The notes below the pieces were generated by a model. The model had not been told where the DNA came from. It saw nothing but the letters and a program-made list of their open reading frames with translations, and made no database searches. From assembly GCF_014636865.1 (NCBI RefSeq), contig NZ_BMER01000001.1, positions 360,718 to 424,717 of the forward strand: a stretch of DNA of 64,000 nucleotides, read 5' to 3'. Positions 1 through 64,000 of this stretch are shown piece after piece; position 1 is the stretch's first letter, and each line of letters starts with the position of its first letter. This DNA comes from Parapedobacter pyrenivorans. GTDB taxonomy: Bacteria > Bacteroidota > Bacteroidia > Sphingobacteriales > Sphingobacteriaceae. The translations under genes and the position numbers were made by a program.

Positions 1-360
1 TTCAACATGATCAATATGTACTATAGTGTTCCCATTGTCGCCGGCCAGAACGTACTTAAGAGCGCTTACGAGGACCATAAGCATATCACAGGAGAAAAAG
101 AACTCAGCGATTATTGGCTGGAAAAAGGAAATTTCCTCAAAATTGATGCGCTGAGTGTGGGATACACATTCCCGAATCACTTTATCAGGCCGCTCAAAAA
201 CCTGAGGCTCTATGCGACGGGGAGGGATCTTTTTGTATTTACTAAATATTCTGGCCTTGATCCGGAGGTGAATATCAACGGATTGGAACCGGGATTCGAA
301 GAGCGGCACGCGTACCCCAAAACACGAACATTCATGTTGGGTGTACAAGTAAGTTTCTAA
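1..360 (+). CDS. SusC/RagA-type TonB-linked outer membrane protein, C-terminal end (partial)
   Basis: The frame is open from the window edge, so this is the last 119 codons of a larger gene. The visible part has the C-terminal features of SusC/RagA porins: WLEKGNFLKIDALSVGYTF, a short LRLYATGRDLFVFTKYSGLDPEV segment, and a final aromatic strand ending in VSF, the signal for outer-membrane barrel insertion. A SusD lipoprotein gene follows 23 bases later, the usual SusCD pairing for importing oligosaccharides or peptides. The substrate cannot be told because plug and extracellular loops lie outside the window. Confidence 0.9.
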   Translation, partial: FNMINMYYSVPIVAGQNVLKSAYEDHKHITGEKELSDYWLEKGNFLKIDALSVGYTFPNHFIRPLKNLRLYATGRDLFVFTKYSGLDPEVNINGLEPGFEERHAYPKTRTFMLGVQVSF

Positions 361-383
361 GGTTAGTCTCAAAAAATTACGTG

Positions 384-2069
384 ATGAAAAATATAAAGAT
401 TCAAGCGACATTGCTCGTATTTGCGTTAGTTTGCGCTACGGGTTGCACAAAACTCGAACAAGATTGGCACGACAAGGTAGTACCGGAGACCTTCTTCAAA
501 AGTAAAAAAGACGTCGAAGCTGCACTATTCCGGCCATTTACACACGCGCGATGGTACATGGGCGAAGATCGCTGGGCCCTTCAGGAATACCCCGCAGATC
601 AATTTGCGATTTCGACCAAGGGCAGACACTGGTACAATGGCGGTGAAAACGAACGCTTCCATTATCACCGGTGGACACCCGACGATGGATGGATTTGGGG
701 AACGTGGCGAGGCACGTTGATGGGCGTTGCTTTAGCACTTGATACGAAGCAAGATCTCGAAAAAGTAGACTACGAAGCGTTGGCGCTTACTCCGGCTGAC
801 AAAGAAGCACACATCAACCAGCTCAATACACTCATCGCATTTTTCTTCATGCGCGGACTGGATTACTTTGGGGGTATGCCCCTCTTCGAATCGTTGGACA
901 TTGAGGCTCCACCCCGAAATACCGATCAGGAAACATTTGACCACGTTGAAAAACTACTCAAGGATGCGCTAGACAAAATACCAGCAAAAACCGCTGGTCA
1001 GAAAGAAGAGGGTGCGATCTCCAAGGCTGCTGTAGCTGCACTTTTAGCTCGGCTGTATTTTAACGCTGAGGCCTATACGGGCCAAGCGCGCTTTGGTGAT
1101 GCGGCAATCCTTTGTCAAGAAATCATTGATCAAAAATATGGACCATATAGCTTGGATGCGACATGGTATGGACCCCATTCATTTAACAATGACACGTCAC
1201 CAGAAATCATATGGTCCATCCCGTCTGAACTCAACTACCTCCAGTACGATTGGTTTTTTAATTTCTTCTACCATTACAATACGGTTAAGAATTTCGACAC
1301 CGAAGGCAGCCCCTGGAACGGCACACACCTCACTCCATCTAAAAAGCCGGATGGATCGAGCTATCGCTCAGATTTTAAACTCGGCTCACCATTCGAGAAA
1401 TTTGAAGACGCTGATTTAAGAAAGCGACAGTACAAATACCTCGGTGGTGATCGATACGAGGGAATGTTTATCGTGGGGGAACACCTAACACCTTCGGGCG
1501 AACCAATCCTCGGTGGCGAAGAATACAAAGACCTGCCGTTGACTTTCATTGATCAGGTAGCAAGATTTACAGAAGTCGGTCCAGGCAAGGAGTACGCATC
1601 CATCAGTGAATTACCTTCTACAATGTCTGAAGGCGAAGAAAACACGGGAATACGACTGGTCAAAGTTCCAATACCGAATAATGCAGACCGAAGCAGGCGC
1701 TGGGCGGCAGATAATCCCGTTATTCGCCTTGCAGAAATCTACTATATGCTCGCCGAATGCAAATTCAGAGCTGGAGACGGTGCGGGCGCTGCAAGCCTGA
1801 TCAATGCCGTACGGGAACGCAACTTCGAAGAGACGGATCCTAATCCTGTGACCGCAGCCAACCTGGATGAATACCGCATGCTTGACGAATGGGGTATCGA
1901 GTTCTTGGGCGAAGGTCGACGAAGGACTGATTTGATACGTTGGAATAAGTTTACCACCGAAACGTGGTGGGATCATACCCCAACGTCTGATCACCTCAAG
2001 CGATTCCCTATTCCGACACAGGCTATATCTGGAAATAACAGCTTGGAACAAAACCCAGGATACGAATAA
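384..2069 (+). CDS. RagB/SusD family nutrient uptake outer membrane lipoprotein
   Basis: A 561-residue protein with a lipoprotein signal (LVCATGC, Cys about residue 21), so it is expected on the outer membrane as the lid of the preceding SusC porin. The C-terminal half has the family hallmark: NPVIRLAEIYYMLAEC (TPR-like helix), then VRERN, DEWGIEFLGEGRRRTDLIRW, ending in NPGYE. I start at the ATG at 384, not the GTG one codon upstream, because it leaves a compact lipoprotein signal. No glycan-degrading enzyme follows, so the substrate is unknown. Length is typical of the family. Confidence 0.93.
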   Translation: MKNIKIQATLLVFALVCATGCTKLEQDWHDKVVPETFFKSKKDVEAALFRPFTHARWYMGEDRWALQEYPADQFAISTKGRHWYNGGENERFHYHRWTPDDGWIWGTWRGTLMGVALALDTKQDLEKVDYEALALTPADKEAHINQLNTLIAFFFMRGLDYFGGMPLFESLDIEAPPRNTDQETFDHVEKLLKDALDKIPAKTAGQKEEGAISKAAVAALLARLYFNAEAYTGQARFGDAAILCQEIIDQKYGPYSLDATWYGPHSFNNDTSPEIIWSIPSELNYLQYDWFFNFFYHYNTVKNFDTEGSPWNGTHLTPSKKPDGSSYRSDFKLGSPFEKFEDADLRKRQYKYLGGDRYEGMFIVGEHLTPSGEPILGGEEYKDLPLTFIDQVARFTEVGPGKEYASISELPSTMSEGEENTGIRLVKVPIPNNADRSRRWAADNPVIRLAEIYYMLAECKFRAGDGAGAASLINAVRERNFEETDPNPVTAANLDEYRMLDEWGIEFLGEGRRRTDLIRWNKFTTETWWDHTPTSDHLKRFPIPTQAISGNNSLEQNPGYE

Positions 2070-2105
2070 CGCGTAACAATCAGTTATTCCCATGGTCAAA
2101 CAACC

Positions 2106-2468
2106 ATGAAACGATTACTTCAATTGGAACAGGCGGCCCTAATGGTCGCCTGTTACTTTGTCTCCCTCCATTTGGGGTACGCATGGTGGCTATTTTTCGT
2201 GCTGTTGCTACTGCCGGACATCAGTATGGTGGGCTATGCGATCGATAATAAGTGGGGTGCAGCACTTTACAATCTGTTTCACCATCAAGGCGTTGCAATA
2301 GCCGTAATCGGCATCGGCTGGTTTGTCAATCAGGAGTATGTGTTACTTGCTGGCATTATTTTATTGGGGCATAGCGCTATGGACCGCCTATTCGGCTACG
2401 GGTTGAAATATAATTCCGGCTTCCAGGACACCCATCTTGGCAAGATCGGCAAGAAACTCCATGAATAA
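2106..2468 (+). CDS. DUF4260 family small membrane protein
   Basis: A 120-residue protein with three to four hydrophobic segments. It resembles the DUF4260 family through LLLPDISMVGYAIDNKWGAALYNLFHH and a terminal GHSAMDRLFGYGLKY-F-DTHLGKIG segment. The conserved Asp, His and Arg residues around membrane segments suggest more than a structural role, but no function is established. It lies 36 bases after the SusD gene and ends 5 bases from the end of the converging uvrC, so the two genes have almost no space for separate terminators. Confidence 0.8.
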   Translation: MKRLLQLEQAALMVACYFVSLHLGYAWWLFFVLLLLPDISMVGYAIDNKWGAALYNLFHHQGVAIAVIGIGWFVNQEYVLLAGIILLGHSAMDRLFGYGLKYNSGFQDTHLGKIGKKLHE

Positions 2469-2473
2469 GAAAC

Positions 2474-4282
2474 TCAATTAATCGGTGTGGACGCAAAATA
2501 GGCCTTCAGGGCATTGATCTGTCTTTCATTCAATACCTGCCGAAGCTCGTCCGGCTGTGCGTCCCTTATCTTTTTCACAGACTTAAATAGTTTAAGCAAC
2601 TTTTCTGCTGTAGTGCGACCGATTCCGGGTATGTTTTCCAGTTCCGTACGGAACGTCTTTAAGCTCCGTTGCTTACGGTGGAAGGTGATGCCAAACCGGT
2701 GGGCTTCATCACGCAGGTGCTGGATAATCTTTAGCGTTTCGGATTTCTTATCCAGATACATCGGATACTGATCGCCCGGATAATATAATTCTTCCAGTCG
2801 CTTGGCAATACCGATCACGGTGACCTGCTTATCGATGCCGAGCAGCTTCAGGCTCTTCAATGCCGAAGAAAGCTGGCCTTTGCCGCCATCAATGATGATG
2901 AGCTGTGGGAGTGTCTGCCCCTCATCCAGCAATCGCCGGTATCTCCTGTGCACAGCCTCCTCCATCGTGGCAAAGTCGTTGGGCCCCTCAACGGTCTTTA
3001 CATTAAAGTGCCTGTAGTCTTTCTTGGATGGCCTGGCATCTTTGAATACTACGATGGCCGATACCGGATATTTGCCTTGGAAGTTGGAATTGTCAAAGCA
3101 CTCGATATGGCGGGGCAGTACGTTCATCCGCAGGTCTTTTTGCATCTGGGCGAGGATACGCTCGGTTTTTAGCTCCGGATTGAGCTTCTCGTATTGATTA
3201 AGCCGCTCTTTCTTGAAATACAGCGCATTCTTGAGCGACAAGTCGAGCAGGTTTTTTTTCTCGCCTTGTTTAGGTATGGTAAATTTCAGGTTTCCGGCCT
3301 CGATATCGATGGCAAAGGGAACGATGAGTTCTTTGGAAGTACTATTGAAACGATTTCGGATTTCGGGGATAGCCAAGCTTAGCAACTCCGCATCGCTCTC
3401 GTCGAGCCGCTTCTTAAGTTCCACGGTCTGTGTTTGGATAATCACCCCGTTCATAACCTTGAGGTAATTGACGAACGCATGGCTTTGGTCGGATGCGATA
3501 CTGAATACATCGACGTTGGTAATGGAGGAATTTACCACCGTCGATTTGCTTTGGTAGCGATCCAACAGGTCAAGTTTACCTTTCAGGTGATGCGCATACT
3601 CGAAGTTCAGTTCGGCCACGGCCTTATCCAATTGGTCTTTCAACCGCCGGATCACCACCCCGATCTTGCCATTGAGGATATCGCGGATATCCTTCAAGCT
3701 TTGTTCGTAATCTTCCTCGCTTTGGTACCCTTCGCAAGGCCCTTTGCAATTGCCGATCTGATATTCCAAACACACTTTAAATTTGCCTTTGGCGATGTTT
3801 TCCGGTGTCAGGGCAAGGTTGCAGGTACGCAAGGGGTACAGTTCGCGGATGGTATCCATGATCGCGTGCATCATGCCTACGGAGGCGTAAGGCCCGAAAT
3901 ACTTAGATCCATCCTTGATGTATTTCCGTGTGGGGAATACGCGTGGAAAACGCTCGTTCTTGATGACAATCCAGGGATAGGTCTTGTCATCCTTTAGCAT
4001 GACGTTGTACCGCGGCTGGTGTTTTTTGATCAGGCTGTTTTCCAGTAACCACGCGTCGATTTCCGTATCAACGATGGTAAATGTAACGCGGTTGATTTTG
4101 CGCACCAGCACACGGGTCTTGCCATTGAGCTGGTTGGTCTTGACAAAATAGGAACTTACCCGGTTTTTGAGGTCCTTAGCCTTTCCGATATAGATCAGTT
4201 CGCCATCAGCATCCCAATACTGGTACACACCCGGCCGGTGCGGTATCTCTTCAAGTGTCTTTCGGTAATCGAATTTGGTCAT
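2474..4282 (-). CDS. uvrC: Excinuclease ABC subunit C
   Basis: UvrC makes the dual incisions of nucleotide excision repair with UvrAB. At 602 residues the length is normal. The N-terminal GIY-YIG nuclease shows PGVYQYWDADGELIYIGKAKDLKNR. A UVR motif lies around residues 200-240, the RNase H-like C-terminal nuclease around HIECFDNSN-QG and LIIIDGGKGQL, and a helix-hairpin-helix end around ENIPGIGRTTAEKLLKLFKS. The ATG at 4282 is preferred to the upstream TTG at 4288. The class A PBP gene lies 7 bases upstream on the same strand, so the two may be co-transcribed. Confidence 0.97.
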   Translation of the reverse strand: MTKFDYRKTLEEIPHRPGVYQYWDADGELIYIGKAKDLKNRVSSYFVKTNQLNGKTRVLVRKINRVTFTIVDTEIDAWLLENSLIKKHQPRYNVMLKDDKTYPWIVIKNERFPRVFPTRKYIKDGSKYFGPYASVGMMHAIMDTIRELYPLRTCNLALTPENIAKGKFKVCLEYQIGNCKGPCEGYQSEEDYEQSLKDIRDILNGKIGVVIRRLKDQLDKAVAELNFEYAHHLKGKLDLLDRYQSKSTVVNSSITNVDVFSIASDQSHAFVNYLKVMNGVIIQTQTVELKKRLDESDAELLSLAIPEIRNRFNSTSKELIVPFAIDIEAGNLKFTIPKQGEKKNLLDLSLKNALYFKKERLNQYEKLNPELKTERILAQMQKDLRMNVLPRHIECFDNSNFQGKYPVSAIVVFKDARPSKKDYRHFNVKTVEGPNDFATMEEAVHRRYRRLLDEGQTLPQLIIIDGGKGQLSSALKSLKLLGIDKQVTVIGIAKRLEELYYPGDQYPMYLDKKSETLKIIQHLRDEAHRFGITFHRKQRSLKTFRTELENIPGIGRTTAEKLLKLFKSVKKIRDAQPDELRQVLNERQINALKAYFASTPIN

Positions 4283-4289
4283 TTCCAAA

Positions 4290-6536
4290 TCAAAATCCTA
4301 GCCGATCATCCAGCTTTTCCGTTTCTACGCCGGGAAACGGATCATATTGACTGCAATCCAATTCGCGGGTGAGCCCCCCTGGCGGCAATGGGAAATCTTC
4401 TTTTGAATAATGCAGGGACGTATCCGCATAAACCTTCTGCATATATAATGCAAACACGGGCAAGGCAGCTTGGGCACCCTGTCCTTCAGCCATGGAAGCG
4501 AAACTAATGCCCCGGTCTTCGGCTCCGGTCCATACACCGCTTACCAATTCGGGCGTGATGCCAATGAACCACGCATCCGCGTTGTCATTGGTTGTACCGG
4601 TTTTGCCACCGATGGGATTGGTCAGATTGTAACGCCACCGTATCCGCCCACCAGACCCCTCACTTACCACCCGTTTGAGCATATCTACCATCACGTACGC
4701 ACTCTCGCCATTCAGCACCTTGGTGACCCGCGGTGCCTTTTCATAGATGGGCATCCCATTTTTATCCTCGATACGGAGGATGTAGGTCGGTTCGATCCAT
4801 ACGCCGTGGTTTACAAATGCAGAATATGCTCCCACCATATCATATACCGAGGCCTCATAGGCACCCAATGCAATCGATGGGTATTCGGGCACATCGGATG
4901 TAATGCCCATCCGCTTGGTGAGTGCGGCTACAGGCGTCGCCCCTACCTCATTAATCATATAAGCTGTCGCGAAATTCTGGGAATTGGCCAATGCCTTGCG
5001 CAAGGTAATGGGACTACCAGCTTTGTTTTCACCGCGTGGTGTCCACGCATAAGCGCCGCTGCCTACGGTCAACGGCACATTCGGCACCTGAAAACATGGA
5101 GAATACCCATTGTCGATAGCTACGGCATAGGTAAACGGTTTGGCCGTAGATCCCACCTGCCGTGTACCGGTCTTTACCTGATCATATTTATAATGTTCGA
5201 AATTGATGCCCCCAACCCAAGCACGTACATAGCCTGTATGTGGCTCCATGGACATAAACGAATTCCGAAGAATCAGTTTATTATAACGGATAGAGTCCAT
5301 GGGGGTCATGAGCGTATCTTTATTGCCTTCCCAAGTGAAGATGGTCATCGCTACGGGGGTATCGAATTCCTTTTTGATTTCGGCGTCGGATTTGCCGGCC
5401 TGCTTGAGCACCCGGTAGCGGTCTGAGCGCTTCATCCCCGTTTCCAGCAGTTTGGCCTTCTCACCACGGAACGGATCACGGCTTTTCCATTGCTTGTCAA
5501 AAGACGCCTGCACTGTCTTCATCCATTCCTGCTGGGCCTCTTCGGCATAAAGCTGCATCTTGGAGTTGATGGTTGTATAGATTCTTAGACCGTCCCTATC
5601 CAGATCCCAGGGGGTGCCATCGGCTTTTGTAATGGACATTTCACTGAATTCACGCTGGATTTCGCGTTTCATGACAGCCCTGAAATAAGGCGCAAGCCCC
5701 TCGCCGTAATTCGATATGCGCATGTCTAGCACGATCGGTTCCTTTTGGAGGCGTAATGACTCCTCGCGGGTCAAGAAATCAGCCTTACGCATGCTTTCGA
5801 TAACCACGTTGCGGCGTACGATGGCATTTTGCGGATACCGAACAGGCGAATAAATCCCCGGGCCCTTGAGCATGCCGACCAACAAGGCCGCTTGCTTCAC
5901 GTCCAACTTGTCGGGCGTGGTGTTGAAATACGTTCGAGCGGCCGATTTGATGCCATAGGTGTTGTAAGCACCGAAATCCACCGTATTGAAGTACATCGTA
6001 ATAATCTCCTCCTTGGTATAATTGCGTTCTAAGCGTACGGCTGTGATCCATTCCTGGAATTTCTGGATAATGCGTTTGCCCGTACTCCGCGCGCGACCTT
6101 CCGAAAACAGGTTGAGGGCTAGCTGCTGGGTAATCGTGCTCGCACCCTGCCGATTGCCGATCAGGTTATGGAAAATAATCGTGAACGTACGCCGGTAGTC
6201 AATACCCGAGTGCCGGTAAAAACGCTTATCTTCGGTAGCGATGAGTGCCTGCACCAAATGGGGCGACAGTTGGTCATACCGTACATTGGAACGGTTTTGT
6301 ACAAAGTAGGTACCCAAGACCACGCCATCATCTGAGATGACTTCCGAAGCTAAGTTGCTCTTCGGGTTTTCCAGATCGCGAAATGTCGGCAACTTACCAA
6401 AAAGCCCCATTCCCACACTGAAAATAAATAAAAACCCCAATAAGATAAGGCCGATCAGCAATTTCCAGAAATTGCGGGTATACCGGTTGATTTCTTCTTG
6501 GCTTAATGTATTTTTCTTCTTTTTCTGTTGCGCCAT
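4290..6536 (-). CDS. Class A penicillin-binding protein 1A-type (transglycosylase/transpeptidase)
   Basis: A 748-residue bifunctional peptidoglycan synthase. A short lysine-rich cytoplasmic tail and one membrane helix (about residues 27-48) are followed by the GT51 glycosyltransferase domain with EDKRFYRHSGIDYRR and GASTITQQLALN. The transpeptidase domain shows the serine motif STAKPF, SQN and KTGT. I use the ATG at 6536 (MAQQKKKKN) in place of the in-frame TTG at 6542. The next gene, uvrC, starts 7 bases after its stop, and sprE lies upstream on the same strand. The protein is complete and its catalytic motifs are intact. Confidence 0.96.
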   Translation of the reverse strand: MAQQKKKKNTLSQEEINRYTRNFWKLLIGLILLGFLFIFSVGMGLFGKLPTFRDLENPKSNLASEVISDDGVVLGTYFVQNRSNVRYDQLSPHLVQALIATEDKRFYRHSGIDYRRTFTIIFHNLIGNRQGASTITQQLALNLFSEGRARSTGKRIIQKFQEWITAVRLERNYTKEEIITMYFNTVDFGAYNTYGIKSAARTYFNTTPDKLDVKQAALLVGMLKGPGIYSPVRYPQNAIVRRNVVIESMRKADFLTREESLRLQKEPIVLDMRISNYGEGLAPYFRAVMKREIQREFSEMSITKADGTPWDLDRDGLRIYTTINSKMQLYAEEAQQEWMKTVQASFDKQWKSRDPFRGEKAKLLETGMKRSDRYRVLKQAGKSDAEIKKEFDTPVAMTIFTWEGNKDTLMTPMDSIRYNKLILRNSFMSMEPHTGYVRAWVGGINFEHYKYDQVKTGTRQVGSTAKPFTYAVAIDNGYSPCFQVPNVPLTVGSGAYAWTPRGENKAGSPITLRKALANSQNFATAYMINEVGATPVAALTKRMGITSDVPEYPSIALGAYEASVYDMVGAYSAFVNHGVWIEPTYILRIEDKNGMPIYEKAPRVTKVLNGESAYVMVDMLKRVVSEGSGGRIRWRYNLTNPIGGKTGTTNDNADAWFIGITPELVSGVWTGAEDRGISFASMAEGQGAQAALPVFALYMQKVYADTSLHYSKEDFPLPPGGLTRELDCSQYDPFPGVETEKLDDRLGF

Positions 6537-6589
6537 TTTCAATAATCCGTAATGCGTATGTTGTTTTTTGCTTTCTTATCCCTACTCCA

Positions 6590-9442
6590 CTATCGCTGCT
6601 CCAGATAAATGGTTTGATAGTCGTCGATCTTATCAAAGTCAGATAACGTGCCAAAGTTGCTTTCCGTAATCACAAATGTATTATAGATGTCACCGGGGAT
6701 CTTCATGATGTCAGGCAATAGTGGTAAAATACGTGTCTCGTAACCTTTGGCTTCCTCGTAGGTATTGAACGGACCGATGTAAACCAATTGGCTTTCCCCA
6801 TCCACCCCTTTTAGCTGGTGGCTGATGGTATTCCCCGGATATCGTGTACGGTTGAATTGGCCAATGCCAAAGCGTGAAGGTGCCAGGTTGACCCGGTCGT
6901 TCATCACGTTGATTACAAAATAATAGGTAGCCGAGTCTGGCAGTAATTCCAAATCGCGGTATACATTGGGGCCCAGTTCACCGACCTCCGCAACCCCGGC
7001 CAACTGCTGTTGCGCCACGCCCTGTACACGGCCAAGGTTATTATTTCCACGGATACCGGTTTGCCCGGCGGTGGAAACCGCGAGCTCGCGACGCGGTCTC
7101 GGTCGCTCCGGTCCGCGGTTGATGACCAACTGCGGCCAGAGCGTCATGGTAGGCTCATCCACAAACCGATCCCGGTTTTCATCAATACCCTGCAAGGCGT
7201 ATATCCGGGTGGTCAAGGTATCCCTGTTCGCTTCGATAAATGCCAGATGCTGGCTGGCCAGCGGTGTAATCAGACTGTCGTCCGGGAAATCCGAGACAAG
7301 TTGTCGCAAAGCGTTTTCGAACGTATCAAGTGTGGAAGTCCTGCCCCACGCCAATGCCCTTAGGTAAGCGAGCTGGCTCAAGGTCTGCTGCCTGCCCTGC
7401 TGCTTTCCCATCACGTCCGTAACAGCTGCAACCACCTCAGGATATTGCCGTTCTGTATATAAGGTGTATACATGTTCATATGCCCGATCCAATACCTGCT
7501 TTTGCTGTTCCAGTTTAGTCAGATAGGACGGGTCGCGGATGATGTGGCTGTAGAGGGCGTCAGGGAATTCATCCAACAGCTTTTCGCGGTAATACGCCGC
7601 TTTCGGCTCATCCACCCCCGTGTATAGCCGGTAGAGGTTATAGTACATCAACGCGGCATCCTTGGTGCCTGGGTACCGTTTTAGCAGTTCTTCGTAGGTG
7701 CTGGCCGCCGCTGGGTTGTCAAGCAATTCATCGCGGTAGCTATTTCCAATATGCGTCAACGCATCGTGTATACGGGTATGTGATGCCGCTAATTTCTCTT
7801 CGGTATCGGGCAAAGCGTTCAGGTAGGTGTCGCGTAGGTTAGCGGCCCACGTTGCGCTGTCTACTTTGGCCGTGTCGGGCAGTACAGCAGCCTCTTCCAG
7901 GGCAATCGCCGTGTTTCCGGTGTCAGCGCCGGAGGCCGCACCCACCATATCACTAAACCGCCAGTTGTCTCGCAGTTGCCGGTTGCCCCACCGCCGTCTG
8001 AACTCGGCTTCACCCATCCCCATCGCATCGGGATTGTTAAAGTAGAACCGGTTGTCGGTATAGGTCGCCGCTGGGCTGGCTATATCATCAAATGGCGACC
8101 GTCGTGCCGATTGCTGGCTCGTCTTCTTCGCCACCTCATCCTTGCTCGCCTGTACCTCTGCATAGGCGCGCGCAATGATACTATCGATTTCAGCTCCGCG
8201 CTGCGCCTCGCTAAGCCCAGCCAGGTATTGCAGCGTATCCTGGTGCGCCACTACGCGTAGTTGGGCGATGAGCTCATCCAGGTTGGCAATTTTACGTTGC
8301 ACCACCCCCGCGTCAGGAAAATCAGCAGGCAGCGACATCCCCACGCTATCATAATACAGTTTCGCAGTCTGGTATTCAGCCGCAGCGAAATAATGATCGG
8401 CCAACTTCAAATAAGTCAGTGATGTCTGATAGGGATTATTGCTTTGCTGACGCAGGGCCAGCTCGTAGTTGGCCAACGCCTCGGGAACGTGTTCATCGGC
8501 ATAATAGACCTCACCGATCTGGTAATGGATCTGGTCTTTAAATTCCTTGTTTTTTCCATCGCGGAGCATGCGGCTTAGCAGTCTTACACGGCTCTCGCCG
8601 TCAGCATTTTCTGCCGTTGCCAGAAACACGCGGTTTAGCCCCGCGTGGAATGACATCGCGTAAGGTACATTGCTGCGGATTACCTTGCTGTAATGCGCAT
8701 ACGCTTCTTCCGCACGGTCATGCCGTTGGAGTAGCTGGCCCAGCAGGAAATGCCAGCGTAATTTGGTGGGCTTATGCGCAGTATGTTCGATGGCCTGCTC
8801 CAACATCGTAATGGCCGATTCCTCATCGTGCGTAAGGAGGTAATATTTCGCTTGGGTAGCAAAGGCCAACCCTACCGATTTTTTTTCGGACTCCAGCCCC
8901 AGAAAAGCAGTATCCAATGCCAGGCCGGCCTCCGTAAGGTTATCGAGTTGCATCAGCGCACGCGCCTTCCAAATCATCGCAGCCTGCCGGTATTCCGGCA
9001 TTTCCGCGAAGGTATTGGCCACATAAGTGAAAAATTCAACCGCATTGTAATAGTTCCCTTTCAGGTAATTGGCTCTACCAGTAAGTAAATACGCCTCATT
9101 AATGTATTTACTGTTGCTCTTCCTATTGATGATATCCAAAGCCTTTCCGATGACCGAGTCCATCAACGCCGTATTTGACGACTCCGTGGCATCCGTCGGT
9201 TCAATCAATACCGGGAGCAATTGCTGGTAATTATCTTGGTGCGCTGCGAAATTCTCGCGTGTTACATCCGCAATGATCTTTCGGCCATGATAGACGATAT
9301 TGTACCTTGCGGTAATATTTTCCATCATATCATACGTTGTACCTTCCTCCTTTTGCTTATTTACAGCGCATGATGCGACCCCAAAACACATGAGGATCCC
9401 GATAGCGATACGCAGGAATGAAAGGGACGGTGGATGTGCCAT
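6590..9442 (-). CDS. sprE: SprE/PorW-like TPR lipoprotein of the type IX secretion system
   Basis: A 950-residue TPR-rich lipoprotein. The signal peptide ends in GVASC, followed by MMENITARYNIVYHGRKIIADV, which resembles the start of SprE/PorW proteins. TPR-like helices fill residues 60-400 and 550-750, and the C-terminal 120 residues contain an SPOR-like repeat (VNLAPSRFGIGQFNRTRYPGN, LVYIGPFNTYEEAKGYE). SprE/PorW is needed for type IX secretion and gliding and links PorM/N to other lipoproteins. I place the start at 9442 because it gives a clean lipoprotein signal and lies downstream of a TATTTTTG element. The ATG at 9496 is the alternative. Confidence 0.8.
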   Translation of the reverse strand: MAHPPSLSFLRIAIGILMCFGVASCAVNKQKEEGTTYDMMENITARYNIVYHGRKIIADVTRENFAAHQDNYQQLLPVLIEPTDATESSNTALMDSVIGKALDIINRKSNSKYINEAYLLTGRANYLKGNYYNAVEFFTYVANTFAEMPEYRQAAMIWKARALMQLDNLTEAGLALDTAFLGLESEKKSVGLAFATQAKYYLLTHDEESAITMLEQAIEHTAHKPTKLRWHFLLGQLLQRHDRAEEAYAHYSKVIRSNVPYAMSFHAGLNRVFLATAENADGESRVRLLSRMLRDGKNKEFKDQIHYQIGEVYYADEHVPEALANYELALRQQSNNPYQTSLTYLKLADHYFAAAEYQTAKLYYDSVGMSLPADFPDAGVVQRKIANLDELIAQLRVVAHQDTLQYLAGLSEAQRGAEIDSIIARAYAEVQASKDEVAKKTSQQSARRSPFDDIASPAATYTDNRFYFNNPDAMGMGEAEFRRRWGNRQLRDNWRFSDMVGAASGADTGNTAIALEEAAVLPDTAKVDSATWAANLRDTYLNALPDTEEKLAASHTRIHDALTHIGNSYRDELLDNPAAASTYEELLKRYPGTKDAALMYYNLYRLYTGVDEPKAAYYREKLLDEFPDALYSHIIRDPSYLTKLEQQKQVLDRAYEHVYTLYTERQYPEVVAAVTDVMGKQQGRQQTLSQLAYLRALAWGRTSTLDTFENALRQLVSDFPDDSLITPLASQHLAFIEANRDTLTTRIYALQGIDENRDRFVDEPTMTLWPQLVINRGPERPRPRRELAVSTAGQTGIRGNNNLGRVQGVAQQQLAGVAEVGELGPNVYRDLELLPDSATYYFVINVMNDRVNLAPSRFGIGQFNRTRYPGNTISHQLKGVDGESQLVYIGPFNTYEEAKGYETRILPLLPDIMKIPGDIYNTFVITESNFGTLSDFDKIDDYQTIYLEQR

Positions 9443-9474
9443 AAAAATGAATATCTTTGCTGGGAATACACTTG

Positions 9475-9482
9475 CAAAAATA
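9475..9482 (-). promoter_or_regulatory. TAnnTTTG-type -7 element for sprE
   Basis: The reverse strand reads TATTTTTG here, matching the Bacteroidota -7 consensus TAnnTTTG. A transcript starting a few bases downstream would have a 25-base leader to the ATG at 9442 and would exclude the upstream ATG at 9496. No clear -33 TTTG is seen at 19 bp. Confidence 0.4.
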
Positions 9483-9539
9483 TCATTTATTTTCAATTTT
9501 CCCCCTTTTAATCATACACACCCTTAGAACGGAGCTACA

Positions 9540-10424
9540 TTGGCTAAGCATAAAAATAAACTTTCGAAGATACTCAACTCGCGATACAAAGTGGTTGTGC
9601 TCCACGAGGAAACCTTTGAGGAGAAAGCAGCTTTTCGAGGTAAATTATGGTATTGGATCACTGGCGCGGTTTCAGCAGCCATTGTGTTGGTGGCGCTCAC
9701 GGTCGTACTCATCCGGGCTACCTCCTTACGCGAGTACGTTATTGGCTCATCACTAAGTGGATACGAACGGAGTGCATTATTGGAGGCCTATGCGCGCATT
9801 GACTCCATGGAGCAGGTCGCACAGGCCCATGATCGTTACCTCAATAACATCAGACAGGTCATTAGTGGCCAAGCAGGAGAAACACCGGAAGAAGCCAGCG
9901 ATGAACAGGCAACGGGCAACGGGGCAGCGGCTACGCCTTCGGGCAATCTTGACGTTGGCTTATCCGAAGATGAGCTGGCCCTACGTGAATTGGTGGAGTC
10001 AGGAGCGCCATATGATCTACCCGAAAATCCAGGCAGTGCCCGCACCGGCATCTCATCCTATACATTTTACAGTCCGATCAAAGGCATTATAAGCTCCAGT
10101 TTCAGTGCCAAAGAACAACACTATGCCGTCGATATCGCCGTGAAGCAAAATGAACCGGTACGGGCAACGTTGAGCGGGCACGTGGTGTTTGCTTCCTATA
10201 CCCCCGAAACCGGATATGTCGTCATCCTCCAGCACGGCAATAATTTACTATCACTTTATAAACATTGTGCGTCAATTATCAAAAAAGTTGGTAGTTTTGT
10301 TCGCGGTGGGGAGGTTATTGCCTTTGCGGGCGATACAGGAGAGCTGAGTACCGGTCCACACCTTCATTTCGAACTGTGGTACAATGGCAATCCGGTAAAC
10401 CCCACCGACTACATCGCTTTTTGA
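9540..10424 (+). CDS. Membrane-anchored M23 family peptidoglycan endopeptidase
   Basis: A 294-residue protein with one membrane helix (about residues 37-60), a short coiled-coil-like and acidic linker, and a C-terminal LytM/M23 domain. The zinc motif is H-Y-A-V-D (about residue 198) and HLHFELW near the end, so both metal-binding motifs are kept. The start is TTG, supported by CGGAGC eight bases upstream and the good family N-terminus AKHKNKLSKIL. Together with the next two genes it forms the M23-bactofilin-AtpZ order seen in many Bacteroidota. Likely a periplasmic cell-wall hydrolase positioned by the bactofilin scaffold. Confidence 0.92.
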   Translation: MAKHKNKLSKILNSRYKVVVLHEETFEEKAAFRGKLWYWITGAVSAAIVLVALTVVLIRATSLREYVIGSSLSGYERSALLEAYARIDSMEQVAQAHDRYLNNIRQVISGQAGETPEEASDEQATGNGAAATPSGNLDVGLSEDELALRELVESGAPYDLPENPGSARTGISSYTFYSPIKGIISSSFSAKEQHYAVDIAVKQNEPVRATLSGHVVFASYTPETGYVVILQHGNNLLSLYKHCASIIKKVGSFVRGGEVIAFAGDTGELSTGPHLHFELWYNGNPVNPTDYIAF

Positions 10425-10454
10425 AAAACCATAGTTACCCTAAGCAGTTTCATC

Positions 10455-10886
10455 ATGTTTGCAAACAGAAAAATCGAAAAACTACAAGAGCAGCGAGGAA
10501 GCAATTTCAACCTCGTTGCCAATGGCACAGCAATCACCGGAGACATCACGACCTCCGGAGATCTACGCATCGATGGTCAAATTACCGGCAACGTATCTTG
10601 CACCGCAAAGCTGGTCATCGGAGAGGGCGGAGACATCACGGGCAATGTCAATTGCTATTCCGGTGAAATTTCGGGTACTGTCCGCGGACAGATCATTGCC
10701 AAGGAAGTGCTTCAGCTCAATCAATCGGCGTCGATACAAGGCGATATCGAGGCAACACGCTTCATCGTCGAAGATGGAGCCTCCATCAACGGTAGGTGCA
10801 CAACCAGCAAAAGCTTGAGTTTGCCCGGTCACTTACCGGAGGTGAAACTGATTTCGTATGAAACACCCCAAGCGATTATCGAGTAA
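10455..10886 (+). CDS. Bactofilin (polymer-forming cytoskeletal protein)
   Basis: A 143-residue protein with the bactofilin beta-helix core: NGTAITGDITTSGDLRIDG, then turns of GNVSC, GDITGNVNCYSGEISGTVRGQI, SIQGDIEATRFIVEDGASINGRC. Bactofilins polymerise without nucleotide and often recruit M23 peptidases, matching the gene 30 bases upstream. The end of the gene overlaps the start of atpZ by 29 bases, which implies coupled translation. Confidence 0.95.
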   Translation: MFANRKIEKLQEQRGSNFNLVANGTAITGDITTSGDLRIDGQITGNVSCTAKLVIGEGGDITGNVNCYSGEISGTVRGQIIAKEVLQLNQSASIQGDIEATRFIVEDGASINGRCTTSKSLSLPGHLPEVKLISYETPQAIIE

Positions 10887-11085
10887 ACCATTAGGCAAAT
10901 ACGCCTATTTCACGGGAGTTGGCTTTCAAATGCTTGCCATCATCGGTGTATTTACCTACATCGGGCACCGCATCGATCTATCGCGAGATGCGGATACGCC
11001 ACTTTGGACGGCGTTATTTGCGCTTACGGGTGTCTGCATCAGCATCTATACGGTTATTCGATCTGTGCTGCGCAGGGGGAAGTGA
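10858..11085 (+). CDS. atpZ: AtpZ/AtpI family small membrane protein
   Basis: A 75-residue protein with two membrane helices (YFTGVGFQMLAIIGVFTYIGHRID and LWTALFALTGVCISIYTVIRSVL), the AtpZ/AtpI pattern. Family members are associated with F1Fo ATP synthase assembly or Mg2+ supply. Here no atpB-E-F-H-A-G genes follow. Instead the last 72 bases overlap the end of a converging DUF2784 gene, suggesting a rearrangement just after this point. Confidence 0.85.
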   Translation: MKHPKRLSSKPLGKYAYFTGVGFQMLAIIGVFTYIGHRIDLSRDADTPLWTALFALTGVCISIYTVIRSVLRRGK

Positions 11086-11457
11086 AGTTGAATTTGGCCT
11101 GAAGTAATTCAAGTATATAGCCAGCAGGGTGACCATCGCGAAACTAATGGCGGTAACGGTATCAACCACGCCTGCATCGACTTCCATCCCAGTGAGTTTA
11201 TCCAATTGGTATTTGACAAACGAATTGGGAAGGTGCTGTTCACCTAATTTGGTTTTCACCTGCCATTGCCAGTCCGTGATGGGGCAATAACCGATTCCGT
11301 ACCATATCCCCAGCACTAACCAAGAGCTCGCGGTAAGTATTACACCATACAGATGCAGCCTACGGGTTGGTTTCCATATCCACCCCAGTAAGTTGAAGCC
11401 GATCATCAACAGATGGAGGATGGTAAAGAAAACATCCAGCAACTTTAACCAAGCCAT
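11014..11457 (-). CDS. DUF2784 family membrane protein
   Basis: A 147-residue protein with four hydrophobic segments. The conserved spot WYGIGYCPITDWQW and the N-terminal VFFTILHLLMIGFNLLGW match DUF2784 proteins, which have no known function. The hydrophilic tail after LNYFRPNS is about 25 residues and is encoded in the 72 bases overlapping atpZ on the other strand, so it may be a recent extension through a lost stop. The upstream neighbour on the same strand is the DUF5777 gene, 38 bases away. Confidence 0.75.
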   Translation of the reverse strand: MAWLKLLDVFFTILHLLMIGFNLLGWIWKPTRRLHLYGVILTASSWLVLGIWYGIGYCPITDWQWQVKTKLGEQHLPNSFVKYQLDKLTGMEVDAGVVDTVTAISFAMVTLLAIYLNYFRPNSTSLPPAQHRSNNRIDADADTRKRK

Positions 11458-11495
11458 ACCCCAAAGTTACGGAATTTGCGCGTACTAGCTTTCGT

Positions 11496-12467
11496 TTAAT
11501 CTTTTGCCTTGCCTCCAAGTGAAAATCGCCTCGAAATGGTGAAGCCCCACCTGAACTGTCCTTTCGTCCATGACGATGTGGTTTCAGGAATGTATTGCAT
11601 TTCCTGGATGGCCGTGGCGTTGGTGAAATTGAGGTTGAATACGTGGCCACCTGTCTCAATTTCCAGTCCCACACCTAGTGGATTGTATAACGCGGTGATG
11701 GCATTCGCATACCTTTCTTTGCTTGCCGTTGATCGGAAAGGCAGAAAATAGTCCATCACCAGCGCCATACGCCTGCTTACCTTCAATCTTCCGCCTATCC
11801 CCAGGGCAAACAGGTTATCTTCGCCGTCGTAACTGGCCGTCGTGTTCCGCCGGATATAGGTGGGATGCAGCGCCAGTGAAAAATTCGATCCGAATTTCCG
11901 CGCGATGATCAGCTGACCCACCAGGTTAAGTCGATCGGAAAATTGCCGGTACGATGTGGCCTCGTCATCACTTTCCTGATCTGCCTGCACACCCGGGATG
12001 GTCAAACTCAGATAACCCGTTACCGAGAGCGGCATCTTATCATCAACCGTTTGTCGCAACAGCCTGTACTTCAAATTCGCCTCATACAATTGTGACACAC
12101 GCGTTGCACCCTTTGCCCGTGCAATCCCTACATTCAGGTCGTCCGAAATTCCATATTCGAAGCCGATCTTGATATCGGTAGAATTGTCCAGTCCGAAGAA
12201 GTTCTTGGCACCGCCGTTGCTGCCGGCAATGTCTCCGAAGCGATGGTCGACCTTGAAATCCAGTTCGTGCTTGTGAATAGTTTCGATGGACTGGCTATTG
12301 ATGATCCGTGTCGTTTTAAAGGTTGCTTCGACCGCTTCTCGTGCGTCGCGGGTGCTGTCACTGGCGAGGGCCTTTTCCAAATCGGTCTGTGCCGATAGCG
12401 AAGCGCATGCAATCAATAGGATTAGCGCAATAAGGAGATGACGTTTCGCAATTACTAAGATTTTCAT
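11496..12467 (-). CDS. DUF5777 family outer-membrane beta-barrel protein
   Basis: A 323-residue protein with a signal peptide (ILLIACASLSAQ) and a body of alternating strands typical of a barrel. ETIHKHELDFKVDHRFGDI, NSTDIKIGFEYGISDDLNVGI and the terminal GFTISRRFSLG match DUF5777. The role is unknown. In this and related Bacteroidota it sits with YceI and small cytochrome genes, which suggests an envelope redox or lipid-carrier module. It is the fourth gene of the reverse-strand run that begins at 14280. Confidence 0.8.
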   Translation of the reverse strand: MKILVIAKRHLLIALILLIACASLSAQTDLEKALASDSTRDAREAVEATFKTTRIINSQSIETIHKHELDFKVDHRFGDIAGSNGGAKNFFGLDNSTDIKIGFEYGISDDLNVGIARAKGATRVSQLYEANLKYRLLRQTVDDKMPLSVTGYLSLTIPGVQADQESDDEATSYRQFSDRLNLVGQLIIARKFGSNFSLALHPTYIRRNTTASYDGEDNLFALGIGGRLKVSRRMALVMDYFLPFRSTASKERYANAITALYNPLGVGLEIETGGHVFNLNFTNATAIQEMQYIPETTSSWTKGQFRWGFTISRRFSLGGKAKD

Positions 12468-12479
12468 AATGGGGAGAGA

Positions 12480-13022
12480 TTATTGCTTTTGATAGGTCGA
12501 TGTAATTTCAACGTCCACGATTTCCGCGATGTTCTTGACGACGATTCGCGGTATTTTGATGCCGTGATCGGCTACCTTCACGTTGAACTTGGCATGGGCG
12601 GCAATGAGCCCCCCTTTCACTTCAATGGTAGCATCGGTAGTATAGAACTTCTTCACGCCATGTATTTCCAGGTTTCCCGACACGGTCACCCGATAAGTAC
12701 CATCCTGACTCCAGTCCAATGGCTCTTTTATCCTGCCGCCGAACGTCGCATACGGAAATTTGGCACTTTCCATATAGTTTTCGTTGAAGTGCTCCTGCAT
12801 GAGTTGCTTTCTGAATTCGAATGATTTTATCGGCACTTTGAAAGCGATTTCACGCGTGTTTGTATCCAATGCGGAGGTTGCTTTTTGCGTGACCGCCGAG
12901 ATATCTTCCAGAGGCGCTTCCGAAAAAAAAGAAATCCGGCTGGCCCTGTCGATCAAGATGTCCTGTGCTTTCGTAGGAAAGCACAGGAACATCACGAAAA
13001 ACCAGACAAAAACCGTCTTCAT
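12480..13022 (-). CDS. YceI family periplasmic lipocalin-like protein
   Basis: A 180-residue secreted protein (signal ends PTKAQ) with the YceI beta-barrel pattern: SRISFFSEAPLEDISA at the start, FEFRKQLMQEHFNENYMESAKFPYATFGG in the middle, and GNLEIHGVKK followed by KVADHGIKIPRIV. YceI proteins bind isoprenoid quinones or similar amphiphiles in the periplasm. Its ATG overlaps the stop of the upstream cytochrome gene by 4 bases (ATGA), a strong sign of one operon. Confidence 0.93.
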   Translation of the reverse strand: MKTVFVWFFVMFLCFPTKAQDILIDRASRISFFSEAPLEDISAVTQKATSALDTNTREIAFKVPIKSFEFRKQLMQEHFNENYMESAKFPYATFGGRIKEPLDWSQDGTYRVTVSGNLEIHGVKKFYTTDATIEVKGGLIAAHAKFNVKVADHGIKIPRIVVKNIAEIVDVEITSTYQKQ

Positions 13023-13384
13023 TGTGGTCCACCTTTATCAATCCATGCTTTCAGCAATTCCCGTTCACGCGTGGATAAACTGCCGTTTTGTGGCATGAGC
13101 TTACGTACGATAACCATATCATTGACCCGCTCCAAGTTATCCTTTACGGAGGAGTATCCCGAGAAAACCCATTTCGTCGTACCCGGGCCTGTACCCGCAT
13201 GGCAACTGCTGCATTTGGACTGCAGCAATGCGCCGATGAAATTGGCGTAAGTCACGTTTTCCGCCGTTACATCTCCGCCGGGGGTAGGTGGATCCGGCGT
13301 AGGGCCGTTGTCATCCTTTCCGCATCCTGCAATAACAAGCATCATCAGCAACAGCAATGACACTTTACCAAGTTGTTGTTTCAT
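13019..13384 (-). CDS. Small monohaem c-type cytochrome lipoprotein
   Basis: A 121-residue lipoprotein (lipobox VIAGC) with a proline-rich linker and one CSSCH haem-binding motif around residue 58. A later Met in VRKLMPQNG is a plausible sixth ligand. This is the pattern of small class I cytochrome domains that pass electrons in the periplasm. It overlaps the YceI gene by 4 bases and lies 53 bases after the PF03640 lipoprotein gene, consistent with a redox-linked operon. Confidence 0.88.
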   Translation of the reverse strand: MKQQLGKVSLLLLMMLVIAGCGKDDNGPTPDPPTPGGDVTAENVTYANFIGALLQSKCSSCHAGTGPGTTKWVFSGYSSVKDNLERVNDMVIVRKLMPQNGSLSTRERELLKAWIDKGGPQ

Positions 13385-13437
13385 AGTCGCTTAACCAGTT
13401 GTTGTGATTAGTTGTGTTTGAGCAATACCCCGTTACC

Positions 13438-14280
13438 TTATGGGGCAACCGCTTCCGGTGAGTCGGCATTCAGCACCGGCCAAATACCAAGCGCTGGAAA
13501 ATCTATCCCCTTGGTTTCGCCCCGCGCGGCGTCCTGACCGAAGTAATAGAGTGGCCATCCTTTATAAGTCAGCTGCATTCTCCCATGCACGGTTATCTCA
13601 GCAAAATCTTCAGCAGATAGCGTCGATGGCACCGCTTGAATAGCCGATTCATAGATCGGCCATACGCCGTTGTTGCTGAAATCGGGGTTCGTGAATTTGT
13701 TGGTATCGTACCGATCATTAACAAAGCCGTACAATGTTCGGCCATAGGCATCCACCAGGTACTGCGTCTGCCCTTCACCGGGCATCAGATCAGCCGTATA
13801 GTGTGTGCCATCCCCGCCAACCAATTGGTTGCTTACCAATAGCACGGAATAGTCGGGTTTGGCCACAAACCAATTCCCACCCACGCCATCACCCTCCACA
13901 GCTCCCGAAGCTTGATCGTTGGAATAGTAATACAGCGGCCACCCCTTATAGGTAGTCTGTTTCGAGCCATTGGCCAGCGTAATGGTGCCGATATCTTCGG
14001 CATCGATACCCATACTGGCGGCGGCATTGCTGCTATAATAGCTGGGCCACAGCGAAACACAGTTGCCAGCACACGCCGACGTACCGTTCGCGTCACGGGC
14101 GAAAACGTAAAGCGTCATGCCTACGCTATCGGTCAGCACCTGACCGAATGTGGCATGGTTCTGTACCTGGATACCTTTGCGGGGTTCAGGAGCATCGGGG
14201 TCATTTTTACACCCCTGAATGGACAATGCGGTTACCACGATGGCAAGCATCACCCACCGATTGGAATAGTTAGTTTCCAT
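13438..14280 (-). CDS. Lipoprotein with two PF03640-type secreted repeats
   Basis: A 280-residue lipoprotein (ALSIQGC). It holds two copies of the PF03640 repeat: G-TLYVFARD-NGTSACAGNCVSLWPS with TYKGWPLYYYSND, and a second copy around GRTLYGFVNDRYDTN with TYKGWPLYYFGQDA. The first copy keeps the CAGNC cysteines; the second has none. Proteins of this type often accompany electron-transfer proteins, but no activity is established. It is the first gene of the reverse-strand cluster and is divergent from the ECF sigma gene at 14419. Confidence 0.88.
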   Translation of the reverse strand: METNYSNRWVMLAIVVTALSIQGCKNDPDAPEPRKGIQVQNHATFGQVLTDSVGMTLYVFARDANGTSACAGNCVSLWPSYYSSNAAASMGIDAEDIGTITLANGSKQTTYKGWPLYYYSNDQASGAVEGDGVGGNWFVAKPDYSVLLVSNQLVGGDGTHYTADLMPGEGQTQYLVDAYGRTLYGFVNDRYDTNKFTNPDFSNNGVWPIYESAIQAVPSTLSAEDFAEITVHGRMQLTYKGWPLYYFGQDAARGETKGIDFPALGIWPVLNADSPEAVAP

Positions 14281-14340
14281 AACAATACGTTTGATGATTC
14301 ATTTTTTTGATTCCTTACAATTCGGGATACGGAGGCAATC

Positions 14341-14402
14341 GGTAAAAGGTTGCCACCGTGATCCCCTGAAAAAATATTTTTTTTTGCAGGCAACCTTTTG
14401 CC
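14341..14402. repeat. Long-armed inverted repeat in a divergent promoter region
   Basis: The arms GGTAAAAGGTTGCC (14341-14354) and GGCAACCTTTTGCC (14389-14402) are complementary at 13 of 14 positions, separated by a 34-base spacer containing an A/T run. It lies between the PF03640 lipoprotein gene and the sigma factor gene. The right arm sits next to a possible TTTG (14383-14386) and TATCTTTA (14403-14410), so a dimeric regulator could act here. It could also form a hairpin in RNA. Confidence 0.55.
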
Positions 14403-14418
14403 TATCTTTATCGTATCC

Positions 14419-15036
14419 GTGATAAAGGATAAAAGCTTGCCGACTGTAAACGAAGGGGTTGTTGAAAAGTATATTGCCGGTTGCCAGAAACATCACAAGG
14501 AAAGTCAATATGCTTTATATAAGCATTTCTATAGCCATGCTATGGGGATATGCAGGCGTTACGCGCGCGATGCCGACGAAGCATCGGATATCTTGAATGA
14601 GGGATTCCTGAAAATATTCAACCACATCAAAACATACGATGCCGCAAGACCTTTTAAATCATGGATGAACAAAATCATAACCAACACCGCCATTGACTAT
14701 TACCGCACAAGCCTTCGGTTTCAGTCGCAAGAGCTAACAGAAGTGCATGAAGATTTGGGCAACGACGCCGAGGTGTATACGAAGTTGGCCTATGATGATC
14801 TGCTGCTGCTAATCCGGGAACTGAGTCCGGCATACCGGACCGTATTTAACCTCTATGCCATCGATGGATACACTCATCATGAGATTGCTGACTTACTCGG
14901 GATAACGGTAAGCACATCCAAGGCGAATCTCCATAAGGCACGGAAAAAGCTGCAGGAACGATTGAAAGACTATGCGATGAATAAGCAAATGAGCAATAAT
15001 GAAGGATCGGAGGGCTTTTCGAAGGGGATAACATGA
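14419..15036 (+). CDS. ECF-type RNA polymerase sigma factor
   Basis: About 205 residues with sigma-70 region 2 (YALYKHFYSHAMGICRRYARDADEA-DILNEGFLKIF, KSWMNKIITNTAIDYYR) and region 4 (LSPAYRTVFNLYAIDGYTHHEIADLLGITVSTSKANLHKARKKL). The start is uncertain: GTG at 14419 is used here, with TTG at 14398 and TTG at 14437 as alternatives (the latter preceded by AAAGGA). The stop overlaps the next gene by 4 bases (ATGA), pairing it with the membrane-anchored barrel protein that probably acts in the anti-sigma position. Confidence 0.9.
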   Translation: MIKDKSLPTVNEGVVEKYIAGCQKHHKESQYALYKHFYSHAMGICRRYARDADEASDILNEGFLKIFNHIKTYDAARPFKSWMNKIITNTAIDYYRTSLRFQSQELTEVHEDLGNDAEVYTKLAYDDLLLLIRELSPAYRTVFNLYAIDGYTHHEIADLLGITVSTSKANLHKARKKLQERLKDYAMNKQMSNNEGSEGFSKGIT

Positions 15037-16181
15037 GCATGCGAAAACGACATCAAGTTGATGAACTTTTTAAGGAGGGACTAAGCGATCCAGACATCCC
15101 GTTCAATGAGGGAGACTGGAAAGCGCTGTCGCGGAAATTACGTGCGCGGAAAAACCGGGTAATACCCTTATTCGTTTGGATAGGCGGGGGCATCGCTGCC
15201 GCCGTCATCATCGCAGCCGTGGTATTGTTCGGGAGGCGTGAGGACCTAAGGGACGATGCGGTAGCATCAACGGTACCGCATCGTACCGCGGTGGATACGT
15301 CCCGCAACGATTCGACCGCACCAGCTAGCGCCGAGCAAAGCCCGGCTCCCGTCGTTGAAATCACCGAAGGCCGTCACATCCAAACGCCCTCCCCCACTAC
15401 ACAGCCGCAACCAGCGGCCGAAAAGAGCCGTTCGCTTGTCACGGTCCATAGCCTCAAACCAATGGGCGTTCTTCCCAGCAACAAACCTACCATCCCGCAG
15501 CATAGCACGGTTGCACGCGTTGTGCCGCCATCCGACATCGCGCCTCCCGTACTTGCCAACCCGCAACCGCTAAAAGCCGATGACGCCCGACAGGGATGGG
15601 CATTCAGTATCATGGCTGCTCCCGATTTATCAGGCACCCAACCGTTGAGCGGGAAGCTTAGCGGCAACATCGGTCTAATGGCCACGTACCGCATCAATGA
15701 TTGGCTAAGCGTCAGTGCTGGTGCCGGCTACGCAAAAAAATTATACGAAGCGGACTTTGCCGATTATAAACCCCGCTTCAAATGGGGCGATCGGCAGGGT
15801 ACGCCAAGTTTCGTGGCGGCCAACTGCATCGTGCTGGATATCCCACTGAATATCAACGTGGACATTAAGCAATACCGCCGCTCCACGTGGTTTGTATCTG
15901 CTGGAGTTTCCAGCTATTTCATGCTTAGCGAGACCTATGACTATATTTATCCACCGCACGAATACGGCTATCCAAAACAATTCACCTTGCGCAATGAAAA
16001 CCAGCATATCCTGGGGGTGGGCAACCTAGGAGTCGGCTATCGGCGGCAAATCAATCCTAAGCTCGGCATTGCGGTCCAACCTTTCGTCAAGGTACCGCTT
16101 ACGGGTATCGGAAACGGCAACCTCAAACTCTACTCATCCGGCGTAGCGATATCAGCCGATATCGATCTTTCCCGCCGGTGA
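15033..16181 (+). CDS. Sigma-linked protein: cytoplasmic N-terminus, one membrane helix, C-terminal outer-membrane-type beta-barrel domain
   Basis: A 382-residue protein. Residues 1-43 are charged and cytoplasmic-like (FKEGLSDPDIPFNEGDWKALSRKLR), followed by one membrane helix (FVWIGGGIAAAVIIAAVVLFG). A Pro/Ser/Thr-rich linker of about 120 residues leads to a C-terminal region of amphipathic strands like outer-membrane barrels (GWAFSIMAAPDLSG, IGLMATYRINDWLSVSAGAGYAKKL). The 4-base overlap with the ECF sigma gene and the N-terminal design suggest an anti-sigma role. Bacteroidota encode similar proteins, but their topology and mechanism are unresolved. Confidence 0.75.
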   Translation: MSMRKRHQVDELFKEGLSDPDIPFNEGDWKALSRKLRARKNRVIPLFVWIGGGIAAAVIIAAVVLFGRREDLRDDAVASTVPHRTAVDTSRNDSTAPASAEQSPAPVVEITEGRHIQTPSPTTQPQPAAEKSRSLVTVHSLKPMGVLPSNKPTIPQHSTVARVVPPSDIAPPVLANPQPLKADDARQGWAFSIMAAPDLSGTQPLSGKLSGNIGLMATYRINDWLSVSAGAGYAKKLYEADFADYKPRFKWGDRQGTPSFVAANCIVLDIPLNINVDIKQYRRSTWFVSAGVSSYFMLSETYDYIYPPHEYGYPKQFTLRNENQHILGVGNLGVGYRRQINPKLGIAVQPFVKVPLTGIGNGNLKLYSSGVAISADIDLSRR

Positions 16182-16263
16182 CGTTGGCCCACTTCACTGC
16201 CCTTTGTAACCAATTTGTCGTAAATCCCTAATTTTCCATCATTCGTTTGGTTACAATCTATAA

Positions 16264-16272
16264 TTAGTCTAA
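16264..16272. promoter_or_regulatory. Possible DtxR-like operator core before the siderophore operon
   Basis: TTAGTCTAA is a 9-base palindrome with the same layout as the centre of DtxR/IdeR boxes (TTAG-N-CTAA). It lies 27 bases before the start of the receptor gene, overlapping a weak TAAATTAG. The assignment is inference from sequence resemblance and from the iron-uptake role of the operon. Confidence 0.3.
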
Positions 16273-16298
16273 ATTAGCGGCATTTTCTATTTGCAGCT

Positions 16299-18713
16299 GT
16301 GAGAAGACACGTATCTGGTTTGGTTTTATTTGAAAAGGTGCTATTCGCTACATTGGCAATCGTGCTTTTGATCGGGGTAGCCAATGGTCAAACCGGCAGG
16401 TTGTCCGGAACCGTGTTAAGCGAACAGGGACAAGCAATCATCGGAGCTTCGGTAGGTATTGGTGAGACTGCTCCATCACAGATCACCGACCAAGCTGGAA
16501 AATTTTCATTCTCGGGCCTTCGATTAGGCCAGTATACCCTGAGCGTAACCCATGTCGGGTACGCAACATACCACGAAACAGTCCGTTTGGGGCAGCAACC
16601 GACCGATGTAGTGATCCGATTAGTACCGCAATCTACGCTATTGGCCGATGTCACTGTTACGGGTAAAACCGAAACGCAACAGGTACGTGAGCAGGCCATC
16701 CGCGCCGTGGTGGTAGACACCCGCGCAGTTGCCGAACAACCGGCCACCCTGGCCGAGCTGATGAACAGGTCGCCCGGCATCCGGATGCGGCAAAGTGGCG
16801 GATTGGGAAATATGGTCGACGTCTCCATCAACGGGTTCCAGGGCAATTCCGTACAATATTTCCGGGACGGCATTCCGCTTGAATACTTGGGCGGTGGCTA
16901 CGGCATCAATAATGTTCCGATTAATTTACTGGAACGTGTCGAAGTGTATAAAGGAGTCGTTCCGGTCACATTGGGAGGCGATGCACTAGGAGGCGCTGTA
17001 AACCTCGTCACGCAGCAGCACCATGGTACGATGCTCGACGTTTCCTATGAAGTGGCTTCCTTCAACACGCACATCGCCAACGTCTCCACCTATCACAGCA
17101 ATGAAACCGATCGTTGGTTTGTAGGCATGGATGGTTTTTACAACTATTCAGACAATGATTACAAAGCTGACGTGGAGGTGGTCAATGAGAATTCCAATTT
17201 GGTTCCGGTTACCGTTCCGTTGTTCCACAACGGCTATAAGCACTATTTTATCGAAGCCTACGGGGGTATCCGAAACCGGGTATGGGTGGATGAATTGCGC
17301 TTTTCCATCGCGCGATACGCTATCGATCGCCAGTCGCAGCATCCGGCATTGATGACGAATCCGTACGGTGCATTGACCGTCCACAACCAAGGGTGGGTGC
17401 CCAGTATGCGCTACCGCAAAGCAGTTGGCAAAATAGCGCTGGATCAATTTGTCTCCTACAGCGCCATCAACCGGTCGCGCGTGGATACCGTGCGCGGTAC
17501 ATACGATTGGTACGGTGCGTTTACCCCGCGCACCGGCATCGGCGAGAGCCCCCGGCCTTCCTTGTCTAACATTGATTTTGACAACATCATCAGCCGTACG
17601 AATCTCGTTTATAAGATTAATGAGTCGAACAAGCTCGATGCCAACGTGGTATTCAACTACAACAGCCGGGTCGGTGCCGACCCTTATGGCTTGCGCTTTG
17701 CCGGGACGGACACCGACATCCTAAGTAAAACGGCCATTTACGCCAAGACCATCGCTGGCGTCTCCTGGGAATCAAAATGGCTGAATGAGCGGCTGGTTAA
17801 TCAGCTGACGGCAAAATTTTTCCATTTCAAAACGCGGGGTATCGATGGCTTTTTGGCTAACGGCACAGACGTGGACGACTATACCACCTCTACGCATAGC
17901 AATTGGGGGGTTGGCAATGCCCTGAAGTACGCACTCAGCGACCGCCACCTGCTGCGGGCGTCCTTCGAGCTGACCAACCGGCTACCACGTGAAAACGAGC
18001 TCTTTGGCGATAACGATACCCGTGCGCCCAACTTTGCCTTGGAACCGGAACGCAGCCTCAATGTCAATGTAGGCTACCGCTACCAATCGCCCGCATGGTC
18101 CGCTGAGATCGGCGGCTTTTACCGGAAAACCAAAGGCATGATCCTGCTTGTACCTATTCAGCCACCATTCGCGCAGTATCAAAACCTCGACAGTGTACAA
18201 GGATATGGATTGGATATCGACCTCCATTACCGGTTTGGGCAGTTCTTCCAACTGACCGCCAACGCAACGTGGCAAGACAACCGAATGGTTGACATCGGCG
18301 ATGGCTTGCATCAATGGATTGAAGGCACGCGGTTGCGGAATACACCGTATTTTTTTGCGAATGCGGGCATATTGGGCGATTTTGAAAACATCTTATCATC
18401 CAAAGACCGCTTTAAACCCTATGTGCATTGGAATTTCATCCGCGAATTCTACCTCAATCATATTCCTAGGGATGCCGAACCCGACGGGTTCCTCGGACTG
18501 TTCGGCAAGGCCAAGGTGCCTGTCACGAATGTTGTGCCCAACCAGCACCTGCTCAGTGCCGGCTTCACCTACTTCTTGGCCGGACAGCAGGTTTCCATCG
18601 GAGCTGAGGTGAAAAACATAGCCGATAGCAAATTATACGATTATTATAAAATCCAGCGGCCCGGCCGCAGTTTCCATGTAAAAATTAATTACCATTTAAC
18701 AAAAAAACGTTGA
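16299..18713 (+). CDS. TonB-dependent siderophore-type receptor with N-terminal carboxypeptidase-regulatory-like domain
   Basis: An 804-residue protein starting at GTG, with a signal peptide ending VANGQ, a CarboxypepD_reg-like domain (about 33-110: GRLSGTVLSEQGQAIIGASV), a plug (about 130-235: RSPGIRMRQSGGLGNMVDVSINGFQGN, LLERVEVYKGVVPVTLGGDALGGAVNLVT) and a 22-strand-type barrel ending in HVKINYHLTKKR. It starts a nine-gene run with an esterase and a FecBCE-type importer, so a ferric siderophore or haem-like substrate is likely. The plug motif and partner set fit FepA/CirA-like receptors, but the exact ligand cannot be told. Confidence 0.92.
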   Translation: MRRHVSGLVLFEKVLFATLAIVLLIGVANGQTGRLSGTVLSEQGQAIIGASVGIGETAPSQITDQAGKFSFSGLRLGQYTLSVTHVGYATYHETVRLGQQPTDVVIRLVPQSTLLADVTVTGKTETQQVREQAIRAVVVDTRAVAEQPATLAELMNRSPGIRMRQSGGLGNMVDVSINGFQGNSVQYFRDGIPLEYLGGGYGINNVPINLLERVEVYKGVVPVTLGGDALGGAVNLVTQQHHGTMLDVSYEVASFNTHIANVSTYHSNETDRWFVGMDGFYNYSDNDYKADVEVVNENSNLVPVTVPLFHNGYKHYFIEAYGGIRNRVWVDELRFSIARYAIDRQSQHPALMTNPYGALTVHNQGWVPSMRYRKAVGKIALDQFVSYSAINRSRVDTVRGTYDWYGAFTPRTGIGESPRPSLSNIDFDNIISRTNLVYKINESNKLDANVVFNYNSRVGADPYGLRFAGTDTDILSKTAIYAKTIAGVSWESKWLNERLVNQLTAKFFHFKTRGIDGFLANGTDVDDYTTSTHSNWGVGNALKYALSDRHLLRASFELTNRLPRENELFGDNDTRAPNFALEPERSLNVNVGYRYQSPAWSAEIGGFYRKTKGMILLVPIQPPFAQYQNLDSVQGYGLDIDLHYRFGQFFQLTANATWQDNRMVDIGDGLHQWIEGTRLRNTPYFFANAGILGDFENILSSKDRFKPYVHWNFIREFYLNHIPRDAEPDGFLGLFGKAKVPVTNVVPNQHLLSAGFTYFLAGQQVSIGAEVKNIADSKLYDYYKIQRPGRSFHVKINYHLTKKR

Positions 18714-18717
18714 CGAA

Positions 18718-20001
18718 ATGAAAAAGCAATTTTCTTATGCTGTAATAGCATTGATTGCCGCAGGCACCCTATTTACAGCCTGTACAAAGGACGACCCCAG
18801 CCCGAGCCAAGACAGTGAGACCAAATATGTGCTGATCACATTAGCCGACCGCGTAAGCGGCAACAAAGCCGGCTTCATAAGCGCCTTTGACGAGATGCCG
18901 ACCGGAACGGTTTCCAATGCTTCGGCAGGGTCACTGGAAGGCCAGGGTATGGGCGGTTGGCGCACGTACGGCAACCATATCTACAAGATGTTCCGTACTT
19001 CGGATTACGCTACGGGCATCGAGAAAATCAACGTCACGGCGGACGGTACGGTAACCGCAGGGCAATTCATTAGCTCCAAGGACCAAGCGGCGGCGGCGAA
19101 GTATTTCGGTACCGGTAACTTTGTCATCAAAGACGAGAATACGGGGTATTACTGGGATGCCGCGGAACCTACGAAAATACAGAAATTCAACCCCGCGTCG
19201 ATGACCGCAAACCTTGGGTCAATCGACCTCACAAATGCAATAAACGAGCGCGGTGCTGACGAAGATGGCATCAAATTCCGTTCCGCAGGCCAGAAGTTCC
19301 TCGCCATCAAAGGCAATAAGCTTTACGCCAACCTGACCTACGCCAAGCAAGATGCCAGCCAGATTGGATTCTTTGACGATTTCTTTCCGGATGTGTACAT
19401 CGCGGTCATCGACCTATCCAGTGAAACATACGAAAAAACCATTTCCATCAAGAATACCGGCAGCATTGCCTACATCAACGAAAACCACATGTATGATTTC
19501 GACGACAATGACGACCTCTATATCGTCTGCCAAGGTCGGACGGCCATCGGTGGGCAATCGAAAATTGCACGGATCAAAGCGAATGAAACCGACATCGATG
19601 CGACCTGGGAGTTGGACTTTGCCGATGACTTTACCACTGACTACAACGGCAAATTTGTGGGCGTATTCGCGAAAGGCGGTAAACTGATTTTGACGGTAAA
19701 CACAGAGCCATTGACCGGCGGCCCGACTGGCAACATCAATTCCGCAGATATCTGGAAATTCTACTCCGTGGATATCGCCACCAAAGACTTCACTGAAATC
19801 ACAGGTGTTCCCGTTGGTACCAACCCCGGTGCGGCCATGGCCGTCGTCGAAGTAGATGGGAAAACCCTATTACGTGGATCGACTGTCAGTGGCGATAACG
19901 GGTATTACGAATATAATCCGGCCAATCATGCGGCAACGTTACTTTTCAATGTCAACGTCGGCGGTGCCGTATCCGGATTCCATAAAATAACTGTCCAATA
20001 A
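18718..20001 (+). CDS. DUF4374 lipoprotein
   Basis: A 427-residue lipoprotein (signal ends LFTAC). The body has beta-propeller-like repeats (YVLITLADRVSGNKAGFISAF, MYDFDDNDDLYIVCQG, and a final NPANHAATLLFNVNVGGAVSGFHKI) that match DUF4374. Such proteins are found beside TonB receptors for iron complexes in Bacteroidota. Its role is unproven; a surface partner of the receptor is the likely function. It begins 4 bases after the receptor stop and overlaps the next start by one base (TAATG). Confidence 0.85.
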   Translation: MKKQFSYAVIALIAAGTLFTACTKDDPSPSQDSETKYVLITLADRVSGNKAGFISAFDEMPTGTVSNASAGSLEGQGMGGWRTYGNHIYKMFRTSDYATGIEKINVTADGTVTAGQFISSKDQAAAAKYFGTGNFVIKDENTGYYWDAAEPTKIQKFNPASMTANLGSIDLTNAINERGADEDGIKFRSAGQKFLAIKGNKLYANLTYAKQDASQIGFFDDFFPDVYIAVIDLSSETYEKTISIKNTGSIAYINENHMYDFDDNDDLYIVCQGRTAIGGQSKIARIKANETDIDATWELDFADDFTTDYNGKFVGVFAKGGKLILTVNTEPLTGGPTGNINSADIWKFYSVDIATKDFTEITGVPVGTNPGAAMAVVEVDGKTLLRGSTVSGDNGYYEYNPANHAATLLFNVNVGGAVSGFHKITVQ

Positions 20002-21203
20002 TGCGGATAGGCAGGTTACAGCTGTTTGGTTTACTCATGGGATGTGCCGGGCCTTACTTCAGTACGGCCCAGCACACACTCTCCGTGCGGGTAACGGAGC
20101 TGCCAACCGCGCACGCCGGCGAAACCATCTACATCACCGGCAATTTCAATCGCTGGAATCCAGCACAGGAGCAAATGATGCTCGTAAAACAAGCGGATGG
20201 TTCATATGGCATCAGCGTATTACTGAAGGATGTGCCCAGCGATCGCTTGGAGTTCAAGTTTACCCGTGGCAATTGGCAGTCTTCCGAATGTACGGCCCAA
20301 GGTCGGCTGGTCGGGCCACGGTTGGCTACACTCGACCGGGACACGACCATCACCTGCCAAATCGAAGGCTGGCGCGATGACTTTCCCGCCTCCACCGCTT
20401 CATCCAACGTACACCTGCTCGATTCCGCTTTCTACATCCCGCAATTGGATAGGTACCGGAAAATCTGGATCTATCTGCCGGAAAACTACCAGACATCGAA
20501 CGAAAGGTACCCCGTGTTATATATGCAAGACGGACAGCACCTGTTTGACGAAGCAACCTCACAGGGGCGAATCGGCCCCATTGAGTGGGGGGTGGATGAA
20601 GTCATCGATACCGCTAGCGAAAAATGCATCGTAGTAGCCATCAATCACCAAACGGACTACAAAGACCGTTTGCCGGAATATTATTTCCGAACCAACGAAG
20701 ACTACAAGACGGTGGAAGGTCCCCAATACATAGACTTTATCGTAAAGACGCTCAAACCCCATATCGACAGCCAATACCGCACGCTACCAGACCAAACCCA
20801 TACCGGCTTGGCAGGCAGTTCAATGGGTGGGCTCATCACATTCTACGGTGGATTGGCTTATCCCGATGTCTTTGGTACGATTGGCGTCTTTTCTCCTTCT
20901 ATTTGGCTGGACCATGGCAACATCGAACACGAATTAACTACACGAACAAATAGAACAAACATCCATAGGCAACGGTACTACTTCTATGCTGGCATGAACG
21001 AGAACCGCCTCAAACCCGACAGTACGTTCGTACACATGTACGACGACGTACAACGCGCCATCGGTCTGCTCAAAAAGGCTGCCGACCCCGAAATCAAATT
21101 ATCGGCACGCGAGGACGGCAGGCACGGCGCCCTCTATTGGCGCGAGGCATTCCCGGCTTTTTACCAATGGTTCATAGCAGGTACCAAAAAGGCTATTTAT
21201 TAA
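20001..21203 (+). CDS. Enterochelin-esterase-like alpha/beta hydrolase with N-terminal starch-binding-like domain
   Basis: A 400-residue secreted protein. After a signal peptide comes a domain of about 110 residues resembling CBM20/48-like folds (YITGNFNRWNPAQEQM), as in Fes/IroE-type esterases. The PF00756 esterase domain follows: RKIWIYLPENYQTSNERYPVLYMQDGQHLFD, the nucleophile motif GLAGSSMGG, and a late His in DGRHGALYW. In this operon the natural role is hydrolysis of an imported ester siderophore such as an enterobactin-like triscatecholate to release iron. That substrate is inferred from the neighbours. Confidence 0.82.
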   Translation: MRIGRLQLFGLLMGCAGPYFSTAQHTLSVRVTELPTAHAGETIYITGNFNRWNPAQEQMMLVKQADGSYGISVLLKDVPSDRLEFKFTRGNWQSSECTAQGRLVGPRLATLDRDTTITCQIEGWRDDFPASTASSNVHLLDSAFYIPQLDRYRKIWIYLPENYQTSNERYPVLYMQDGQHLFDEATSQGRIGPIEWGVDEVIDTASEKCIVVAINHQTDYKDRLPEYYFRTNEDYKTVEGPQYIDFIVKTLKPHIDSQYRTLPDQTHTGLAGSSMGGLITFYGGLAYPDVFGTIGVFSPSIWLDHGNIEHELTTRTNRTNIHRQRYYFYAGMNENRLKPDSTFVHMYDDVQRAIGLLKKAADPEIKLSAREDGRHGALYWREAFPAFYQWFIAGTKKAIY

Positions 21204-21207
21204 TCAG

Positions 21208-22281
21208 ATGTTTAACTTTAAATCAATTTGTATGTACATTAAATCTAATAATTCGCTCATCAAAGCAGGAACGTTGGCAGTTCTCCTCGCTTCGGCCGCT
21301 GGATTAACACATGGCCAAACACTTGCTACGTCGGCCAAGGTAGGCCAAGGTCTGTACGAGATTGTAGTAGATCATAAGGATGGCGCGGTTTACGTAGCCT
21401 CCGTTGGTCAGCAGGGCAATCCCGGCCCTTACATCTATAAGTTGGATCCGAAGACGCTCGCCGCTACCGACAGCATCGCTTTAGGCGAAATCGCCGGTTT
21501 CGGATTGGGTATCAACCAGAAGACGCGGACATTATACACTTCCAACACCCGTGGAAATTCCGTGCACGCCGTTGACATCAAAACGGGGAAAGTACTGGCT
21601 ACCATCAGCAACGGTGCAGCAAGCAGCCATACCCGCGAAATCGTGGTGGATGAAAAAACCAATACGGTTTATGTATCGGACGTGGGCGATCCCAGCACCG
21701 TATGGGTCATCGATGGAAAAACCAACCAGTACCTGTATTCATTGGAAGGTGCCGGTAAAACAGCAACTGGGTTAGCGATCGACAGCGACAAAGGGTTGCT
21801 CTATGTAACGGCCATGGGCGACGATGAAGTGCTGGTCTACAACACGGCGACCCGCGAAAAGGTGAAATCATTCCCCTCGGGCTCGGAAAGCCCCATTAAC
21901 ATCGCGTTTGACAAAAAGGGTGATCGGCTATTCGTCACCGACTCGAAAAACAGCGTGCTGACCGTATTGAACGCCTCATCAGGTGAGCTACTGAAAAAAA
22001 TCGACGTGGGAGAAAACCCGATTGGCGTAAACTTCGATGGCAAACGGAATCGCATATATACGGCCAACCGGCAAGGCAAGTCACTTTCCGTTATTGATGG
22101 CGATACGTATCAGGTCATCAAACATATCCCTACCGATGGCTTGTCCAATACCGTAGCCGTGAATCCGAAGACAGGCGGTGCCTATGTCACCAACAAACAA
22201 GTGGGAACACGCGTACGCGAAGGGCAAACGCCCCCAACTCCCCTACCGAATGGCGATACCGTAAGTTTAATCACTCCTTAG
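21208..22281 (+). CDS. YncE-like seven-bladed beta-propeller protein, copy 1
   Basis: A 357-residue secreted protein (signal ends LTHGQ; a second possible start is the ATG at 21232). It carries repeated 40-residue blades of YncE type: KVGQGLYEIVVDHKDGAVYVASVG, TRTLYTSNTRGNSVHAVDIKTGKVL, NTVYVSDVGDPSTVWVIDGKT and RNRIYTANRQGKSLSVIDGDT. In Escherichia coli, yncE is iron-regulated and lies beside the TonB receptor gene yncD, so placement in this uptake operon fits. It is a close paralogue of the next gene. A ligand-binding or receptor-helping role is inferred. Confidence 0.88.
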   Translation: MFNFKSICMYIKSNNSLIKAGTLAVLLASAAGLTHGQTLATSAKVGQGLYEIVVDHKDGAVYVASVGQQGNPGPYIYKLDPKTLAATDSIALGEIAGFGLGINQKTRTLYTSNTRGNSVHAVDIKTGKVLATISNGAASSHTREIVVDEKTNTVYVSDVGDPSTVWVIDGKTNQYLYSLEGAGKTATGLAIDSDKGLLYVTAMGDDEVLVYNTATREKVKSFPSGSESPINIAFDKKGDRLFVTDSKNSVLTVLNASSGELLKKIDVGENPIGVNFDGKRNRIYTANRQGKSLSVIDGDTYQVIKHIPTDGLSNTVAVNPKTGGAYVTNKQVGTRVREGQTPPTPLPNGDTVSLITP

Positions 22282-22294
22282 TTAGCAATCATCC

Positions 22295-23344
22295 ATGAAT
22301 ACACAGATCAATTTCAGTTTCGGGGCGCTTGCCTTGGTAAGTATCGCCCTCAATAGCCTGACCCCCATCGACGGAATGGCCCAAACGCTGGTGAAAACCG
22401 AAAAAATCGGCGTCAACTCCAATGTCTACCAGCCGGTGTACAACCCGAAAGATGGATTCGTCTATGTTTCCGGTGCTGCCGAACAGGGTAACACGGGCAA
22501 GGTCTACAAGGTCGACTCCAAGACGCTTAAAACCGTCGATAGCATCGCCGTACCCGAATCGGCACCAATGGGGCTTGGCATCAGCATCAATACGCAGACG
22601 CTGTATACAACCAACAGCCGCTCGGGTATCGTGACGGCCATCGATCTGGCAACGGGTAAGCAGACGCATATCAAGGCCGATGCCGATGGCCGCGCTCCCC
22701 GCGAAATTCGTGTGGACGAAAGCCGTGATTTGGTGTATGCCAGCAGCGTGCGCGGTGGTGGCCTATGGGTCATCGATGCCAAAACGAATACGTTCCTGAA
22801 ATTCTATGGCGACCTCGGCGGAGCCATCACCGGCCACTACGTCGATGAGCAAAACAACATCATCTACGCAACCGCCATGCGCGATAACGAAGTGGTGGTT
22901 GTCGACGGTGCCACGGGCAACGTCCTAAAAAAATTCGCCGCACACGGCGAGCGTCCCACCAATGTTCACCACGATGCCGCGGGTAACCGCCTTTTCGTAG
23001 CCAACCAAACTACGGAAAACATCACCGTGCTGGATGCGGAAACCGGCCAGCTCATCAAGGCAATTCCCACGGGGAAAGGCGCGCTGGGCGTAAACCACGA
23101 TCCGAAGCGTGGCCGGATCTACGTAGCGAATCGCCATGGCCGGACCGTTTCGATAATCGACGATCAGTCGCTGGAAGTCATCAAAACGTTTGACATGGGC
23201 GCATTGCCGAATACCGTAGCGATTGACCACGCAACCGGCGACGTATTCGTGACCAACAAGCAGGCGGTAAGCGAACGGGGCGAAAACGCCCCCGAACCGG
23301 TGCCAGCACCCTATGCAGACTCCATCAGCTTGATAAAGCCTTAA
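22295..23344 (+). CDS. YncE-like seven-bladed beta-propeller protein, copy 2
   Basis: A 349-residue secreted propeller that follows copy 1 after 13 bases and matches it blade for blade: YNPKDGFVYVSGAAEQGNTGKVYKVD, QTLYTTNSRSGIVTAIDLATGKQT, RDLVYASSVRGGGLWVIDAKTN, GRIYVANRHGRTVSIIDD. Both end with a similar VTNKQ...PEP-DSISLI(K/T)P tail. The two genes are a tandem duplication, diverged but complete. The signal peptide runs to about GMAQ. The function is not established. Confidence 0.88.
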   Translation: MNTQINFSFGALALVSIALNSLTPIDGMAQTLVKTEKIGVNSNVYQPVYNPKDGFVYVSGAAEQGNTGKVYKVDSKTLKTVDSIAVPESAPMGLGISINTQTLYTTNSRSGIVTAIDLATGKQTHIKADADGRAPREIRVDESRDLVYASSVRGGGLWVIDAKTNTFLKFYGDLGGAITGHYVDEQNNIIYATAMRDNEVVVVDGATGNVLKKFAAHGERPTNVHHDAAGNRLFVANQTTENITVLDAETGQLIKAIPTGKGALGVNHDPKRGRIYVANRHGRTVSIIDDQSLEVIKTFDMGALPNTVAIDHATGDVFVTNKQAVSERGENAPEPVPAPYADSISLIKP

Positions 23345-23348
23345 CGAT

Positions 23349-24464
23349 ATGAAAACCCAGCAGATCATTATCTCTAAAGCAGTGGCCGTCCTCGTGGCGG
23401 TCGCCTGCTTTTTTCAACTACAAGCCCAACCGATAACCGTTACGGACGTGGTGGGTCGCGAAGTGACGATCCCCAAACCTGCCAAACGCGTTATACTGGG
23501 CGAAGGAAGGCAGCTGATCACACTGAGTCTATTGGTGGAGGACCCCACGGCGATCATTGCCGGTTGGACCGGCGATTTTGCCAGGTCCGGCGGGTTGCTT
23601 TTTGAAGAATACCGCAACCGGTTCCCGGCGCTCGACAAACTGCCCCTCATCGGAACATCCGGAAAGGAAACCGTATCGACGGAACAGATCATCGCCTTAA
23701 AGCCAGATCTCGCCATCTTCGGCGCCGGTTCGCATGGTCCTGACGCAAAGTCTGCCGATGTCATCCGTGCGCTGGAAGCTGCCGGCATACCCATCGTGTT
23801 TATAGACTTCCGTCTGCATCCATTCAAAAATACCGTGCCGAGTATGGAAGTGCTGGGCAAGGTGCTGGGCAAGGAAAAACGAGCGGCTGATTTTATCGCG
23901 TTTTATAATCGCCGCATCAACCACATCCGGAGTACCTTGGCTAGACAACCAACCCTCAAACGACCCAAAGTCTACATGGAGATGATCCGTGGTGCAGTGC
24001 CGCCCGGATCACCGGGCAAAGGTAACCTCGGCGAATTCATCGAGTTTGTAGGAGGCAATAACATCGGTACAGTGCTACCCGGCGAAGTGGGTACACTCAA
24101 CATGGAATATGTGATCAGCGAACAGCCCGATGTGTACATCGCCACCGGCATCGCCAAACCGGGCGAAGAGGGGTTGGTAATCGGCCAAGATATCTACACG
24201 TACCAAACACAACAGAGTTTGGCTGCACTGGCTGCCCGCCCGGTGGTCAGCCCGCTGAACGCGATCAAGCAGGGACGGGTTTATGGCATGTGGCACCTCT
24301 TTTATGACTCGCCGCTGAACATCGCCGCCGTGGAAGCCATTGCCAAATGGACACACCCCGAACTATTCGGTAAGCTACAGCCGCACGGTGTACTCAAAGA
24401 AATAAACGACCGGTTTTTGGCTGTCCCATTAAAAGGTGTTTACTTTGCGGAACTAGAAAAATAG
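23349..24464 (+). CDS. FecB/BtuF-type ABC transporter substrate-binding protein
   Basis: A 371-residue protein with a signal peptide ending LQAQ and the periplasmic siderophore/B12-binding fold (PITVTDVVGREVTIPKPAKRVILGEGRQLITLS at the start, ALKPDLAIFGAGSHG, and a final WTHPELF). It captures the iron complex delivered by the TonB receptor and hands it to the permease encoded 10 bases downstream. The tight gene order receptor-esterase-propellers-FecB-FecC-FecE supports the assignment. Confidence 0.93.
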   Translation: MKTQQIIISKAVAVLVAVACFFQLQAQPITVTDVVGREVTIPKPAKRVILGEGRQLITLSLLVEDPTAIIAGWTGDFARSGGLLFEEYRNRFPALDKLPLIGTSGKETVSTEQIIALKPDLAIFGAGSHGPDAKSADVIRALEAAGIPIVFIDFRLHPFKNTVPSMEVLGKVLGKEKRAADFIAFYNRRINHIRSTLARQPTLKRPKVYMEMIRGAVPPGSPGKGNLGEFIEFVGGNNIGTVLPGEVGTLNMEYVISEQPDVYIATGIAKPGEEGLVIGQDIYTYQTQQSLAALAARPVVSPLNAIKQGRVYGMWHLFYDSPLNIAAVEAIAKWTHPELFGKLQPHGVLKEINDRFLAVPLKGVYFAELEK

Positions 24465-24474
24465 GAAATACGAA

Positions 24475-25521
24475 TTGACACCAGACACCGCAACAATAGC
24501 AAAAGGATACCGACAGCAATTTACCAGGCGCATTGTATTGCTCTGCATCCTGGGGATAGCGATGTTGGTATCCTTTTTTGTTGATATGGCCGTAGGGCCT
24601 TCCATGCTCGACTTTAGCCAGGTCATCAAGGCTGTGTTTTCGCCAGACGCCGTGGAGCTTTCTGAGCGGGTCATCGTCTGGGAGGTGCGTATGCCCTATG
24701 CCATCATGGCGCTGCTCGTCGGCGCATGCTTATCGCTGGCAGGATGCGAAATGCAGACCGTCATGAACAACGCCATGGCCAGCCCCTTTACACTGGGGGT
24801 CTCCGCGGCAGCATCGTTCGGCGCTGCCCTAGCCATGGTGATCGGGCTGAGTCTCCCGGGAGTGGGAGGCGACTGGATGGTGGTGGTCAACGCGTTTATC
24901 TTTGCATTCGGTGCGACGCTTCTTCTTCAATTGTTGTCGTCGCTCCGGGGCTCCGGACCCGAGGGGTTGGTTTTATTTGGCATTGCACTCGTGTTTCTCT
25001 TTAACGCCTTCACCGGAATCATGCAGTACATCGCAACAGTGGAGGCTTTGCAGCAATTCGTTTTCTGGACATTGGGGTCGCTTTCGAAAGCGAACTGGGA
25101 TAACATCCCACTCCTCTTTGCTTTGTTCCTGGTCATCGTTCCCCTTTCAATGGGGTCAGCCTGGCAGCTTACCGCGTTAAGACTGGGCGAAGAGAGCGCA
25201 CGGAGCTTCGGAGTGAATGTACGGAGGCTCCGCTTCTTCTCCCTACTCCGGATCAGCTTACTTACGGCCGGAGCTGTCGCGTTCGCTGGCATTATCGGCT
25301 TTATCGGTTTGGTAGGGCCACACATCGCCAAATTATTGATCGGCGAAGACCATCGTTTTTCCCTGCCTGCCAGCATCTTATCCGGCGCACTCATCATGTC
25401 GCTGGCTTCCATCCTCAGCAAGTCGGTGGTAACGGGTACAATTGTACCGGTAGGCATCGTTACCTCGCTCATCGGCGTACCCGTATTTGTTGCACTAATC
25501 CTTCACAAACGGAAACGATAG
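24475..25521 (+). CDS. FecCD-type iron-siderophore ABC transporter permease
   Basis: A 348-residue polytopic protein with about ten helices. VWEVRMPYAIMALLVGACLSLAGCEMQTVMNNAMASPFTLGVSAAASFGA is near the start and GIIGFIGLVGPHIAKLLIGEDHR near the end, the FecCD family signature that contacts the ATPase. The start is TTG, supported by ATAGGA nine bases upstream. It lies 6 bases before the ATPase gene. Confidence 0.94.
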   Translation: MTPDTATIAKGYRQQFTRRIVLLCILGIAMLVSFFVDMAVGPSMLDFSQVIKAVFSPDAVELSERVIVWEVRMPYAIMALLVGACLSLAGCEMQTVMNNAMASPFTLGVSAAASFGAALAMVIGLSLPGVGGDWMVVVNAFIFAFGATLLLQLLSSLRGSGPEGLVLFGIALVFLFNAFTGIMQYIATVEALQQFVFWTLGSLSKANWDNIPLLFALFLVIVPLSMGSAWQLTALRLGEESARSFGVNVRRLRFFSLLRISLLTAGAVAFAGIIGFIGLVGPHIAKLLIGEDHRFSLPASILSGALIMSLASILSKSVVTGTIVPVGIVTSLIGVPVFVALILHKRKR

Positions 25522-25527
25522 TACAGC

Positions 25528-26307
25528 ATGGCTAACCTCCATATCAACGATATACAGGTCGGATATCCCGGTAAAAAGGTGATCCACGGGCTCACCCTGC
25601 CGCCATTAGCAATCGGGGAGGTTACCGTACTTGCCGGTCCTAACGGCGCGGGCAAATCTACCCTGCTCCGTGCAATCGCGGGTCTGCTCCGCATGACGGG
25701 ATCCATCCGATTTGACGAACAGGAGCTCTCGTCATTTTCCATCCAGAAGCGGGCCGGGTATGTCAGTTTCATGCCGCAGGCCGTACCTACCGATATTAAC
25801 CTTTCGGTCATCGAGGCCATCATCAGTGCGTTAAAAGCTTCCCCACTGGATGCCGTAAGTGACGATAACCTCACGCTGCACCATCGTGCCATCGCGGTGC
25901 TCGAACGCATCGGGATCGCTCACCTGGCACTGGAACCCCTCAACCAGCTCTCGGGCGGTCAACGACAGCTGGCCAGCTTAGCCCGTACCGTGGTGCGGGA
26001 ACCCAAAATATTATTACTGGATGAACCGACCAGTGCTTTGGACCTCAGGCATCAACTCAAGGTAATGCGCCTTGCACGTTCGTTTGCCGCCGACGGCCGG
26101 ATCGTCATCATGGTCTTACACGATCTGAATCTCGCTTTGCGGTGGGCCGATCGGGTGATTGTCATGGATCAGGGAGCCGTTGCCAGCCAGGGGCACCCCA
26201 CAGAAGCCATTACGCCCACTGTCATTGAGCAGGTTTATGGCGTGCGTATACGTGTAGAAAACTGCAGCCGCGGACTGCCTAACCTTATTGTGGACCGAGA
26301 AATTTAG
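25528..26307 (+). CDS. FecE/FepC-type iron-siderophore ABC transporter ATPase
   Basis: A 259-residue ABC ATPase with Walker A GPNGAGKSTLL, signature LSGGQRQLA, Walker B ILLLDEPTSALD and switch His in MVLHDLNLALRWADR, the last also typical of FepC-type proteins. It energises import through the adjacent permease. The end overlaps nothing; the DUF2218 gene starts 4 bases later. Confidence 0.95.
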   Translation: MANLHINDIQVGYPGKKVIHGLTLPPLAIGEVTVLAGPNGAGKSTLLRAIAGLLRMTGSIRFDEQELSSFSIQKRAGYVSFMPQAVPTDINLSVIEAIISALKASPLDAVSDDNLTLHHRAIAVLERIGIAHLALEPLNQLSGGQRQLASLARTVVREPKILLLDEPTSALDLRHQLKVMRLARSFAADGRIVIMVLHDLNLALRWADRVIVMDQGAVASQGHPTEAITPTVIEQVYGVRIRVENCSRGLPNLIVDREI

Positions 26308-26311
26308 CATC

Positions 26312-26596
26312 ATGAAAATATCGAAAAGCACCATCAGTACCAAGGCAGCAAGCAGTTACATCGGCAAACTGTGCCGCCACTTCCGGCACAAAATTGAAAC
26401 CGAGTACACGGCGACCTCAGGACTTGCCACGTTTCCATTTGGGATTTGCGAGATGTCAGCCACGCCCGAGCACCTGCTTTTTAACATCTCCGCTTCCACC
26501 CCTGAGGGGGTCGAAAAAATAAAAGGTGTCTTGGAAAGACACCTAGTCAAATTCGCCTATAAAGAAGTGTTGAACATCCAATGGCAGGATGAGTAA
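26312..26596 (+). CDS. DUF2218 protein
   Basis: A 94-residue protein. SKAASSYIGKLCRHFRHKIETEY at the start and a final HLVKFAYKEVLNIQWQDE match DUF2218, a family often found fused or next to siderophore-interacting proteins. No catalytic role is known. The ATG at 26312 is preferred to the earlier TTG at 26288, which overlaps the ATPase gene. The gene closes the siderophore operon, and its stop is 6 bases from the end of the converging ispF. Confidence 0.85.
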   Translation: MKISKSTISTKAASSYIGKLCRHFRHKIETEYTATSGLATFPFGICEMSATPEHLLFNISASTPEGVEKIKGVLERHLVKFAYKEVLNIQWQDE

Positions 26597-26602
26597 CCTT
26601 AT

Positions 26603-27082
26603 TCATTTCCGTTCAATCAAACAGACCGCATAGGCGACCACGCCCTCTTCCCGGCCAATAAACCCCATGGTTTCATTGGTGGTGGCTTTGATGGAGATAT
26701 CGTCTTCGGTGACACCTGCCGCCGCCGCAATATGTCGCTTCATGGCGGGAATGTAAGGCTTGATCTTCGGCGCCTCTAAGCACAGCATGGCATCGATATT
26801 GCCCAGTGTCCAACCCCGTTCATCCAACAGTTTTACGCACTCCGCCAATAACACCAAGCTACTGATACCCCGCCAGCGGTCGTCCGTATTGGGAAAATGG
26901 TAACCGATATCTTCCAGGTTAGCGGCTCCCAGCAGGGCATCACATATGGCATGTACCAATACATCCGCGTCGGAATGCCCAAAAGCACCCGCATGGTGTT
27001 CCAATTGTACCCCGCCCATCACAAAAGGATGCCCATCCTTAAGCTGATGTACATCAAACCCAAATCCTACTTTTATTTTCAT
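26603..27082 (-). CDS. ispF: 2-C-methyl-D-erythritol 2,4-cyclodiphosphate synthase
   Basis: A 159-residue enzyme of the MEP isoprenoid pathway. Metal ligands are in FGFDVHQL near the start and GHSDADVLVHAICDALLGA. Other conserved parts are DIGYHFPNTD and ISIKATTNETMGFIGREEGVVAYA. The open frame extends 52 codons upstream, but MKIKVGFGFDVH is the family start, so I use the ATG at 27082. Confidence 0.97.
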   Translation of the reverse strand: MKIKVGFGFDVHQLKDGHPFVMGGVQLEHHAGAFGHSDADVLVHAICDALLGAANLEDIGYHFPNTDDRWRGISSLVLLAECVKLLDERGWTLGNIDAMLCLEAPKIKPYIPAMKRHIAAAAGVTEDDISIKATTNETMGFIGREEGVVAYAVCLIERK

Positions 27083-27293
27083 CTTTAGACATGATACACA
27101 AAACACGAGACTTGACCTGCTGTCTTCGACCCGCCAAACATAGGCAAATGCACGCATAATCTCAAATGGTATGCTATTTGCGTGATTCTCCTTGTACATC
27201 CAAACGTTAAAAGTTATTTTAGTTGGCAATAACTTCAATAATTTACTTAATTTTGATTCTTTGAAAAGAAATTTGTTTTTCTGAACATACCGA

Positions 27294-28859
27294 ATGAAAA
27301 CAGCGAATACTTATTTTATTCCTATCCTTTTGTTGCTCTTTTGTGGGGCTATATTCAGCTCCTGTAAAAATCGGAGTGGCGTGTCTCCGAAAACCGGAGT
27401 TGCCTATAATGACCCCTATAATGGGGGTCTCCAGATCAACAGGAAAGTAAAGGAAGGACCGGGACCGGGCTTGATCGTTATCGAGGGAGGTACTTTCGTG
27501 ATGGGGGGCAGTCTCAATGAAGACATCACCTACGCTCATGACAACCTTAAGCGTCGCGTAACGGTAGCTTCATTCTACATGGATGAAACGGAAGTGTCCA
27601 ATGCTGATTGGCTGGAATACCTCCACTGGCTCAACCAGAATTTCCCTGAAGATAAGGAACTTTACTACAATGCCCTACCAGACACGTTGGTATGGCGCCA
27701 GCCGCTGTCTTATAATGAGCCTTACGTGGATCTTTATCTGCGCCATCCGGCATATCAAGACTACCCGGTGGTGGGCGTTACCTGGGAGCAAGCCAATGAC
27801 TATTGCATTTGGCGGACCGACAGGGTGAATGAACACATTCTCCGGCAAAAAGGCGCGCTTGTAGACTACCGGACATTGGCGGAATCGCAGTCGACCCCTG
27901 CCGAACCCTTCAATACCGACATCTACCTCAATGGGCAATATCGCGGCGAAGGCATCGACGGCGAACGTATGCCTGCGGACAACAGGCCCGGGACTGAAGA
28001 CGGTGCACGCCGGCCGGTTCGCATGGAAGACGGCGTACTTAAGCAATCCTACCGGTTGCCAACCGAAGCGGAATGGGAGTATGCAGCCTTAGGATTGGTC
28101 GGCAATACGGAGTATGGCAACATTGAAAGCAGCAAGATATATCCTTGGAATGGCCTGGGTGTCCGATCGGCGAAACGACGTACGCAAGGGTTGATGATGG
28201 CAAATTTCAAGCCCTCTGGCGGGGATAACATGGGTGTGGCCGGCTACCTCAACGATGGCGGGGATATCACGGTATCCGTAACCAGCTACCTTCCCAACGA
28301 CTATGGGCTGTACAATATGGCTGGTAACGTCAACGAATGGGTACGGGATGTATACCGGCAGCTTTCCTATGAAGATTTCGAGGATTTCAATCCGTTCAGA
28401 GGCAATGTGTATATGGATAAGCAATACGAAGATGCCGAAAAAGGTATTATTGCCAAAGATAAATATGGCCGTCCCATACGCGTGCCCGCCACTGCGCCGA
28501 GAAAACAGACGTGGGAAGAGCTACAGGCTGCGGCAGCTTCTACCGATTCCGCACAAGTCGGCTTCGACCACGATGTGCGCGGATATGACGATGAAACAAA
28601 CAATGAACTCTATGGCGTTACTTCGTTGATAAACGACAAATCCAGGGTATACAAGGGTGGTTCATGGAACGATCGTGCATACTGGCTTAACCCCGCTACC
28701 CGTCGTTATATGCAGCAGGATGCATCGACCGCGATGACGGGATTCCGCTGTGCGATGACATTGGTGGGTTCCCCAGAGGTCAATACCAAATTGAAACCGA
28801 GTTTCCCCGCAAACCGGTCGCGGGGCCAGGGCAACAAAAAAGTATTGGGAATCTTCTGA
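27294..28859 (+). CDS. gldJ: Gliding motility lipoprotein GldJ-like (FGE-sulfatase fold)
   Basis: A 521-residue lipoprotein (FSSC). The region from about residue 55 to the end has the formylglycine-generating-enzyme fold: GPGLIVIEGGTFVMGG, SFYMDETEVSNADWLEYLHWL, PVVGVTWEQANDYCIWRTDRVNE, YRLPTEAEWEYAALG, LYNMAGNVNEWVRDVYR and a final GGSWNDRAYWLNPATRRY-TGFRC. The combination of ETEVSN-WLEYLHWL and LRHPAYQDYPVVGV fits GldJ better than GldK. GldJ is an outer-membrane lipoprotein needed for gliding and type IX secretion, with no enzyme activity known. Confidence 0.85.
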   Translation: MKTANTYFIPILLLLFCGAIFSSCKNRSGVSPKTGVAYNDPYNGGLQINRKVKEGPGPGLIVIEGGTFVMGGSLNEDITYAHDNLKRRVTVASFYMDETEVSNADWLEYLHWLNQNFPEDKELYYNALPDTLVWRQPLSYNEPYVDLYLRHPAYQDYPVVGVTWEQANDYCIWRTDRVNEHILRQKGALVDYRTLAESQSTPAEPFNTDIYLNGQYRGEGIDGERMPADNRPGTEDGARRPVRMEDGVLKQSYRLPTEAEWEYAALGLVGNTEYGNIESSKIYPWNGLGVRSAKRRTQGLMMANFKPSGGDNMGVAGYLNDGGDITVSVTSYLPNDYGLYNMAGNVNEWVRDVYRQLSYEDFEDFNPFRGNVYMDKQYEDAEKGIIAKDKYGRPIRVPATAPRKQTWEELQAAAASTDSAQVGFDHDVRGYDDETNNELYGVTSLINDKSRVYKGGSWNDRAYWLNPATRRYMQQDASTAMTGFRCAMTLVGSPEVNTKLKPSFPANRSRGQGNKKVLGIF

Positions 28860-28886
28860 AGGACGATACCCCACCCCAACAAATAA

Positions 28887-28924
28887 AAACGGCGGCTTCC
28901 ATCTCAGGAAACCGCCGTTTTTTA
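28887..28924. terminator. Bidirectional Rho-independent terminator between gldJ and glmS
   Basis: AAACGGCGGCTTCC and GGAAACCGCCGTTT form a 14-base stem with one mismatch around an ATCTCA loop, followed by T residues on the plus strand and preceded by A residues. It can end both converging transcripts. Confidence 0.9.
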
Positions 28925-28944
28925 ATTTCAAACAGACAGACTCT

Positions 28945-30780
28945 TTACTCCACCGTCACGGATTTAGCCAGATTCCGCGGCTGGTCTACGTTGCACCCCC
29001 GCAAGAGCGCCGTGTGATAAGACAGCAGTTGAAGCGGGATCGTAGCCAGCAATGGAAGGAATGCCTCGTCCGCATGGGGAATTTCGATCACGTAGTCTGC
29101 CAGCCCCTTTACGGCTGTATCCCCTTCGGTTACGATAGCGATAATACGCCCTTTGCGGGCTTTTACTTCCTGTATATTACTGATGACCTTTTCATAAGAC
29201 GAGTTTTGGGTGGCGATTACCACCACAGGCATTTCTTCATCGATCAACGCGATAGGGCCATGCTTCATTTCCGCCGCCGGGTATCCTTCGGCGTGGATAT
29301 ATGATATTTCCTTAAGCTTGAGTGCACCCTCCAACGCTACCGGGAATCCGATACCCCTGCCCAAGAAGATCGCATTGGTCGCATCCTTTATTTCGGAAGC
29401 GATATACCTCGTGGCCTCATCGCAATTTAACGCTTTTTCAACCAGCAACGGGATGTCCTGGAGTGTGGTAAGCAACTCGACAAGCTTACTTTGCGGCAAC
29501 GTACCGCGTAATTGAGCCACGTACAAGGCAATCTGTGTCAACACCGTTACCTGAGCAGTAAAAGCCTTGGTGGAAGCTACCCCGATCTCCGGTCCGGCAT
29601 GGGTGTACACTCCACCATGCGTGAGCCTCGGAATCGAAGACCCCACAACATTGCATATACCCAGTATGGTGGCTCCACGTTCTTTTGCAAGCTCCACTGC
29701 AGCCATGGTGTCTGCAGTTTCGCCGGATTGGGATATGGCAATAACGATATCACGCTCCGTGATGATCGGGTTGCGGTACCTGAATTCCGAAGCGTACTCC
29801 ACGCCCACGGGTACACGTGCATATTCCTCAATGAGGTATTCGCCTACCAAGCCGGCATGCCACGACGTACCACATGCCACGATGATAATACGATCGGCAT
29901 TCCGGAGTTTCTCCGCATATTCCTTAATACCGCCCAACTGCACCATTCCCTCCTGCGGATAAATCCGTCCGCGCATGCAATCCCGGATGGAGCGTGGCTG
30001 TTCATGGATTTCTTTGAGCATGAAATGATCATACCCGGCCTTTTCGAGCATTTCCAGCTGCATTTCCAATTGCTGCACATAAGGCGTGTGTACTTCGTTG
30101 TCGATCGTCTTGATCAGCAGTTCATCTGCGTTGATAAACGCAATTTCCTGATCTTTGAGATAAACGACGTTTCGCGTGTATTCAATGATTGGCGACGCAT
30201 CCGAAGCGATAAAATATTCCTGCTCGCCTATACCGATGACCATGGGGCTGCCCTTCCGTGCGGCCACCAATTGATTGGGACTTTCCCGGTCGGCCACCAC
30301 AATGGCATATGCGCCGACCACCTGGCTAAGCGCAAGGCGGACTGCTTCCAGCAAATCCGTTTTCTCTTCTTTCAGGATATCGGCAATGAGGTGGATGAGT
30401 ACCTCGGTATCCGTATCACTTTGGAAAACATGTCCCCTACTCGCCAACTCCTCTTTCAGCGGACCATAATTTTCAATAATGCCATTATGCACAATCGCCA
30501 AACGCCCATCTTCCGACAAGTGCGGATGTGCATTCCGGTCCGATGGTTCGCCATGCGTAGCCCACCGTGTATGGCCGATGCCGACCTTGCCTCCGAGCGC
30601 CTTGCCTTCCGCAAAAGCTTCCAGATCGGTTACTTTTCCGGTCTTCTTATAGCTTTTGATCCCATCAGCTACCAATGCAATCCCCGAACTGTCATAACCC
30701 CGGTATTCAAGGCGCTTCAATCCCTTGACAATGATAGGCCAAGCTTCCTTTTGACCAATGTATCCTACTATTCCGCACAT
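28945..30780 (-). CDS. glmS: Glutamine-fructose-6-phosphate aminotransferase (isomerising)
   Basis: A 611-residue enzyme making glucosamine-6-phosphate for peptidoglycan and lipid A. The class II amidotransferase domain starts MCGIVGYIG (Cys2 nucleophile) with HTRWATHGEPSD. The two SIS domains follow (GTSWHAGLVGEYLIEEYA, SQSGETADTMAAVELA, ISYIHAEGYPAAEMKHGPIALID), and the protein ends in LAKSVTVE, the standard end. The length is normal. Confidence 0.98.
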   Translation of the reverse strand: MCGIVGYIGQKEAWPIIVKGLKRLEYRGYDSSGIALVADGIKSYKKTGKVTDLEAFAEGKALGGKVGIGHTRWATHGEPSDRNAHPHLSEDGRLAIVHNGIIENYGPLKEELASRGHVFQSDTDTEVLIHLIADILKEEKTDLLEAVRLALSQVVGAYAIVVADRESPNQLVAARKGSPMVIGIGEQEYFIASDASPIIEYTRNVVYLKDQEIAFINADELLIKTIDNEVHTPYVQQLEMQLEMLEKAGYDHFMLKEIHEQPRSIRDCMRGRIYPQEGMVQLGGIKEYAEKLRNADRIIIVACGTSWHAGLVGEYLIEEYARVPVGVEYASEFRYRNPIITERDIVIAISQSGETADTMAAVELAKERGATILGICNVVGSSIPRLTHGGVYTHAGPEIGVASTKAFTAQVTVLTQIALYVAQLRGTLPQSKLVELLTTLQDIPLLVEKALNCDEATRYIASEIKDATNAIFLGRGIGFPVALEGALKLKEISYIHAEGYPAAEMKHGPIALIDEEMPVVVIATQNSSYEKVISNIQEVKARKGRIIAIVTEGDTAVKGLADYVIEIPHADEAFLPLLATIPLQLLSYHTALLRGCNVDQPRNLAKSVTVE

Positions 30781-30799
30781 AGATGAATTGTTTTCCCGC

Positions 30800-30807
30800 C
30801 AAACTTA
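30800..30807 (-). promoter_or_regulatory. TAnnTTTG-type -7 element for glmS
   Basis: The reverse strand reads TAAGTTTG, a perfect fit to TAnnTTTG, 19 bases before the glmS ATG. A short leader of about 14 bases would result. No -33 element at the standard distance is clear. Confidence 0.45.
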
Positions 30808-30825
30808 CAACATTTTATCAAAAAA

Positions 30826-30855
30826 AAAGCACCCGTTTGATGGAACGGGTGCTTT
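30826..30855 (-). terminator. Rho-independent terminator after the DUF4270 gene
   Basis: AAAGCACCCGTT and AACGGGTGCTTT form a perfect 12-base stem with a TGATGG loop. On the reverse strand it is followed by a run of T residues, so it ends the glgA/DUF4270 transcript before glmS. Confidence 0.92.
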
Positions 30856-30893
30856 CTTCTCAGCGACCAATACAGGCCCGCTCAACGGACGTG

Positions 30894-32354
30894 CTAGTTT
30901 TCGGATTGCGTGTAGTATATATTCAGTTTTATCCTCAAATCCGTACCCGCGACGTTACTGATGATCGCCCGGCTACCGGTATTCAATACCGGGAAATAAG
31001 GCACTGTTTCGTCGGAAGCTGCCGCCGGTGCGATAAAAAATTCGCTGCTGTTTATTTTTCCTTGGATTAAATCCTGCACATAGGATGTCAGGTGAAATAC
31101 ATAACGGTTTTTGCCTTCATCTATATTCCCCCCAAAAGCCCGCCAATTGCCATAACGATACCAAAGACTGCGCCCGTCGCCAGCAAAACTGTTGCCGCTG
31201 GTACGCGAGTCTCCATCTGGTACGGGTTGCCGTTGGCCAGCAATGTCTTCGCGGTACAAGGTAAGGCGCGGCGCGTGGATACCCAACTCGTCTCCAGGTG
31301 CATCATCCACATAGAGTACCAATTCGGCTTTATTCACGGCGATATTCCGATCTTTCAGTGCATCGATGTAGGGTATCCGTAGTCGAGTCCGGAGCCCTGC
31401 CGGGGCTTGCAAATACAACACCTCATGATTACCTTCAGGGCTATCCAACTGTGCCTGCACATCCTCAGCATAAGTCCGGCTGATGCTGGAGGTCAGTCTC
31501 CGGTAGGTAGATCCGCTATTATCCTGTACCGTCGTTGGAAGGAACGTACGGATCGTATCGATATCAGCGTCATCGCCGTCCTTGCCATTAGGTTGCCGGT
31601 AAGTAAGTTCAATACCGGTCAGACTAGAAACACCCCGGAAAGTCACCAGCCCGCCAATGCCAGTCATCTCACTTCCGTTTACACTTAAGTAAAGCCCTTT
31701 TACATGATTATTAAATCCAGCCTCGGTAGAAAGTGATGCTGAATCAACCGTTTCGCTGAATAAGTCTTTAAAAAAATCAGCCGAGAGCGCAACCCGCAAT
31801 TGCGGAATGACTTTCACAACGGAGTCTTTATCATCGATATGCTTCCTGATACTTACACTGTCGGTCAGCTTATAGGCAAATCGAGCAACCGTCTTTGCAC
31901 CGATGATTTCGTCTTTTACCGGCCATTGCTTGGTTGCATATTCGCCGTCGGTATATGCCTCGTCCAATTGGCGTACCTGCAGCGAGAAGTTTGGACGGAG
32001 TGTATCCCCGAAATACTCCGTGCCATAAGGCAACACGAGAATCACCGAGTCAATCTCCGCATCAGGTCGTATACGGGGTACGGTTGTCGGTCTTCCGATA
32101 GCCAGGGCGAGGTCCGCAACGGTTTGGCCGATTACCGGATCGTCAAACCAGCCGAATGTAGTCTGTGCAAATGAAGCTGACCTGGCGCTGTCATCCAATA
32201 GGGTGGTGGCATGCAGGGTAAGGGTGTCCGTCAGTACACCTGTCAGTTCATCTTCCGGATCCACATCCAGCCCGATACCCGATGGATTAGTACAACTTCC
32301 CAAAACAAAAAGACTTATCAACATGGTCAATAAGTCTTTGGTATGATAATTCAT
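30894..32354 (-). CDS. DUF4270 lipoprotein
   Basis: A 486-residue lipoprotein (FVLGSC) matching DUF4270: NPSGIGLDVDPEDEL, DTLTLHATTLLDDS, a YLGSFDDPVIG-like FGWFDDPVIGQT segment, and a C-terminal FHLTSYVQDLIQGK with FFIAP. The function is unknown; the family is Bacteroidota-specific and commonly follows the glycogen synthase gene, as here. The ATG at 32354 is used; an in-frame TTG lies two codons upstream. Confidence 0.88.
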   Translation of the reverse strand: MNYHTKDLLTMLISLFVLGSCTNPSGIGLDVDPEDELTGVLTDTLTLHATTLLDDSARSASFAQTTFGWFDDPVIGQTVADLALAIGRPTTVPRIRPDAEIDSVILVLPYGTEYFGDTLRPNFSLQVRQLDEAYTDGEYATKQWPVKDEIIGAKTVARFAYKLTDSVSIRKHIDDKDSVVKVIPQLRVALSADFFKDLFSETVDSASLSTEAGFNNHVKGLYLSVNGSEMTGIGGLVTFRGVSSLTGIELTYRQPNGKDGDDADIDTIRTFLPTTVQDNSGSTYRRLTSSISRTYAEDVQAQLDSPEGNHEVLYLQAPAGLRTRLRIPYIDALKDRNIAVNKAELVLYVDDAPGDELGIHAPRLTLYREDIAGQRQPVPDGDSRTSGNSFAGDGRSLWYRYGNWRAFGGNIDEGKNRYVFHLTSYVQDLIQGKINSSEFFIAPAAASDETVPYFPVLNTGSRAIISNVAGTDLRIKLNIYYTQSEN

Positions 32355-32378
32355 TCGCAAAGAAAATTAAATTCAAAA

Positions 32379-33212
32379 TTATGCTTCCACTGCTGCCTCA
32401 AGCTCAACACTCGCAAATTGTTCGTAAAGGTTACAATAATTTTCGAATTCTTCGCTGTTTTCCACTTCGAATACTGGAATATCGCTCTTTTTAACAATAT
32501 TTAACAGTTGTTGGTCCAGGTCGTCGCCAGACAAAACCACGGCATCAGAATAGGCCAACGCCCCTTGGTACAAGCCTGCGTAATCACCACTGCCATAGTG
32601 CGCTACGTCATCCTCGGTCATATCACCGGTGAGCGCAATATCTGCAAAGTTCTCTCCCAGGGAAAAATCATCAACTTCTTCCTTGTAAAGCGAGTAAATT
32701 ACCTTGGCATCCTTAAATGTAGGATCATCTTTATACGCGGTCTTTAAGTAAGCCGGTACCAATGCGCTCATCCATCCGTGGCAATGCACAACATCCGGAG
32801 CCCATCCCAACTTCTTCACCGTTTCCAGGGCGCCTTTACAGAAAAACACCGTACGTTCGTTGTTGTCTTCGAAAAATTTTCCGCAGTCATCACAGAACAC
32901 ATGCTTACGTTGGAAATATTCCTCGTTATCCAAGAAATACACCTGCATACGGGCCGCAGGGATGGAGGCCACCTTGATGATCAACGGGTTGTCGTTGTTG
33001 TCAACAACGATGTTCATTCCGGATAACCTGATCACTTCGTGCAAGCGGTTCCGGCGCTCATTGATGTTCCCGAAACGCGGCATCAATATGCGGATTTCAT
33101 AGCCCTTCTCCTGCATCGCCTGAGGCAGTTGGCGGGTAATTTCAGAAATTTTACTTAGTTCGAGGAAAGGCGACATCTCGTGGGTAACAAACAGAATCTT
33201 CGTTTTTGCCAT
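32379..33212 (-). CDS. Glycogen/starch synthase catalytic-domain-like protein (GT5 N-terminal domain only)
   Basis: A 277-residue protein matching the N-terminal GT5 domain of GlgA (ILFVTHEMSPFLELSKISEITRQLPQAMQEKGYEIRILMPRFGNINERRNRLHEVIRLSG, VVHCHGWMSALVPAYLKT). The C-terminal GT-B domain that completes a normal glycogen synthase (about 480 residues) is absent. This short form is common in Bacteroidota next to panC. The substrate and activity are unsettled; K-x-G-G of full-length GlgA is replaced by LELSKI. The ATG at 33212 is used, 6 bases after a TTG. Confidence 0.82.
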   Translation of the reverse strand: MAKTKILFVTHEMSPFLELSKISEITRQLPQAMQEKGYEIRILMPRFGNINERRNRLHEVIRLSGMNIVVDNNDNPLIIKVASIPAARMQVYFLDNEEYFQRKHVFCDDCGKFFEDNNERTVFFCKGALETVKKLGWAPDVVHCHGWMSALVPAYLKTAYKDDPTFKDAKVIYSLYKEEVDDFSLGENFADIALTGDMTEDDVAHYGSGDYAGLYQGALAYSDAVVLSGDDLDQQLLNIVKKSDIPVFEVENSEEFENYCNLYEQFASVELEAAVEA

Positions 33213-33259
33213 CTCCAATTATTTGTTTTTTATTTTATTAGAAAAGTAAAATCGGTTTG

Positions 33260-33290
33260 CAAAGATAATCATTTTTTATCAATATACCAA
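33260..33290 (-). promoter_or_regulatory. Bacteroidota-type promoter for the glgA-like gene
   Basis: The reverse strand has TTG (33290-33288), a 20-base spacer and TATCTTTG (33267-33260), fitting the -33 TTG/-7 TAnnTTTG layout. The predicted start lies about 40 bases before the ATG. Confidence 0.6.
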
Positions 33291-33363
33291 TTAGTTAACC
33301 GATGCAATAAGGAGATGCCACAAAAAATCATCATTTTTGCCAAACACAAAATAAGTTAACCTG

Positions 33364-34206
33364 TTGGAAATCGTTAAGACCAAAATTTCGTTGCAAGCGC
33401 TTCTGCAACCTCATCGCGGCAGCAAGCTGCGCATTGCACTCGTCCCTACGATGGGCGCGTTGCACAACGGGCATATCGCACTCGTCGGCCACGCAAAGCA
33501 ACTGGCCGACGTGGTGGTATGCAGCATCTTCGTCAATCCCACACAATTCAACGATCCGAAAGACCTTGAAAAATACCCTCGCCCCATCGAACGGGACACC
33601 GTGATGCTAAGGGAAGCCGATTGCGATATCCTTTTTTACCCCAATGTGGATGAAATGTACGGACAGAACGAGCAATGGCATTTGGACTTGGGCGGATTGG
33701 ACAATGTGCTCGAAGGACTGCATCGCCCGGGGCACTTCCAGGGCGTTACACAGATCGTGAAGAAGCTGTTTGACGCCGTACGGCCGGATGTGGCCTGTTT
33801 CGGCCAAAAGGATTTCCAACAGTATAAGGTGGTGGAACACATGGTCAATCAACTGCAGCTTCCCCTCACCCTGGAAATGTGCCCAACTGTCCGAGAGCCG
33901 GAGGGCCTGGCCATGAGCTCGCGCAATGTGCGACTAACGGAACTTGGGCGGCAACAAGCGTTGGCCCTGTACCGCACGTTACAGCAGGTTAAAGCCGATG
34001 TACGTCGCCAAAATCTCGTTACCCTTCAGGAGGAAGCTATCAAATCCCTGGAAAATAGTCCCGGGGTCCGAATGGAATATTTCGCCATCTATGACGCAGA
34101 TACCTTTACGGAAGCGGATAACTCCGCACCCGATCGACCATTGATCGCATTGGTAGCCGCCTGGGTGGATGGTGTACGGTTAATCGACAACCTTTTATTG
34201 CAATAA
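33364..34206 (+). CDS. panC: Pantothenate synthetase
   Basis: A 280-residue enzyme joining pantoate and beta-alanine. VPTMGALHNGHIALVGHAK holds the HIGH-like motif, followed by VCSIFVNPTQFNDPKDLEKYPRP, GQKDFQQYKVV and the SSRNVRLT motif. It starts at TTG (33364); no ATG is available before the conserved core. The product feeds coenzyme A, and panD, which supplies beta-alanine, follows 98 bases later. Confidence 0.97.
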   Translation: MEIVKTKISLQALLQPHRGSKLRIALVPTMGALHNGHIALVGHAKQLADVVVCSIFVNPTQFNDPKDLEKYPRPIERDTVMLREADCDILFYPNVDEMYGQNEQWHLDLGGLDNVLEGLHRPGHFQGVTQIVKKLFDAVRPDVACFGQKDFQQYKVVEHMVNQLQLPLTLEMCPTVREPEGLAMSSRNVRLTELGRQQALALYRTLQQVKADVRRQNLVTLQEEAIKSLENSPGVRMEYFAIYDADTFTEADNSAPDRPLIALVAAWVDGVRLIDNLLLQ

Positions 34207-34292
34207 CTTAACGCTCCTTCGATCCACGCCATTAGGCTGCCGGTTATAAAAACCTGACAAAAAGCTGAAAAAAACATTATTTTTAATTTCCG

Positions 34293-34300
34293 TATCTTTG
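34293..34300 (+). promoter_or_regulatory. TATCTTTG -7 element immediately before panD
   Basis: TATCTTTG matches TAnnTTTG exactly and ends 4 bases before the panD ATG. A start about 6 bases downstream would fall at the ATG, implying a leaderless or near-leaderless message. Confidence 0.45.
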
Positions 34301-34304
34301 CATC

Positions 34305-34655
34305 ATGGTTATTGAGGTACTGAAATCTAAAATTCATCGGGTACGCGTCACACAAGCGGAGTTGAACTACGTGGGGAGCATCACGATTGACGAAGATCTG
34401 ATGGACGCGGCGAATATTATCGCCAATGAAAAAGTGCAGATCGTAAACAACAATAACGGTGCACGTTTCGAAACCTATGTCATCAAAGGCGAACGCGGAT
34501 CCGGTGTGGTGTGCCTGAATGGTGCAGCTGCCCGCTTGGTACAGGTCGGTGACATCATCATCATCATTTCATATGCCCTTATGGACTTCGAAGAGGCGAA
34601 GAACTATGAACCCACACTGGTATTTCCGAACGAATCCAACAAGCTAATAGATTAA
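34305..34655 (+). CDS. panD: Aspartate 1-decarboxylase (pyruvoyl-dependent)
   Basis: A 116-residue proenzyme. [11 protein letters not shown] contains the Gly24-Ser25 self-cleavage site that forms the pyruvoyl group. Other family parts are [20 protein letters not shown] and [14 protein letters not shown]. It supplies beta-alanine to the panC product. The length and start match the family. Confidence 0.97.
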
Positions 34656-34697
34656 CACCCAGCAAACAACAATAAGTTCATGATTTATTAATAGTTT

Positions 34698-34713
34698 GTT
34701 AGATTAATCTAAC
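34698..34713. promoter_or_regulatory. Perfect 16-bp palindrome (metal-regulator operator candidate)
   Basis: GTTAGATTAATCTAAC is a perfect palindrome lying 10 bases before TACCTTTG (34724-34731) and 59 bases before the start of the His-rich gene. The half-sites TTAG and CTAA resemble DtxR-family boxes. A repressor here would block the promoter. Confidence 0.6.
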
Positions 34714-34723
34714 TTTTATTAAT

Positions 34724-34731
34724 TACCTTTG
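34724..34731 (+). promoter_or_regulatory. TACCTTTG -7 element before the His-rich gene
   Basis: TACCTTTG matches TAnnTTTG. A TTTG lies at 34695-34698, 25 bases upstream, longer than the usual 19. The 16-bp palindrome occupies the spacer. Confidence 0.5.
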
Positions 34732-34771
34732 CTGCATGATATTCGATAGCTAATTCGTACTTTGGTCTGCC

Positions 34772-35137
34772 GTGAAAAGGAATGATTCCATACGCGCTAA
34801 CCTCGCTTGGTTTCAAGCGATTCTCTTCTGCTTGATCGTAGCGAGCGGCACGGTCTTCATGCACAAACATAAGACACGTGACGGTCGGATTGTCATCCAC
34901 ACACACCCCTACAACCTAAAAACCGGTCCGGATAATCCAAGTCACCATGAGTCGGATAGCCAGATCCACCTTTTGGATGTGATTTTCCAGGGAAGCTTTG
35001 TTCAACCCTTGTTTCTCCGGTATGACCAACCGATCATCACGCCGGTAAGTATTGCTTACCAAACGTTCTGTTCGCCCGGTCGACAGCCCCATTCCTTCCG
35101 CACCATTTATTTAAGAGGGCCTCCCCGAAGCTGCTAA
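34772..35137 (+). CDS. His-rich small single-span membrane protein
   Basis: A 121-residue protein, GTG start. Residues about 11-30 form one hydrophobic segment (WFQAILFCLIVASGTVF); then HKHK, HTHPYN, HHESDSQIH give a histidine-rich periplasmic stretch, and the end carries YLRGPP followed by Cys. It resembles proteins encoded before TonB receptors of Bacteroidota, but I recognise no named family. The His clusters suggest binding of a divalent metal. The receptor gene begins 152 bases later, and the palindrome upstream suggests metal-responsive control. Confidence 0.7.
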   Translation: MKRNDSIRANLAWFQAILFCLIVASGTVFMHKHKTRDGRIVIHTHPYNLKTGPDNPSHHESDSQIHLLDVIFQGSFVQPLFLRYDQPIITPVSIAYQTFCSPGRQPHSFRTIYLRGPPRSC

Positions 35138-35289
35138 CTAGCTATTATCCTTCCGTTTGACGGGATTCGCTAGCCAAAACACCCGTATTTCTAAAAATTC
35201 AGTTCGTCGCAACGGTTTCCCTTGGTGGTCTCATACCCATCAACGGAGTCGCTGGGATGATAATCCGTCACCAAGCATTTTTTAATCTG

Positions 35290-37593
35290 ATGAACAACCC
35301 TTACTACGCGGTATCGCTTGCCGCTATCCTCATATGCCTTTCGGCCATGGCTAATGGCCAAACCACATCGTCCATCAAAGGCACGATTACCGACAGCAAT
35401 GGGAACACCGTGTCTTGGGCAACGGTTTCTATTCCATCGTTGCATATCGGTACCACCGCAGACAGTACAGGAAGCTACGTATTAACCGGTGTTCCCGCGG
35501 GAAACTGGGAATTGCAAGTAAAATACGTGGGTTACCGACCCTATAGCATGAAAATACGCTCAACCGGCACACCGGTACAACAAGATATCGTCTTGATGGA
35601 CGAAGGCACCTCATTGGACGAGGTGGTGGTATCCGGAACCATGAAGGAAGTATCCAAATTGGATAGTCCCGTGCCCGTGGAAGTATACACCGCCAAGTTT
35701 TTCAAAGCAAACCCCGCACCGTCGGTGTTTGATGCCCTGCAAAATATAAATGGTGTACGGCCGCAACTCAATTGTAACATATGCAACACCGGAGATATCC
35801 ACATCAATGGACTTGAAGGGCCTTATACGATGGTATTAATTGATGGCATGCCCATCGTGAGTGGACTCTCTACCGTATACGGCCTAAGCGGCATACCGCA
35901 ATCGTTGATCGAACGTGTGGAAATTGTGAAGGGCCCCGCATCGACCCTTTACGGCAGTGAAGCTGTAGGCGGGCTGATCAACATCATCACGAAGAACCCG
36001 CGGACAACACCCCTCCTGGCCGTCGATGCATTCGGTACCAGCTGGGGAGAAATCAGCGCCGACGTAGCTGCAAAAATAAACGTCAGCAAAAAGGTACAAT
36101 CCCTGCTTGGAGCCTCCTATTTCAACTACCAAAACCCCATAGACAACAACAACGATTACTTCACGGATGTGACGTTGCAACACCGCATCTCCCTATTCAA
36201 CAAATGGAATTTCGAGCGAAAAGATAACCGGGTCTTTTCGTTTGCGGCACGCTATGTCTACGAGGGCCGATGGGGCGGCGAAATGAACTGGGAGCCATCA
36301 TACAGGGGCACCGACGAGGTATATGGCGAAAGCATCTACACCAGCCGGTGGGAGTTATTCGGCACCTACCAATTGCCTATAAAGGAGCATGTTACATTCA
36401 TGTTTAGTGCCAATGGCCATGACCAGAACAGTGTATATGGGGATATGTCGTTTTTGGCTGATCAATACATCGGCTTCGGCCAGCTCACCTGGAACAAACC
36501 TGCAGGCAGCCACGACCTATTGGCGGGGCTTACTTACCGCTACACCTACTATGATGACAACACCCCCGCTACCGCCGCGGCCTACAATGTGGACATCAAC
36601 CGACCCACAAACACCAGTTTGCCCGGATTATTTCTACAAGATGAAATCACCCTCCATACCAATCACAAACTGCTTTTGGGCGCACGTTATGATTATAATT
36701 CCATCCATGGCAGTATCCTTACCCCAAGAGCAAATTACAAGTGGAATTCAACCGATAAAAATAATGTGCTGCGATTGAGTTTTGGCAACGGCTACCGGGT
36801 AGCGAACATATTCACCGAAGATCACTACGCCCTCTCAGGTGCACGGGAAGTGGTTTTCGATAATGAGCTGGATCCGGAAACGTCTTGGAATGGCAATGTG
36901 AATTTCGTCAAGAAAGTACCATTAAACAACGGTGGCATCATCGGCTTTGATGCCACAGTATTCTACACGTATTTCAACAACAAGATCATTGCCGACTATG
37001 ATACCGACGCCACCAAAATACATTATGGTAACCTCGATGGCCACGCGGTGTCGCAGGGCATCTCGCTGAATATTGACCTGGCCCTGATGAATGGTCTTAG
37101 GCTGAATGCCGGTGCCACGGCGATGGATGTATACAGCATGGAAAACGGGGAAAAAGTACAGCAGCTGTTTACCGAAAAATTTACCGGCGTATGGAGTGCT
37201 AGCTACGCCATTAAAGGCATCGGCCTATCCATCGACTATACGGGAAACCTGTACGGCCCGATGCGCCTACCTTTGCTGAGCGACGAAGACCCCCGGGATC
37301 CGAAATCGCCCTGGTGGAGCATCCAGAACATCCAAATCACGAAGGCATTCCGCAACGGTATTGAGCTTTACGGTGGGATCAAAAATCTATTGAACTGGAC
37401 GCCAAACAAAGGCAACCCCTTCATCATTGCCCGTGCCCACGATCCGTTCAATAAATTGGTCGAATTTGACGGAAATGGGCAAGCTTTGGTCACGCCGGAG
37501 AACCCCTACGGCTTGACATTCGACCCCTCTTATGTGTTTGGCCCTAACCAGGGCGCCCGGGGATTCTTGGGTATCCGGTATAGCTTTTATTAA
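35290..37593 (+). CDS. TonB-dependent receptor with a CxxC plug motif
   Basis: A 767-residue receptor. The signal ends MANGQ, followed by a CarboxypepD_reg-like domain (about 25-105: IKGTITDSNGNTVSWATVS), and a plug with INGVRPQLNCNICNTGDIHINGLEGPYTMVLIDGMPIVSGL and VEIVKGPASTLYGSEAVGGLINIIT. The barrel ends RGFLGIRYSFY. The CNICNTG motif in the plug is unusual for classic iron receptors. The ATG at 35290 is used, not the one at 35257, since it gives a clean signal peptide. Its neighbours are the His-rich protein and a thioredoxin-like protein, so a metal or metal complex is the likely cargo. Confidence 0.9.
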   Translation: MNNPYYAVSLAAILICLSAMANGQTTSSIKGTITDSNGNTVSWATVSIPSLHIGTTADSTGSYVLTGVPAGNWELQVKYVGYRPYSMKIRSTGTPVQQDIVLMDEGTSLDEVVVSGTMKEVSKLDSPVPVEVYTAKFFKANPAPSVFDALQNINGVRPQLNCNICNTGDIHINGLEGPYTMVLIDGMPIVSGLSTVYGLSGIPQSLIERVEIVKGPASTLYGSEAVGGLINIITKNPRTTPLLAVDAFGTSWGEISADVAAKINVSKKVQSLLGASYFNYQNPIDNNNDYFTDVTLQHRISLFNKWNFERKDNRVFSFAARYVYEGRWGGEMNWEPSYRGTDEVYGESIYTSRWELFGTYQLPIKEHVTFMFSANGHDQNSVYGDMSFLADQYIGFGQLTWNKPAGSHDLLAGLTYRYTYYDDNTPATAAAYNVDINRPTNTSLPGLFLQDEITLHTNHKLLLGARYDYNSIHGSILTPRANYKWNSTDKNNVLRLSFGNGYRVANIFTEDHYALSGAREVVFDNELDPETSWNGNVNFVKKVPLNNGGIIGFDATVFYTYFNNKIIADYDTDATKIHYGNLDGHAVSQGISLNIDLALMNGLRLNAGATAMDVYSMENGEKVQQLFTEKFTGVWSASYAIKGIGLSIDYTGNLYGPMRLPLLSDEDPRDPKSPWWSIQNIQITKAFRNGIELYGGIKNLLNWTPNKGNPFIIARAHDPFNKLVEFDGNGQALVTPENPYGLTFDPSYVFGPNQGARGFLGIRYSFY

Positions 37594-37615
37594 CACGTAT
37601 TCAGTAAGGGAGCGC

Positions 37616-38110
37616 ATGAAAAGGTCATTTCATTACATCGGACTTGTTTTTGCCATCACTATTTTGCTTTTTCCCGAAGCACAGGGACAGGTCAAGTCCA
37701 TACCGATCGGCGAACTGGCGGATTCCATGCGCTCCCAATCCAAACCTGCGCTCATCCTTATCACTACGGAATGGTGCACCTATTGCCAGATGCAAAAAGC
37801 ACAGCTCCGAAAGAACGCGGATTTCCAATCCGCATCTGCCGATTTCCATTTTTCGGAATTCGATGCCGAAACCAGAGATCCCATTGTTTTTGCCGACACC
37901 ACGTATCATTTCAAAAACACCGGTGTGTCTACCGGACGCCACGATCTGGCATATATGCTGGGGAACCAGCACAACCGGCTCGCTTTCCCCACGTGGGTGC
38001 TCGTCAATGAAAACCTTGAAATTATCTTTAAATATCCGGGCATACTGAAACCCAGTGATTTGGAAGCACTGATTGGCGCATTGCGCCGCGACCAAACTCT
38101 TAAGAAATAA
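37616..38110 (+). CDS. Secreted thioredoxin-fold protein
   Basis: A 164-residue protein with a signal peptide ending EAQGQ and a thioredoxin-like domain with WCTYCQMQ (C54 and C57), then FPTWVLVNENLEII with the cis-Pro near residue 125. It begins 23 bases after the receptor stop, so it is probably co-transcribed. It may keep the CxxC of the receptor plug or the cysteines of the His-rich protein reduced; that link is inference. The start at 37616 is chosen for the signal peptide. Confidence 0.88.
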   Translation: MKRSFHYIGLVFAITILLFPEAQGQVKSIPIGELADSMRSQSKPALILITTEWCTYCQMQKAQLRKNADFQSASADFHFSEFDAETRDPIVFADTTYHFKNTGVSTGRHDLAYMLGNQHNRLAFPTWVLVNENLEIIFKYPGILKPSDLEALIGALRRDQTLKK

Positions 38111-38195
38111 TTTTAAATGAAACGCCAAATACCTGCGGGAATATTTGCAGCAATCAGAAAAATTACTTTAATTGCAAGAAATTTAACAACTACCT

Positions 38196-38768
38196 ATGTT
38201 AAAGTCTTTGGTCCCAGCGGTTCTCTGCTTGCTTGCGTTGCTGTCTGCATGCGAGCCGAATGGCAGTGAATCAATGGAACCTGTGCCCAAGGAAGAGTCC
38301 CCTATTTCATCAGATAATGAGGAAAAGAACCCCGGAAACCCCGTAGTCATGGACTCCAGTGCGATCCAAGCACTAGCCGAAGTGAATACCTGGCGGCAAC
38401 AAGGCTGTGACTGTGGAGAGGAGACCATGCCCCCCACCTCCATGGTAGCCTGGAATGCCGAACTCTATGCCGCAGCATTGGCCCATGCTAAGGATATGCA
38501 TACCCGCAATTATTTCAGCCATACCAGCCCCTCCGGCGAAAACGTATACCATCGGCTCATCGCCTCAGGCTACATATCCGACGCCACAGGCGTGCTTACC
38601 TACGGCGAAAACATCGCCTTCGGCGACTTCGATTTGGTGGCAGCTGTAAAAAAATGGTTGGCTAGCCCGAGCCACTGCGCAAACATGATGCGCGGCTCCT
38701 ACCGTGAAATGGCCATCGCGCATGACGGCAACTATTGGGTTCAGGTTTTTGGGGCCACACGCGAATAA
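38196..38768 (+). CDS. CAP-domain (SCP-like) lipoprotein
   Basis: A 190-residue lipoprotein (LLSAC) with an acidic linker and a CAP domain: WNAELYAAALAHAKDMHTRNYFSHTSPSGENVYHRL, YGENIAFGDF and SPSHCANMMRGSYREMAIAH, ending in YWVQVFG. The family His and Glu residues are kept (HTSP, GENI). Extracytoplasmic; role unknown. The last 28 bases overlap the end of the converging SiR-like gene. Confidence 0.88.
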   Translation: MLKSLVPAVLCLLALLSACEPNGSESMEPVPKEESPISSDNEEKNPGNPVVMDSSAIQALAEVNTWRQQGCDCGEETMPPTSMVAWNAELYAAALAHAKDMHTRNYFSHTSPSGENVYHRLIASGYISDATGVLTYGENIAFGDFDLVAAVKKWLASPSHCANMMRGSYREMAIAHDGNYWVQVFGATRE

Positions 38769-40006
38769 TACGACTTACTTAACTCCACAAGCAACGCCGG
38801 AATGACGTCCATGGCTACGCCCTTGGCATATTCGAAATACCGTAACGTATTGGGATCGAACCTTTCCGCATAGTACAGGTCAAACGATTCCGTGGAACGA
38901 TTGCCGCGCGCACCCTTTCTTTTGATGACGATACTGGTAAACCATCGCGGGCTATCTTCCGTGATGATGCTAAAGGTAAGTCCATGCGTACATATATCCT
39001 GTTGATCGAGCTCGCCGACCAGAAATTGTTTTAACTGAAGTGCTTCTTCATCCAATACGGGGATGTGCCAATTGAGTTCAAGACTGGAATGGCGCATATT
39101 GATTCCCATGCCGCCCATCAGCCTTTCCCATTCCAGGCGATCGTCATCACGTATATCTTTGATCACAAATGACTTCCATGGTGTAATATAAAAATAGGGA
39201 ATACGCCCATCGATACACAGTTGGCAGGCCCGTACCAGAAAGGGGATGTGGAAGCGGTTGTTGCGCCAGTACAAACCAAGCCACGACTTTCCATCCCCGA
39301 GGCTTTCCATCCCCTCATAACAAGGAAAATAAGGAGTGGGAAGCCGCAGGTCCTCCCTGGTTACGATGGTGTTTAATTTGATATGCTCCGCCAATCCGGC
39401 AATCAAATCGGGCAGCATCGCCATACGGTCTTTCAACAACCGTTGTTCCAGAAATACGCTCAGTTTGGCAATGTCGGTACTATGGACCAACGTGGGCCAT
39501 TTTTCAAGCCGGTCCCCCGCATGCGCGTTGCGAAGATAAAGATACCAGTACTGCGGCTTGGCTGATGCCACGAAATTAAGGTCGCCGGTAAACAGCGGGA
39601 CCATCGCCTGACGGGGGTCGGTAATATTTATTTTGAGTTGTGGCGGATGTGCAAATGCGTCCAACACCGATCTGTAACTACCCAGATCCAACCATTCGGT
39701 TGTGTTGGTAATGCCAATGGCAACGGTGCTGCTTACCAGGTTTTGAAACAAATCCCGATGTCCCTGCCTGACATCGATCTGCCGTGTCGCCAATTGTTCC
39801 GCGAGGTTCGTTAAGCTACCGCTGCGTGCCGGGAATAAGATGTCCTGCCGGGAACCAAAAAAAATAAATTCATTTCCCAATGTTCCGGAGGCTTCCAAAA
39901 TCGCCATCAGGTCCTCGGGAGTGACCATACCGCCTTTTATAAACACCCGAACCAGGTGATGTTTATCATCGCGTAGGGTTGCTGGCGTTTCCATCACGTT
40001 ATTCAT
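38741..40006 (-). CDS. Nitrite/sulfite-reductase-like protein lacking sirohaem ligands, copy 1 (no rubredoxin domain)
   Basis: A 421-residue protein that matches the gene at 53384 over its whole length: IKGGMVTPEDLMAIL, FFGSRQDILF, PQLKINITDPRQAMVPLFTGDLNFV, WPTLVHSTDIAKLS, YFYITPWKSFVIKDI, GINMRHSSLELNWHI. These are the ferredoxin-like half-domain motifs of nitrite/sulfite reductases (TPW-S-IKDI). It lacks the CX5C and CX3C cysteines that hold sirohaem and 4Fe-4S. It is 46 bases after the porin gene, so co-transcribed in the nitrate region. The function is not known to me; an electron-transfer or assembly role is possible. Confidence 0.75.
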   Translation of the reverse strand: MNNVMETPATLRDDKHHLVRVFIKGGMVTPEDLMAILEASGTLGNEFIFFGSRQDILFPARSGSLTNLAEQLATRQIDVRQGHRDLFQNLVSSTVAIGITNTTEWLDLGSYRSVLDAFAHPPQLKINITDPRQAMVPLFTGDLNFVASAKPQYWYLYLRNAHAGDRLEKWPTLVHSTDIAKLSVFLEQRLLKDRMAMLPDLIAGLAEHIKLNTIVTREDLRLPTPYFPCYEGMESLGDGKSWLGLYWRNNRFHIPFLVRACQLCIDGRIPYFYITPWKSFVIKDIRDDDRLEWERLMGGMGINMRHSSLELNWHIPVLDEEALQLKQFLVGELDQQDICTHGLTFSIITEDSPRWFTSIVIKRKGARGNRSTESFDLYYAERFDPNTLRYFEYAKGVAMDVIPALLVELSKSYYSRVAPKT

Positions 40007-40051
40007 ATCTTATGCAAAAGTACGTAAGCCATCGGCTAATCTGGCCATTTA

Positions 40052-41308
40052 TTAATTTTCGAAGAGTATCGGTTTATACGCAACCATCAGCCACCCCCAT
40101 GATGCGTTTTTACCATCGGCAATTCCTTTTGCGGCACGCAATGCATCAGCGCAACGCATGTATGAATACCCGACCTGAAGGCGGCAGGCCGCGGCCAGCT
40201 GATACGCGTAAACCACATCAAACTCCCATCCAAAAAGCGAGCCCCGTGTGAAATCATTCGCTCCATCAACCAGCGCCGCCGTCGAGGCAAAACGATGGAC
40301 ATCAACCTGCACCCGATGGTGCCGTTCCTCGTATTTTGCTTTGCTGTATAGGTCATTCAATCCCAGGTTACCGTGACCGTTTCCCACATAAAAATAGTCC
40401 ATCAAACCATAAAATTGGTGATGGGTGCCGTAAAGCGGGTCAAAGGCTTCGTTGGCGGCCGTACGGGAGTTATCGCCCGTGAGGTAGTCGCCACCCAGCT
40501 CCAACCGAAATGCCGGGCCTAGCGCGGCCGAAGCATTTAACGAGGCCAAGTGTGCGCGGACGCCATTACCCGGCCGGTCGCGCCCCCGTTGGTGGTAGTA
40601 CTCCGCAGTTAGGATCACGGGCATGAGTTTGAACGTCCCAGAGATGCCGCCGGTTTGCTTGTAATAAACGGTATCGGTTGCATATTGCCTGCTCTCATTC
40701 AATAGCAAGGCAGATAGGGATGTCTTTTGAACGACTTTGTTGAACCAGAGGAACTGCAGGGCTTTATAATTGTTCAACTGTGGGGCATAGGTGGTTTCAG
40801 CAAGCTTTCCCGGCTCGGGCACATTGGTCTCTTGGTTAAAAGCGACCGCGCCATGGATCCGTAGACCTTGGGCTGCATACTCATACTTCAGCACATCATG
40901 GCTTCGCCCCCGCTGTGCCCAGTCCAGATTGCCCAATATCCGGGCATTGTCGTAATTGAGCTCCATCCGCCCACCGGCAATGCGATGCTGCGCGTTGAAG
41001 GTATAAGCCATCCAAGCCTGTTGTAGGTTGGCAAGCCCACGATCCGTTTTGGATGCTTGATCATTATTGCCCCACATATGGATGTACTGGGGAACCAACA
41101 ACAACTCGAATTGATCCTTCTTGTAGGCTAAGTAAAGCCGCGAACGCTGTTCGGTGAAGAAGGCAGGCGATTCCTGAGGAGCGAGCGGTCGTTTGAAACC
41201 ATTTCTCAGCTCCGACCTGGGCCTGATTTCAGCCGAAAGATTGAATTGCGCAGCTGCCCCGTGAGAAAAAAGCAAGAGCAACGCCAGTAAAGCGAGATGG
41301 AACTTCAT
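40052..41308 (-). CDS. Alginate-export-family-like outer-membrane porin
   Basis: A 418-residue secreted barrel protein (signal ends HGAAAQ). FNLSAEIRPRSELRNGF, TEQRSRLYLAYKKDQFELLLVPQ, LQQAWMAYTF and a terminal WLMVAYKPILF fit the alginate_exp porin family (PF13372). No alginate genes are near. Its location at the head of an operon with a SiR-like gene and behind nitrate-region regulatory words suggests a porin for nitrate or nitrite. That role is inference. Confidence 0.78.
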   Translation of the reverse strand: MKFHLALLALLLLFSHGAAAQFNLSAEIRPRSELRNGFKRPLAPQESPAFFTEQRSRLYLAYKKDQFELLLVPQYIHMWGNNDQASKTDRGLANLQQAWMAYTFNAQHRIAGGRMELNYDNARILGNLDWAQRGRSHDVLKYEYAAQGLRIHGAVAFNQETNVPEPGKLAETTYAPQLNNYKALQFLWFNKVVQKTSLSALLLNESRQYATDTVYYKQTGGISGTFKLMPVILTAEYYHQRGRDRPGNGVRAHLASLNASAALGPAFRLELGGDYLTGDNSRTAANEAFDPLYGTHHQFYGLMDYFYVGNGHGNLGLNDLYSKAKYEERHHRVQVDVHRFASTAALVDGANDFTRGSLFGWEFDVVYAYQLAAACRLQVGYSYMRCADALRAAKGIADGKNASWGWLMVAYKPILFEN

Positions 41309-41333
41309 ACGTGTTTTTCGGTATTATATATTT

Positions 41334-41380
41334 AACGTAAAAAAACGTATATAAAATTTAATAAGCAAGTAAAATTACGC
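41334..41380 (-). promoter_or_regulatory. Regulatory copy C of the nitrate-region motif
   Basis: AACGTAA (41334-41340) and AGCAAGTAAA followed by ATTACGC (41364-41380) lie 26-72 bases before the porin ATG. AGCAAGTAAA is identical to 62735-62744 in front of nirB. Confidence 0.45.
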
Positions 41381-41479
41381 ATTTAACCAATTGGATCACC
41401 GTATGCGATGCATGAAGCTTCCTGAAGCTATTTGCTTTCCGACCGGCTTCTTATCAATTGTCCTAAGTGTTCTCAAGCT

Positions 41480-41529
41480 ATAGGTATATAATAGGAATAT
41501 TATAGGGTTTTAATAGGGTCTTTATAGGG
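41480..41529. repeat. Five ATAGG words at exact 11-bp spacing
   Basis: ATAGG begins at 41480, 41491, 41502, 41513 and 41524. The words vary only in the six bases between them (TATATA, AATATT, GTTTTA, GTCTTT, G...). CCTAT appears on the same strand at 41537 and 41555. One-turn phasing suggests several protomers of a winged-helix regulator on one DNA face. Confidence 0.7.
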
Positions 41530-41760
41530 AAAAATACCTATAATACATGGGTAACCTATTAACTACATTTCATTTACATATTGTTTAATTCAGGAAACTT
41601 GGAGAAATCAATAACGAGGGGGTAGCAAGACGGATTGACCGTTAAAACCGGGCAGTCCATGGGTGATCATTACGTAGGGAATTACTGAGTCATAATCTCC
41701 TCCTGTGTATCCCTATGATAGTTTATATATAGTTTAGCAAAAAGGCCCAAACCCGGCATT

Positions 41761-42870
41761 CTATGGGGAAACCATCAATGCTAGCGCTGTTATTCCCCCT
41801 TCTAGATGACTGAGCTTTTGGTGCGATCCTATCTTTTCCTTGAGAAATTGCCCTGCTATAAGACTTCTTTTTCCCGATTGGCAGACCAGCAACAGCTGCT
41901 TCCTGTCCATTTTCCCCAAATTATCCGACAGTTCCGCTACCGGAATATTCACATGGTTAAAGGAAAGTTCCGGCAGTTCATCCGCATTCCTCACATCAAC
42001 GATCAAGACATCCTCATCCCGATATATTTCCATAAATTCCCTTGGGCTGATGCCACGGACCACCGGGCCCTTTATACCACAGTGATAGCCATAATCGAAG
42101 GCTTCAAAGGCGGACAGCGAGGTCGGGAAGCTTGCTTCCTCCGGTAAGGTTGGCGGAATATCCAACACCATAGAACGATTATCCAACAGGCTGATGGTCA
42201 TCAATTTATTGCATAACGGCTGGCCGACCCCGACGAGGAGCTTGATGGCCTCAGTAGCCTGCATGGTTCCAATGATTCCGGGTAATACCCCCAATACTCC
42301 TACCTCATTGCAATCAGGTGCGTCCAGTGGGCCCGGGGGTAAAGGGAATAGGTGCCTGTACGTTGTTTTTACGCCGCCGCCATCCGCAACATTGAAAACA
42401 GCCAGTTGCCCTTCATACCGATAGATTGCACCAAACACCAAAGGCTTATCCAACAGCATGCAGCAATCACTGAGGAGATAACGGGTAGCAAAGTTATCCG
42501 TACAATCCAGTACCACGTCATACCCTTCGATGAGTTCGATGGCATTTTCAGTAGAAAGATATAGCACATGCTCCTGGATTTCAATTTCCGGATTTAGCAT
42601 CCTTAGTTTTGCAGCCGCGACTTCCGTTTTCGAAAGACCGATCTCGGCTGTACCGAATAATACTTGACGCTGCAGATTACTCAGTTCGATACGGTCATGG
42701 TCGATGATCCCTATTTTTCCCACTCCAGCAGCAACAAGATACTGCAGGGCCGGGCAGCCCAGACCACCTACGCCGATGATCAGAACACTGGACCGTTGTA
42801 ATCTGGTTTGTCCAGCTTCGCCAAATCCACTTAGCCTGTAGTGTTTCGAATAACGATCGTTCGTTTCCAC
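41761..42870 (-). CDS. moeB: MoeB/ThiF-type adenylyltransferase fused to a rhodanese domain
   Basis: A 369-residue enzyme, GTG start. The E1-like domain shows IIGVGGLGCPALQYL, DHDRIELSNLQRQVLF and DCTDNFATRYLL; the active Cys is in DAPDCNEVGVLG. Residues about 270-369 are a rhodanese (LIVDVRN, VCQSGKRS). It activates the MoaD C-terminus and can supply sulfur. The zinc motif is lost: CYRCLFP of the family is TYRHLFP here, and only one Cys of the second pair remains (YHCG). moaD lies 3 bases upstream. Confidence 0.92.
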   Translation of the reverse strand: METNDRYSKHYRLSGFGEAGQTRLQRSSVLIIGVGGLGCPALQYLVAAGVGKIGIIDHDRIELSNLQRQVLFGTAEIGLSKTEVAAAKLRMLNPEIEIQEHVLYLSTENAIELIEGYDVVLDCTDNFATRYLLSDCCMLLDKPLVFGAIYRYEGQLAVFNVADGGGVKTTYRHLFPLPPGPLDAPDCNEVGVLGVLPGIIGTMQATEAIKLLVGVGQPLCNKLMTISLLDNRSMVLDIPPTLPEEASFPTSLSAFEAFDYGYHCGIKGPVVRGISPREFMEIYRDEDVLIVDVRNADELPELSFNHVNIPVAELSDNLGKMDRKQLLLVCQSGKRSLIAGQFLKEKIGSHQKLSHLEGGITALALMVSP

Positions 42871-42873
42871 TGG

Positions 42874-43101
42874 CTATCCTCCCGAATAGGGCGGCATTAG
42901 CGCCACCACGTCATTCGCTTTAAACATCGTGTTTTCTTTTACAATGGTGTCATTGATCGCAATCAAAAATTTACGCCCATCTAATGCGGCGTGCTTTGAC
43001 GTAAGCAAGGCAACCAATCTGCTTGTATCCGGCGCTTCAGCATAAAACTCTCTCTCCAGTACTTCGGTCAGCGAACCAAATGTTAATATTTTTACCTTCA
43101 T
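42874..43101 (-). CDS. moaD: MoaD-type molybdopterin synthase sulfur-carrier subunit
   Basis: A 75-residue ubiquitin-like protein with the required C-terminal PPYSGG. MKVKILTFGSLTEVLE and AINDTIVKENTMFKANDVVALMPPYSGG fit the family. Its ATG overlaps the stop of the sulfite-oxidase-fold gene by 4 bases, and moeB follows 3 bases later. Confidence 0.94.
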   Translation of the reverse strand: MKVKILTFGSLTEVLEREFYAEAPDTSRLVALLTSKHAALDGRKFLIAINDTIVKENTMFKANDVVALMPPYSGG

Positions 43102-43601
43102 AAATTTACACGAAAAAATCTAATTGTTTGCAACTGCTTTACGTAGCGCCGGCCGGTGGCAATGTCTTCTGGAGAAAGTAACGCAAGCTCACCTCCCTGC
43201 TTACCATTTGTAGCCTCTTTGATATTAGTGACCACCAGTACATTGTCGCCGATTGGCGTGTTGAACAACTCGTTCCAGGAGAACACCACTTTATACCCAT
43301 CGGTCGCTATACATACGATATAATATTCACTCAGCACCTTTGGCGACTCTTCGCCTAAAGCCATGTCCGTTAAAACATTTTTCAGTAAGGCTCCTTTTAC
43401 GCCCTTCAATGTCGAACGGTACTCGCCCGCATGGTTGTATATACGCAGACGGTCTAGCGACTGAAGGGTAACACCCGTTAACTTTTCAAAGGTAAGTGTT
43501 GTTTTTTTGTTGTCAGGCGTTACAATGTCGATATTCTTTACGTTCTGGGCACGAAGCCACATGCAGGACAAGATCAAAAAGGTTGTTATTGTCGATTTCA
43601 T
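43098..43601 (-). CDS. Small periplasmic sulfite-oxidase-fold (oxidoreductase molybdopterin-binding-like) protein
   Basis: A 167-residue secreted protein (signal ends WLRAQ). The body resembles a truncated PF00174 fold: GVKGALLKNVLTDMALG, YYIVCIATDGYKVVFSWNELFNTPIGDNVLVVT, KQGGELALLSPEDIATGRRYVKQLQTIRFFRV. The Cys that ligates Mo in sulfite oxidases is not seen in the usual motif. Its position between a TSUP transporter and moaD suggests it may bind molybdenum or molybdopterin, or a relic of an oxidoreductase. Function unproven. Confidence 0.7.
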   Translation of the reverse strand: MKSTITTFLILSCMWLRAQNVKNIDIVTPDNKKTTLTFEKLTGVTLQSLDRLRIYNHAGEYRSTLKGVKGALLKNVLTDMALGEESPKVLSEYYIVCIATDGYKVVFSWNELFNTPIGDNVLVVTNIKEATNGKQGGELALLSPEDIATGRRYVKQLQTIRFFRVNL

Positions 43602-43607
43602 ATTTAT

Positions 43608-44336
43608 TTATACTGTTGTGAACAATAATTTATAGGCAGCCATCAAAAGAACGGTAGCCAAAACGTGTTTTAGAGCATTCTGATTCAATTTTTTTGATCC
43701 CAAATAAGCGCCTAACAAACCACCTACGAACGCAGCGGCAATGTAGAGCCACATATCGGAATTAAAGGTGATACCCTGCGCAAACATACCGCCCAAGCCC
43801 GACAGCGAGTTTACAAAAATAAAGGCAGCGCTAACGGCGGCACTCTGTTTCTGATCTGTCCATTTCAACAGGATCAACAAGGGAGACAGAATGATCCCAC
43901 CACCGATACCGATCAGGCCGGACAGCAATCCGACAACAGCACCTATAGCCACGGCTCCGAAAATATTATAAGGTTTCAGTTCGCCCTCACCCGGACTTCT
44001 GAAAAAGAAAAATCGAATAATGGGGAAAAGTAAAAGAACACCGAGTACGCGTTTATAAAGATTATCATCCAGTGTAATTGTACCCCCGATAAACGCCATG
44101 GGTATGGAAGCAGCAGCAACCGTGAGAAAGAGGTTCCTTTTGAAAAAATGTCCCCTATAATATTGAACGAAGGAGGTCAGGGAAACAAACAGGTTCAATA
44201 CCAACGCTGTAGGCTTCATTTCCTGTGGAGCTATCCCGTACAAGGCCATCAAAGCCAGGTAACCACTGGCCCCGCCATGTCCCACGGAAGCGTATAAGAA
44301 GGCGACAAAAAAAAGTATAATATAAAACCATTCCAT
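43608..44336 (-). CDS. TSUP (TauE/SafE) family transporter
   Basis: A 242-residue protein with about eight helices. FYASVGHGGASGYLALMALYGI, FVSLTSFVQYYRGHF, VGLLSGLIGIGGGIILSPLLILLKW and GAYLGSKKLNQNALKHVLATVLLMAA fit the family. TSUP proteins move sulfite, sulfonates and related anions. Its operon partners are the TonB receptor, the SUOX-like protein and MoaD/MoeB, so molybdate, sulfite or another oxyanion is possible. Starts 3 bases after the receptor stop. Confidence 0.85.
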   Translation of the reverse strand: MEWFYIILFFVAFLYASVGHGGASGYLALMALYGIAPQEMKPTALVLNLFVSLTSFVQYYRGHFFKRNLFLTVAAASIPMAFIGGTITLDDNLYKRVLGVLLLFPIIRFFFFRSPGEGELKPYNIFGAVAIGAVVGLLSGLIGIGGGIILSPLLILLKWTDQKQSAAVSAAFIFVNSLSGLGGMFAQGITFNSDMWLYIAAAFVGGLLGAYLGSKKLNQNALKHVLATVLLMAAYKLLFTTV

Positions 44337-44339
44337 AGT

Positions 44340-46145
44340 TTAACGTTTGTAAACAAGATTACTATAAAACACACGTTCCGGTTCATAAAATCCTTCTGTA
44401 AGCGTAAAATTTTTATCGAAGATATTGTTTACACCACCTTCAATAGAAAACCATTTCCATACCTTGATACCGACACTTGCATTAAAAAGGGGAAAGCCGG
44501 GCGACCCTGTTCCGTATGGAGTACTATAACGGTTAGCATTATGTTCCATATTGGTCTGCACTCGAAACCTGTCATTCAGATCGTAACCTGCCATGAGCAT
44601 CAGTTTATGACGAGGCACATCCACTAGGTAGATTTCCGGATTGCTGATATTGTTCCTTTTAATGAAGGTATCGTTTGATCCGATAATAAAGGTCGGAATG
44701 ATGTGATAATTTGCAGCAACTTCAAACCCCATGTACTCACGGTCACCGGCGTTCTGCAATTGATTGAGCCACATATCAGCATCTTCATCGTACTGTACGT
44801 TGTTTACCATAAGCATGGTTCAACTGATTTTACTGTAAAATAAGGAACCATCCAAAAACAGGCGGTTGAACAACCTGTTGCTGTAGGTCAGATCATAGTT
44901 AACAGACTGCTCTGCCTTAAGGTCGGGATTGGGGATTGTCGTACCCATCAGGTAGGAATAACGGTCCTTCGGCGTAGCAAATCTTGTTTTTTTACCAGCA
45001 GATAGGTTTAGTTGTTGATTGGGCGTTAACCGATACTGTAAGGCCCCTTGTATATTAAAGGCATTATTGGAGTTGGATGGATAATTGCTGATCTCATCCG
45101 TATCGGCATTATAATCTTCCGCGCTAAAACTCTTTCTATTATTGTAACTTACACCAGCTGTTAAGTCCAATACTTCTGTTATCCTAAAGCGATCTTCTAT
45201 AGCCAAGGTAAAATTTCCGTCGTTCATATTTTGTTCGGGTTCTCCCAGATCGTATTCACGGCGAACATCTTGCTTATATTGGACGGAGGTTGAAAGGAGG
45301 TTACGCATGCCTATTTGGTAGTCATGCTGAACAATACCGCCAATGGTATAGTCGTTGTAGATACTGGAAAAGGCATAGCCACGCTCCATTGTTATGAAAG
45401 TGGCGTCATCCCAGGAGTTCAGGAGGTTTTTGAACACGTCATAATAAATCCGTGTTTTGAATGCAACCTTGATATGATATTTCCGATCATGCTGGTATGA
45501 ATTTTCCCGTCGTCCACCGTCTTCAAATTCGGCAGGTGTGAATTTTTTTGACATCGGGAAAAAATCACGGTTCAATTGGGAAAAAGATGCCTGCACGTAA
45601 AAGCGATCCCATTTTGAACCGACATTGAAATTGGTCCGGTAGCCTCCTGATATGTAGCCTGTAGCCCCCTGTATTTCCAACTCTTTTTCGGGTCTTCTTG
45701 TAATGACATTTATAGCCCCTCCTAAAGCGTTCGGGCCATACAATACCGAAGCATTTCCTTTAGAAACCTGAACTTCCGAGACATCAAACGTGGTAAACCT
45801 GCCCAGATCGACCGTGCCGTCATAGGGAACATATACTGGGATGCCGTCGATAAATAAGGGGACCTGCCGAAGATCAAAACCCCGAACGTTGACCACGCTT
45901 TCGTTTCTTGCTCCGATAGAGGTGAGTGTCACGCCCGGTAACAGATTTAACGCAGTGGCCGCATCGTTTTTGCCATATTTTTGGATCTGCTCCGCGCTGA
46001 CGGTATTGACGTTCTTTTGACCAATCACGGAAACTTCCCCCAGCTTGAAGACGTTCTTTATATCATCTGTTTCGGCCGGAGACTGCGCCCATGAGTGCTG
46101 GATTGAAAAACATACAAATGCTGGTAAAAGAAATTTTAAATTCAT
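44340..46145 (-). pseudogene. TonB-dependent receptor interrupted by an in-frame TGA
   Basis: One frame, 46145 to 44340, encodes a receptor of about 600 codons but is broken by TGA at 44822-44820 (after LFYSKIS). The next codons are ACC then ATG, and the same frame continues MLMVNNVQYDEDADMWLNQLQNAGDREYMGFEVAANY to the barrel end VYKR. The N-terminal part is intact: signal ending HSWAQ, plug with LNLLPGVTLTSIGARNESVVNVRGFDLRQVPLFIDGIPVYVPYDG and VSKGNASVLYGPNALGGAINVIT. It is a nonsense mutation, sequencing error, or readthrough. It leads the TSUP/moaD/moeB unit. Confidence 0.85.
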
Positions 46146-46309
46146 GTATGGGATTGTTAAATAAATAAGATTCAATATGATCACCTGCTGAAATCACTTC
46201 ATCGCCCCTGGAACAATGATTAGGTAGTTTGCTTGCGCATCGGATTGCAATCGATGGATTCATGCGCATGCAGTGGCATTAACGAATTTTCATATTATCT
46301 TCATATTTT

Positions 46310-46389
46310 TACGTAAATAAACTTATTTTTGTTCAAAAAAATACTTATTTTTCATAAAAACAAGTAAATTATTAAAAATAACTACGTAA
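46310..46389. promoter_or_regulatory. Regulatory copy A (duplicate of the nirB upstream region)
   Basis: TACGTAA occurs at 46310 and 46383 (73 bases apart), with TACTTAT at 46342 and AAGTA at 46362 between. The same four words appear in the same order at 62685-62763. It lies between the TonB receptor unit and the decayed SUMT-like copy. TACTTAT fits the NarL heptamer TACYYMT. Confidence 0.65.
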
Positions 46390-46410
46390 TTACACTTAAA
46401 TAATAAAACA

Positions 46411-46560
46411 ATGGAGTATTCACTACTCAAAAACACAGGGGATTTGGCCTATTATGACAACAGAGGAAGTAAACGAGTCCAAACAGGCGATATTATCTGC
46501 CCCGAGGAGCGGCGATTATGATATGCCGTGGTATGGAGGAAGTGTTGCAGCTATTCCTAT
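46411..46560 (+). pseudogene. Decayed 5' copy of the SUMT-like gene
   Basis: ATG at 46411 opens MEYSLLKNTGDLAYY, then RVQTGDIICPEE, matching MRYSLLKNMGNADYA and RIQSGDIIWPDA of the gene at 62787, and stops with TGA at 46519. Beyond the stop, CRGMEEVLQLF in a shifted frame matches CNSMEEVFRLC of the intact gene, showing an internal deletion and frame loss. The copy ends before moaA. No product is expected. Confidence 0.8.
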
Positions 46561-46568
46561 CTGCTTTT

Positions 46569-47558
46569 TCACCCCCCAATGGTTATCATGCTCCGATTCT
46601 TTAAGGAATCGGCTTCGATTTCTTTAAAATTTTCAACGATCTGCCCGCCCAATGCCTTTGCCTTGGCACGCATACCCTGTTGCATCAATGGAAGCACATC
46701 TTCACCGTTTCTCAATGCCGACAGTAAATCTGTTTCCTCCCTCGAAAAAAGACAGTTCTTTAACTTTCCATCCGCGGTTAAACGCATGCGATTGCAGCTT
46801 TCGCAAAACGGGGCGGTCATCGTACTGATGATGCCGATCGTTCCGAGATGCCCCCTGATTGCAAAGGGTTTTGTTGTGTCATAGGGTTTTGGCGCGATAG
46901 GCTCAATTTCATAGACAGCTGCTATTCGCTCCAATATTTCCTTCAAGGTAAGCACCTGGTTGCTAGACCATCGGTTTCCATTGAACGGCATAAATTCGAT
47001 GAAGCGCACCTCAACGGGGTATAACCTTGTAAGTGCTACAAAATCCAAAATTTCATCATCGTTCACGCCTTTCATGACCACCACGTTTAGCTTTGTCCGT
47101 ACCCGCCTGTCAAGGAGCAGGTCGATATTACGTCGTACCCGCTCAAAGTAATCCCGCTGTGTGATCTGGATAAATTTATCCCGTTGCAGGGTATCCAAAC
47201 TGATATTGATGCTTGCAAAACCGGCATCCGTAATCTGGGATAGCATTTCATTGATCCTTATGCCATTGGTGGTCATGGTCAGCGCTACCGGTAAGGCAGA
47301 AAGCACCTGTATTATTTCAGGGGCATCCTTTCTCACCAACGGCTCCCCACCGGTCAGGCGGATTTTCGTCACACCATGATCCACAAACAGCCTTGCCAGC
47401 TGATCGATTTCGCGTACCTGCATCAGCCTGGCATGAGGCGTAAAGGCATACTCCTCCTCCGGCATACAGTAAAAACAACGTAGGTTGCAATTATCTGTAA
47501 GCGATATCCGTAGGTAATTGTGGACGCGCCCGAAATTGTCTATAATCTTATTTTTCAT
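46569..47558 (-). CDS. moaA: GTP 3',8-cyclase
   Basis: A 329-residue radical-SAM enzyme starting molybdopterin synthesis. CNLRCFYCMPEEE holds the CX3CX2C cluster, TGGEPLVRKD follows, and the C-terminal cluster is CESCNRMRLTADGKLKNCLF. It ends with GG. I use the ATG at 47558, the family start (MKNKIIDNFGRVHNYLRISLT), not the GTG at 47594. It is the last gene of the long reverse-strand unit, 36 bases after the response regulator. Confidence 0.97.
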   Translation of the reverse strand: MKNKIIDNFGRVHNYLRISLTDNCNLRCFYCMPEEEYAFTPHARLMQVREIDQLARLFVDHGVTKIRLTGGEPLVRKDAPEIIQVLSALPVALTMTTNGIRINEMLSQITDAGFASINISLDTLQRDKFIQITQRDYFERVRRNIDLLLDRRVRTKLNVVVMKGVNDDEILDFVALTRLYPVEVRFIEFMPFNGNRWSSNQVLTLKEILERIAAVYEIEPIAPKPYDTTKPFAIRGHLGTIGIISTMTAPFCESCNRMRLTADGKLKNCLFSREETDLLSALRNGEDVLPLMQQGMRAKAKALGGQIVENFKEIEADSLKNRSMITIGG

Positions 47559-47594
47559 GGCAGATCCGTTTAGTGCAAGGTTGCCATAGGCCAC

Positions 47595-48254
47595 CTACAG
47601 GATATTTTCTTTCATCGCTTTATTGATCATGTCCACGGCATTATTGACTGCCAGCTTTTTCATGATATTGAACCGGTGGGTCTCGATGGTCCTTACGCTT
47701 TTCCCCAGCAGCTCGGCGATGTCCTTATTGTGTTTACCATCGACTACCAGGGCCAATATTTGCCTCTCCCGTTTGGAAAGTCCGTACGCGTCTCTTTTCT
47801 CACCCGTACTTAATGCAGGTTGCTTTGCCGAACCTAGCAGTTGGTTAGCCAATATATTGGATACCGATCCGCTGTAATAGCGTACACCGTTATTGATTTG
47901 TTTGATTGCCCGGATAAACTCGCCTTTATCCGTATCCTTGAGTAGGTATCCCCACGCCCCGGCCGAGAGCGATTGCAATACGTATTCCTCATTGTCATGC
48001 ATGGAGAGCATCACTACTTTTGTTGATACCCGGTCCTGTGTCAGGATCGCACATGCTTCCAAACCGTTCATCTCGGGCATCCGGATATCCATGATGGCTA
48101 GATCGGGTAGTCGTGTTTTGATCAGGTCCACTGCCTGCCGGCCATTGTTGGCTTCCCCTACCACGTCAATCTCTCGGTCGGCTTCCAACATGGCTTTGAT
48201 TCCATCGCGCACCAATACGTGATCATCAATCAGAACTACACTTATTTTATCCAT
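47595..48254 (-). CDS. NarL/FixJ-type response regulator
   Basis: A 219-residue regulator with a receiver domain (IDDHVLVRDGIKAML, MDIRMPEMNG with the phosphoacceptor Asp, LSAGAWGYLLKD) and a C-terminal LuxR helix-turn-helix (LSKRERQILALVVDGKHNKDIAELLGKSVRTIETHRFNIMKKL). Paired with the NarX-like kinase one base upstream. Its location among nitrate genes suggests it answers nitrate or nitrite and controls this region. Confidence 0.94.
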   Translation of the reverse strand: MDKISVVLIDDHVLVRDGIKAMLEADREIDVVGEANNGRQAVDLIKTRLPDLAIMDIRMPEMNGLEACAILTQDRVSTKVVMLSMHDNEEYVLQSLSAGAWGYLLKDTDKGEFIRAIKQINNGVRYYSGSVSNILANQLLGSAKQPALSTGEKRDAYGLSKRERQILALVVDGKHNKDIAELLGKSVRTIETHRFNIMKKLAVNNAVDMINKAMKENIL

Positions 48255-48255
48255 G

Positions 48256-50103
48256 TTACAAAATTATCGGGTTCTCTGCCAAAGGTACGAAAAGCTTTAC
48301 AATCGTTCCCCTGTCTTTCTCCGATTGGATATCGAGTGTGCCGTTTATATAAGCGGCTCGCTCGCGCATATTGAGAAACCCATGGCCAAAATCCGCGTGA
48401 ATGGTATCGGTGGCCTGCTTTTCGAATCCCCGGCCAAAGTCCCGTACGGTCACCACCAGGTAGGTATCGTCGTGTTGCAGCATCAAGTCTATCCGCTCCG
48501 ACGCGGCGTATTTAATGGCGTTGTTCAATGCTTCCTGTACGATCCGGAAGACATTGTTTTCAACTTTGGAGTTCATGCGCTGGCTGAAACCCGTATCGTT
48601 GCGGAACGCCACCTCTGCTTGGCTCGTTCGGTCTATTTCCTGGGCTAGTGTTTTCAATCCAGCAGCCAGTCCATAGTCACTAAGCACAGGTGGATTGAGA
48701 TTGAAGGTGACCCGCCTGACTTCCTGTATGACATTCCCAACCAACTGGTTTATCTCGTCCAATTTGCTGTGGGCCTCTTGGTGCTTGCCTATATCAATGG
48801 ATGCCAATTGGAATTTCAACGAAGTCAGCAGTTGCCCGATGCCATCGTGGATATTCATGGCTATCCGTTTCCGCTCTTCTTCCTGTCCCTCCAGCACCAA
48901 TATGGAGCGGAATTTCTGCTCATTGATCTTACGTTCGATCTCTGCCCTGTCTTTCCGGTATATCCCCTGCTCAGCTAGTCTTTTGGCAGTCAGGTCCACA
49001 GCCATGATATTCAGGTGTGCCACCTGGCCGTTTTCGGTATAAATGGGCACCACGTGGATATCCAAATAAGTAGTATCTCCGCTATGATCGCGGATCACAA
49101 CCTCTTCGTGCCAATTCCTGCCATCCGAAACGACGTCAACCAGGTTATCCATGAAATTGTCTGCCGCGTCTCCCTCCATTCCAATCAACTGAGCTATACT
49201 GCCACCAGGTACAACCGGCCTTCTTTCCAACATTTTCGTAAACGACAGAAATAACTCGACGATGTTTCCACCACGATCCGCTTTGGCGACCAACTGCGGG
49301 GAGGAAACGGGTATCGAAATGGCCGATATCTTTTCATAGGAAGCTTCCAGTGAGTTGTATAGCGCCCCAATTTCATTGCTCATCTGTTGTGCATCCTGCT
49401 CGGACTTGATTAATTTGGTTAAGGTTTGGCTAATATGTCTCGTCGTGGGCATGAATATCAGCAGGATTTCCAGCAAAATTACGGTCAATGCCACGGCCAA
49501 CAACCCGAATTCGGTATACTTCAACCGCGCTACCTTCTCGGCGGCCACAGACTCCAGCCGGTACACGGTGCGCTCCATTCCAGCCAGGAAGAGGCGTTCG
49601 TGTTCCAGTATCGTTACCACCCAAGGTTCGAGTGCCGTAAAGCTCGCCATCAAATCCGCTTGCAGCATGCTGCTCAGCATTCCGCTAGCTTCCACCATCG
49701 CCACAAAATGCGGGCGGCATTCAGCCAACAGGTGTTCGACCAACACATCAGTATTGGGTGGTAGCAGCAACGTATCGCTACCATGCAGGAGGGCCTCCTG
49801 TGCCATTACCCATTCCCCTCGCGCCGCTGCTAAGCGGTGCAGGGCGTCCAACCGCCCGACGCTATCCGGGTATATACGCAACTCAAGGGCCACTTTCGCC
49901 AGTTGCTGCCCCAGCATACGCTGTCTACCGGCCACATTGATCAGACGCGCATCGCTTTCCTGCTCATGCAGGTGGTGCTGCACCAAAAATTGCCCCAGCA
50001 CAATGCTCAGCGCAATAGCGCTCAGAGCCAACAGGTAATATAGGCGCAATCGGCTAAACTGATGTCTCTGCGGCACGGAGGGTATTTCCTGTTCGGTATT
50101 CAT
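48256..50103 (-). CDS. NarX-like sensor histidine kinase
   Basis: A 615-residue membrane kinase. TM1 (about 21-41) precedes the periplasmic domain with INVAGRQRMLGQQLAKVALEL (about residues 55-75), comparable to the NarX/NarQ P-box and PF13675 nitrate sensors. TM2 (about 200-218) is followed by a PAS-like region (about 270-370), the HisKA_3 phosphoacceptor His419 (NIHDGIGQLLTSLKFQL) and an HATPase (NNAIKYAA, DFGRGF, GHGFLNMRERA). It pairs with the following response regulator. The ATG at 50103 is used; TTG at 50112 is the alternative. Confidence 0.9.
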   Translation of the reverse strand: MNTEQEIPSVPQRHQFSRLRLYYLLALSAIALSIVLGQFLVQHHLHEQESDARLINVAGRQRMLGQQLAKVALELRIYPDSVGRLDALHRLAAARGEWVMAQEALLHGSDTLLLPPNTDVLVEHLLAECRPHFVAMVEASGMLSSMLQADLMASFTALEPWVVTILEHERLFLAGMERTVYRLESVAAEKVARLKYTEFGLLAVALTVILLEILLIFMPTTRHISQTLTKLIKSEQDAQQMSNEIGALYNSLEASYEKISAISIPVSSPQLVAKADRGGNIVELFLSFTKMLERRPVVPGGSIAQLIGMEGDAADNFMDNLVDVVSDGRNWHEEVVIRDHSGDTTYLDIHVVPIYTENGQVAHLNIMAVDLTAKRLAEQGIYRKDRAEIERKINEQKFRSILVLEGQEEERKRIAMNIHDGIGQLLTSLKFQLASIDIGKHQEAHSKLDEINQLVGNVIQEVRRVTFNLNPPVLSDYGLAAGLKTLAQEIDRTSQAEVAFRNDTGFSQRMNSKVENNVFRIVQEALNNAIKYAASERIDLMLQHDDTYLVVTVRDFGRGFEKQATDTIHADFGHGFLNMRERAAYINGTLDIQSEKDRGTIVKLFVPLAENPIIL

Positions 50104-50114
50104 CCAAGTCAAAG

Positions 50115-50708
50115 CTACAAATTATCGGGGTGGTTGTAATTGCTGAAACAGTCGTCATAGTCCGTACCGTGGGGTAGTCTGGTGGCTTCTACTAGATCGA
50201 GCATATGCATCATGCTGTGGTTCGCCAAACCTTCTGTGACAGCCCATCCGGTCACCGTTGCCAGGGCCAGCCGGGAATAGAGGCCACATAAGGGCTGCGG
50301 ATAACCGTCATACTCGTAGACAAGGGCGGGGCATGGCTTATCGACAAAACACTTCACCAGGTATTGCAGCAATATTTCCTGCATGGCCACCATATCACAG
50401 GCAAGTACCAATAAGTTTGCCGAAGGATGTCGCAAATGCACACTCAACAAACCATGCAACGGACCGCCGATAGGTAACTGGTCATTGTCTACCACACACT
50501 CCGCATAAGGGAGAACCGCCCGGTAGCTGTCCGCTTGCTGCGCATTTACAGATAGCACAACCGAAGGTACCACCACGCCCAACCGTTCGTATACGTGTTG
50601 CGCCCAAGTTTTATCACCGATTGGCAATAAACCCTTATCGGTGCCCATCCGCACACTCCGTCCACCGCAAAGCACTACGCCAACCATTTCCATCGCGGTA
50701 TCATCCAT
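50115..50708 (-). CDS. mobA: Molybdenum cofactor guanylyltransferase
   Basis: A 197-residue nucleotidyltransferase. VVLCGGRSVRMGTDKGLLPIG is the MobA motif, followed by GGPLHGLLS and ACDMV. It makes the bis-MGD form needed by the nitrate reductase. The start overlaps the moaC-moaB stop by 8 bases. Confidence 0.94.
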   Translation of the reverse strand: MDDTAMEMVGVVLCGGRSVRMGTDKGLLPIGDKTWAQHVYERLGVVVPSVVLSVNAQQADSYRAVLPYAECVVDNDQLPIGGPLHGLLSVHLRHPSANLLVLACDMVAMQEILLQYLVKCFVDKPCPALVYEYDGYPQPLCGLYSRLALATVTGWAVTEGLANHSMMHMLDLVEATRLPHGTDYDDCFSNYNHPDNL

Positions 50709-51618
50709 GATCGTGCCTCATCCCGCCTGCCACCCTGAAAACATGGGTAATGTATGGAAAAAGGGCTCCCATCGTTTCCACAGCGCCCCTGGTAGATCCC
50801 GGCAGGGTAAGCACCAGCGTATTTCCCATGAAGCCTGCCACCCCCCGCGAGAGCATGGCGTAGGGCGTACGTTCTTGTCCATAACTCCGCGCGGCTTCCA
50901 TTACGCCTGGTATTTCGCGATCGAGCAGCGGCGCAATAGCATCCGGCGTGACATCCCTCGGCGACAATCCTGTACCGCCGGTAAATACCAACAAGTCATA
51001 CCCTTCCCCACTCAGCCGACGGGCATGTTCCTGGATAAGCACAACATCATCCGGGATAATCACATACGAAGCGGTATCCAGGTGATACCTACGCAATTGT
51101 TCGATCACCGCTTTCCCGGCAGTATCCTGCTTCTTTCCATCAGCTACGCTATCTGAACAGACAACCACGGCACAGCGCAGTTGGGGGGACACATGCTGGA
51201 CGTAGGTAGACTTGCCACCGGACTTGCGCTCCAGCTTGATAGCGGAAATCTCCACATTAGGATCAATCGGCTTCAGCATATCATACATCGTAAGGGCAGT
51301 TATCGAAGCCCCGTGCATGGCCTCCACTTCGACACCGGTTTTGTAGATGGTATGCACTTCCACGCGGACAGTGATGGTCATGTCGGCAATTTCATAGGTA
51401 ATGGAAGCGAATTCTATGGGCAGCGGATGGCAATCGGGAATCACATCGCTAGTTTTCTTGATGGCCAACAGCCCCGCAGCACGCGAAAACTCGAAGACAT
51501 CTCCTTTTGGTACACGCCTGTCCTTGACCGCGTCGATGGTCTCCGGCGTCGACACGCTTACCGTGGCCGTGGCCACCGCTTGGCGCAAACTGGTTACTTT
51601 ATGGGTGATATCTACCAT
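50701..51618 (-). CDS. Bifunctional MoaC-MoaB fusion
   Basis: A 305-residue fusion. Residues 1-148 are MoaC (MVDITHKVTSLRQAVA, PIDPNVEISAIKLERKSGGKS; DCHPLPI in place of the usual CHP-L motif), the cyclic pyranopterin monophosphate synthase. Residues 150-305 are MoaB/Mog-like (VVVCSDSVADGKKQDTAGKAV, FTGGTGLSPRDVTPDAI, GSTRGAVE). One protein thus covers an early and a late step. moaE follows on the upstream side, 5 bases away. Confidence 0.93.
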   Translation of the reverse strand: MVDITHKVTSLRQAVATATVSVSTPETIDAVKDRRVPKGDVFEFSRAAGLLAIKKTSDVIPDCHPLPIEFASITYEIADMTITVRVEVHTIYKTGVEVEAMHGASITALTMYDMLKPIDPNVEISAIKLERKSGGKSTYVQHVSPQLRCAVVVCSDSVADGKKQDTAGKAVIEQLRRYHLDTASYVIIPDDVVLIQEHARRLSGEGYDLLVFTGGTGLSPRDVTPDAIAPLLDREIPGVMEAARSYGQERTPYAMLSRGVAGFMGNTLVLTLPGSTRGAVETMGALFPYITHVFRVAGGMRHDHG

Positions 51619-51623
51619 GGCAG

Positions 51624-52064
51624 CTAGCTATTTGTTTTCCACTGGTGGGTCTCGTCTTCGAACACCTCCCTACCCCAAATGGGAAATTCTGCCTTGATGC
51701 GCTCCACCAACTCGTCACAGGCATCCAATGCAGCTCGCCGATGCGGCGCCGAGGTGAATACGAAAAGGCAAATCTCGCCTACCGCTACCCGCCCCAGGCT
51801 ATGGTAAACGTGCATGCATGTGAGTGGATACTTGGCAAAAGTCTCCTCGCGGATACGATGCATCTGTTGACAAGCCATGCGTTCGTATGCGGTATACTCG
51901 ATTGCAGCTACGGTTTGTTCGCCAACCGTATCGGCTCGCACCTGGCCCAGGAAAATGCCGTGTGCACCGATACCTACCTTGCTGCTGTGCGCGGCGATGC
52001 CATCAGCGATGAATACCGGGGAGATGGGCTCATGCACAAAAATATTCTTAATTTTGTGTTCCAT
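51624..52064 (-). CDS. moaE: Molybdopterin synthase catalytic subunit
   Basis: A 146-residue enzyme that, with MoaD-SH, puts sulfur on the pterin. GIFLGQVRAD, IEYTAYERMACQQM, HVYHSLGRVAVGEICLFVFTSAPHRRAALDACDELVERIKAEFPIWGREVF match the family. It sits between moaC-moaB and moeA. Confidence 0.95.
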   Translation of the reverse strand: MEHKIKNIFVHEPISPVFIADGIAAHSSKVGIGAHGIFLGQVRADTVGEQTVAAIEYTAYERMACQQMHRIREETFAKYPLTCMHVYHSLGRVAVGEICLFVFTSAPHRRAALDACDELVERIKAEFPIWGREVFEDETHQWKTNS

Positions 52065-52111
52065 TCCTTAAAGCTATTAACGTTGTCCACATCATTCTTT
52101 CAAGTGTTTTT

Positions 52112-53290
52112 TTAGGGTAATGGCTGTACTTGCACCACCATACCCTGATTAAACGATTCCATTGCTTCGGGCAAGCAAACCAAGCAGTTCGATACTGCGA
52201 ACGAACGCAATCGGTACGACTCCTGGGCAGATAGTACCTGTACGTCATTTTCGTTGAAATACCCCTTGAGAAAATGGGTTAGCCCAGGCTTTTTCTGCCC
52301 TTGGCTTGCAATGGCCAACTGGAGCGGCTCCGGCATCAGTCGCCGCTGGGTGAGTAGTTCCAACGCGGGTACTACATACTCGTAAAAGCACACCAGTACA
52401 GAGGCGGGGTTGCCGGGCAGGCCAAAGACGGGCTTCTGCCCTTTCGTACCAAAATACAGCGGCTTGCCCGGTTTTTGGCGCACTTTGTAGAACTGCTTTT
52501 CCACTTCGCATTGCTTGAGCGCGCGGTTTACGTAATCGTAATCACCTACGCTGATGCCACCGGAAACCAACACGACATCCGCCGATTGCAGTGCCTCGTC
52601 GAGCTGCTCGGTGGTTTGTGAAAGATCGTCGCCCACGTACCTCACGACCACTTCGGCAACCTGCAACTGCTGCAGCGCAGCACGCAGCGCATAGGAGTTA
52701 GACTCGTATACCTGGCCATGCTGCAGGGGTTGCCCGGGTTTAGCCAGTTCGTTGCCGGTAACGATGATACATACCCTCGGACGGGGCACCGCAACAACCG
52801 CTGACCGGCCGATGCCGGCCAAAAAGCCGATCGCTGCCGGGCTAAGTACCGTGCCCTGCTGCATCGCAACTGTTCCTTCCTGGATATCGGATCCCTGTGG
52901 CCGCACATTACCTCTTTGCTGCAATTGCCGATCGTCGATTACCAATTGCCCATCGGCAACCTTTGCCAACTCCTGCATGACCACCGTATCTGCTTGTGCC
53001 GGCATTGGTGCACCCGTAAAAATCCGGACAGCCGTCTGCGCTTCCAAAACCCGCGGTAAGCGGCTGCCCGCTGCAACCGCTCCGGCAAGGCGCAATGCGC
53101 CTGATGCAATGTCAGCAAACCGGAACGCATAGCCGTCCACCGCCGCTTGGTCAAATGGCGGAAAATCGCCATCCGCCGCGCAGTCTTCCGCCAGCATACA
53201 GCCCCAGGCGTCGTCCAGCCTTACCTCGCGGGCCGCCAACGGCTCAATCCGTGCTCGGATAATTTCCTTCGCTTCTTGTACGCCAATCAT
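52112..53290 (-). CDS. moeA: Molybdopterin molybdotransferase
   Basis: A 392-residue enzyme inserting molybdenum. DGDFPPFDQAAVDGYAF, VRIFTGAPMPAQADTVVMQE, VCIIVTGNELAKPGQPLQHGQVYESNSYALRAAL, VSGGISVGDYDYV and VFGLPGNPASVLVCFYEYV are the family blocks. Upstream neighbour is the rubredoxin-fused SiR-like gene, with an 18-codon open frame between. Confidence 0.96.
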   Translation of the reverse strand: MIGVQEAKEIIRARIEPLAAREVRLDDAWGCMLAEDCAADGDFPPFDQAAVDGYAFRFADIASGALRLAGAVAAGSRLPRVLEAQTAVRIFTGAPMPAQADTVVMQELAKVADGQLVIDDRQLQQRGNVRPQGSDIQEGTVAMQQGTVLSPAAIGFLAGIGRSAVVAVPRPRVCIIVTGNELAKPGQPLQHGQVYESNSYALRAALQQLQVAEVVVRYVGDDLSQTTEQLDEALQSADVVLVSGGISVGDYDYVNRALKQCEVEKQFYKVRQKPGKPLYFGTKGQKPVFGLPGNPASVLVCFYEYVVPALELLTQRRLMPEPLQLAIASQGQKKPGLTHFLKGYFNENDVQVLSAQESYRLRSFAVSNCLVCLPEAMESFNQGMVVQVQPLP

Positions 53291-53293
53291 ACA

Positions 53294-53350
53294 CTAATAC
53301 AACACTTGCTTCCATTCTCCGATGGACAGGGTAGCAGGAGGTTTTTCCAT
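53294..53350 (-). other. 18-codon open frame before moeA
   Basis: ATG GAA AAA CCT CCT begins MEKPPATLSIGEWKQVLY and stops with TAG 3 bases before the moeA ATG. It is the only notable feature in a 93-base gap of an otherwise tightly packed unit. It could be a leader peptide, a remnant, or chance. Confidence 0.3.
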
Positions 53351-53383
53351 GTTCGAAATTACACATTTTTTAATTATCGTCAG

Positions 53384-54883
53384 CTAAAGTGACGCGCGGG
53401 TTGTATCTGCATACAGGTAGTCCACGGCGATTTCCCTGAATTGCTGTGCTTCTGTCCTACACAACGGGCAGTGGTAATCCAGTGGCAACGCCTCAAATGC
53501 TGTGCCCGGCACAATCCCCTGCTCTTCATCGCCAATGACGGGGTCATATACCGTAAGGCAGGCACGGCATTGGTAAACCTGTCGCAACTCGGTGGGTGTT
53601 GCCACCGGCTTTTCATCACCCTGCGGCAACAGGTCGATACCCTGCTCATGATCGAAATAAAACGAATTGCACAGCAAAACCAGGTTCTTGGCGATGGTTT
53701 GCTTTGGAATAGCTTTTTTGAACAATACGAGTTCATTGGCGTTTGGATTGAAATCTTTCGTATAGAGGATGTCAAAGCGGTCTGCAGCATCCGGGGATTT
53801 TGGGTATTCTCGGCCGCCCTTCCGAATAACAATGGAGCCGAACATGCTGGAGCGGGGCCGTGTCTGTATGGCAAAACAGAGGCCATAGGTGCGTACATCC
53901 TTGCGGTCGAAATACTGGATGATGGTCCGCTTCAGTGCGGCAACATCGTCTTTGTTGTCTTCAATTTGCCAATTCAGCTCATTGGCCGCATGCCGCACAT
54001 TGATGCGGTGCCTGCTGAGCACCTGCCCCCAAACACTACGCTGTGCTTGAGGAATATCTTTGATGATGATGCTCTTCCAGGGCGTGGTGTAGAGCTGGGC
54101 TACCTTCGCCTGCTGGCAGAGGGCGCAGATGTCTTTCAGGAAGGCCACATTGAACAGCTCGTCTCTACGGTAGATACCCAACCAATAGGCATTACCGCTC
54201 TTGTTGAACCCTTCATAGTAAAACAGTTCGAACCGATTTGGCTGGATGGGCATATCCTGTCCCTTGGCGATATAGCTGACCCGCTTGCGCAATGCCGCAT
54301 AAAGGTCTTCTCCCACCAATTCCGGCCCATACCCACCCGCAGCCTTCTGTTGCAGGATGATGCGTTCAAGTGCCCGGGATACCCGTGCGATATCGTTGGT
54401 GTACACCAATTCCGGCCACTGGTAGTAGGTGCCGCTCTTCGGAAAACGGAGGCAAAGACGCCAATAGTGTGCTGATGCCGAGGTGACCCAATTGATGTGG
54501 CCGGTAAACAGCGGCACGAAGGTCTGCAATTGGTCGCAGATATTAATTTTTAACCGCGGGGTATAGTCAAACAGATCAAACACGTCTTTGTACACCCCTT
54601 CCCGTAACCAGGTGTCATCTACCGCAATATTGACGGCGGGATAGGAGCTGACGATATTGGGCGGCGCACTGCCATAGGTATACGCCGGTATCCGATGGCG
54701 CCCGCAGGTTTCCAAAAAAACGGTTCTGCGCTTGGCGGGGATGTTTACGATCATATCCTGGCGCAGCCCGAAGCGTACATGGGATACACCGATATCCGAG
54801 AGGAGGCTGAGTATAGCCTTCAATTGGCCCGGCGAAACAATACCGCCCTTGAAATGGATGATATAGGTGCGTTGACGTTCCAT
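53384..54883 (-). CDS. Nitrite/sulfite-reductase-like protein without sirohaem ligands, fused to C-terminal rubredoxin
   Basis: A 499-residue protein. Residues 1-410 match the gene at 38741: HFKGGIVSPGQLKAIL, FGLRQDMIV, PRLKINICDQLQTFVPLFTGHINWV, WPELVYTNDIARVS, LYTTPWKSIIIKDI, INVRHAANELNWQI. The CX5C/CX3C sirohaem-4Fe4S motif is absent. Residues about 438-480 form a rubredoxin domain: CRACLTVYDPVIGDEEQGI with a second pair in YHCPLC, all four iron ligands present. It lies one base after the nitrate reductase fusion. It could shuttle electrons to nitrate reductase or act in cofactor handling; function not known to me. Confidence 0.82.
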   Translation of the reverse strand: MERQRTYIIHFKGGIVSPGQLKAILSLLSDIGVSHVRFGLRQDMIVNIPAKRRTVFLETCGRHRIPAYTYGSAPPNIVSSYPAVNIAVDDTWLREGVYKDVFDLFDYTPRLKINICDQLQTFVPLFTGHINWVTSASAHYWRLCLRFPKSGTYYQWPELVYTNDIARVSRALERIILQQKAAGGYGPELVGEDLYAALRKRVSYIAKGQDMPIQPNRFELFYYEGFNKSGNAYWLGIYRRDELFNVAFLKDICALCQQAKVAQLYTTPWKSIIIKDIPQAQRSVWGQVLSRHRINVRHAANELNWQIEDNKDDVAALKRTIIQYFDRKDVRTYGLCFAIQTRPRSSMFGSIVIRKGGREYPKSPDAADRFDILYTKDFNPNANELVLFKKAIPKQTIAKNLVLLCNSFYFDHEQGIDLLPQGDEKPVATPTELRQVYQCRACLTVYDPVIGDEEQGIVPGTAFEALPLDYHCPLCRTEAQQFREIAVDYLYADTTRASL

Positions 54884-54884
54884 A

Positions 54885-57800
54885 CTATATTGCCTTTTCC
54901 GTATCCACCTGCGAATCAGCTTCCAGCAGCTGATCCAATATCACCAGCAGCTCGGGGCGGCAGCTTCCGCATCCGAGACCAGCGCCGGACGACTCACATA
55001 ACGACTTCAGCTCCGTGCATCCGCCCCTTATCGCCTGTGCGATATTACCCTCGCCCACATTCCCGCAGGAGCATACGATTTTACCTAGCACCGGCTCCAT
55101 AGGCTTGCCCGAGCGGAGCAACTGCAGCCGTTTGTCCGAAAGTTCGAGCTGCTGTTCAATAAGGTTTTTGAATTCGGCAAATTCGCGTTTGTCACCGATC
55201 AGTATGGCACCCACCAGGCGGTCGTTGTGCACGATGCATTTTTTGTAATACCGCTTGGCTTTATCAATGAAAACCACTTCTTCGTACGTCCTGTCGTTGT
55301 TAGGTACTTCTGATAAACCAATGGAACACAAATCCGTACCATGCACTTTCAGCATATTCATGGCAAGCGAACCGGTATAGGGACTGCTGATATCGCCGCT
55401 GAGGTAACAGGCTACCGCTTCAGCTTGTTGCTCTGCGGCAGCCGTGATGCCGTAAAGTTGGCCTTTGAATTCAGCGATTTCGCCGATGGCAAAGATATCC
55501 GGGTCGCTGGTGTGCAGGTATTCGTCCACCAAAACGCCGCGTCTACAGGCCAGGCTGCTTGCCCGCGCCAGTTCAATATTGGGCGTGGTGCCGATGGCCA
55601 TCACCACTGCCTGGCAGGCGATTTCGCCGCCGCTTTTCAGACGGACACCACTTACCGTGCCGTTGCCGAGGAAGCGTTCCACTTCATCGTTAAACAGCAC
55701 TTCTATGCCTTTATCTACCAATTCCTCATACAGCAATTCGCAGCCCAATACATCCAGTTGCCTATCCATCAACCGCGAAGAGCGTTGCAGAATGCAGCTA
55801 CCCACGCCGATTTCACGGAGCGAGGCGGCGAGCTCGATACCTAGCAATCCGCCGCCTATGATCACCACCTTTCCCTTCGCCGGGTCGATATGGGCGATGA
55901 AGTCGTCCGCATCGTGCCTGCTGCGCATAGTGAACAACCCCTGCATTGCCGGCAGGTCTTTCAGTACCGTGGCGCGGCTACCTGTGGCCATCACCAGCAC
56001 ATCGTAGGGATGTTTGTCTCCCCGGCTGTCGGTCACGGTTTTCTCCACGCGATCCAGCTGTTCGATGCTCACGCCGTGGTGAACGGTGATATTGCTTTCG
56101 TATGCTTCGTTCTCCTGCATCCGCAGGAGCTGCTGCCATGCCATAGTACCACTGATATAATCAGGTAACATGATGCGATTGTAAAACGCATGCCGCTCCT
56201 TGCTGAATACGGTGATCTGATCACTGGCATTCCGTTCGCGGTAGCCCTTTACGAAGGCGAACGCTCCAGCCCCAGCACCGACAACCACGATGCGTTGCTT
56301 GGGTTTGCGGTACAATTGCACGGCCACCGCAGTGAATTTAAAGTCTGGCTCTTTGGATATGGGATCTACCAGGTTGTTGGTGGTGTTGTTTGCCCGGTTG
56401 AGGTCGTTACCCAGAATCTTGCCCCAATGCATCGGTAGGAACACCACGCCCTGTTTGATGTCATCGGAAATGGTCGCCTTTACCCGCACCTCGCCCCGGC
56501 GACTCCCCACCTCAACAATGTCGCCGTCTTTGATGTTCCTCGCCACAGCATCATGGGGGTGTATTTCCAAGAACGCTTGAGCGATATGCTGCTTCAGTTT
56601 ATTCACTTTACCCGTTTTGCTCATGGTATGCCACTGGTCGCGAATGCGACCAGTGGTCAATACCAACGGAAAATCCGGACTGATATGTTCGGAATGGTTA
56701 GCGTCGTCACATGCATGTATGACGGCCCTTCCGGATGGCGTATAAAACTTGTTGTCAGTAAACAAGCGCTGCTGCCCGCCACCCGCCGGTGCCTGTCTGG
56801 GATAAGGCCACTGCACCGCCCGTTTTTCCTGGAGCGTGGTATAGTCAAGCCCGGAGATATCGATGCGAGTGCCTTCTGTGAGCCGGCAGTGTTCGGCGTA
56901 GACCTCCGCCATGGAGGCGTAGTCAAATCCCGGAAAGCCCATTTTTTGCGCAAAACGGCACAAGATTTCAGCATCGGGAAGCGCCTCCCCGGGCGGGTTC
57001 ACGACTTTACCCAAATGGGTAATCCGGCGTTCGGCGTTGGTCATCGTGCCCTCCTTCTCGGCCCAGGCCGCTGCGGGCAGCACCAGATCGGCATAGCGCA
57101 ACGTTTCGGGCTTGCTGCTGATTTCCTGTACCACTACGAATCTGGCCTTGCTGAGCGCGGCCTCCGCCTTGCGGACGTCGGGCAGGCTCACCAACGGGTT
57201 GCTGCCCATGATCCAGATTGCCTTGAGGCGGCCATCGGCTAACGCTTCAAACATTTCAGTGGCTGTGTAACCCGCATCCGGAGAAATGGGGCCGCTGTTC
57301 CAGAATCGGCGTACAAAACGGCGATCTTCCTCGCTGGCCAATGAGCGGTGTGCCGGCAACAGGTTGGCAAGGCCGCCCACTTCCCGCCCACCCATGGCAT
57401 TGGGCTGCCCCGTCAGCGAAAATGGGCCGCTGCCCGGCTTACCGATACGGCCCGTAATCAGGTTAAGGTTAATGAGCGATAGATTTTTATTAACGCCAAC
57501 CACACTTTGGTTGAGTCCCATGGTCCACATGGTAACCAAGCCCTCGGCATGAGCAATAAAGGATGCCGCCGCCCGGATATGTGCCTCCGGCACGTCGCAT
57601 ACCGTTGCCGCTTCGGCTACGGAGCGTGCCATCACCTGCGCGCTGAACGATGCAAACCCTTCGGTATGACGATGGATGAAATCAGCGTCGATATCCCCAT
57701 TTTCAATCAGGATCCGGGCAATGGCATGATGCAGGGTGATATCTGTTCCGGGGCGCACCTGCAGGTGCACGTCAGCTATGGCACAGGTTTGCGTGCGGCG

Positions 57801-58409
57801 GGGGTCACTCACGATGATCTTGAGTTTGGGGTTCGCTGCTTTCGCGGCTTCTACCCGGCGCCAGAGAATGGGGTGGCACCACGCCGGATTGGCCCCCGCC
57901 ACGAAAATGCAGTCGGTTCGTTCGATATCATCATAGCAAATGGGCACACTATCTTCGCCGAGGCTCATCTTGTAGGCCGCTACGGCGCTGCTCATGCAGA
58001 GCCTGGAATTGGTGTCTATATTGTTGCTACCGATGAATCCTTTCATCAGTTTATTGACAATGTAATATTCCTCGGTGAGGCACTGACCGGATGCGTAAAA
58101 GGCTACGCTCTCCGGCCCGTGCCGCTCAATCAGCGCTTTAAAAACGGCCGCGGCCCGGTTGAGGGCCGTATCCCAGGTCACGCGTTCGCGCGGCAGGTAC
58201 CTGTTGTGTCGCATTTCCGGGTAGCGGAGCCTGTCTGCGGTGTCCATCACCGTATAATGGAGGTTCATGCCCTTACTGCACAACATGCCGCGGTTTACGG
58301 GGTGCTGCTTATCGCCTTCCACGCGCAGGCTACCGTCGCGGCTTTTGTGAACCTCGACACCGCAGCCTACACCGCAATAACAACATGTCGTCTTAAAAAC
58401 CTCCGGCAT
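54885..58409 (-). CDS. Assimilatory nitrate reductase fused to a NirB-type NAD(P)H flavoprotein and BFD-like domain
   Basis: A 1174-residue enzyme. Residues 1-700 are the molybdopterin catalytic part, with C9/C12/C16/C44 for 4Fe-4S, NPAWCHPILWRR, GLNQS and TGQPNAMGGREVGGLANLL. Residues 705-1090 are a FAD/NAD(P) domain with VVVGAGAGAFAFV and VIIGGGLLGIELAASL. Residues about 1105-1150 are a BFD-like 2Fe-2S domain (VCSCGNVGEGNI, CGSCRPEL). Nitrate reduction to nitrite can thus draw on NAD(P)H within one chain. narK precedes it by 26 bases and the SiR-like gene starts 1 base after its stop. No part appears truncated. Confidence 0.93.
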   Translation of the reverse strand: MPEVFKTTCCYCGVGCGVEVHKSRDGSLRVEGDKQHPVNRGMLCSKGMNLHYTVMDTADRLRYPEMRHNRYLPRERVTWDTALNRAAAVFKALIERHGPESVAFYASGQCLTEEYYIVNKLMKGFIGSNNIDTNSRLCMSSAVAAYKMSLGEDSVPICYDDIERTDCIFVAGANPAWCHPILWRRVEAAKAANPKLKIIVSDPRRTQTCAIADVHLQVRPGTDITLHHAIARILIENGDIDADFIHRHTEGFASFSAQVMARSVAEAATVCDVPEAHIRAAASFIAHAEGLVTMWTMGLNQSVVGVNKNLSLINLNLITGRIGKPGSGPFSLTGQPNAMGGREVGGLANLLPAHRSLASEEDRRFVRRFWNSGPISPDAGYTATEMFEALADGRLKAIWIMGSNPLVSLPDVRKAEAALSKARFVVVQEISSKPETLRYADLVLPAAAWAEKEGTMTNAERRITHLGKVVNPPGEALPDAEILCRFAQKMGFPGFDYASMAEVYAEHCRLTEGTRIDISGLDYTTLQEKRAVQWPYPRQAPAGGGQQRLFTDNKFYTPSGRAVIHACDDANHSEHISPDFPLVLTTGRIRDQWHTMSKTGKVNKLKQHIAQAFLEIHPHDAVARNIKDGDIVEVGSRRGEVRVKATISDDIKQGVVFLPMHWGKILGNDLNRANNTTNNLVDPISKEPDFKFTAVAVQLYRKPKQRIVVVGAGAGAFAFVKGYRERNASDQITVFSKERHAFYNRIMLPDYISGTMAWQQLLRMQENEAYESNITVHHGVSIEQLDRVEKTVTDSRGDKHPYDVLVMATGSRATVLKDLPAMQGLFTMRSRHDADDFIAHIDPAKGKVVIIGGGLLGIELAASLREIGVGSCILQRSSRLMDRQLDVLGCELLYEELVDKGIEVLFNDEVERFLGNGTVSGVRLKSGGEIACQAVVMAIGTTPNIELARASSLACRRGVLVDEYLHTSDPDIFAIGEIAEFKGQLYGITAAAEQQAEAVACYLSGDISSPYTGSLAMNMLKVHGTDLCSIGLSEVPNNDRTYEEVVFIDKAKRYYKKCIVHNDRLVGAILIGDKREFAEFKNLIEQQLELSDKRLQLLRSGKPMEPVLGKIVCSCGNVGEGNIAQAIRGGCTELKSLCESSGAGLGCGSCRPELLVILDQLLEADSQVDTEKAI

Positions 58410-58435
58410 TACCTGATGCTAGTTGATTCGAAATA

Positions 58436-59755
58436 TCATGACTTTACCTCCAGGGCACTTGCTCCCTCGAAAGCACCTTCTTCACTGGCCATCCGTTCCC
58501 GGTTAAAGCCTGTTGCAAATACAAGGGCGGCAACCATGATGACAGCAACACCGATATAGAGGAATGCCGTTGCATAGCTGATGCTCTCCGCCTTGAACAA
58601 GAATCCGAACATCATCCCCCCCAGGTTGCCTCCGGCCCCCACGATGCCGCTCACCATCCCCACGTTTTTTTCATTCACAAACGGCACAATACCGTAGGTG
58701 GCGCCGTTGGCCATTTTCAGGAACAGGGCAAAAGAAAGCATGGCAAAGATAGCCAGTACAATGGAGCCCGCTTGGGCGAACAAGATGATACCCGTACCCT
58801 CAAGCAGCAACAACACCCCCAGCAGCAGACCCTTGCCCCGTAGACCCGACTGCCTGCCCGCCCTGTCGGAAATCATGCCACCGATGGCCCGTGCAAAAAG
58901 GTTCATGGCCCCGAAAACACCGGCCCAAAATCCTGCGGAAGCCTGGGAAAGTTGAAAGGTATCTACAAAATAAAGAGCTGCAATGTTATCGAATGTGATT
59001 TCCACACCGAAACATACGGCATACGCTGCTGTGAGCGCCCAAATACGCCAGTCGGCAAGCACCCGCCAATCGGTCGGCGCGTGGCCACCTTCCTGTTTAC
59101 CGATTTCACTGTAATTTCCTGCCGGTGTATCTTGGGTATATTTGTAATAGAGCCAGGCAGCGCCCCACATCATAATGCCTGGCAGGATCATGGCATACCG
59201 CCAGGCTTCCTGACTGGTGTACCCAAAGGCTACGATCGCCGCAAAAATCATTGGCATCACCATGTTCGTGATTCCTCCACCCAGGTTACCAAGGCCCCCA
59301 GCTACCGCGTTGGCTGTACCTTTCACCTTTTGATCAAACATAACCGAACAATGAAACTGGGTAATGACAAACGAGGCCCCGATGATACCGATAGCCGCGC
59401 GGAACAGCAGCAGGGTAGCGTAATCTTTGGCCAACCCTACCAACAGAACCGGCACGGAACCCACGAGGAGCATGGTGATCGCAGTTTTCCTTGGGCCCCA
59501 CACATCGCAGAGCCTTCCGATGATGAGGCGTGCGATGATGGTAGACGACACCGAAGCAATGATCAGGTTCCCGACTTCATTTTTGGAAAGCCCCATTTCG
59601 TCGCGGATGGTGGGCATCAGCGGTGCCAGGCCAAACCAACCAAAGAAACAGACGAAGAACATGAGCCAGGTAATGTGGAACGTCCGCATCTGCACGCCTT
59701 TCAGGCTAAACAACTTCAGCTTTTCCAGCGGTCGATCCGTGAGCTGCTCAAGCAT
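58436..59755 (-). CDS. narK: NarK-type nitrate/nitrite MFS transporter
   Basis: A 439-residue, twelve-helix transporter. RTFHITWLMFFVCFFGWFGLAPLMPTI at the start, RAAIGIIGASFVITQFHCSVMF, and the two nitrate signature-like stretches GGLGNLGGGITNMVMP and GIVGAGGNLGGMMFGF. The ATG at 59755 overlaps the nirD stop by 8 bases and gives the family N-terminus; the open frame begins earlier at 59800. Confidence 0.94.
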   Translation of the reverse strand: MLEQLTDRPLEKLKLFSLKGVQMRTFHITWLMFFVCFFGWFGLAPLMPTIRDEMGLSKNEVGNLIIASVSSTIIARLIIGRLCDVWGPRKTAITMLLVGSVPVLLVGLAKDYATLLLFRAAIGIIGASFVITQFHCSVMFDQKVKGTANAVAGGLGNLGGGITNMVMPMIFAAIVAFGYTSQEAWRYAMILPGIMMWGAAWLYYKYTQDTPAGNYSEIGKQEGGHAPTDWRVLADWRIWALTAAYAVCFGVEITFDNIAALYFVDTFQLSQASAGFWAGVFGAMNLFARAIGGMISDRAGRQSGLRGKGLLLGVLLLLEGTGIILFAQAGSIVLAIFAMLSFALFLKMANGATYGIVPFVNEKNVGMVSGIVGAGGNLGGMMFGFLFKAESISYATAFLYIGVAVIMVAALVFATGFNRERMASEEGAFEGASALEVKS

Positions 59756-60125
59756 AAACTTCCTCCACGCATTTGCTGACACCGATAAACACCTGTCCAT
59801 CTTCCACTTTCACGGGATACACTTTGATGGCACATTCCGCACCATTGATGCAGTGTCCATCAACCAGCGAAAATGTCTTTTTGTGAAAAGGGCATGCCAC
59901 CTTGGGCTCGCCGTTTTCCGAACCGATGATGCCGCGGCTTAGTACCATCTGCTGCCGGTGCGGACATAGGTTCTGTGAGGCATACCATTCGCCGCGACGG
60001 GCGAAATGGAACAACGCAATCTGTTCGTCATTGTACTTCACGCACACGCCACCATTGGCGGGTACATCTTCCAGTTTACAGGCGGGGAACCACGTGATGC
60101 TGTCGTTGGATGATCTATTCATCAT
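59748..60125 (-). CDS. nirD: NirD-type Rieske small subunit of nitrite reductase
   Basis: A 125-residue Rieske-like protein with CPHRQQ and CPFHKKTFSL cluster motifs, so unlike many NirD proteins it keeps the 2Fe-2S ligands. EDVPANGGVCVKY and YPVKVEDGQVFIGV are typical. It lies 41 bases after nirB and overlaps narK. Confidence 0.92.
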   Translation of the reverse strand: MMNRSSNDSITWFPACKLEDVPANGGVCVKYNDEQIALFHFARRGEWYASQNLCPHRQQMVLSRGIIGSENGEPKVACPFHKKTFSLVDGHCINGAECAIKVYPVKVEDGQVFIGVSKCVEEVYA

Positions 60126-60166
60126 GCTACTTTGGGATTATTATACTGTTATACATTCCTTTTATT

Positions 60167-62671
60167 CTACTTCCAGTCGGTCACCTTCTTTTGCTTCCGC
60201 ATGGATTCGAACCGTACGGTGGGGTCTTTCTCGTCCGGAGCGTTCACAAAATGGCTGAACCGTTTGCGGATCTGCGGGTCATTCACGGCCACCTTCCATT
60301 CGCAGGCATAGTTAGCTACCAGTGCTTGCATTTCGCGCTCCCACTGCTCGGCCATGCCAAGGCTATCGTTGACCACCACGTTGCGCAGGTAGTCTATCCC
60401 ACCGTCCATCTTGTTCAGCCAGGTGGCCGTGCGTGTAAGCGGATCCGCGGTGCTGATGTAAAACATCAGAAAGCGGTCGATGTAACGGATGCAGGTCTCG
60501 CTGTCCAAATCCGTTGCCAGCAGTTGTGCATGCTGGGGTTTGCTGCCGCCGTTACCGCCCACATACAGGTTCCAGCCTTTCTCGGTGGCAATGATGCCGA
60601 AGTCTTTACTTTGCGCTTCGGCGCACTCGCGGATGCAGCCGGAGACGGCCGATTTGATCTTATGCGGGGCCCTGAGGCCTCTGTACCGTTCTTCGACGCG
60701 GATGGCAAAACTCACACTATCGAGCAGTCCGAACCGGCACCAGGTGCTGCCCACGCAGCTTTTCACTGTCCGAAGTGCCTTGCCATAGGCGTGGCCGCTC
60801 TCGAAGCCCGCGGCGATCAGCTCTTCCCAAATGGCGGGGAGATCAGCTAAGTGTGCGCCGAACAGGTCGATGCGCTGCCCGCCCGTGATTTTCGTATACA
60901 GGTTGTACTTCTTGGCTACCGCACCGATTACAATCAGCTTATCAGGCGTGATTTCCCCCCCCGGAATCCGTGGCACCACCGAATATGTTCCGCCTTTTTG
61001 GATGTTCGCGAGGAAACGATCGTTGCTATCTTGTGCGGTATCGTTATTCTTGCCCAAGATCATTTCATTCCAGAGACTGGCAAGGATAGAGCTTACCGCA
61101 GGTTTACAGACCTCACAGCCATCACCGGTACCCAGGTGGTCGAGCACCTCATCATAAGTATTCAAGCGGTGCAGTTTCACCAGATCGTACAGCTCCTGCC
61201 GGGAATAGGTGAAGTGCTCGCACAGCACATTGCGCACATATTTACCCTGTGCTTTCATCGTATACACCATCAGGTCTTTCACCATGGGCAGGCATCCGCC
61301 ACATCCCGTACCCGCTTTGGTGCATTGCTTAATGGCATCAACGGTTTCGCACCCGTCATTGACCGCTCCGCATATGGCCCCTTTGCTGATGCCTTCGCAG
61401 CTGCATATCAACGCCTCATCAGGAAGCCCGAGCACGCCCGCACCTCCATCGCCTTGGCCACCACGGCTGCCCAGGATAACATCCTCCGGATCCGGTGGCA
61501 GTACGATCTTATTTTTGCAGGTTTGCAGGAGCATATTATAGTTTTCCGCCTCGCCTATGAGGATACCGCCCAGGAGCTGTTTGCCATCGCTACTGATATT
61601 GATCCGCTTGTAGACCCCCTTGGCCGTTTGCTCAAACACCACCGTACGGCAGGCTTCCCCATCGGCGAATGGATCTCCGAAACTCGCCACGTCAACACCG
61701 ATCAATTTGAGTTTGGTACTCATGTCGAATCCGTGAAATGCCTTCTCCCTGCCGCCTCCGGCAATCACGGAAGCCACCACCTCAGCCATTTCATATCCCG
61801 GGGCCACCAAGCCGTAAATCAAGCCGTTTCGCAGTGCGCATTCGCCAATCGCGTAGATGCGCTCATCCGAAGTCTGCAGATATTCGTTGACCACGATGCC
61901 ACCCTTTGGGCCAACCTCCAATCCCGAGGCCACGGCCAGTTCGTCGCGCGGGCGGATACCGGCCGAGATCACCAGCATATCCACATCCAGTTGCGTATCG
62001 TCCGAAAAGCGAATGCCATTAATAGCTTCTCCACCACAAATGGCCGAAGCACTTTTCGATGTATGTATACATAGCCCCAACTGTTCCAATTTCGACTGCA
62101 ATATGCGAGAACCGGCATCATCGATCTGCCGGGGCATCAGTCGCGGAGCGAACTCGACGACATGGGTTTCTGTAATCCCCAAATCGAGCATCGCCTTCGC
62201 TGCCTCCAATCCCAGCAACCCACCTCCGATGACAGCACCCGTCTTTGCATGCTTGGCATAATCGGTCATCAATTCCAGGTCCTCGATAGTCCGGTACACA
62301 AACACCCCCTGCTTGTCGACACCCGGGATGGGCGGCACAAATGCCGATGAACCCGTTGCCAAGACGAGCACATCATAGTTATCTGTAGTTCCTTGGTGGG
62401 TTGTGATACATTTATTTACCCGGTCTATCTTCACCACAAGCGCACCCGTGATTAAGCGGATTTGCTGCTCCGCGTACCATGATGCCGGTGCCATGGTTAG
62501 GTCTTCAGCTGTTTTCCCCGAAAAATAAGCGCTCAGGTGCACGCGATCGTACGCAGGCCGCGTTTCTTCTCCGTACACCGTAATCTCGAACTGGCTATTA
62601 CTTCCATTTTTACGTAGTTTTTCGCAAAAATTATAGCAAACCATGCCATTTCCTACCACAATTACCTTCAT
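60167..62671 (-). CDS. nirB: NAD(P)H nitrite reductase large subunit
   Basis: An 834-residue enzyme reducing nitrite to ammonium. The FAD/NAD domains show VVGNGMVCYNFCEKL and AVIGGGLLGLEAAKAML. A BFD-like 2Fe-2S domain is at residues 423-460 (ICSCEGISKGAI, CGGC). The sirohaem-4Fe4S cysteines are C639-C645 (CVGSTWC) and C679-C683 (CIREC). It heads the 16-kb reverse-strand unit; its promoter region is shared with the divergent SUMT-like gene. Confidence 0.97.
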   Translation of the reverse strand: MKVIVVGNGMVCYNFCEKLRKNGSNSQFEITVYGEETRPAYDRVHLSAYFSGKTAEDLTMAPASWYAEQQIRLITGALVVKIDRVNKCITTHQGTTDNYDVLVLATGSSAFVPPIPGVDKQGVFVYRTIEDLELMTDYAKHAKTGAVIGGGLLGLEAAKAMLDLGITETHVVEFAPRLMPRQIDDAGSRILQSKLEQLGLCIHTSKSASAICGGEAINGIRFSDDTQLDVDMLVISAGIRPRDELAVASGLEVGPKGGIVVNEYLQTSDERIYAIGECALRNGLIYGLVAPGYEMAEVVASVIAGGGREKAFHGFDMSTKLKLIGVDVASFGDPFADGEACRTVVFEQTAKGVYKRINISSDGKQLLGGILIGEAENYNMLLQTCKNKIVLPPDPEDVILGSRGGQGDGGAGVLGLPDEALICSCEGISKGAICGAVNDGCETVDAIKQCTKAGTGCGGCLPMVKDLMVYTMKAQGKYVRNVLCEHFTYSRQELYDLVKLHRLNTYDEVLDHLGTGDGCEVCKPAVSSILASLWNEMILGKNNDTAQDSNDRFLANIQKGGTYSVVPRIPGGEITPDKLIVIGAVAKKYNLYTKITGGQRIDLFGAHLADLPAIWEELIAAGFESGHAYGKALRTVKSCVGSTWCRFGLLDSVSFAIRVEERYRGLRAPHKIKSAVSGCIRECAEAQSKDFGIIATEKGWNLYVGGNGGSKPQHAQLLATDLDSETCIRYIDRFLMFYISTADPLTRTATWLNKMDGGIDYLRNVVVNDSLGMAEQWEREMQALVANYACEWKVAVNDPQIRKRFSHFVNAPDEKDPTVRFESMRKQKKVTDWK

Positions 62672-62684
62672 ATTTTCGTGTAAT

Positions 62685-62763
62685 TACGTAAATAAACTTA
62701 TTTTGATTCAAAAAAACTACTTATTTTTCAAAAAAGCAAGTAAATATTAAAATAACTACGTAA
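62685..62763. promoter_or_regulatory. Regulatory copy B between nirB and the SUMT-like gene
   Basis: TACGTAA at 62685 and 62757 (72 bases apart) flank TACTTAT at 62718 and AAGTA at 62738. The whole 100-base region is nearly the same as 46310-46405. It is placed between two divergent starts and contains no other gene. TACTTAT fits the NarL consensus TACYYMT. Confidence 0.7.
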
Positions 62764-62786
62764 TTTTACCTAAATATTTAATTGAA

Positions 62787-63521
62787 ATGCGATACTCCTT
62801 ACTTAAAAACATGGGAAATGCCGATTATGCGACGATAAAGGCATTAAAAAGAATTCAATCCGGTGACATTATCTGGCCCGATGCGCATGTCGACCACACG
62901 ATACTCCGGCACATAAAGGAAACATGCCGCATATGCAACAGCATGGAGGAAGTATTCCGACTATGCCGCCGCATGGACAAAAAAGATCTGCAGATCGTAC
63001 GGATGACGGAAGAGCGCGACAGCAGTAGTCTCAGGGAGCGGTTTGAATCGGCGGTATTCCAAGCCAGCGGATTCGACGTGGAAATCTTACCAGGCATCAG
63101 CAATATCAACCGCATCACGGCGACGGGTTCCTTCCCACTTACGGTACGGGGGCGCAATGAGAGCTTCTGGGTATGGGATGGTGCCCCCTTCTCTATGGGG
63201 AAAACGTTTGATGCCAGCCTATGGGAACAGGTTGCCGCTACCAACGCTACCATGGCTATCGTAAATCCGCCGGCTCGCCACTTGTTCAAGGGTCTCTGCG
63301 CCATAGCCACCCACCGCCATGCGCACACACCGGTTTTTTTCTGTAATAAGAATGGTCAATATACCGTGGTTTCCCTCGAACAGGTTGTGGCACTCGGCGC
63401 CTTCGATTGGTCAGCTTGCCACCTGCTTGTCGTCAACCCATCGCCCCGGTCGATCCCCCGAATGGAGTTAGCGCATTCAACTACCGCCATGGTGCCCGAG
63501 GAGCGCGGCATCGCTAGCTGA
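62787..63521 (+). CDS. Degenerate uroporphyrinogen methyltransferase-like protein
   Basis: A 244-residue protein with the outline of a tetrapyrrole methylase: IKALKRIQSGDIIWPDAHVDHTIL corresponds to the first loop, FDVEILPGISNINRITATGSFPLTVRGRNESFWVWDG to VPGISSALAAPAYAGIPLTHRG-type residues, then MAIVNPPAR. The SAM-binding GGDP motif is replaced by EERDSSS, so catalysis is doubtful. It is divergent from nirB, converges with a normal SUMT gene and shares its 5' sequence with the decayed copy at 46411. A regulatory or partner role in sirohaem supply is possible. Confidence 0.7.
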   Translation: MRYSLLKNMGNADYATIKALKRIQSGDIIWPDAHVDHTILRHIKETCRICNSMEEVFRLCRRMDKKDLQIVRMTEERDSSSLRERFESAVFQASGFDVEILPGISNINRITATGSFPLTVRGRNESFWVWDGAPFSMGKTFDASLWEQVAATNATMAIVNPPARHLFKGLCAIATHRHAHTPVFFCNKNGQYTVVSLEQVVALGAFDWSACHLLVVNPSPRSIPRMELAHSTTAMVPEERGIAS

Positions 63522-64000
63522 AGCGGCCCATGCCGCGATGTCTTGAGGACGCCGTGCCACCGCACTTCCAATGATAATCACCGCCGGTGCAGCCACCTGT
63601 TGGGTTTCTGCCGATGCCAATACCGTATCCACCTCGGCGATAAGCATCCGCTCATCGGGCGTGGAACCGTTCTGGATGATGGCAACGGGCGTTTTTCCCT
63701 TACCCTCACGCTGATAGCAATCCACAATCCCAGCAAGGTTATTGACTCCCATAAGGATAACTGCCGTGATGTCGTTTTGGGCTGCAATGGCCACATCGTC
63801 GGCTAACTGCCCGCTGCGCGTAGATCCGGTGATCACCCAGAAGCTGCCGGTCGTCCCGTCACCGGCAAGCGATATCCCATGGCCATCGGCCAGCCCCAAT
63901 GCACTTGATACCCCGGCCACCACCTCCACGGGTATCCCATGCCGTTCGGCGTGGCGCAACTCTTCGTTTCCCCTGCCGAAAACATACGGATCACCGCCCT
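63477..64000 (-). CDS. Uroporphyrinogen-III C-methyltransferase, partial (5' end outside window)
   Basis: The frame is open to the window edge and shows GGDPYVFGRGNEELRHAERHGIP followed by VEVVAGVSSALGLADGHGISLAG and a C-terminal PAVIIIGSAV, the SUMT pattern with the SAM motif intact. SUMT starts sirohaem synthesis for NirB. Its last 45 bases overlap the end of the SUMT-like gene on the other strand. Confidence 0.88.
   Translation of the reverse strand, partial: GGDPYVFGRGNEELRHAERHGIPVEVVAGVSSALGLADGHGISLAGDGTTGSFWVITGSTRSGQLADDVAIAAQNDITAVILMGVNNLAGIVDCYQREGKGKTPVAIIQNGSTPDERMLIAEVDTVLASAETQQVAAPAVIIIGSAVARRPQDIAAWAASASDAALLGHHGGS

Follow-up and report, generated by a model that had tools for sequence, protein, structure and literature searches.

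A rubredoxin-bearing protein with a sirohaem-reductase fold that has lost its cluster cysteines adjoins the fused nitrate reductase of Bacteroidota and may be its redox partner

This study found that P0002, encoded in the 64,000-nucleotide stretch of Parapedobacter pyrenivorans DNA analyzed here (the window), belongs to a large Bacteroidota family in which a body resembling NirA and sulfite reductase (SiR), devoid of the cluster cysteines, usually carries a C-terminal rubredoxin, and that this rubredoxin form (P0002-type) tracks the fused assimilatory nitrate reductase across Bacteroidota genomes. An earlier note on this DNA had named such co-occurrence as informative and the lack of any link to nitrate genes in other genomes as damaging to its view; the link is present, by co-occurrence and by adjacency. 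We propose, tentatively and with slightly less than even confidence, that P0002 serves one enzyme as its redox partner, namely the fused NADH-dependent assimilatory nitrate reductase whose gene lies directly upstream.

Table 1. Features of the window discussed in the text
Feature	Position	Strand	Description
P0001	38741-40006	-	421 aa; paralogue without rubredoxin, same SiR/NirA fold
Outer-membrane porin-like gene	40052..41308	-	Alginate_exp; adjoins P0001 here and in G063/G073
Run downstream of P0002	46569..53290	-	MoeA, MoaE, MoaC-MoCF, MobA-like, PilJ-type histidine kinase, LuxR-type response regulator, MoaA
P0002	53384-54883	-	499 aa; domain of SiR/NirA fold (about 1-410) with no cluster cysteines, and C-terminal rubredoxin (437-482)
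Fused assimilatory nitrate reductase	54885..58409	-	4Fe4S/molybdopterin domains, Pyr_redox_2, Rubredoxin_C and BFD [2Fe-2S]
NarK-type nitrate/nitrite MFS transporter	58436..59800	-	TIGR00886, 311.0 bits, just below cut-off 311.7
NirD-type Rieske small subunit	59748..60125	-	Rieske_2
NirB	60167..62671	-	Complete sirohaem nitrite reductase; CX5C from C639, CX3C from C679

Both reading frames are real where the earlier note had placed them, and lie on the minus strand, which it had not stated (Table 1). The gene directly upstream of P0002, 1 bp away, probably encodes a nitrate reductase, judging from its context and its similarity to NasC (509.6 bits, below the cut-off of 1100), and the run on the downstream side has gaps of at most 93 bp. 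The statement that both genes sit in nitrate operons holds for P0002, which lies within a run of nitrate and molybdenum cofactor (Moco) genes, but P0001 is found about 14 kb away, beside the porin-like gene and near MoeB; the case for placing the P0001-type in a nitrate cluster comes chiefly from two other genomes (L068 and L069).

The AlphaFold models of the two proteins (mean pLDDT 89.1 for P0002 and 87.7 for P0001) match NirA and sulfite reductase along the greater part of each chain, a comparison that the earlier note had recommended. NirA (1zj8) is the best Foldseek match of both predicted models, with E values of 8e-18 for P0002 and 1.7e-18 for P0001 and query-normalised TM-scores of 0.58 for P0002, in which the rubredoxin is included, and 0.73 for P0001; as modeled, a two-lobed NirA/sulfite-reductase fold forms the body of P0002. 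The two proteins share 34% identity (E 1.7e-72, aligned over 21-414 of P0001 and 9-409 of P0002), and in both the ferredoxin-like half-domain PF03460 scores above its cut-off of 24 (35.5 and 29.4 bits), as it is also matched in 22 of 22 members scanned. In a profile-profile comparison with 14 SiR/NirA-type sequences the alignment covers 405 columns (E 6e-7), and the real score of 61.9 stands against at most 27.2 for 60 column-shuffled controls and 20.7 for the reversed one; with the PF03460 matches, this puts the kinship of P0001 and P0002 with SiR beyond chance. Profile comparisons with few sequences were weak (63.7% with two SiR/NirA sequences and 9.3% with NirB), the profile of the SiR-like part gave no better than E 1.1 against SiRHP, and PDB searches with single sequences returned mostly rubredoxins for P0002 and no relevant match for P0001.

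The motifs PLFTG, TPWKS...KDI and NMRH/NVRH..ELNW are present in both proteins and neither CX5C nor CX3C occurs in either (0 in each), as the earlier note had read them, and the NirB of the window, complete as the note said, holds both cysteine motifs and served as the positive control; what that survey overlooked is that the second half-domain holds a CX2C (C261/C264 in P0001 and C253/C256 in P0002). PF01077, the 4Fe-4S/sirohaem domain, is missing from the families listed (E up to 1) for each of the 22 members scanned, and in the profile alignment with SiR/NirA three of the four cluster cysteines fall opposite 11-residue gaps and the fourth opposite Leu303. The cluster and sirohaem cysteines are missing, and the two proteins are probably not the nitrite reductase, in agreement with the note, which had also considered that close homologues might hold a cysteine set at the equivalent positions; the strongly conserved pair C253/C256 sits in another region of the alignment.

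Residue conservation was counted over 136 distinct sequences out of 141, with L038, a partial reading of the copy in genome G272, swapped for L066. The position of Leu303 is Leu in 135 of the 136. C253 is kept in 129 and C256 in 134; nine members are without one of the two, eight of which have the fused nitrate reductase, which weakens a required role for the CX2C. Other body cysteines are partly kept (C336 in 71%, C405 in 57%, C311 in 51% and C265 in 35%), and as the C311 position, which is not Cys in P0001 or P0002, lies 8 residues past the one facing the last CX5C cysteine, about half of the family may have a partial cysteine near the old cluster site. Among R83, R153, K215 and K217, the substrate/sirohaem Arg and Lys residues of SiRHP, the R153 position is Arg in 0 and Pro in 107 of the 136 members, whereas Lys is found at K217 in 130, and Lys or Arg at R83 in 90 and at K215 in 69, all four counts being dependent on the alignment. 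Many columns are near-invariant in the 136 members, and 34 are invariant in 23 aligned members. Therefore, the idea that the genes are decaying, functionless pseudogenes, which the lost catalytic cysteines could suggest, was rejected on conservation and is scarcely credible, as 44 of the 47 matches listed have no internal stop and the operon position is steady.

The conserved polar residues could instead hint at a redox enzyme, in which the SiR-like pocket would hold another cofactor, such as non-haem iron or sirohaem without the cluster, fed by the rubredoxin and removing, for example, NO or nitrite by-products. Near or full invariance in the 136 members is seen for R41, E302 and K318 (136 each), H298, K270 and N295 (135 each) and R297 (134), and these residues would line the pocket; His298, Glu302, Arg297, Asn295 and Arg41 are candidates for a different iron site, which would have replaced the lost sirohaem and 4Fe-4S cluster; the protein's own rubredoxin would supply this site with electrons from the NADH-FAD half of the neighbouring nitrate reductase, and the site would dispose of NO or some other side product of reducing nitrate. 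An architectural parallel is the NO reductase NorV, a flavorubredoxin, with its reductase NorW: NorV receives its electrons from the FAD reductase NorW, and in this system too a large redox protein bears a rubredoxin at its C-terminus and the reductase is of the Pyr_redox_2 plus Rubredoxin_C kind, but the body of P0002 is SiR-like, not flavodiiron, and the FAD reductase forms one polypeptide with the nitrate reductase. The FAD half of the latter matches the NorW model NF003437 with 158.8 bits (below the cut-off of 392), and NF003954 gives 33.2 bits against the P0002 rubredoxin (cut-off 711). Bradyrhizobium NasC can make NO, and its donor Flp has been proposed to serve the globin Bjgb as well (PMC4724949). 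However, no known metal motif emerged, and the SiR Arg153 position, as counted above, has lost its Arg throughout; we consider such an enzyme, and the NO-removing version of it alike, a long shot.

The rubredoxin of P0002 is intact, as the earlier note held (PF00301 at 437-482, 62.8 bits against a cut-off of 23), and none of the 132 members that bear a rubredoxin has lost any of the four iron cysteines. P0001 ends before that point and has no rubredoxin domain, like the copies of G063 and G073 (L068 and L069), and this P0001-type is the rarer form. Therefore, the fold has a use without rubredoxin, which speaks against the redox-partner reading.

The co-occurrence with the fused nitrate reductase was scored in two draws. 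In the family draw of 151 genomes, the P0002-type is present in 44 of the 45 with the fusion and in 0 of the 106 without it (Fisher p 1.7e-37, the genomes not being independent; 12 of 25 genera). Two of 47 genomes (G036 and G052) were not counted as fusion genomes, having no full fusion match, and G007, G027 and G132 were matched partly or in pieces; G132 is also the single miss, its contig ending within about 30 bases of the 3′ end of the enzyme gene, where the P0002-type would lie. All 44 carriers have NirB (in two pieces in G003), and none of the nine genomes with NirB and without the fused nitrate reductase has the P0002-type. In the phylum draw of 395 genomes, for which 7 of 36 matches were rubredoxin-only and not counted as family, and 13 of 46 genomes without a full fusion match were excluded from the fusion genomes, 28 of the 29 carriers hold both the fusion and NirB. 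The P0002-type was not found in five phylum-draw genomes from distant families with the fusion and no NirB, nor in eight for which the top-scoring match is a homologue without the fusion (501-547 bits); these absences are less sure than those of the family draw because two to three candidates were scored per genome. The five distant-family fusions count against the redox-partner reading, as do three exceptions: G272, whose family copy near a contig end has no rubredoxin and in which neither the fusion nor NirB was found; the MAG of L159, which holds a family member and in which the fused nitrate reductase was not found; and L111, in which the family gene lies away from the nitrate reductase, located elsewhere in the same genome.

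The gene order is equally regular. The P0002-type lies immediately downstream of the fusion, sharing its contig and strand, in 43 of 44 family-draw carriers (in G122 it is on another contig), with a median gap of 54 bp between the matches and 39 of them within 300 bp, and adjacency holds for 26 of 26 phylum-draw carriers measured (the 29 less G000, G014 and G272), 23 of them within 300 bp. Among the best 80 of 582 confirmed loci, 77 have an upstream nitrate reductase reading frame by reading of the table, and a script located such a frame at most 700 bp upstream in 68. Over the 39 of these 80 loci with full-length partners, the partial correlation of tree distances is 0.37 with the nitrate reductase, 0.02 with NirB and 0.10 with NarK, a pattern that can also arise, without contact, when tightly linked genes are transferred together. 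Over 42 sets, mean pairwise identity is 52% in the body, whereas the nitrate reductase reaches 72% and NirB 75%. The family tree was built from 90 sequences (one in three of the 80 loci, the genome-search set and chosen others) by a quick method, with a midpoint root and long-branch warnings.

These results bear on the two roles that the earlier note had offered, an electron-transfer or a cofactor-chaperone module, of which the first remains as the best reading, inferred here with the nitrate reductase as the partner, and the second is weakened. A sirohaem chaperone or carrier for NirB could be suggested by the SiR-like fold, by some basic SiR-pocket residues being kept, and by NirB and tetrapyrrole methylase genes nearby in the window, but it is not supported because all nine NirB-only genomes are without the P0002-type, and, once that with the nitrate reductase is allowed for, no coevolution with NirB was seen, so that we regard it as very improbable. 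Alternatively, P0002 could act as a go-between for the fused nitrate reductase and NirB, passing on electrons or nitrite so as to prevent nitrite build-up, as has been proposed for NasG in Paracoccus (PMC4724949). This suits the presence of both enzymes in nearly all carriers and the absence of the P0002-type from genomes with either enzyme alone (0 of 9 and 0 of 5). Yet the genomes with the fusion alone belong to distant lineages and may be without the P0002-type through descent, the partial correlation gives no independent coevolution with NirB, and the window already has a Rieske NirD; such coupling seems unlikely.

Somewhat less unlikely, and still doubtful, is a maturation or stability factor, whose SiR-like body would bind the apo-nitrate reductase and whose rubredoxin would sense iron or redox state without carrying catalytic electrons. 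The same co-occurrence and adjacency speak for it as for a redox partner, and so do the run leading from P0002 straight into the Moco genes moeA/moaE/moaC/mobA, the existence of P0001 without rubredoxin, and the fast evolution of the body, often so in accessory proteins. However, the unbroken conservation of the rubredoxin cysteines suits electron transfer, and the five distant fusions manage without the P0002-type.

For the redox-partner reading, we envisage the following. The SiR-like body would no longer reduce nitrite and could have become a docking platform on the nitrate reductase. The rubredoxin iron could accept electrons from the FAD module of the fused enzyme, which shares its Pyr_redox_2 and Rubredoxin_C domains with NADH:rubredoxin reductases such as NorW, and might deliver them to its molybdenum half or else relay them from one to the other of the two reductases, for nitrate and for nitrite. 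P0001 might dock on this partner as well, but would carry no electrons. Why a further rubredoxin should be required is not evident, because the nitrate reductase has its own NADH/FAD/[2Fe-2S] module. Altogether, a dead-reductase-fold protein adjoining one nitrate reductase in Bacteroidota nitrate users suggests a helper of that enzyme.

Among known systems, NirA, plant nitrite reductase and SiRHP have in common with P0001 and P0002 the two-lobed fold, PF03460 and the 405-column profile match, whereas P0001 and P0002 are without PF01077, CX5C/CX3C and the Arg153 equivalent and have their own CX2C elsewhere. CobG (precorrin-3B synthase), another SiR-family protein, came into view through weak matches of 10 of 23 members to the NCBIfam model TIGR02435 (E 8e-6 for the best), but was rejected as an identity, since P0001 reaches 15.9 bits against the cut-off of 234.8 and P0002 is not listed; the nitrate-operon context also sets P0001 and P0002 apart from CobG. 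NasG, which is of the Rieske type, and NirD are likewise small iron redox modules of nitrate assimilation clusters, but the rubredoxin of P0002 sits on a SiR-like body and the window has its own NirD as well. NasG is described as an iron redox module conserved in nas clusters (PMC4724949), and the algal NIRFU of Micromonas and relatives as a nitrite reductase-rubredoxin-FNR fusion (PMC5344333). NIRFU resembles P0002 in having a NirA-type fold with a rubredoxin on its C-terminal side in nitrate assimilation, but adds an FNR domain, whereas the SiR part of P0002 is without the cysteines and its proposed reductase is a separate protein (PMC5344333).

The earlier note had suggested that the module might be new. 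The family is common and is named 'rubredoxin' in two annotated plasmid records, but annotation misses that most of the P0002-type is a NirA fold without its cysteines; because only the rubredoxin tail is named, a component of Bacteroidota nitrate assimilation seems to have been overlooked. The open-licence literature searched yielded no experimental study of the family. A 'rubredoxin' is listed in an Aquirufa nitrate operon in a descriptive paper, and we infer that it is the same protein as the P0002-type (PMC12528234). Should P0002 prove indispensable as a redox partner, the view of two enzymes, nitrate reductase and NirBD, would be incomplete for these bacteria, and the family would offer a natural example of how the fold of a sirohaem enzyme can be put to new use once its cofactor ligands are gone. 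Among 72,556 plasmid records, 4 matched, all from Bacteroidota genera, and among the best 80 of the 582 confirmed loci one comes from a MAG titled Williamsia (L093).

Both SiR/NirA-like proteins of the window carry the nitrite/sulfite-reductase-like motifs that the earlier note had described, and P0001 and P0002 share 34% identity in an alignment across nearly the entire SiR-like part. As had also been stated, CX5C and CX3C occur in neither, and a normal rubredoxin forms the C-terminus of P0002. The window NirB has both cysteine motifs. P0002 begins 1 bp downstream of the gene for the fused nitrate reductase, which comprises molybdopterin domains, an FAD/NADH module and a BFD [2Fe-2S] domain; nitrate is its likely substrate, judging from the context and from a similarity to NasC that lies below the model cut-off. 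The genes nirB-nirD-narK-nitrate reductase-P0002-moeA-moaE-moaC-mobA-sensor kinase-response regulator-moaA all lie on one strand, none more than 93 bp from the next, and presumably form a single transcript. Downstream of MoaA, a gene assigned by eye to the TonB-dependent receptors reads as two ORFs because of one in-frame TGA, and a small protein adjoining a TauE-type exporter, close to the Moco genes, matched nothing in Pfam or NCBIfam at E up to 1. Opposite NirB, and adjoining a second methylase gene, lies a very divergent SUMT/CobA-like tetrapyrrole methylase (41.7 bits; cut-off 185), of which G063 and G073, two further genomes of the family, have similar divergent copies in the same place (28-30% identity).

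Coordinates of the genes and loci discussed
Feature	Sequence	Position	Strand	Length
P0001	window	38741-40006	-	421 aa
P0002	window	53384-54883	-	499 aa
Fused nitrate reductase	window	54885-58409	-	1174 aa
Small protein by TauE-type exporter	window	43098-43601	-	167 aa
TonB-dependent receptor gene	window	44340-46184	-	
Divergent tetrapyrrole methylase	window	62787-63521	+	
Rubredoxin-less member of G272	L066	63-1556	+	
Fused nitrate reductase in pieces	L110	6460-9956		
Member with shortened rubredoxin loop	L121	9980-11338		
Plasmid nitrate cluster	NZ_CP095062.1 (L167)	81374-88990		

The structure comparison suggested by the earlier note gave AlphaFold models (mean pLDDT 89.1 for P0002 and 87.7 for P0001) that match the solved structures of NirA, plant nitrite reductase and the sulfite reductase haemoprotein (SiRHP), with E values against the NirA structure 1zj8 of 8e-18 for P0002 and 1.7e-18 for P0001 (query TM-score 0.73). 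Pfam placed the nitrite/sulfite reductase ferredoxin-like half-domain in 22/22 members scanned and listed the 4Fe-4S/sirohaem domain for none of them. A profile comparison of the P0002 family with 14 SiR/NirA-type sequences covered 405 columns (E 6e-7, probability 92%), far above shuffled and reversed controls, and set three of the four cluster cysteines opposite 11-residue gaps of the P0002 family and the fourth opposite Leu303. Based on the half-domain, the model matches, the profile alignment and its controls, the family looks like a SiR fold in which each of the two cysteine loops is shortened, their exact placing depending on the alignment.

Conservation was counted in 136 distinct family members. 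The invariant residues include R41, W92, N131, W141, E224, G225, W234, E302 and K318, and H298, K270, N295 and N114 are each kept in 135. At the positions that profile alignments assign to SiRHP Arg153 and Lys217, which we take to be substrate/sirohaem residues, Arg occurs in 0/136 members and Lys in 130/136. The absence of CX5C and CX3C stands, but a conserved CX2C pair, C253 (129/136) and C256 (134/136), had been overlooked; no other cysteine pair of the SiR-like body is kept as well, although one of its two cysteines is absent in nine members. C336 is present in 71% of members, C405 in 57% and C311 in 51%. All four rubredoxin cysteines are present in the 132 rubredoxin-bearing members; at L121 the rubredoxin loop is shortened, with all four still there. 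The four rubredoxin-less members are P0001 and the copies of G063, G073 and G272.

The co-occurrence with the fused nitrate reductase that the earlier note had proposed to look for was found in the window's family: among 151 genomes, 45 have the fusion, and the P0002 type occurs in 44 of these, 44/44 carriers having both fusion and NirB. In G132, the single fusion genome lacking it, a contig end cuts that spot. NirB exceeded the cut-off in 53 genomes, plus G003 in two pieces, and the P0002 type occurs in none of the nine with NirB and no fusion (G017, G026, G032, G052, G057, G076, G131, G140 and G141). In the phylum draw of 395 genomes, with just 2-3 candidates scored per genome, 29 have a family member: 28 with fusion and NirB, plus G272, where neither was found among the candidates scored; its member lies near a contig end. 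Five phylum fusion genomes lack both the P0002 type and NirB (G157, G199, G300, G324 and G363), and the P0002 type is absent in 13 others with unfused homologues only (8/13 at 501-547 bits). These five distant genomes carry the same fused nitrate reductase (L061-L065); by Pfam, checked at three of the loci, it adjoins a CysJ-type FNR at L061 (G363), an FNR and a flavodoxin at L062 (G199) and a SiR/NirA-type gene at L064 (G324), and in G199 and G157 a SiR-type match lies some 2-3 kb away from the fused gene.

The link to nitrate genes extends to a contig collection, in which at least 593 stretches match, 582 of them confirmed. Of these 582, the best 80 were kept for study and are Bacteroidota by title, except one MAG titled Williamsia; 77 of the 80 have a nitrate reductase reading frame upstream at the same locus (table read by eye), and 68 have it within 700 bp (script count). 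For L111 the nitrate reductase is elsewhere in the genome, L158 is a contig of 3.4 kb from a genome with part of the nitrate reductase tail at a contig end, and the genome of L159 shows no nitrate reductase. At L110 (Arachidicoccus ginsenosidivorans) the fused enzyme is in five pieces and the adjoining rubredoxin protein is intact.

Since the P0002 type is found where both enzymes are, the listed exceptions aside, we retain as a rival reading that it couples the two, handing electrons or nitrite between the fused nitrate reductase and NirB. Tree distances of the SiR-like part track those of the nitrate reductase beyond the contribution of NirB and NarK (39 loci; partial r 0.37 with nitrate reductase, 0.02 with NirB, 0.10 with NarK), as in an earlier variant of 42 sets without NarK (0.46 versus 0.03 for NirB). 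Linkage could contribute to this correlation, although the NarK gene, too, adjoins the nitrate reductase in the window. Together with its absence from the nine NirB-only genomes, the correlation points to the nitrate reductase, not NirB, as the probable partner.

The P0001 type occurs in 3/151 family genomes, always alongside the P0002 type; in G063 and G073 its gene follows nirB-nirD-transporter-kinase-regulator-porin (transporter checked in L068 only). In a family tree made by a quick method with midpoint root and long branches flagged, P0001 and these two copies cluster together (support 100) within a set of rubredoxin-bearing sequences from other families, apart from P0002. Because of this nested position, P0001 looks like a second form after rubredoxin loss, not the ancestor, and we propose that it putatively binds the same partner.

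P0002 combines a predicted fold, lost cysteines, a rubredoxin and a genomic tie to one enzyme. With the nitrate reductase as partner, its SiR-like body would dock on the fused enzyme, and its rubredoxin would relay electrons coming from the FAD module. By domain matches this resembles NorV/NorW, in which the FAD reductase NorW is the electron donor to the NorV rubredoxin. Two further parallels are NIRFU, in which an algal nitrite reductase carries a rubredoxin and an FNR (PMC5344333), and, for the electron relay, Paracoccus NasG, proposed to bring NADH-site electrons to both reductases (PMC4724949).

The open-licence literature searched, as far as its text was accessible, yielded no experimental study of the P0002 family. 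For Aquirufa, a rubredoxin is listed in a nitrate operon (PMC12528234) and as a gene present (PMC10821818). Plasmid-borne members of Hymenobacter volaticus, between nitrate reductase and cobA, and of Spirosoma oryzicola are annotated 'rubredoxin'. The H. volaticus nitrate cluster with its P0002-type protein lies on a 330 kb plasmid; besides this copy, plasmids of Spirosoma and Persicobacter carry the protein.
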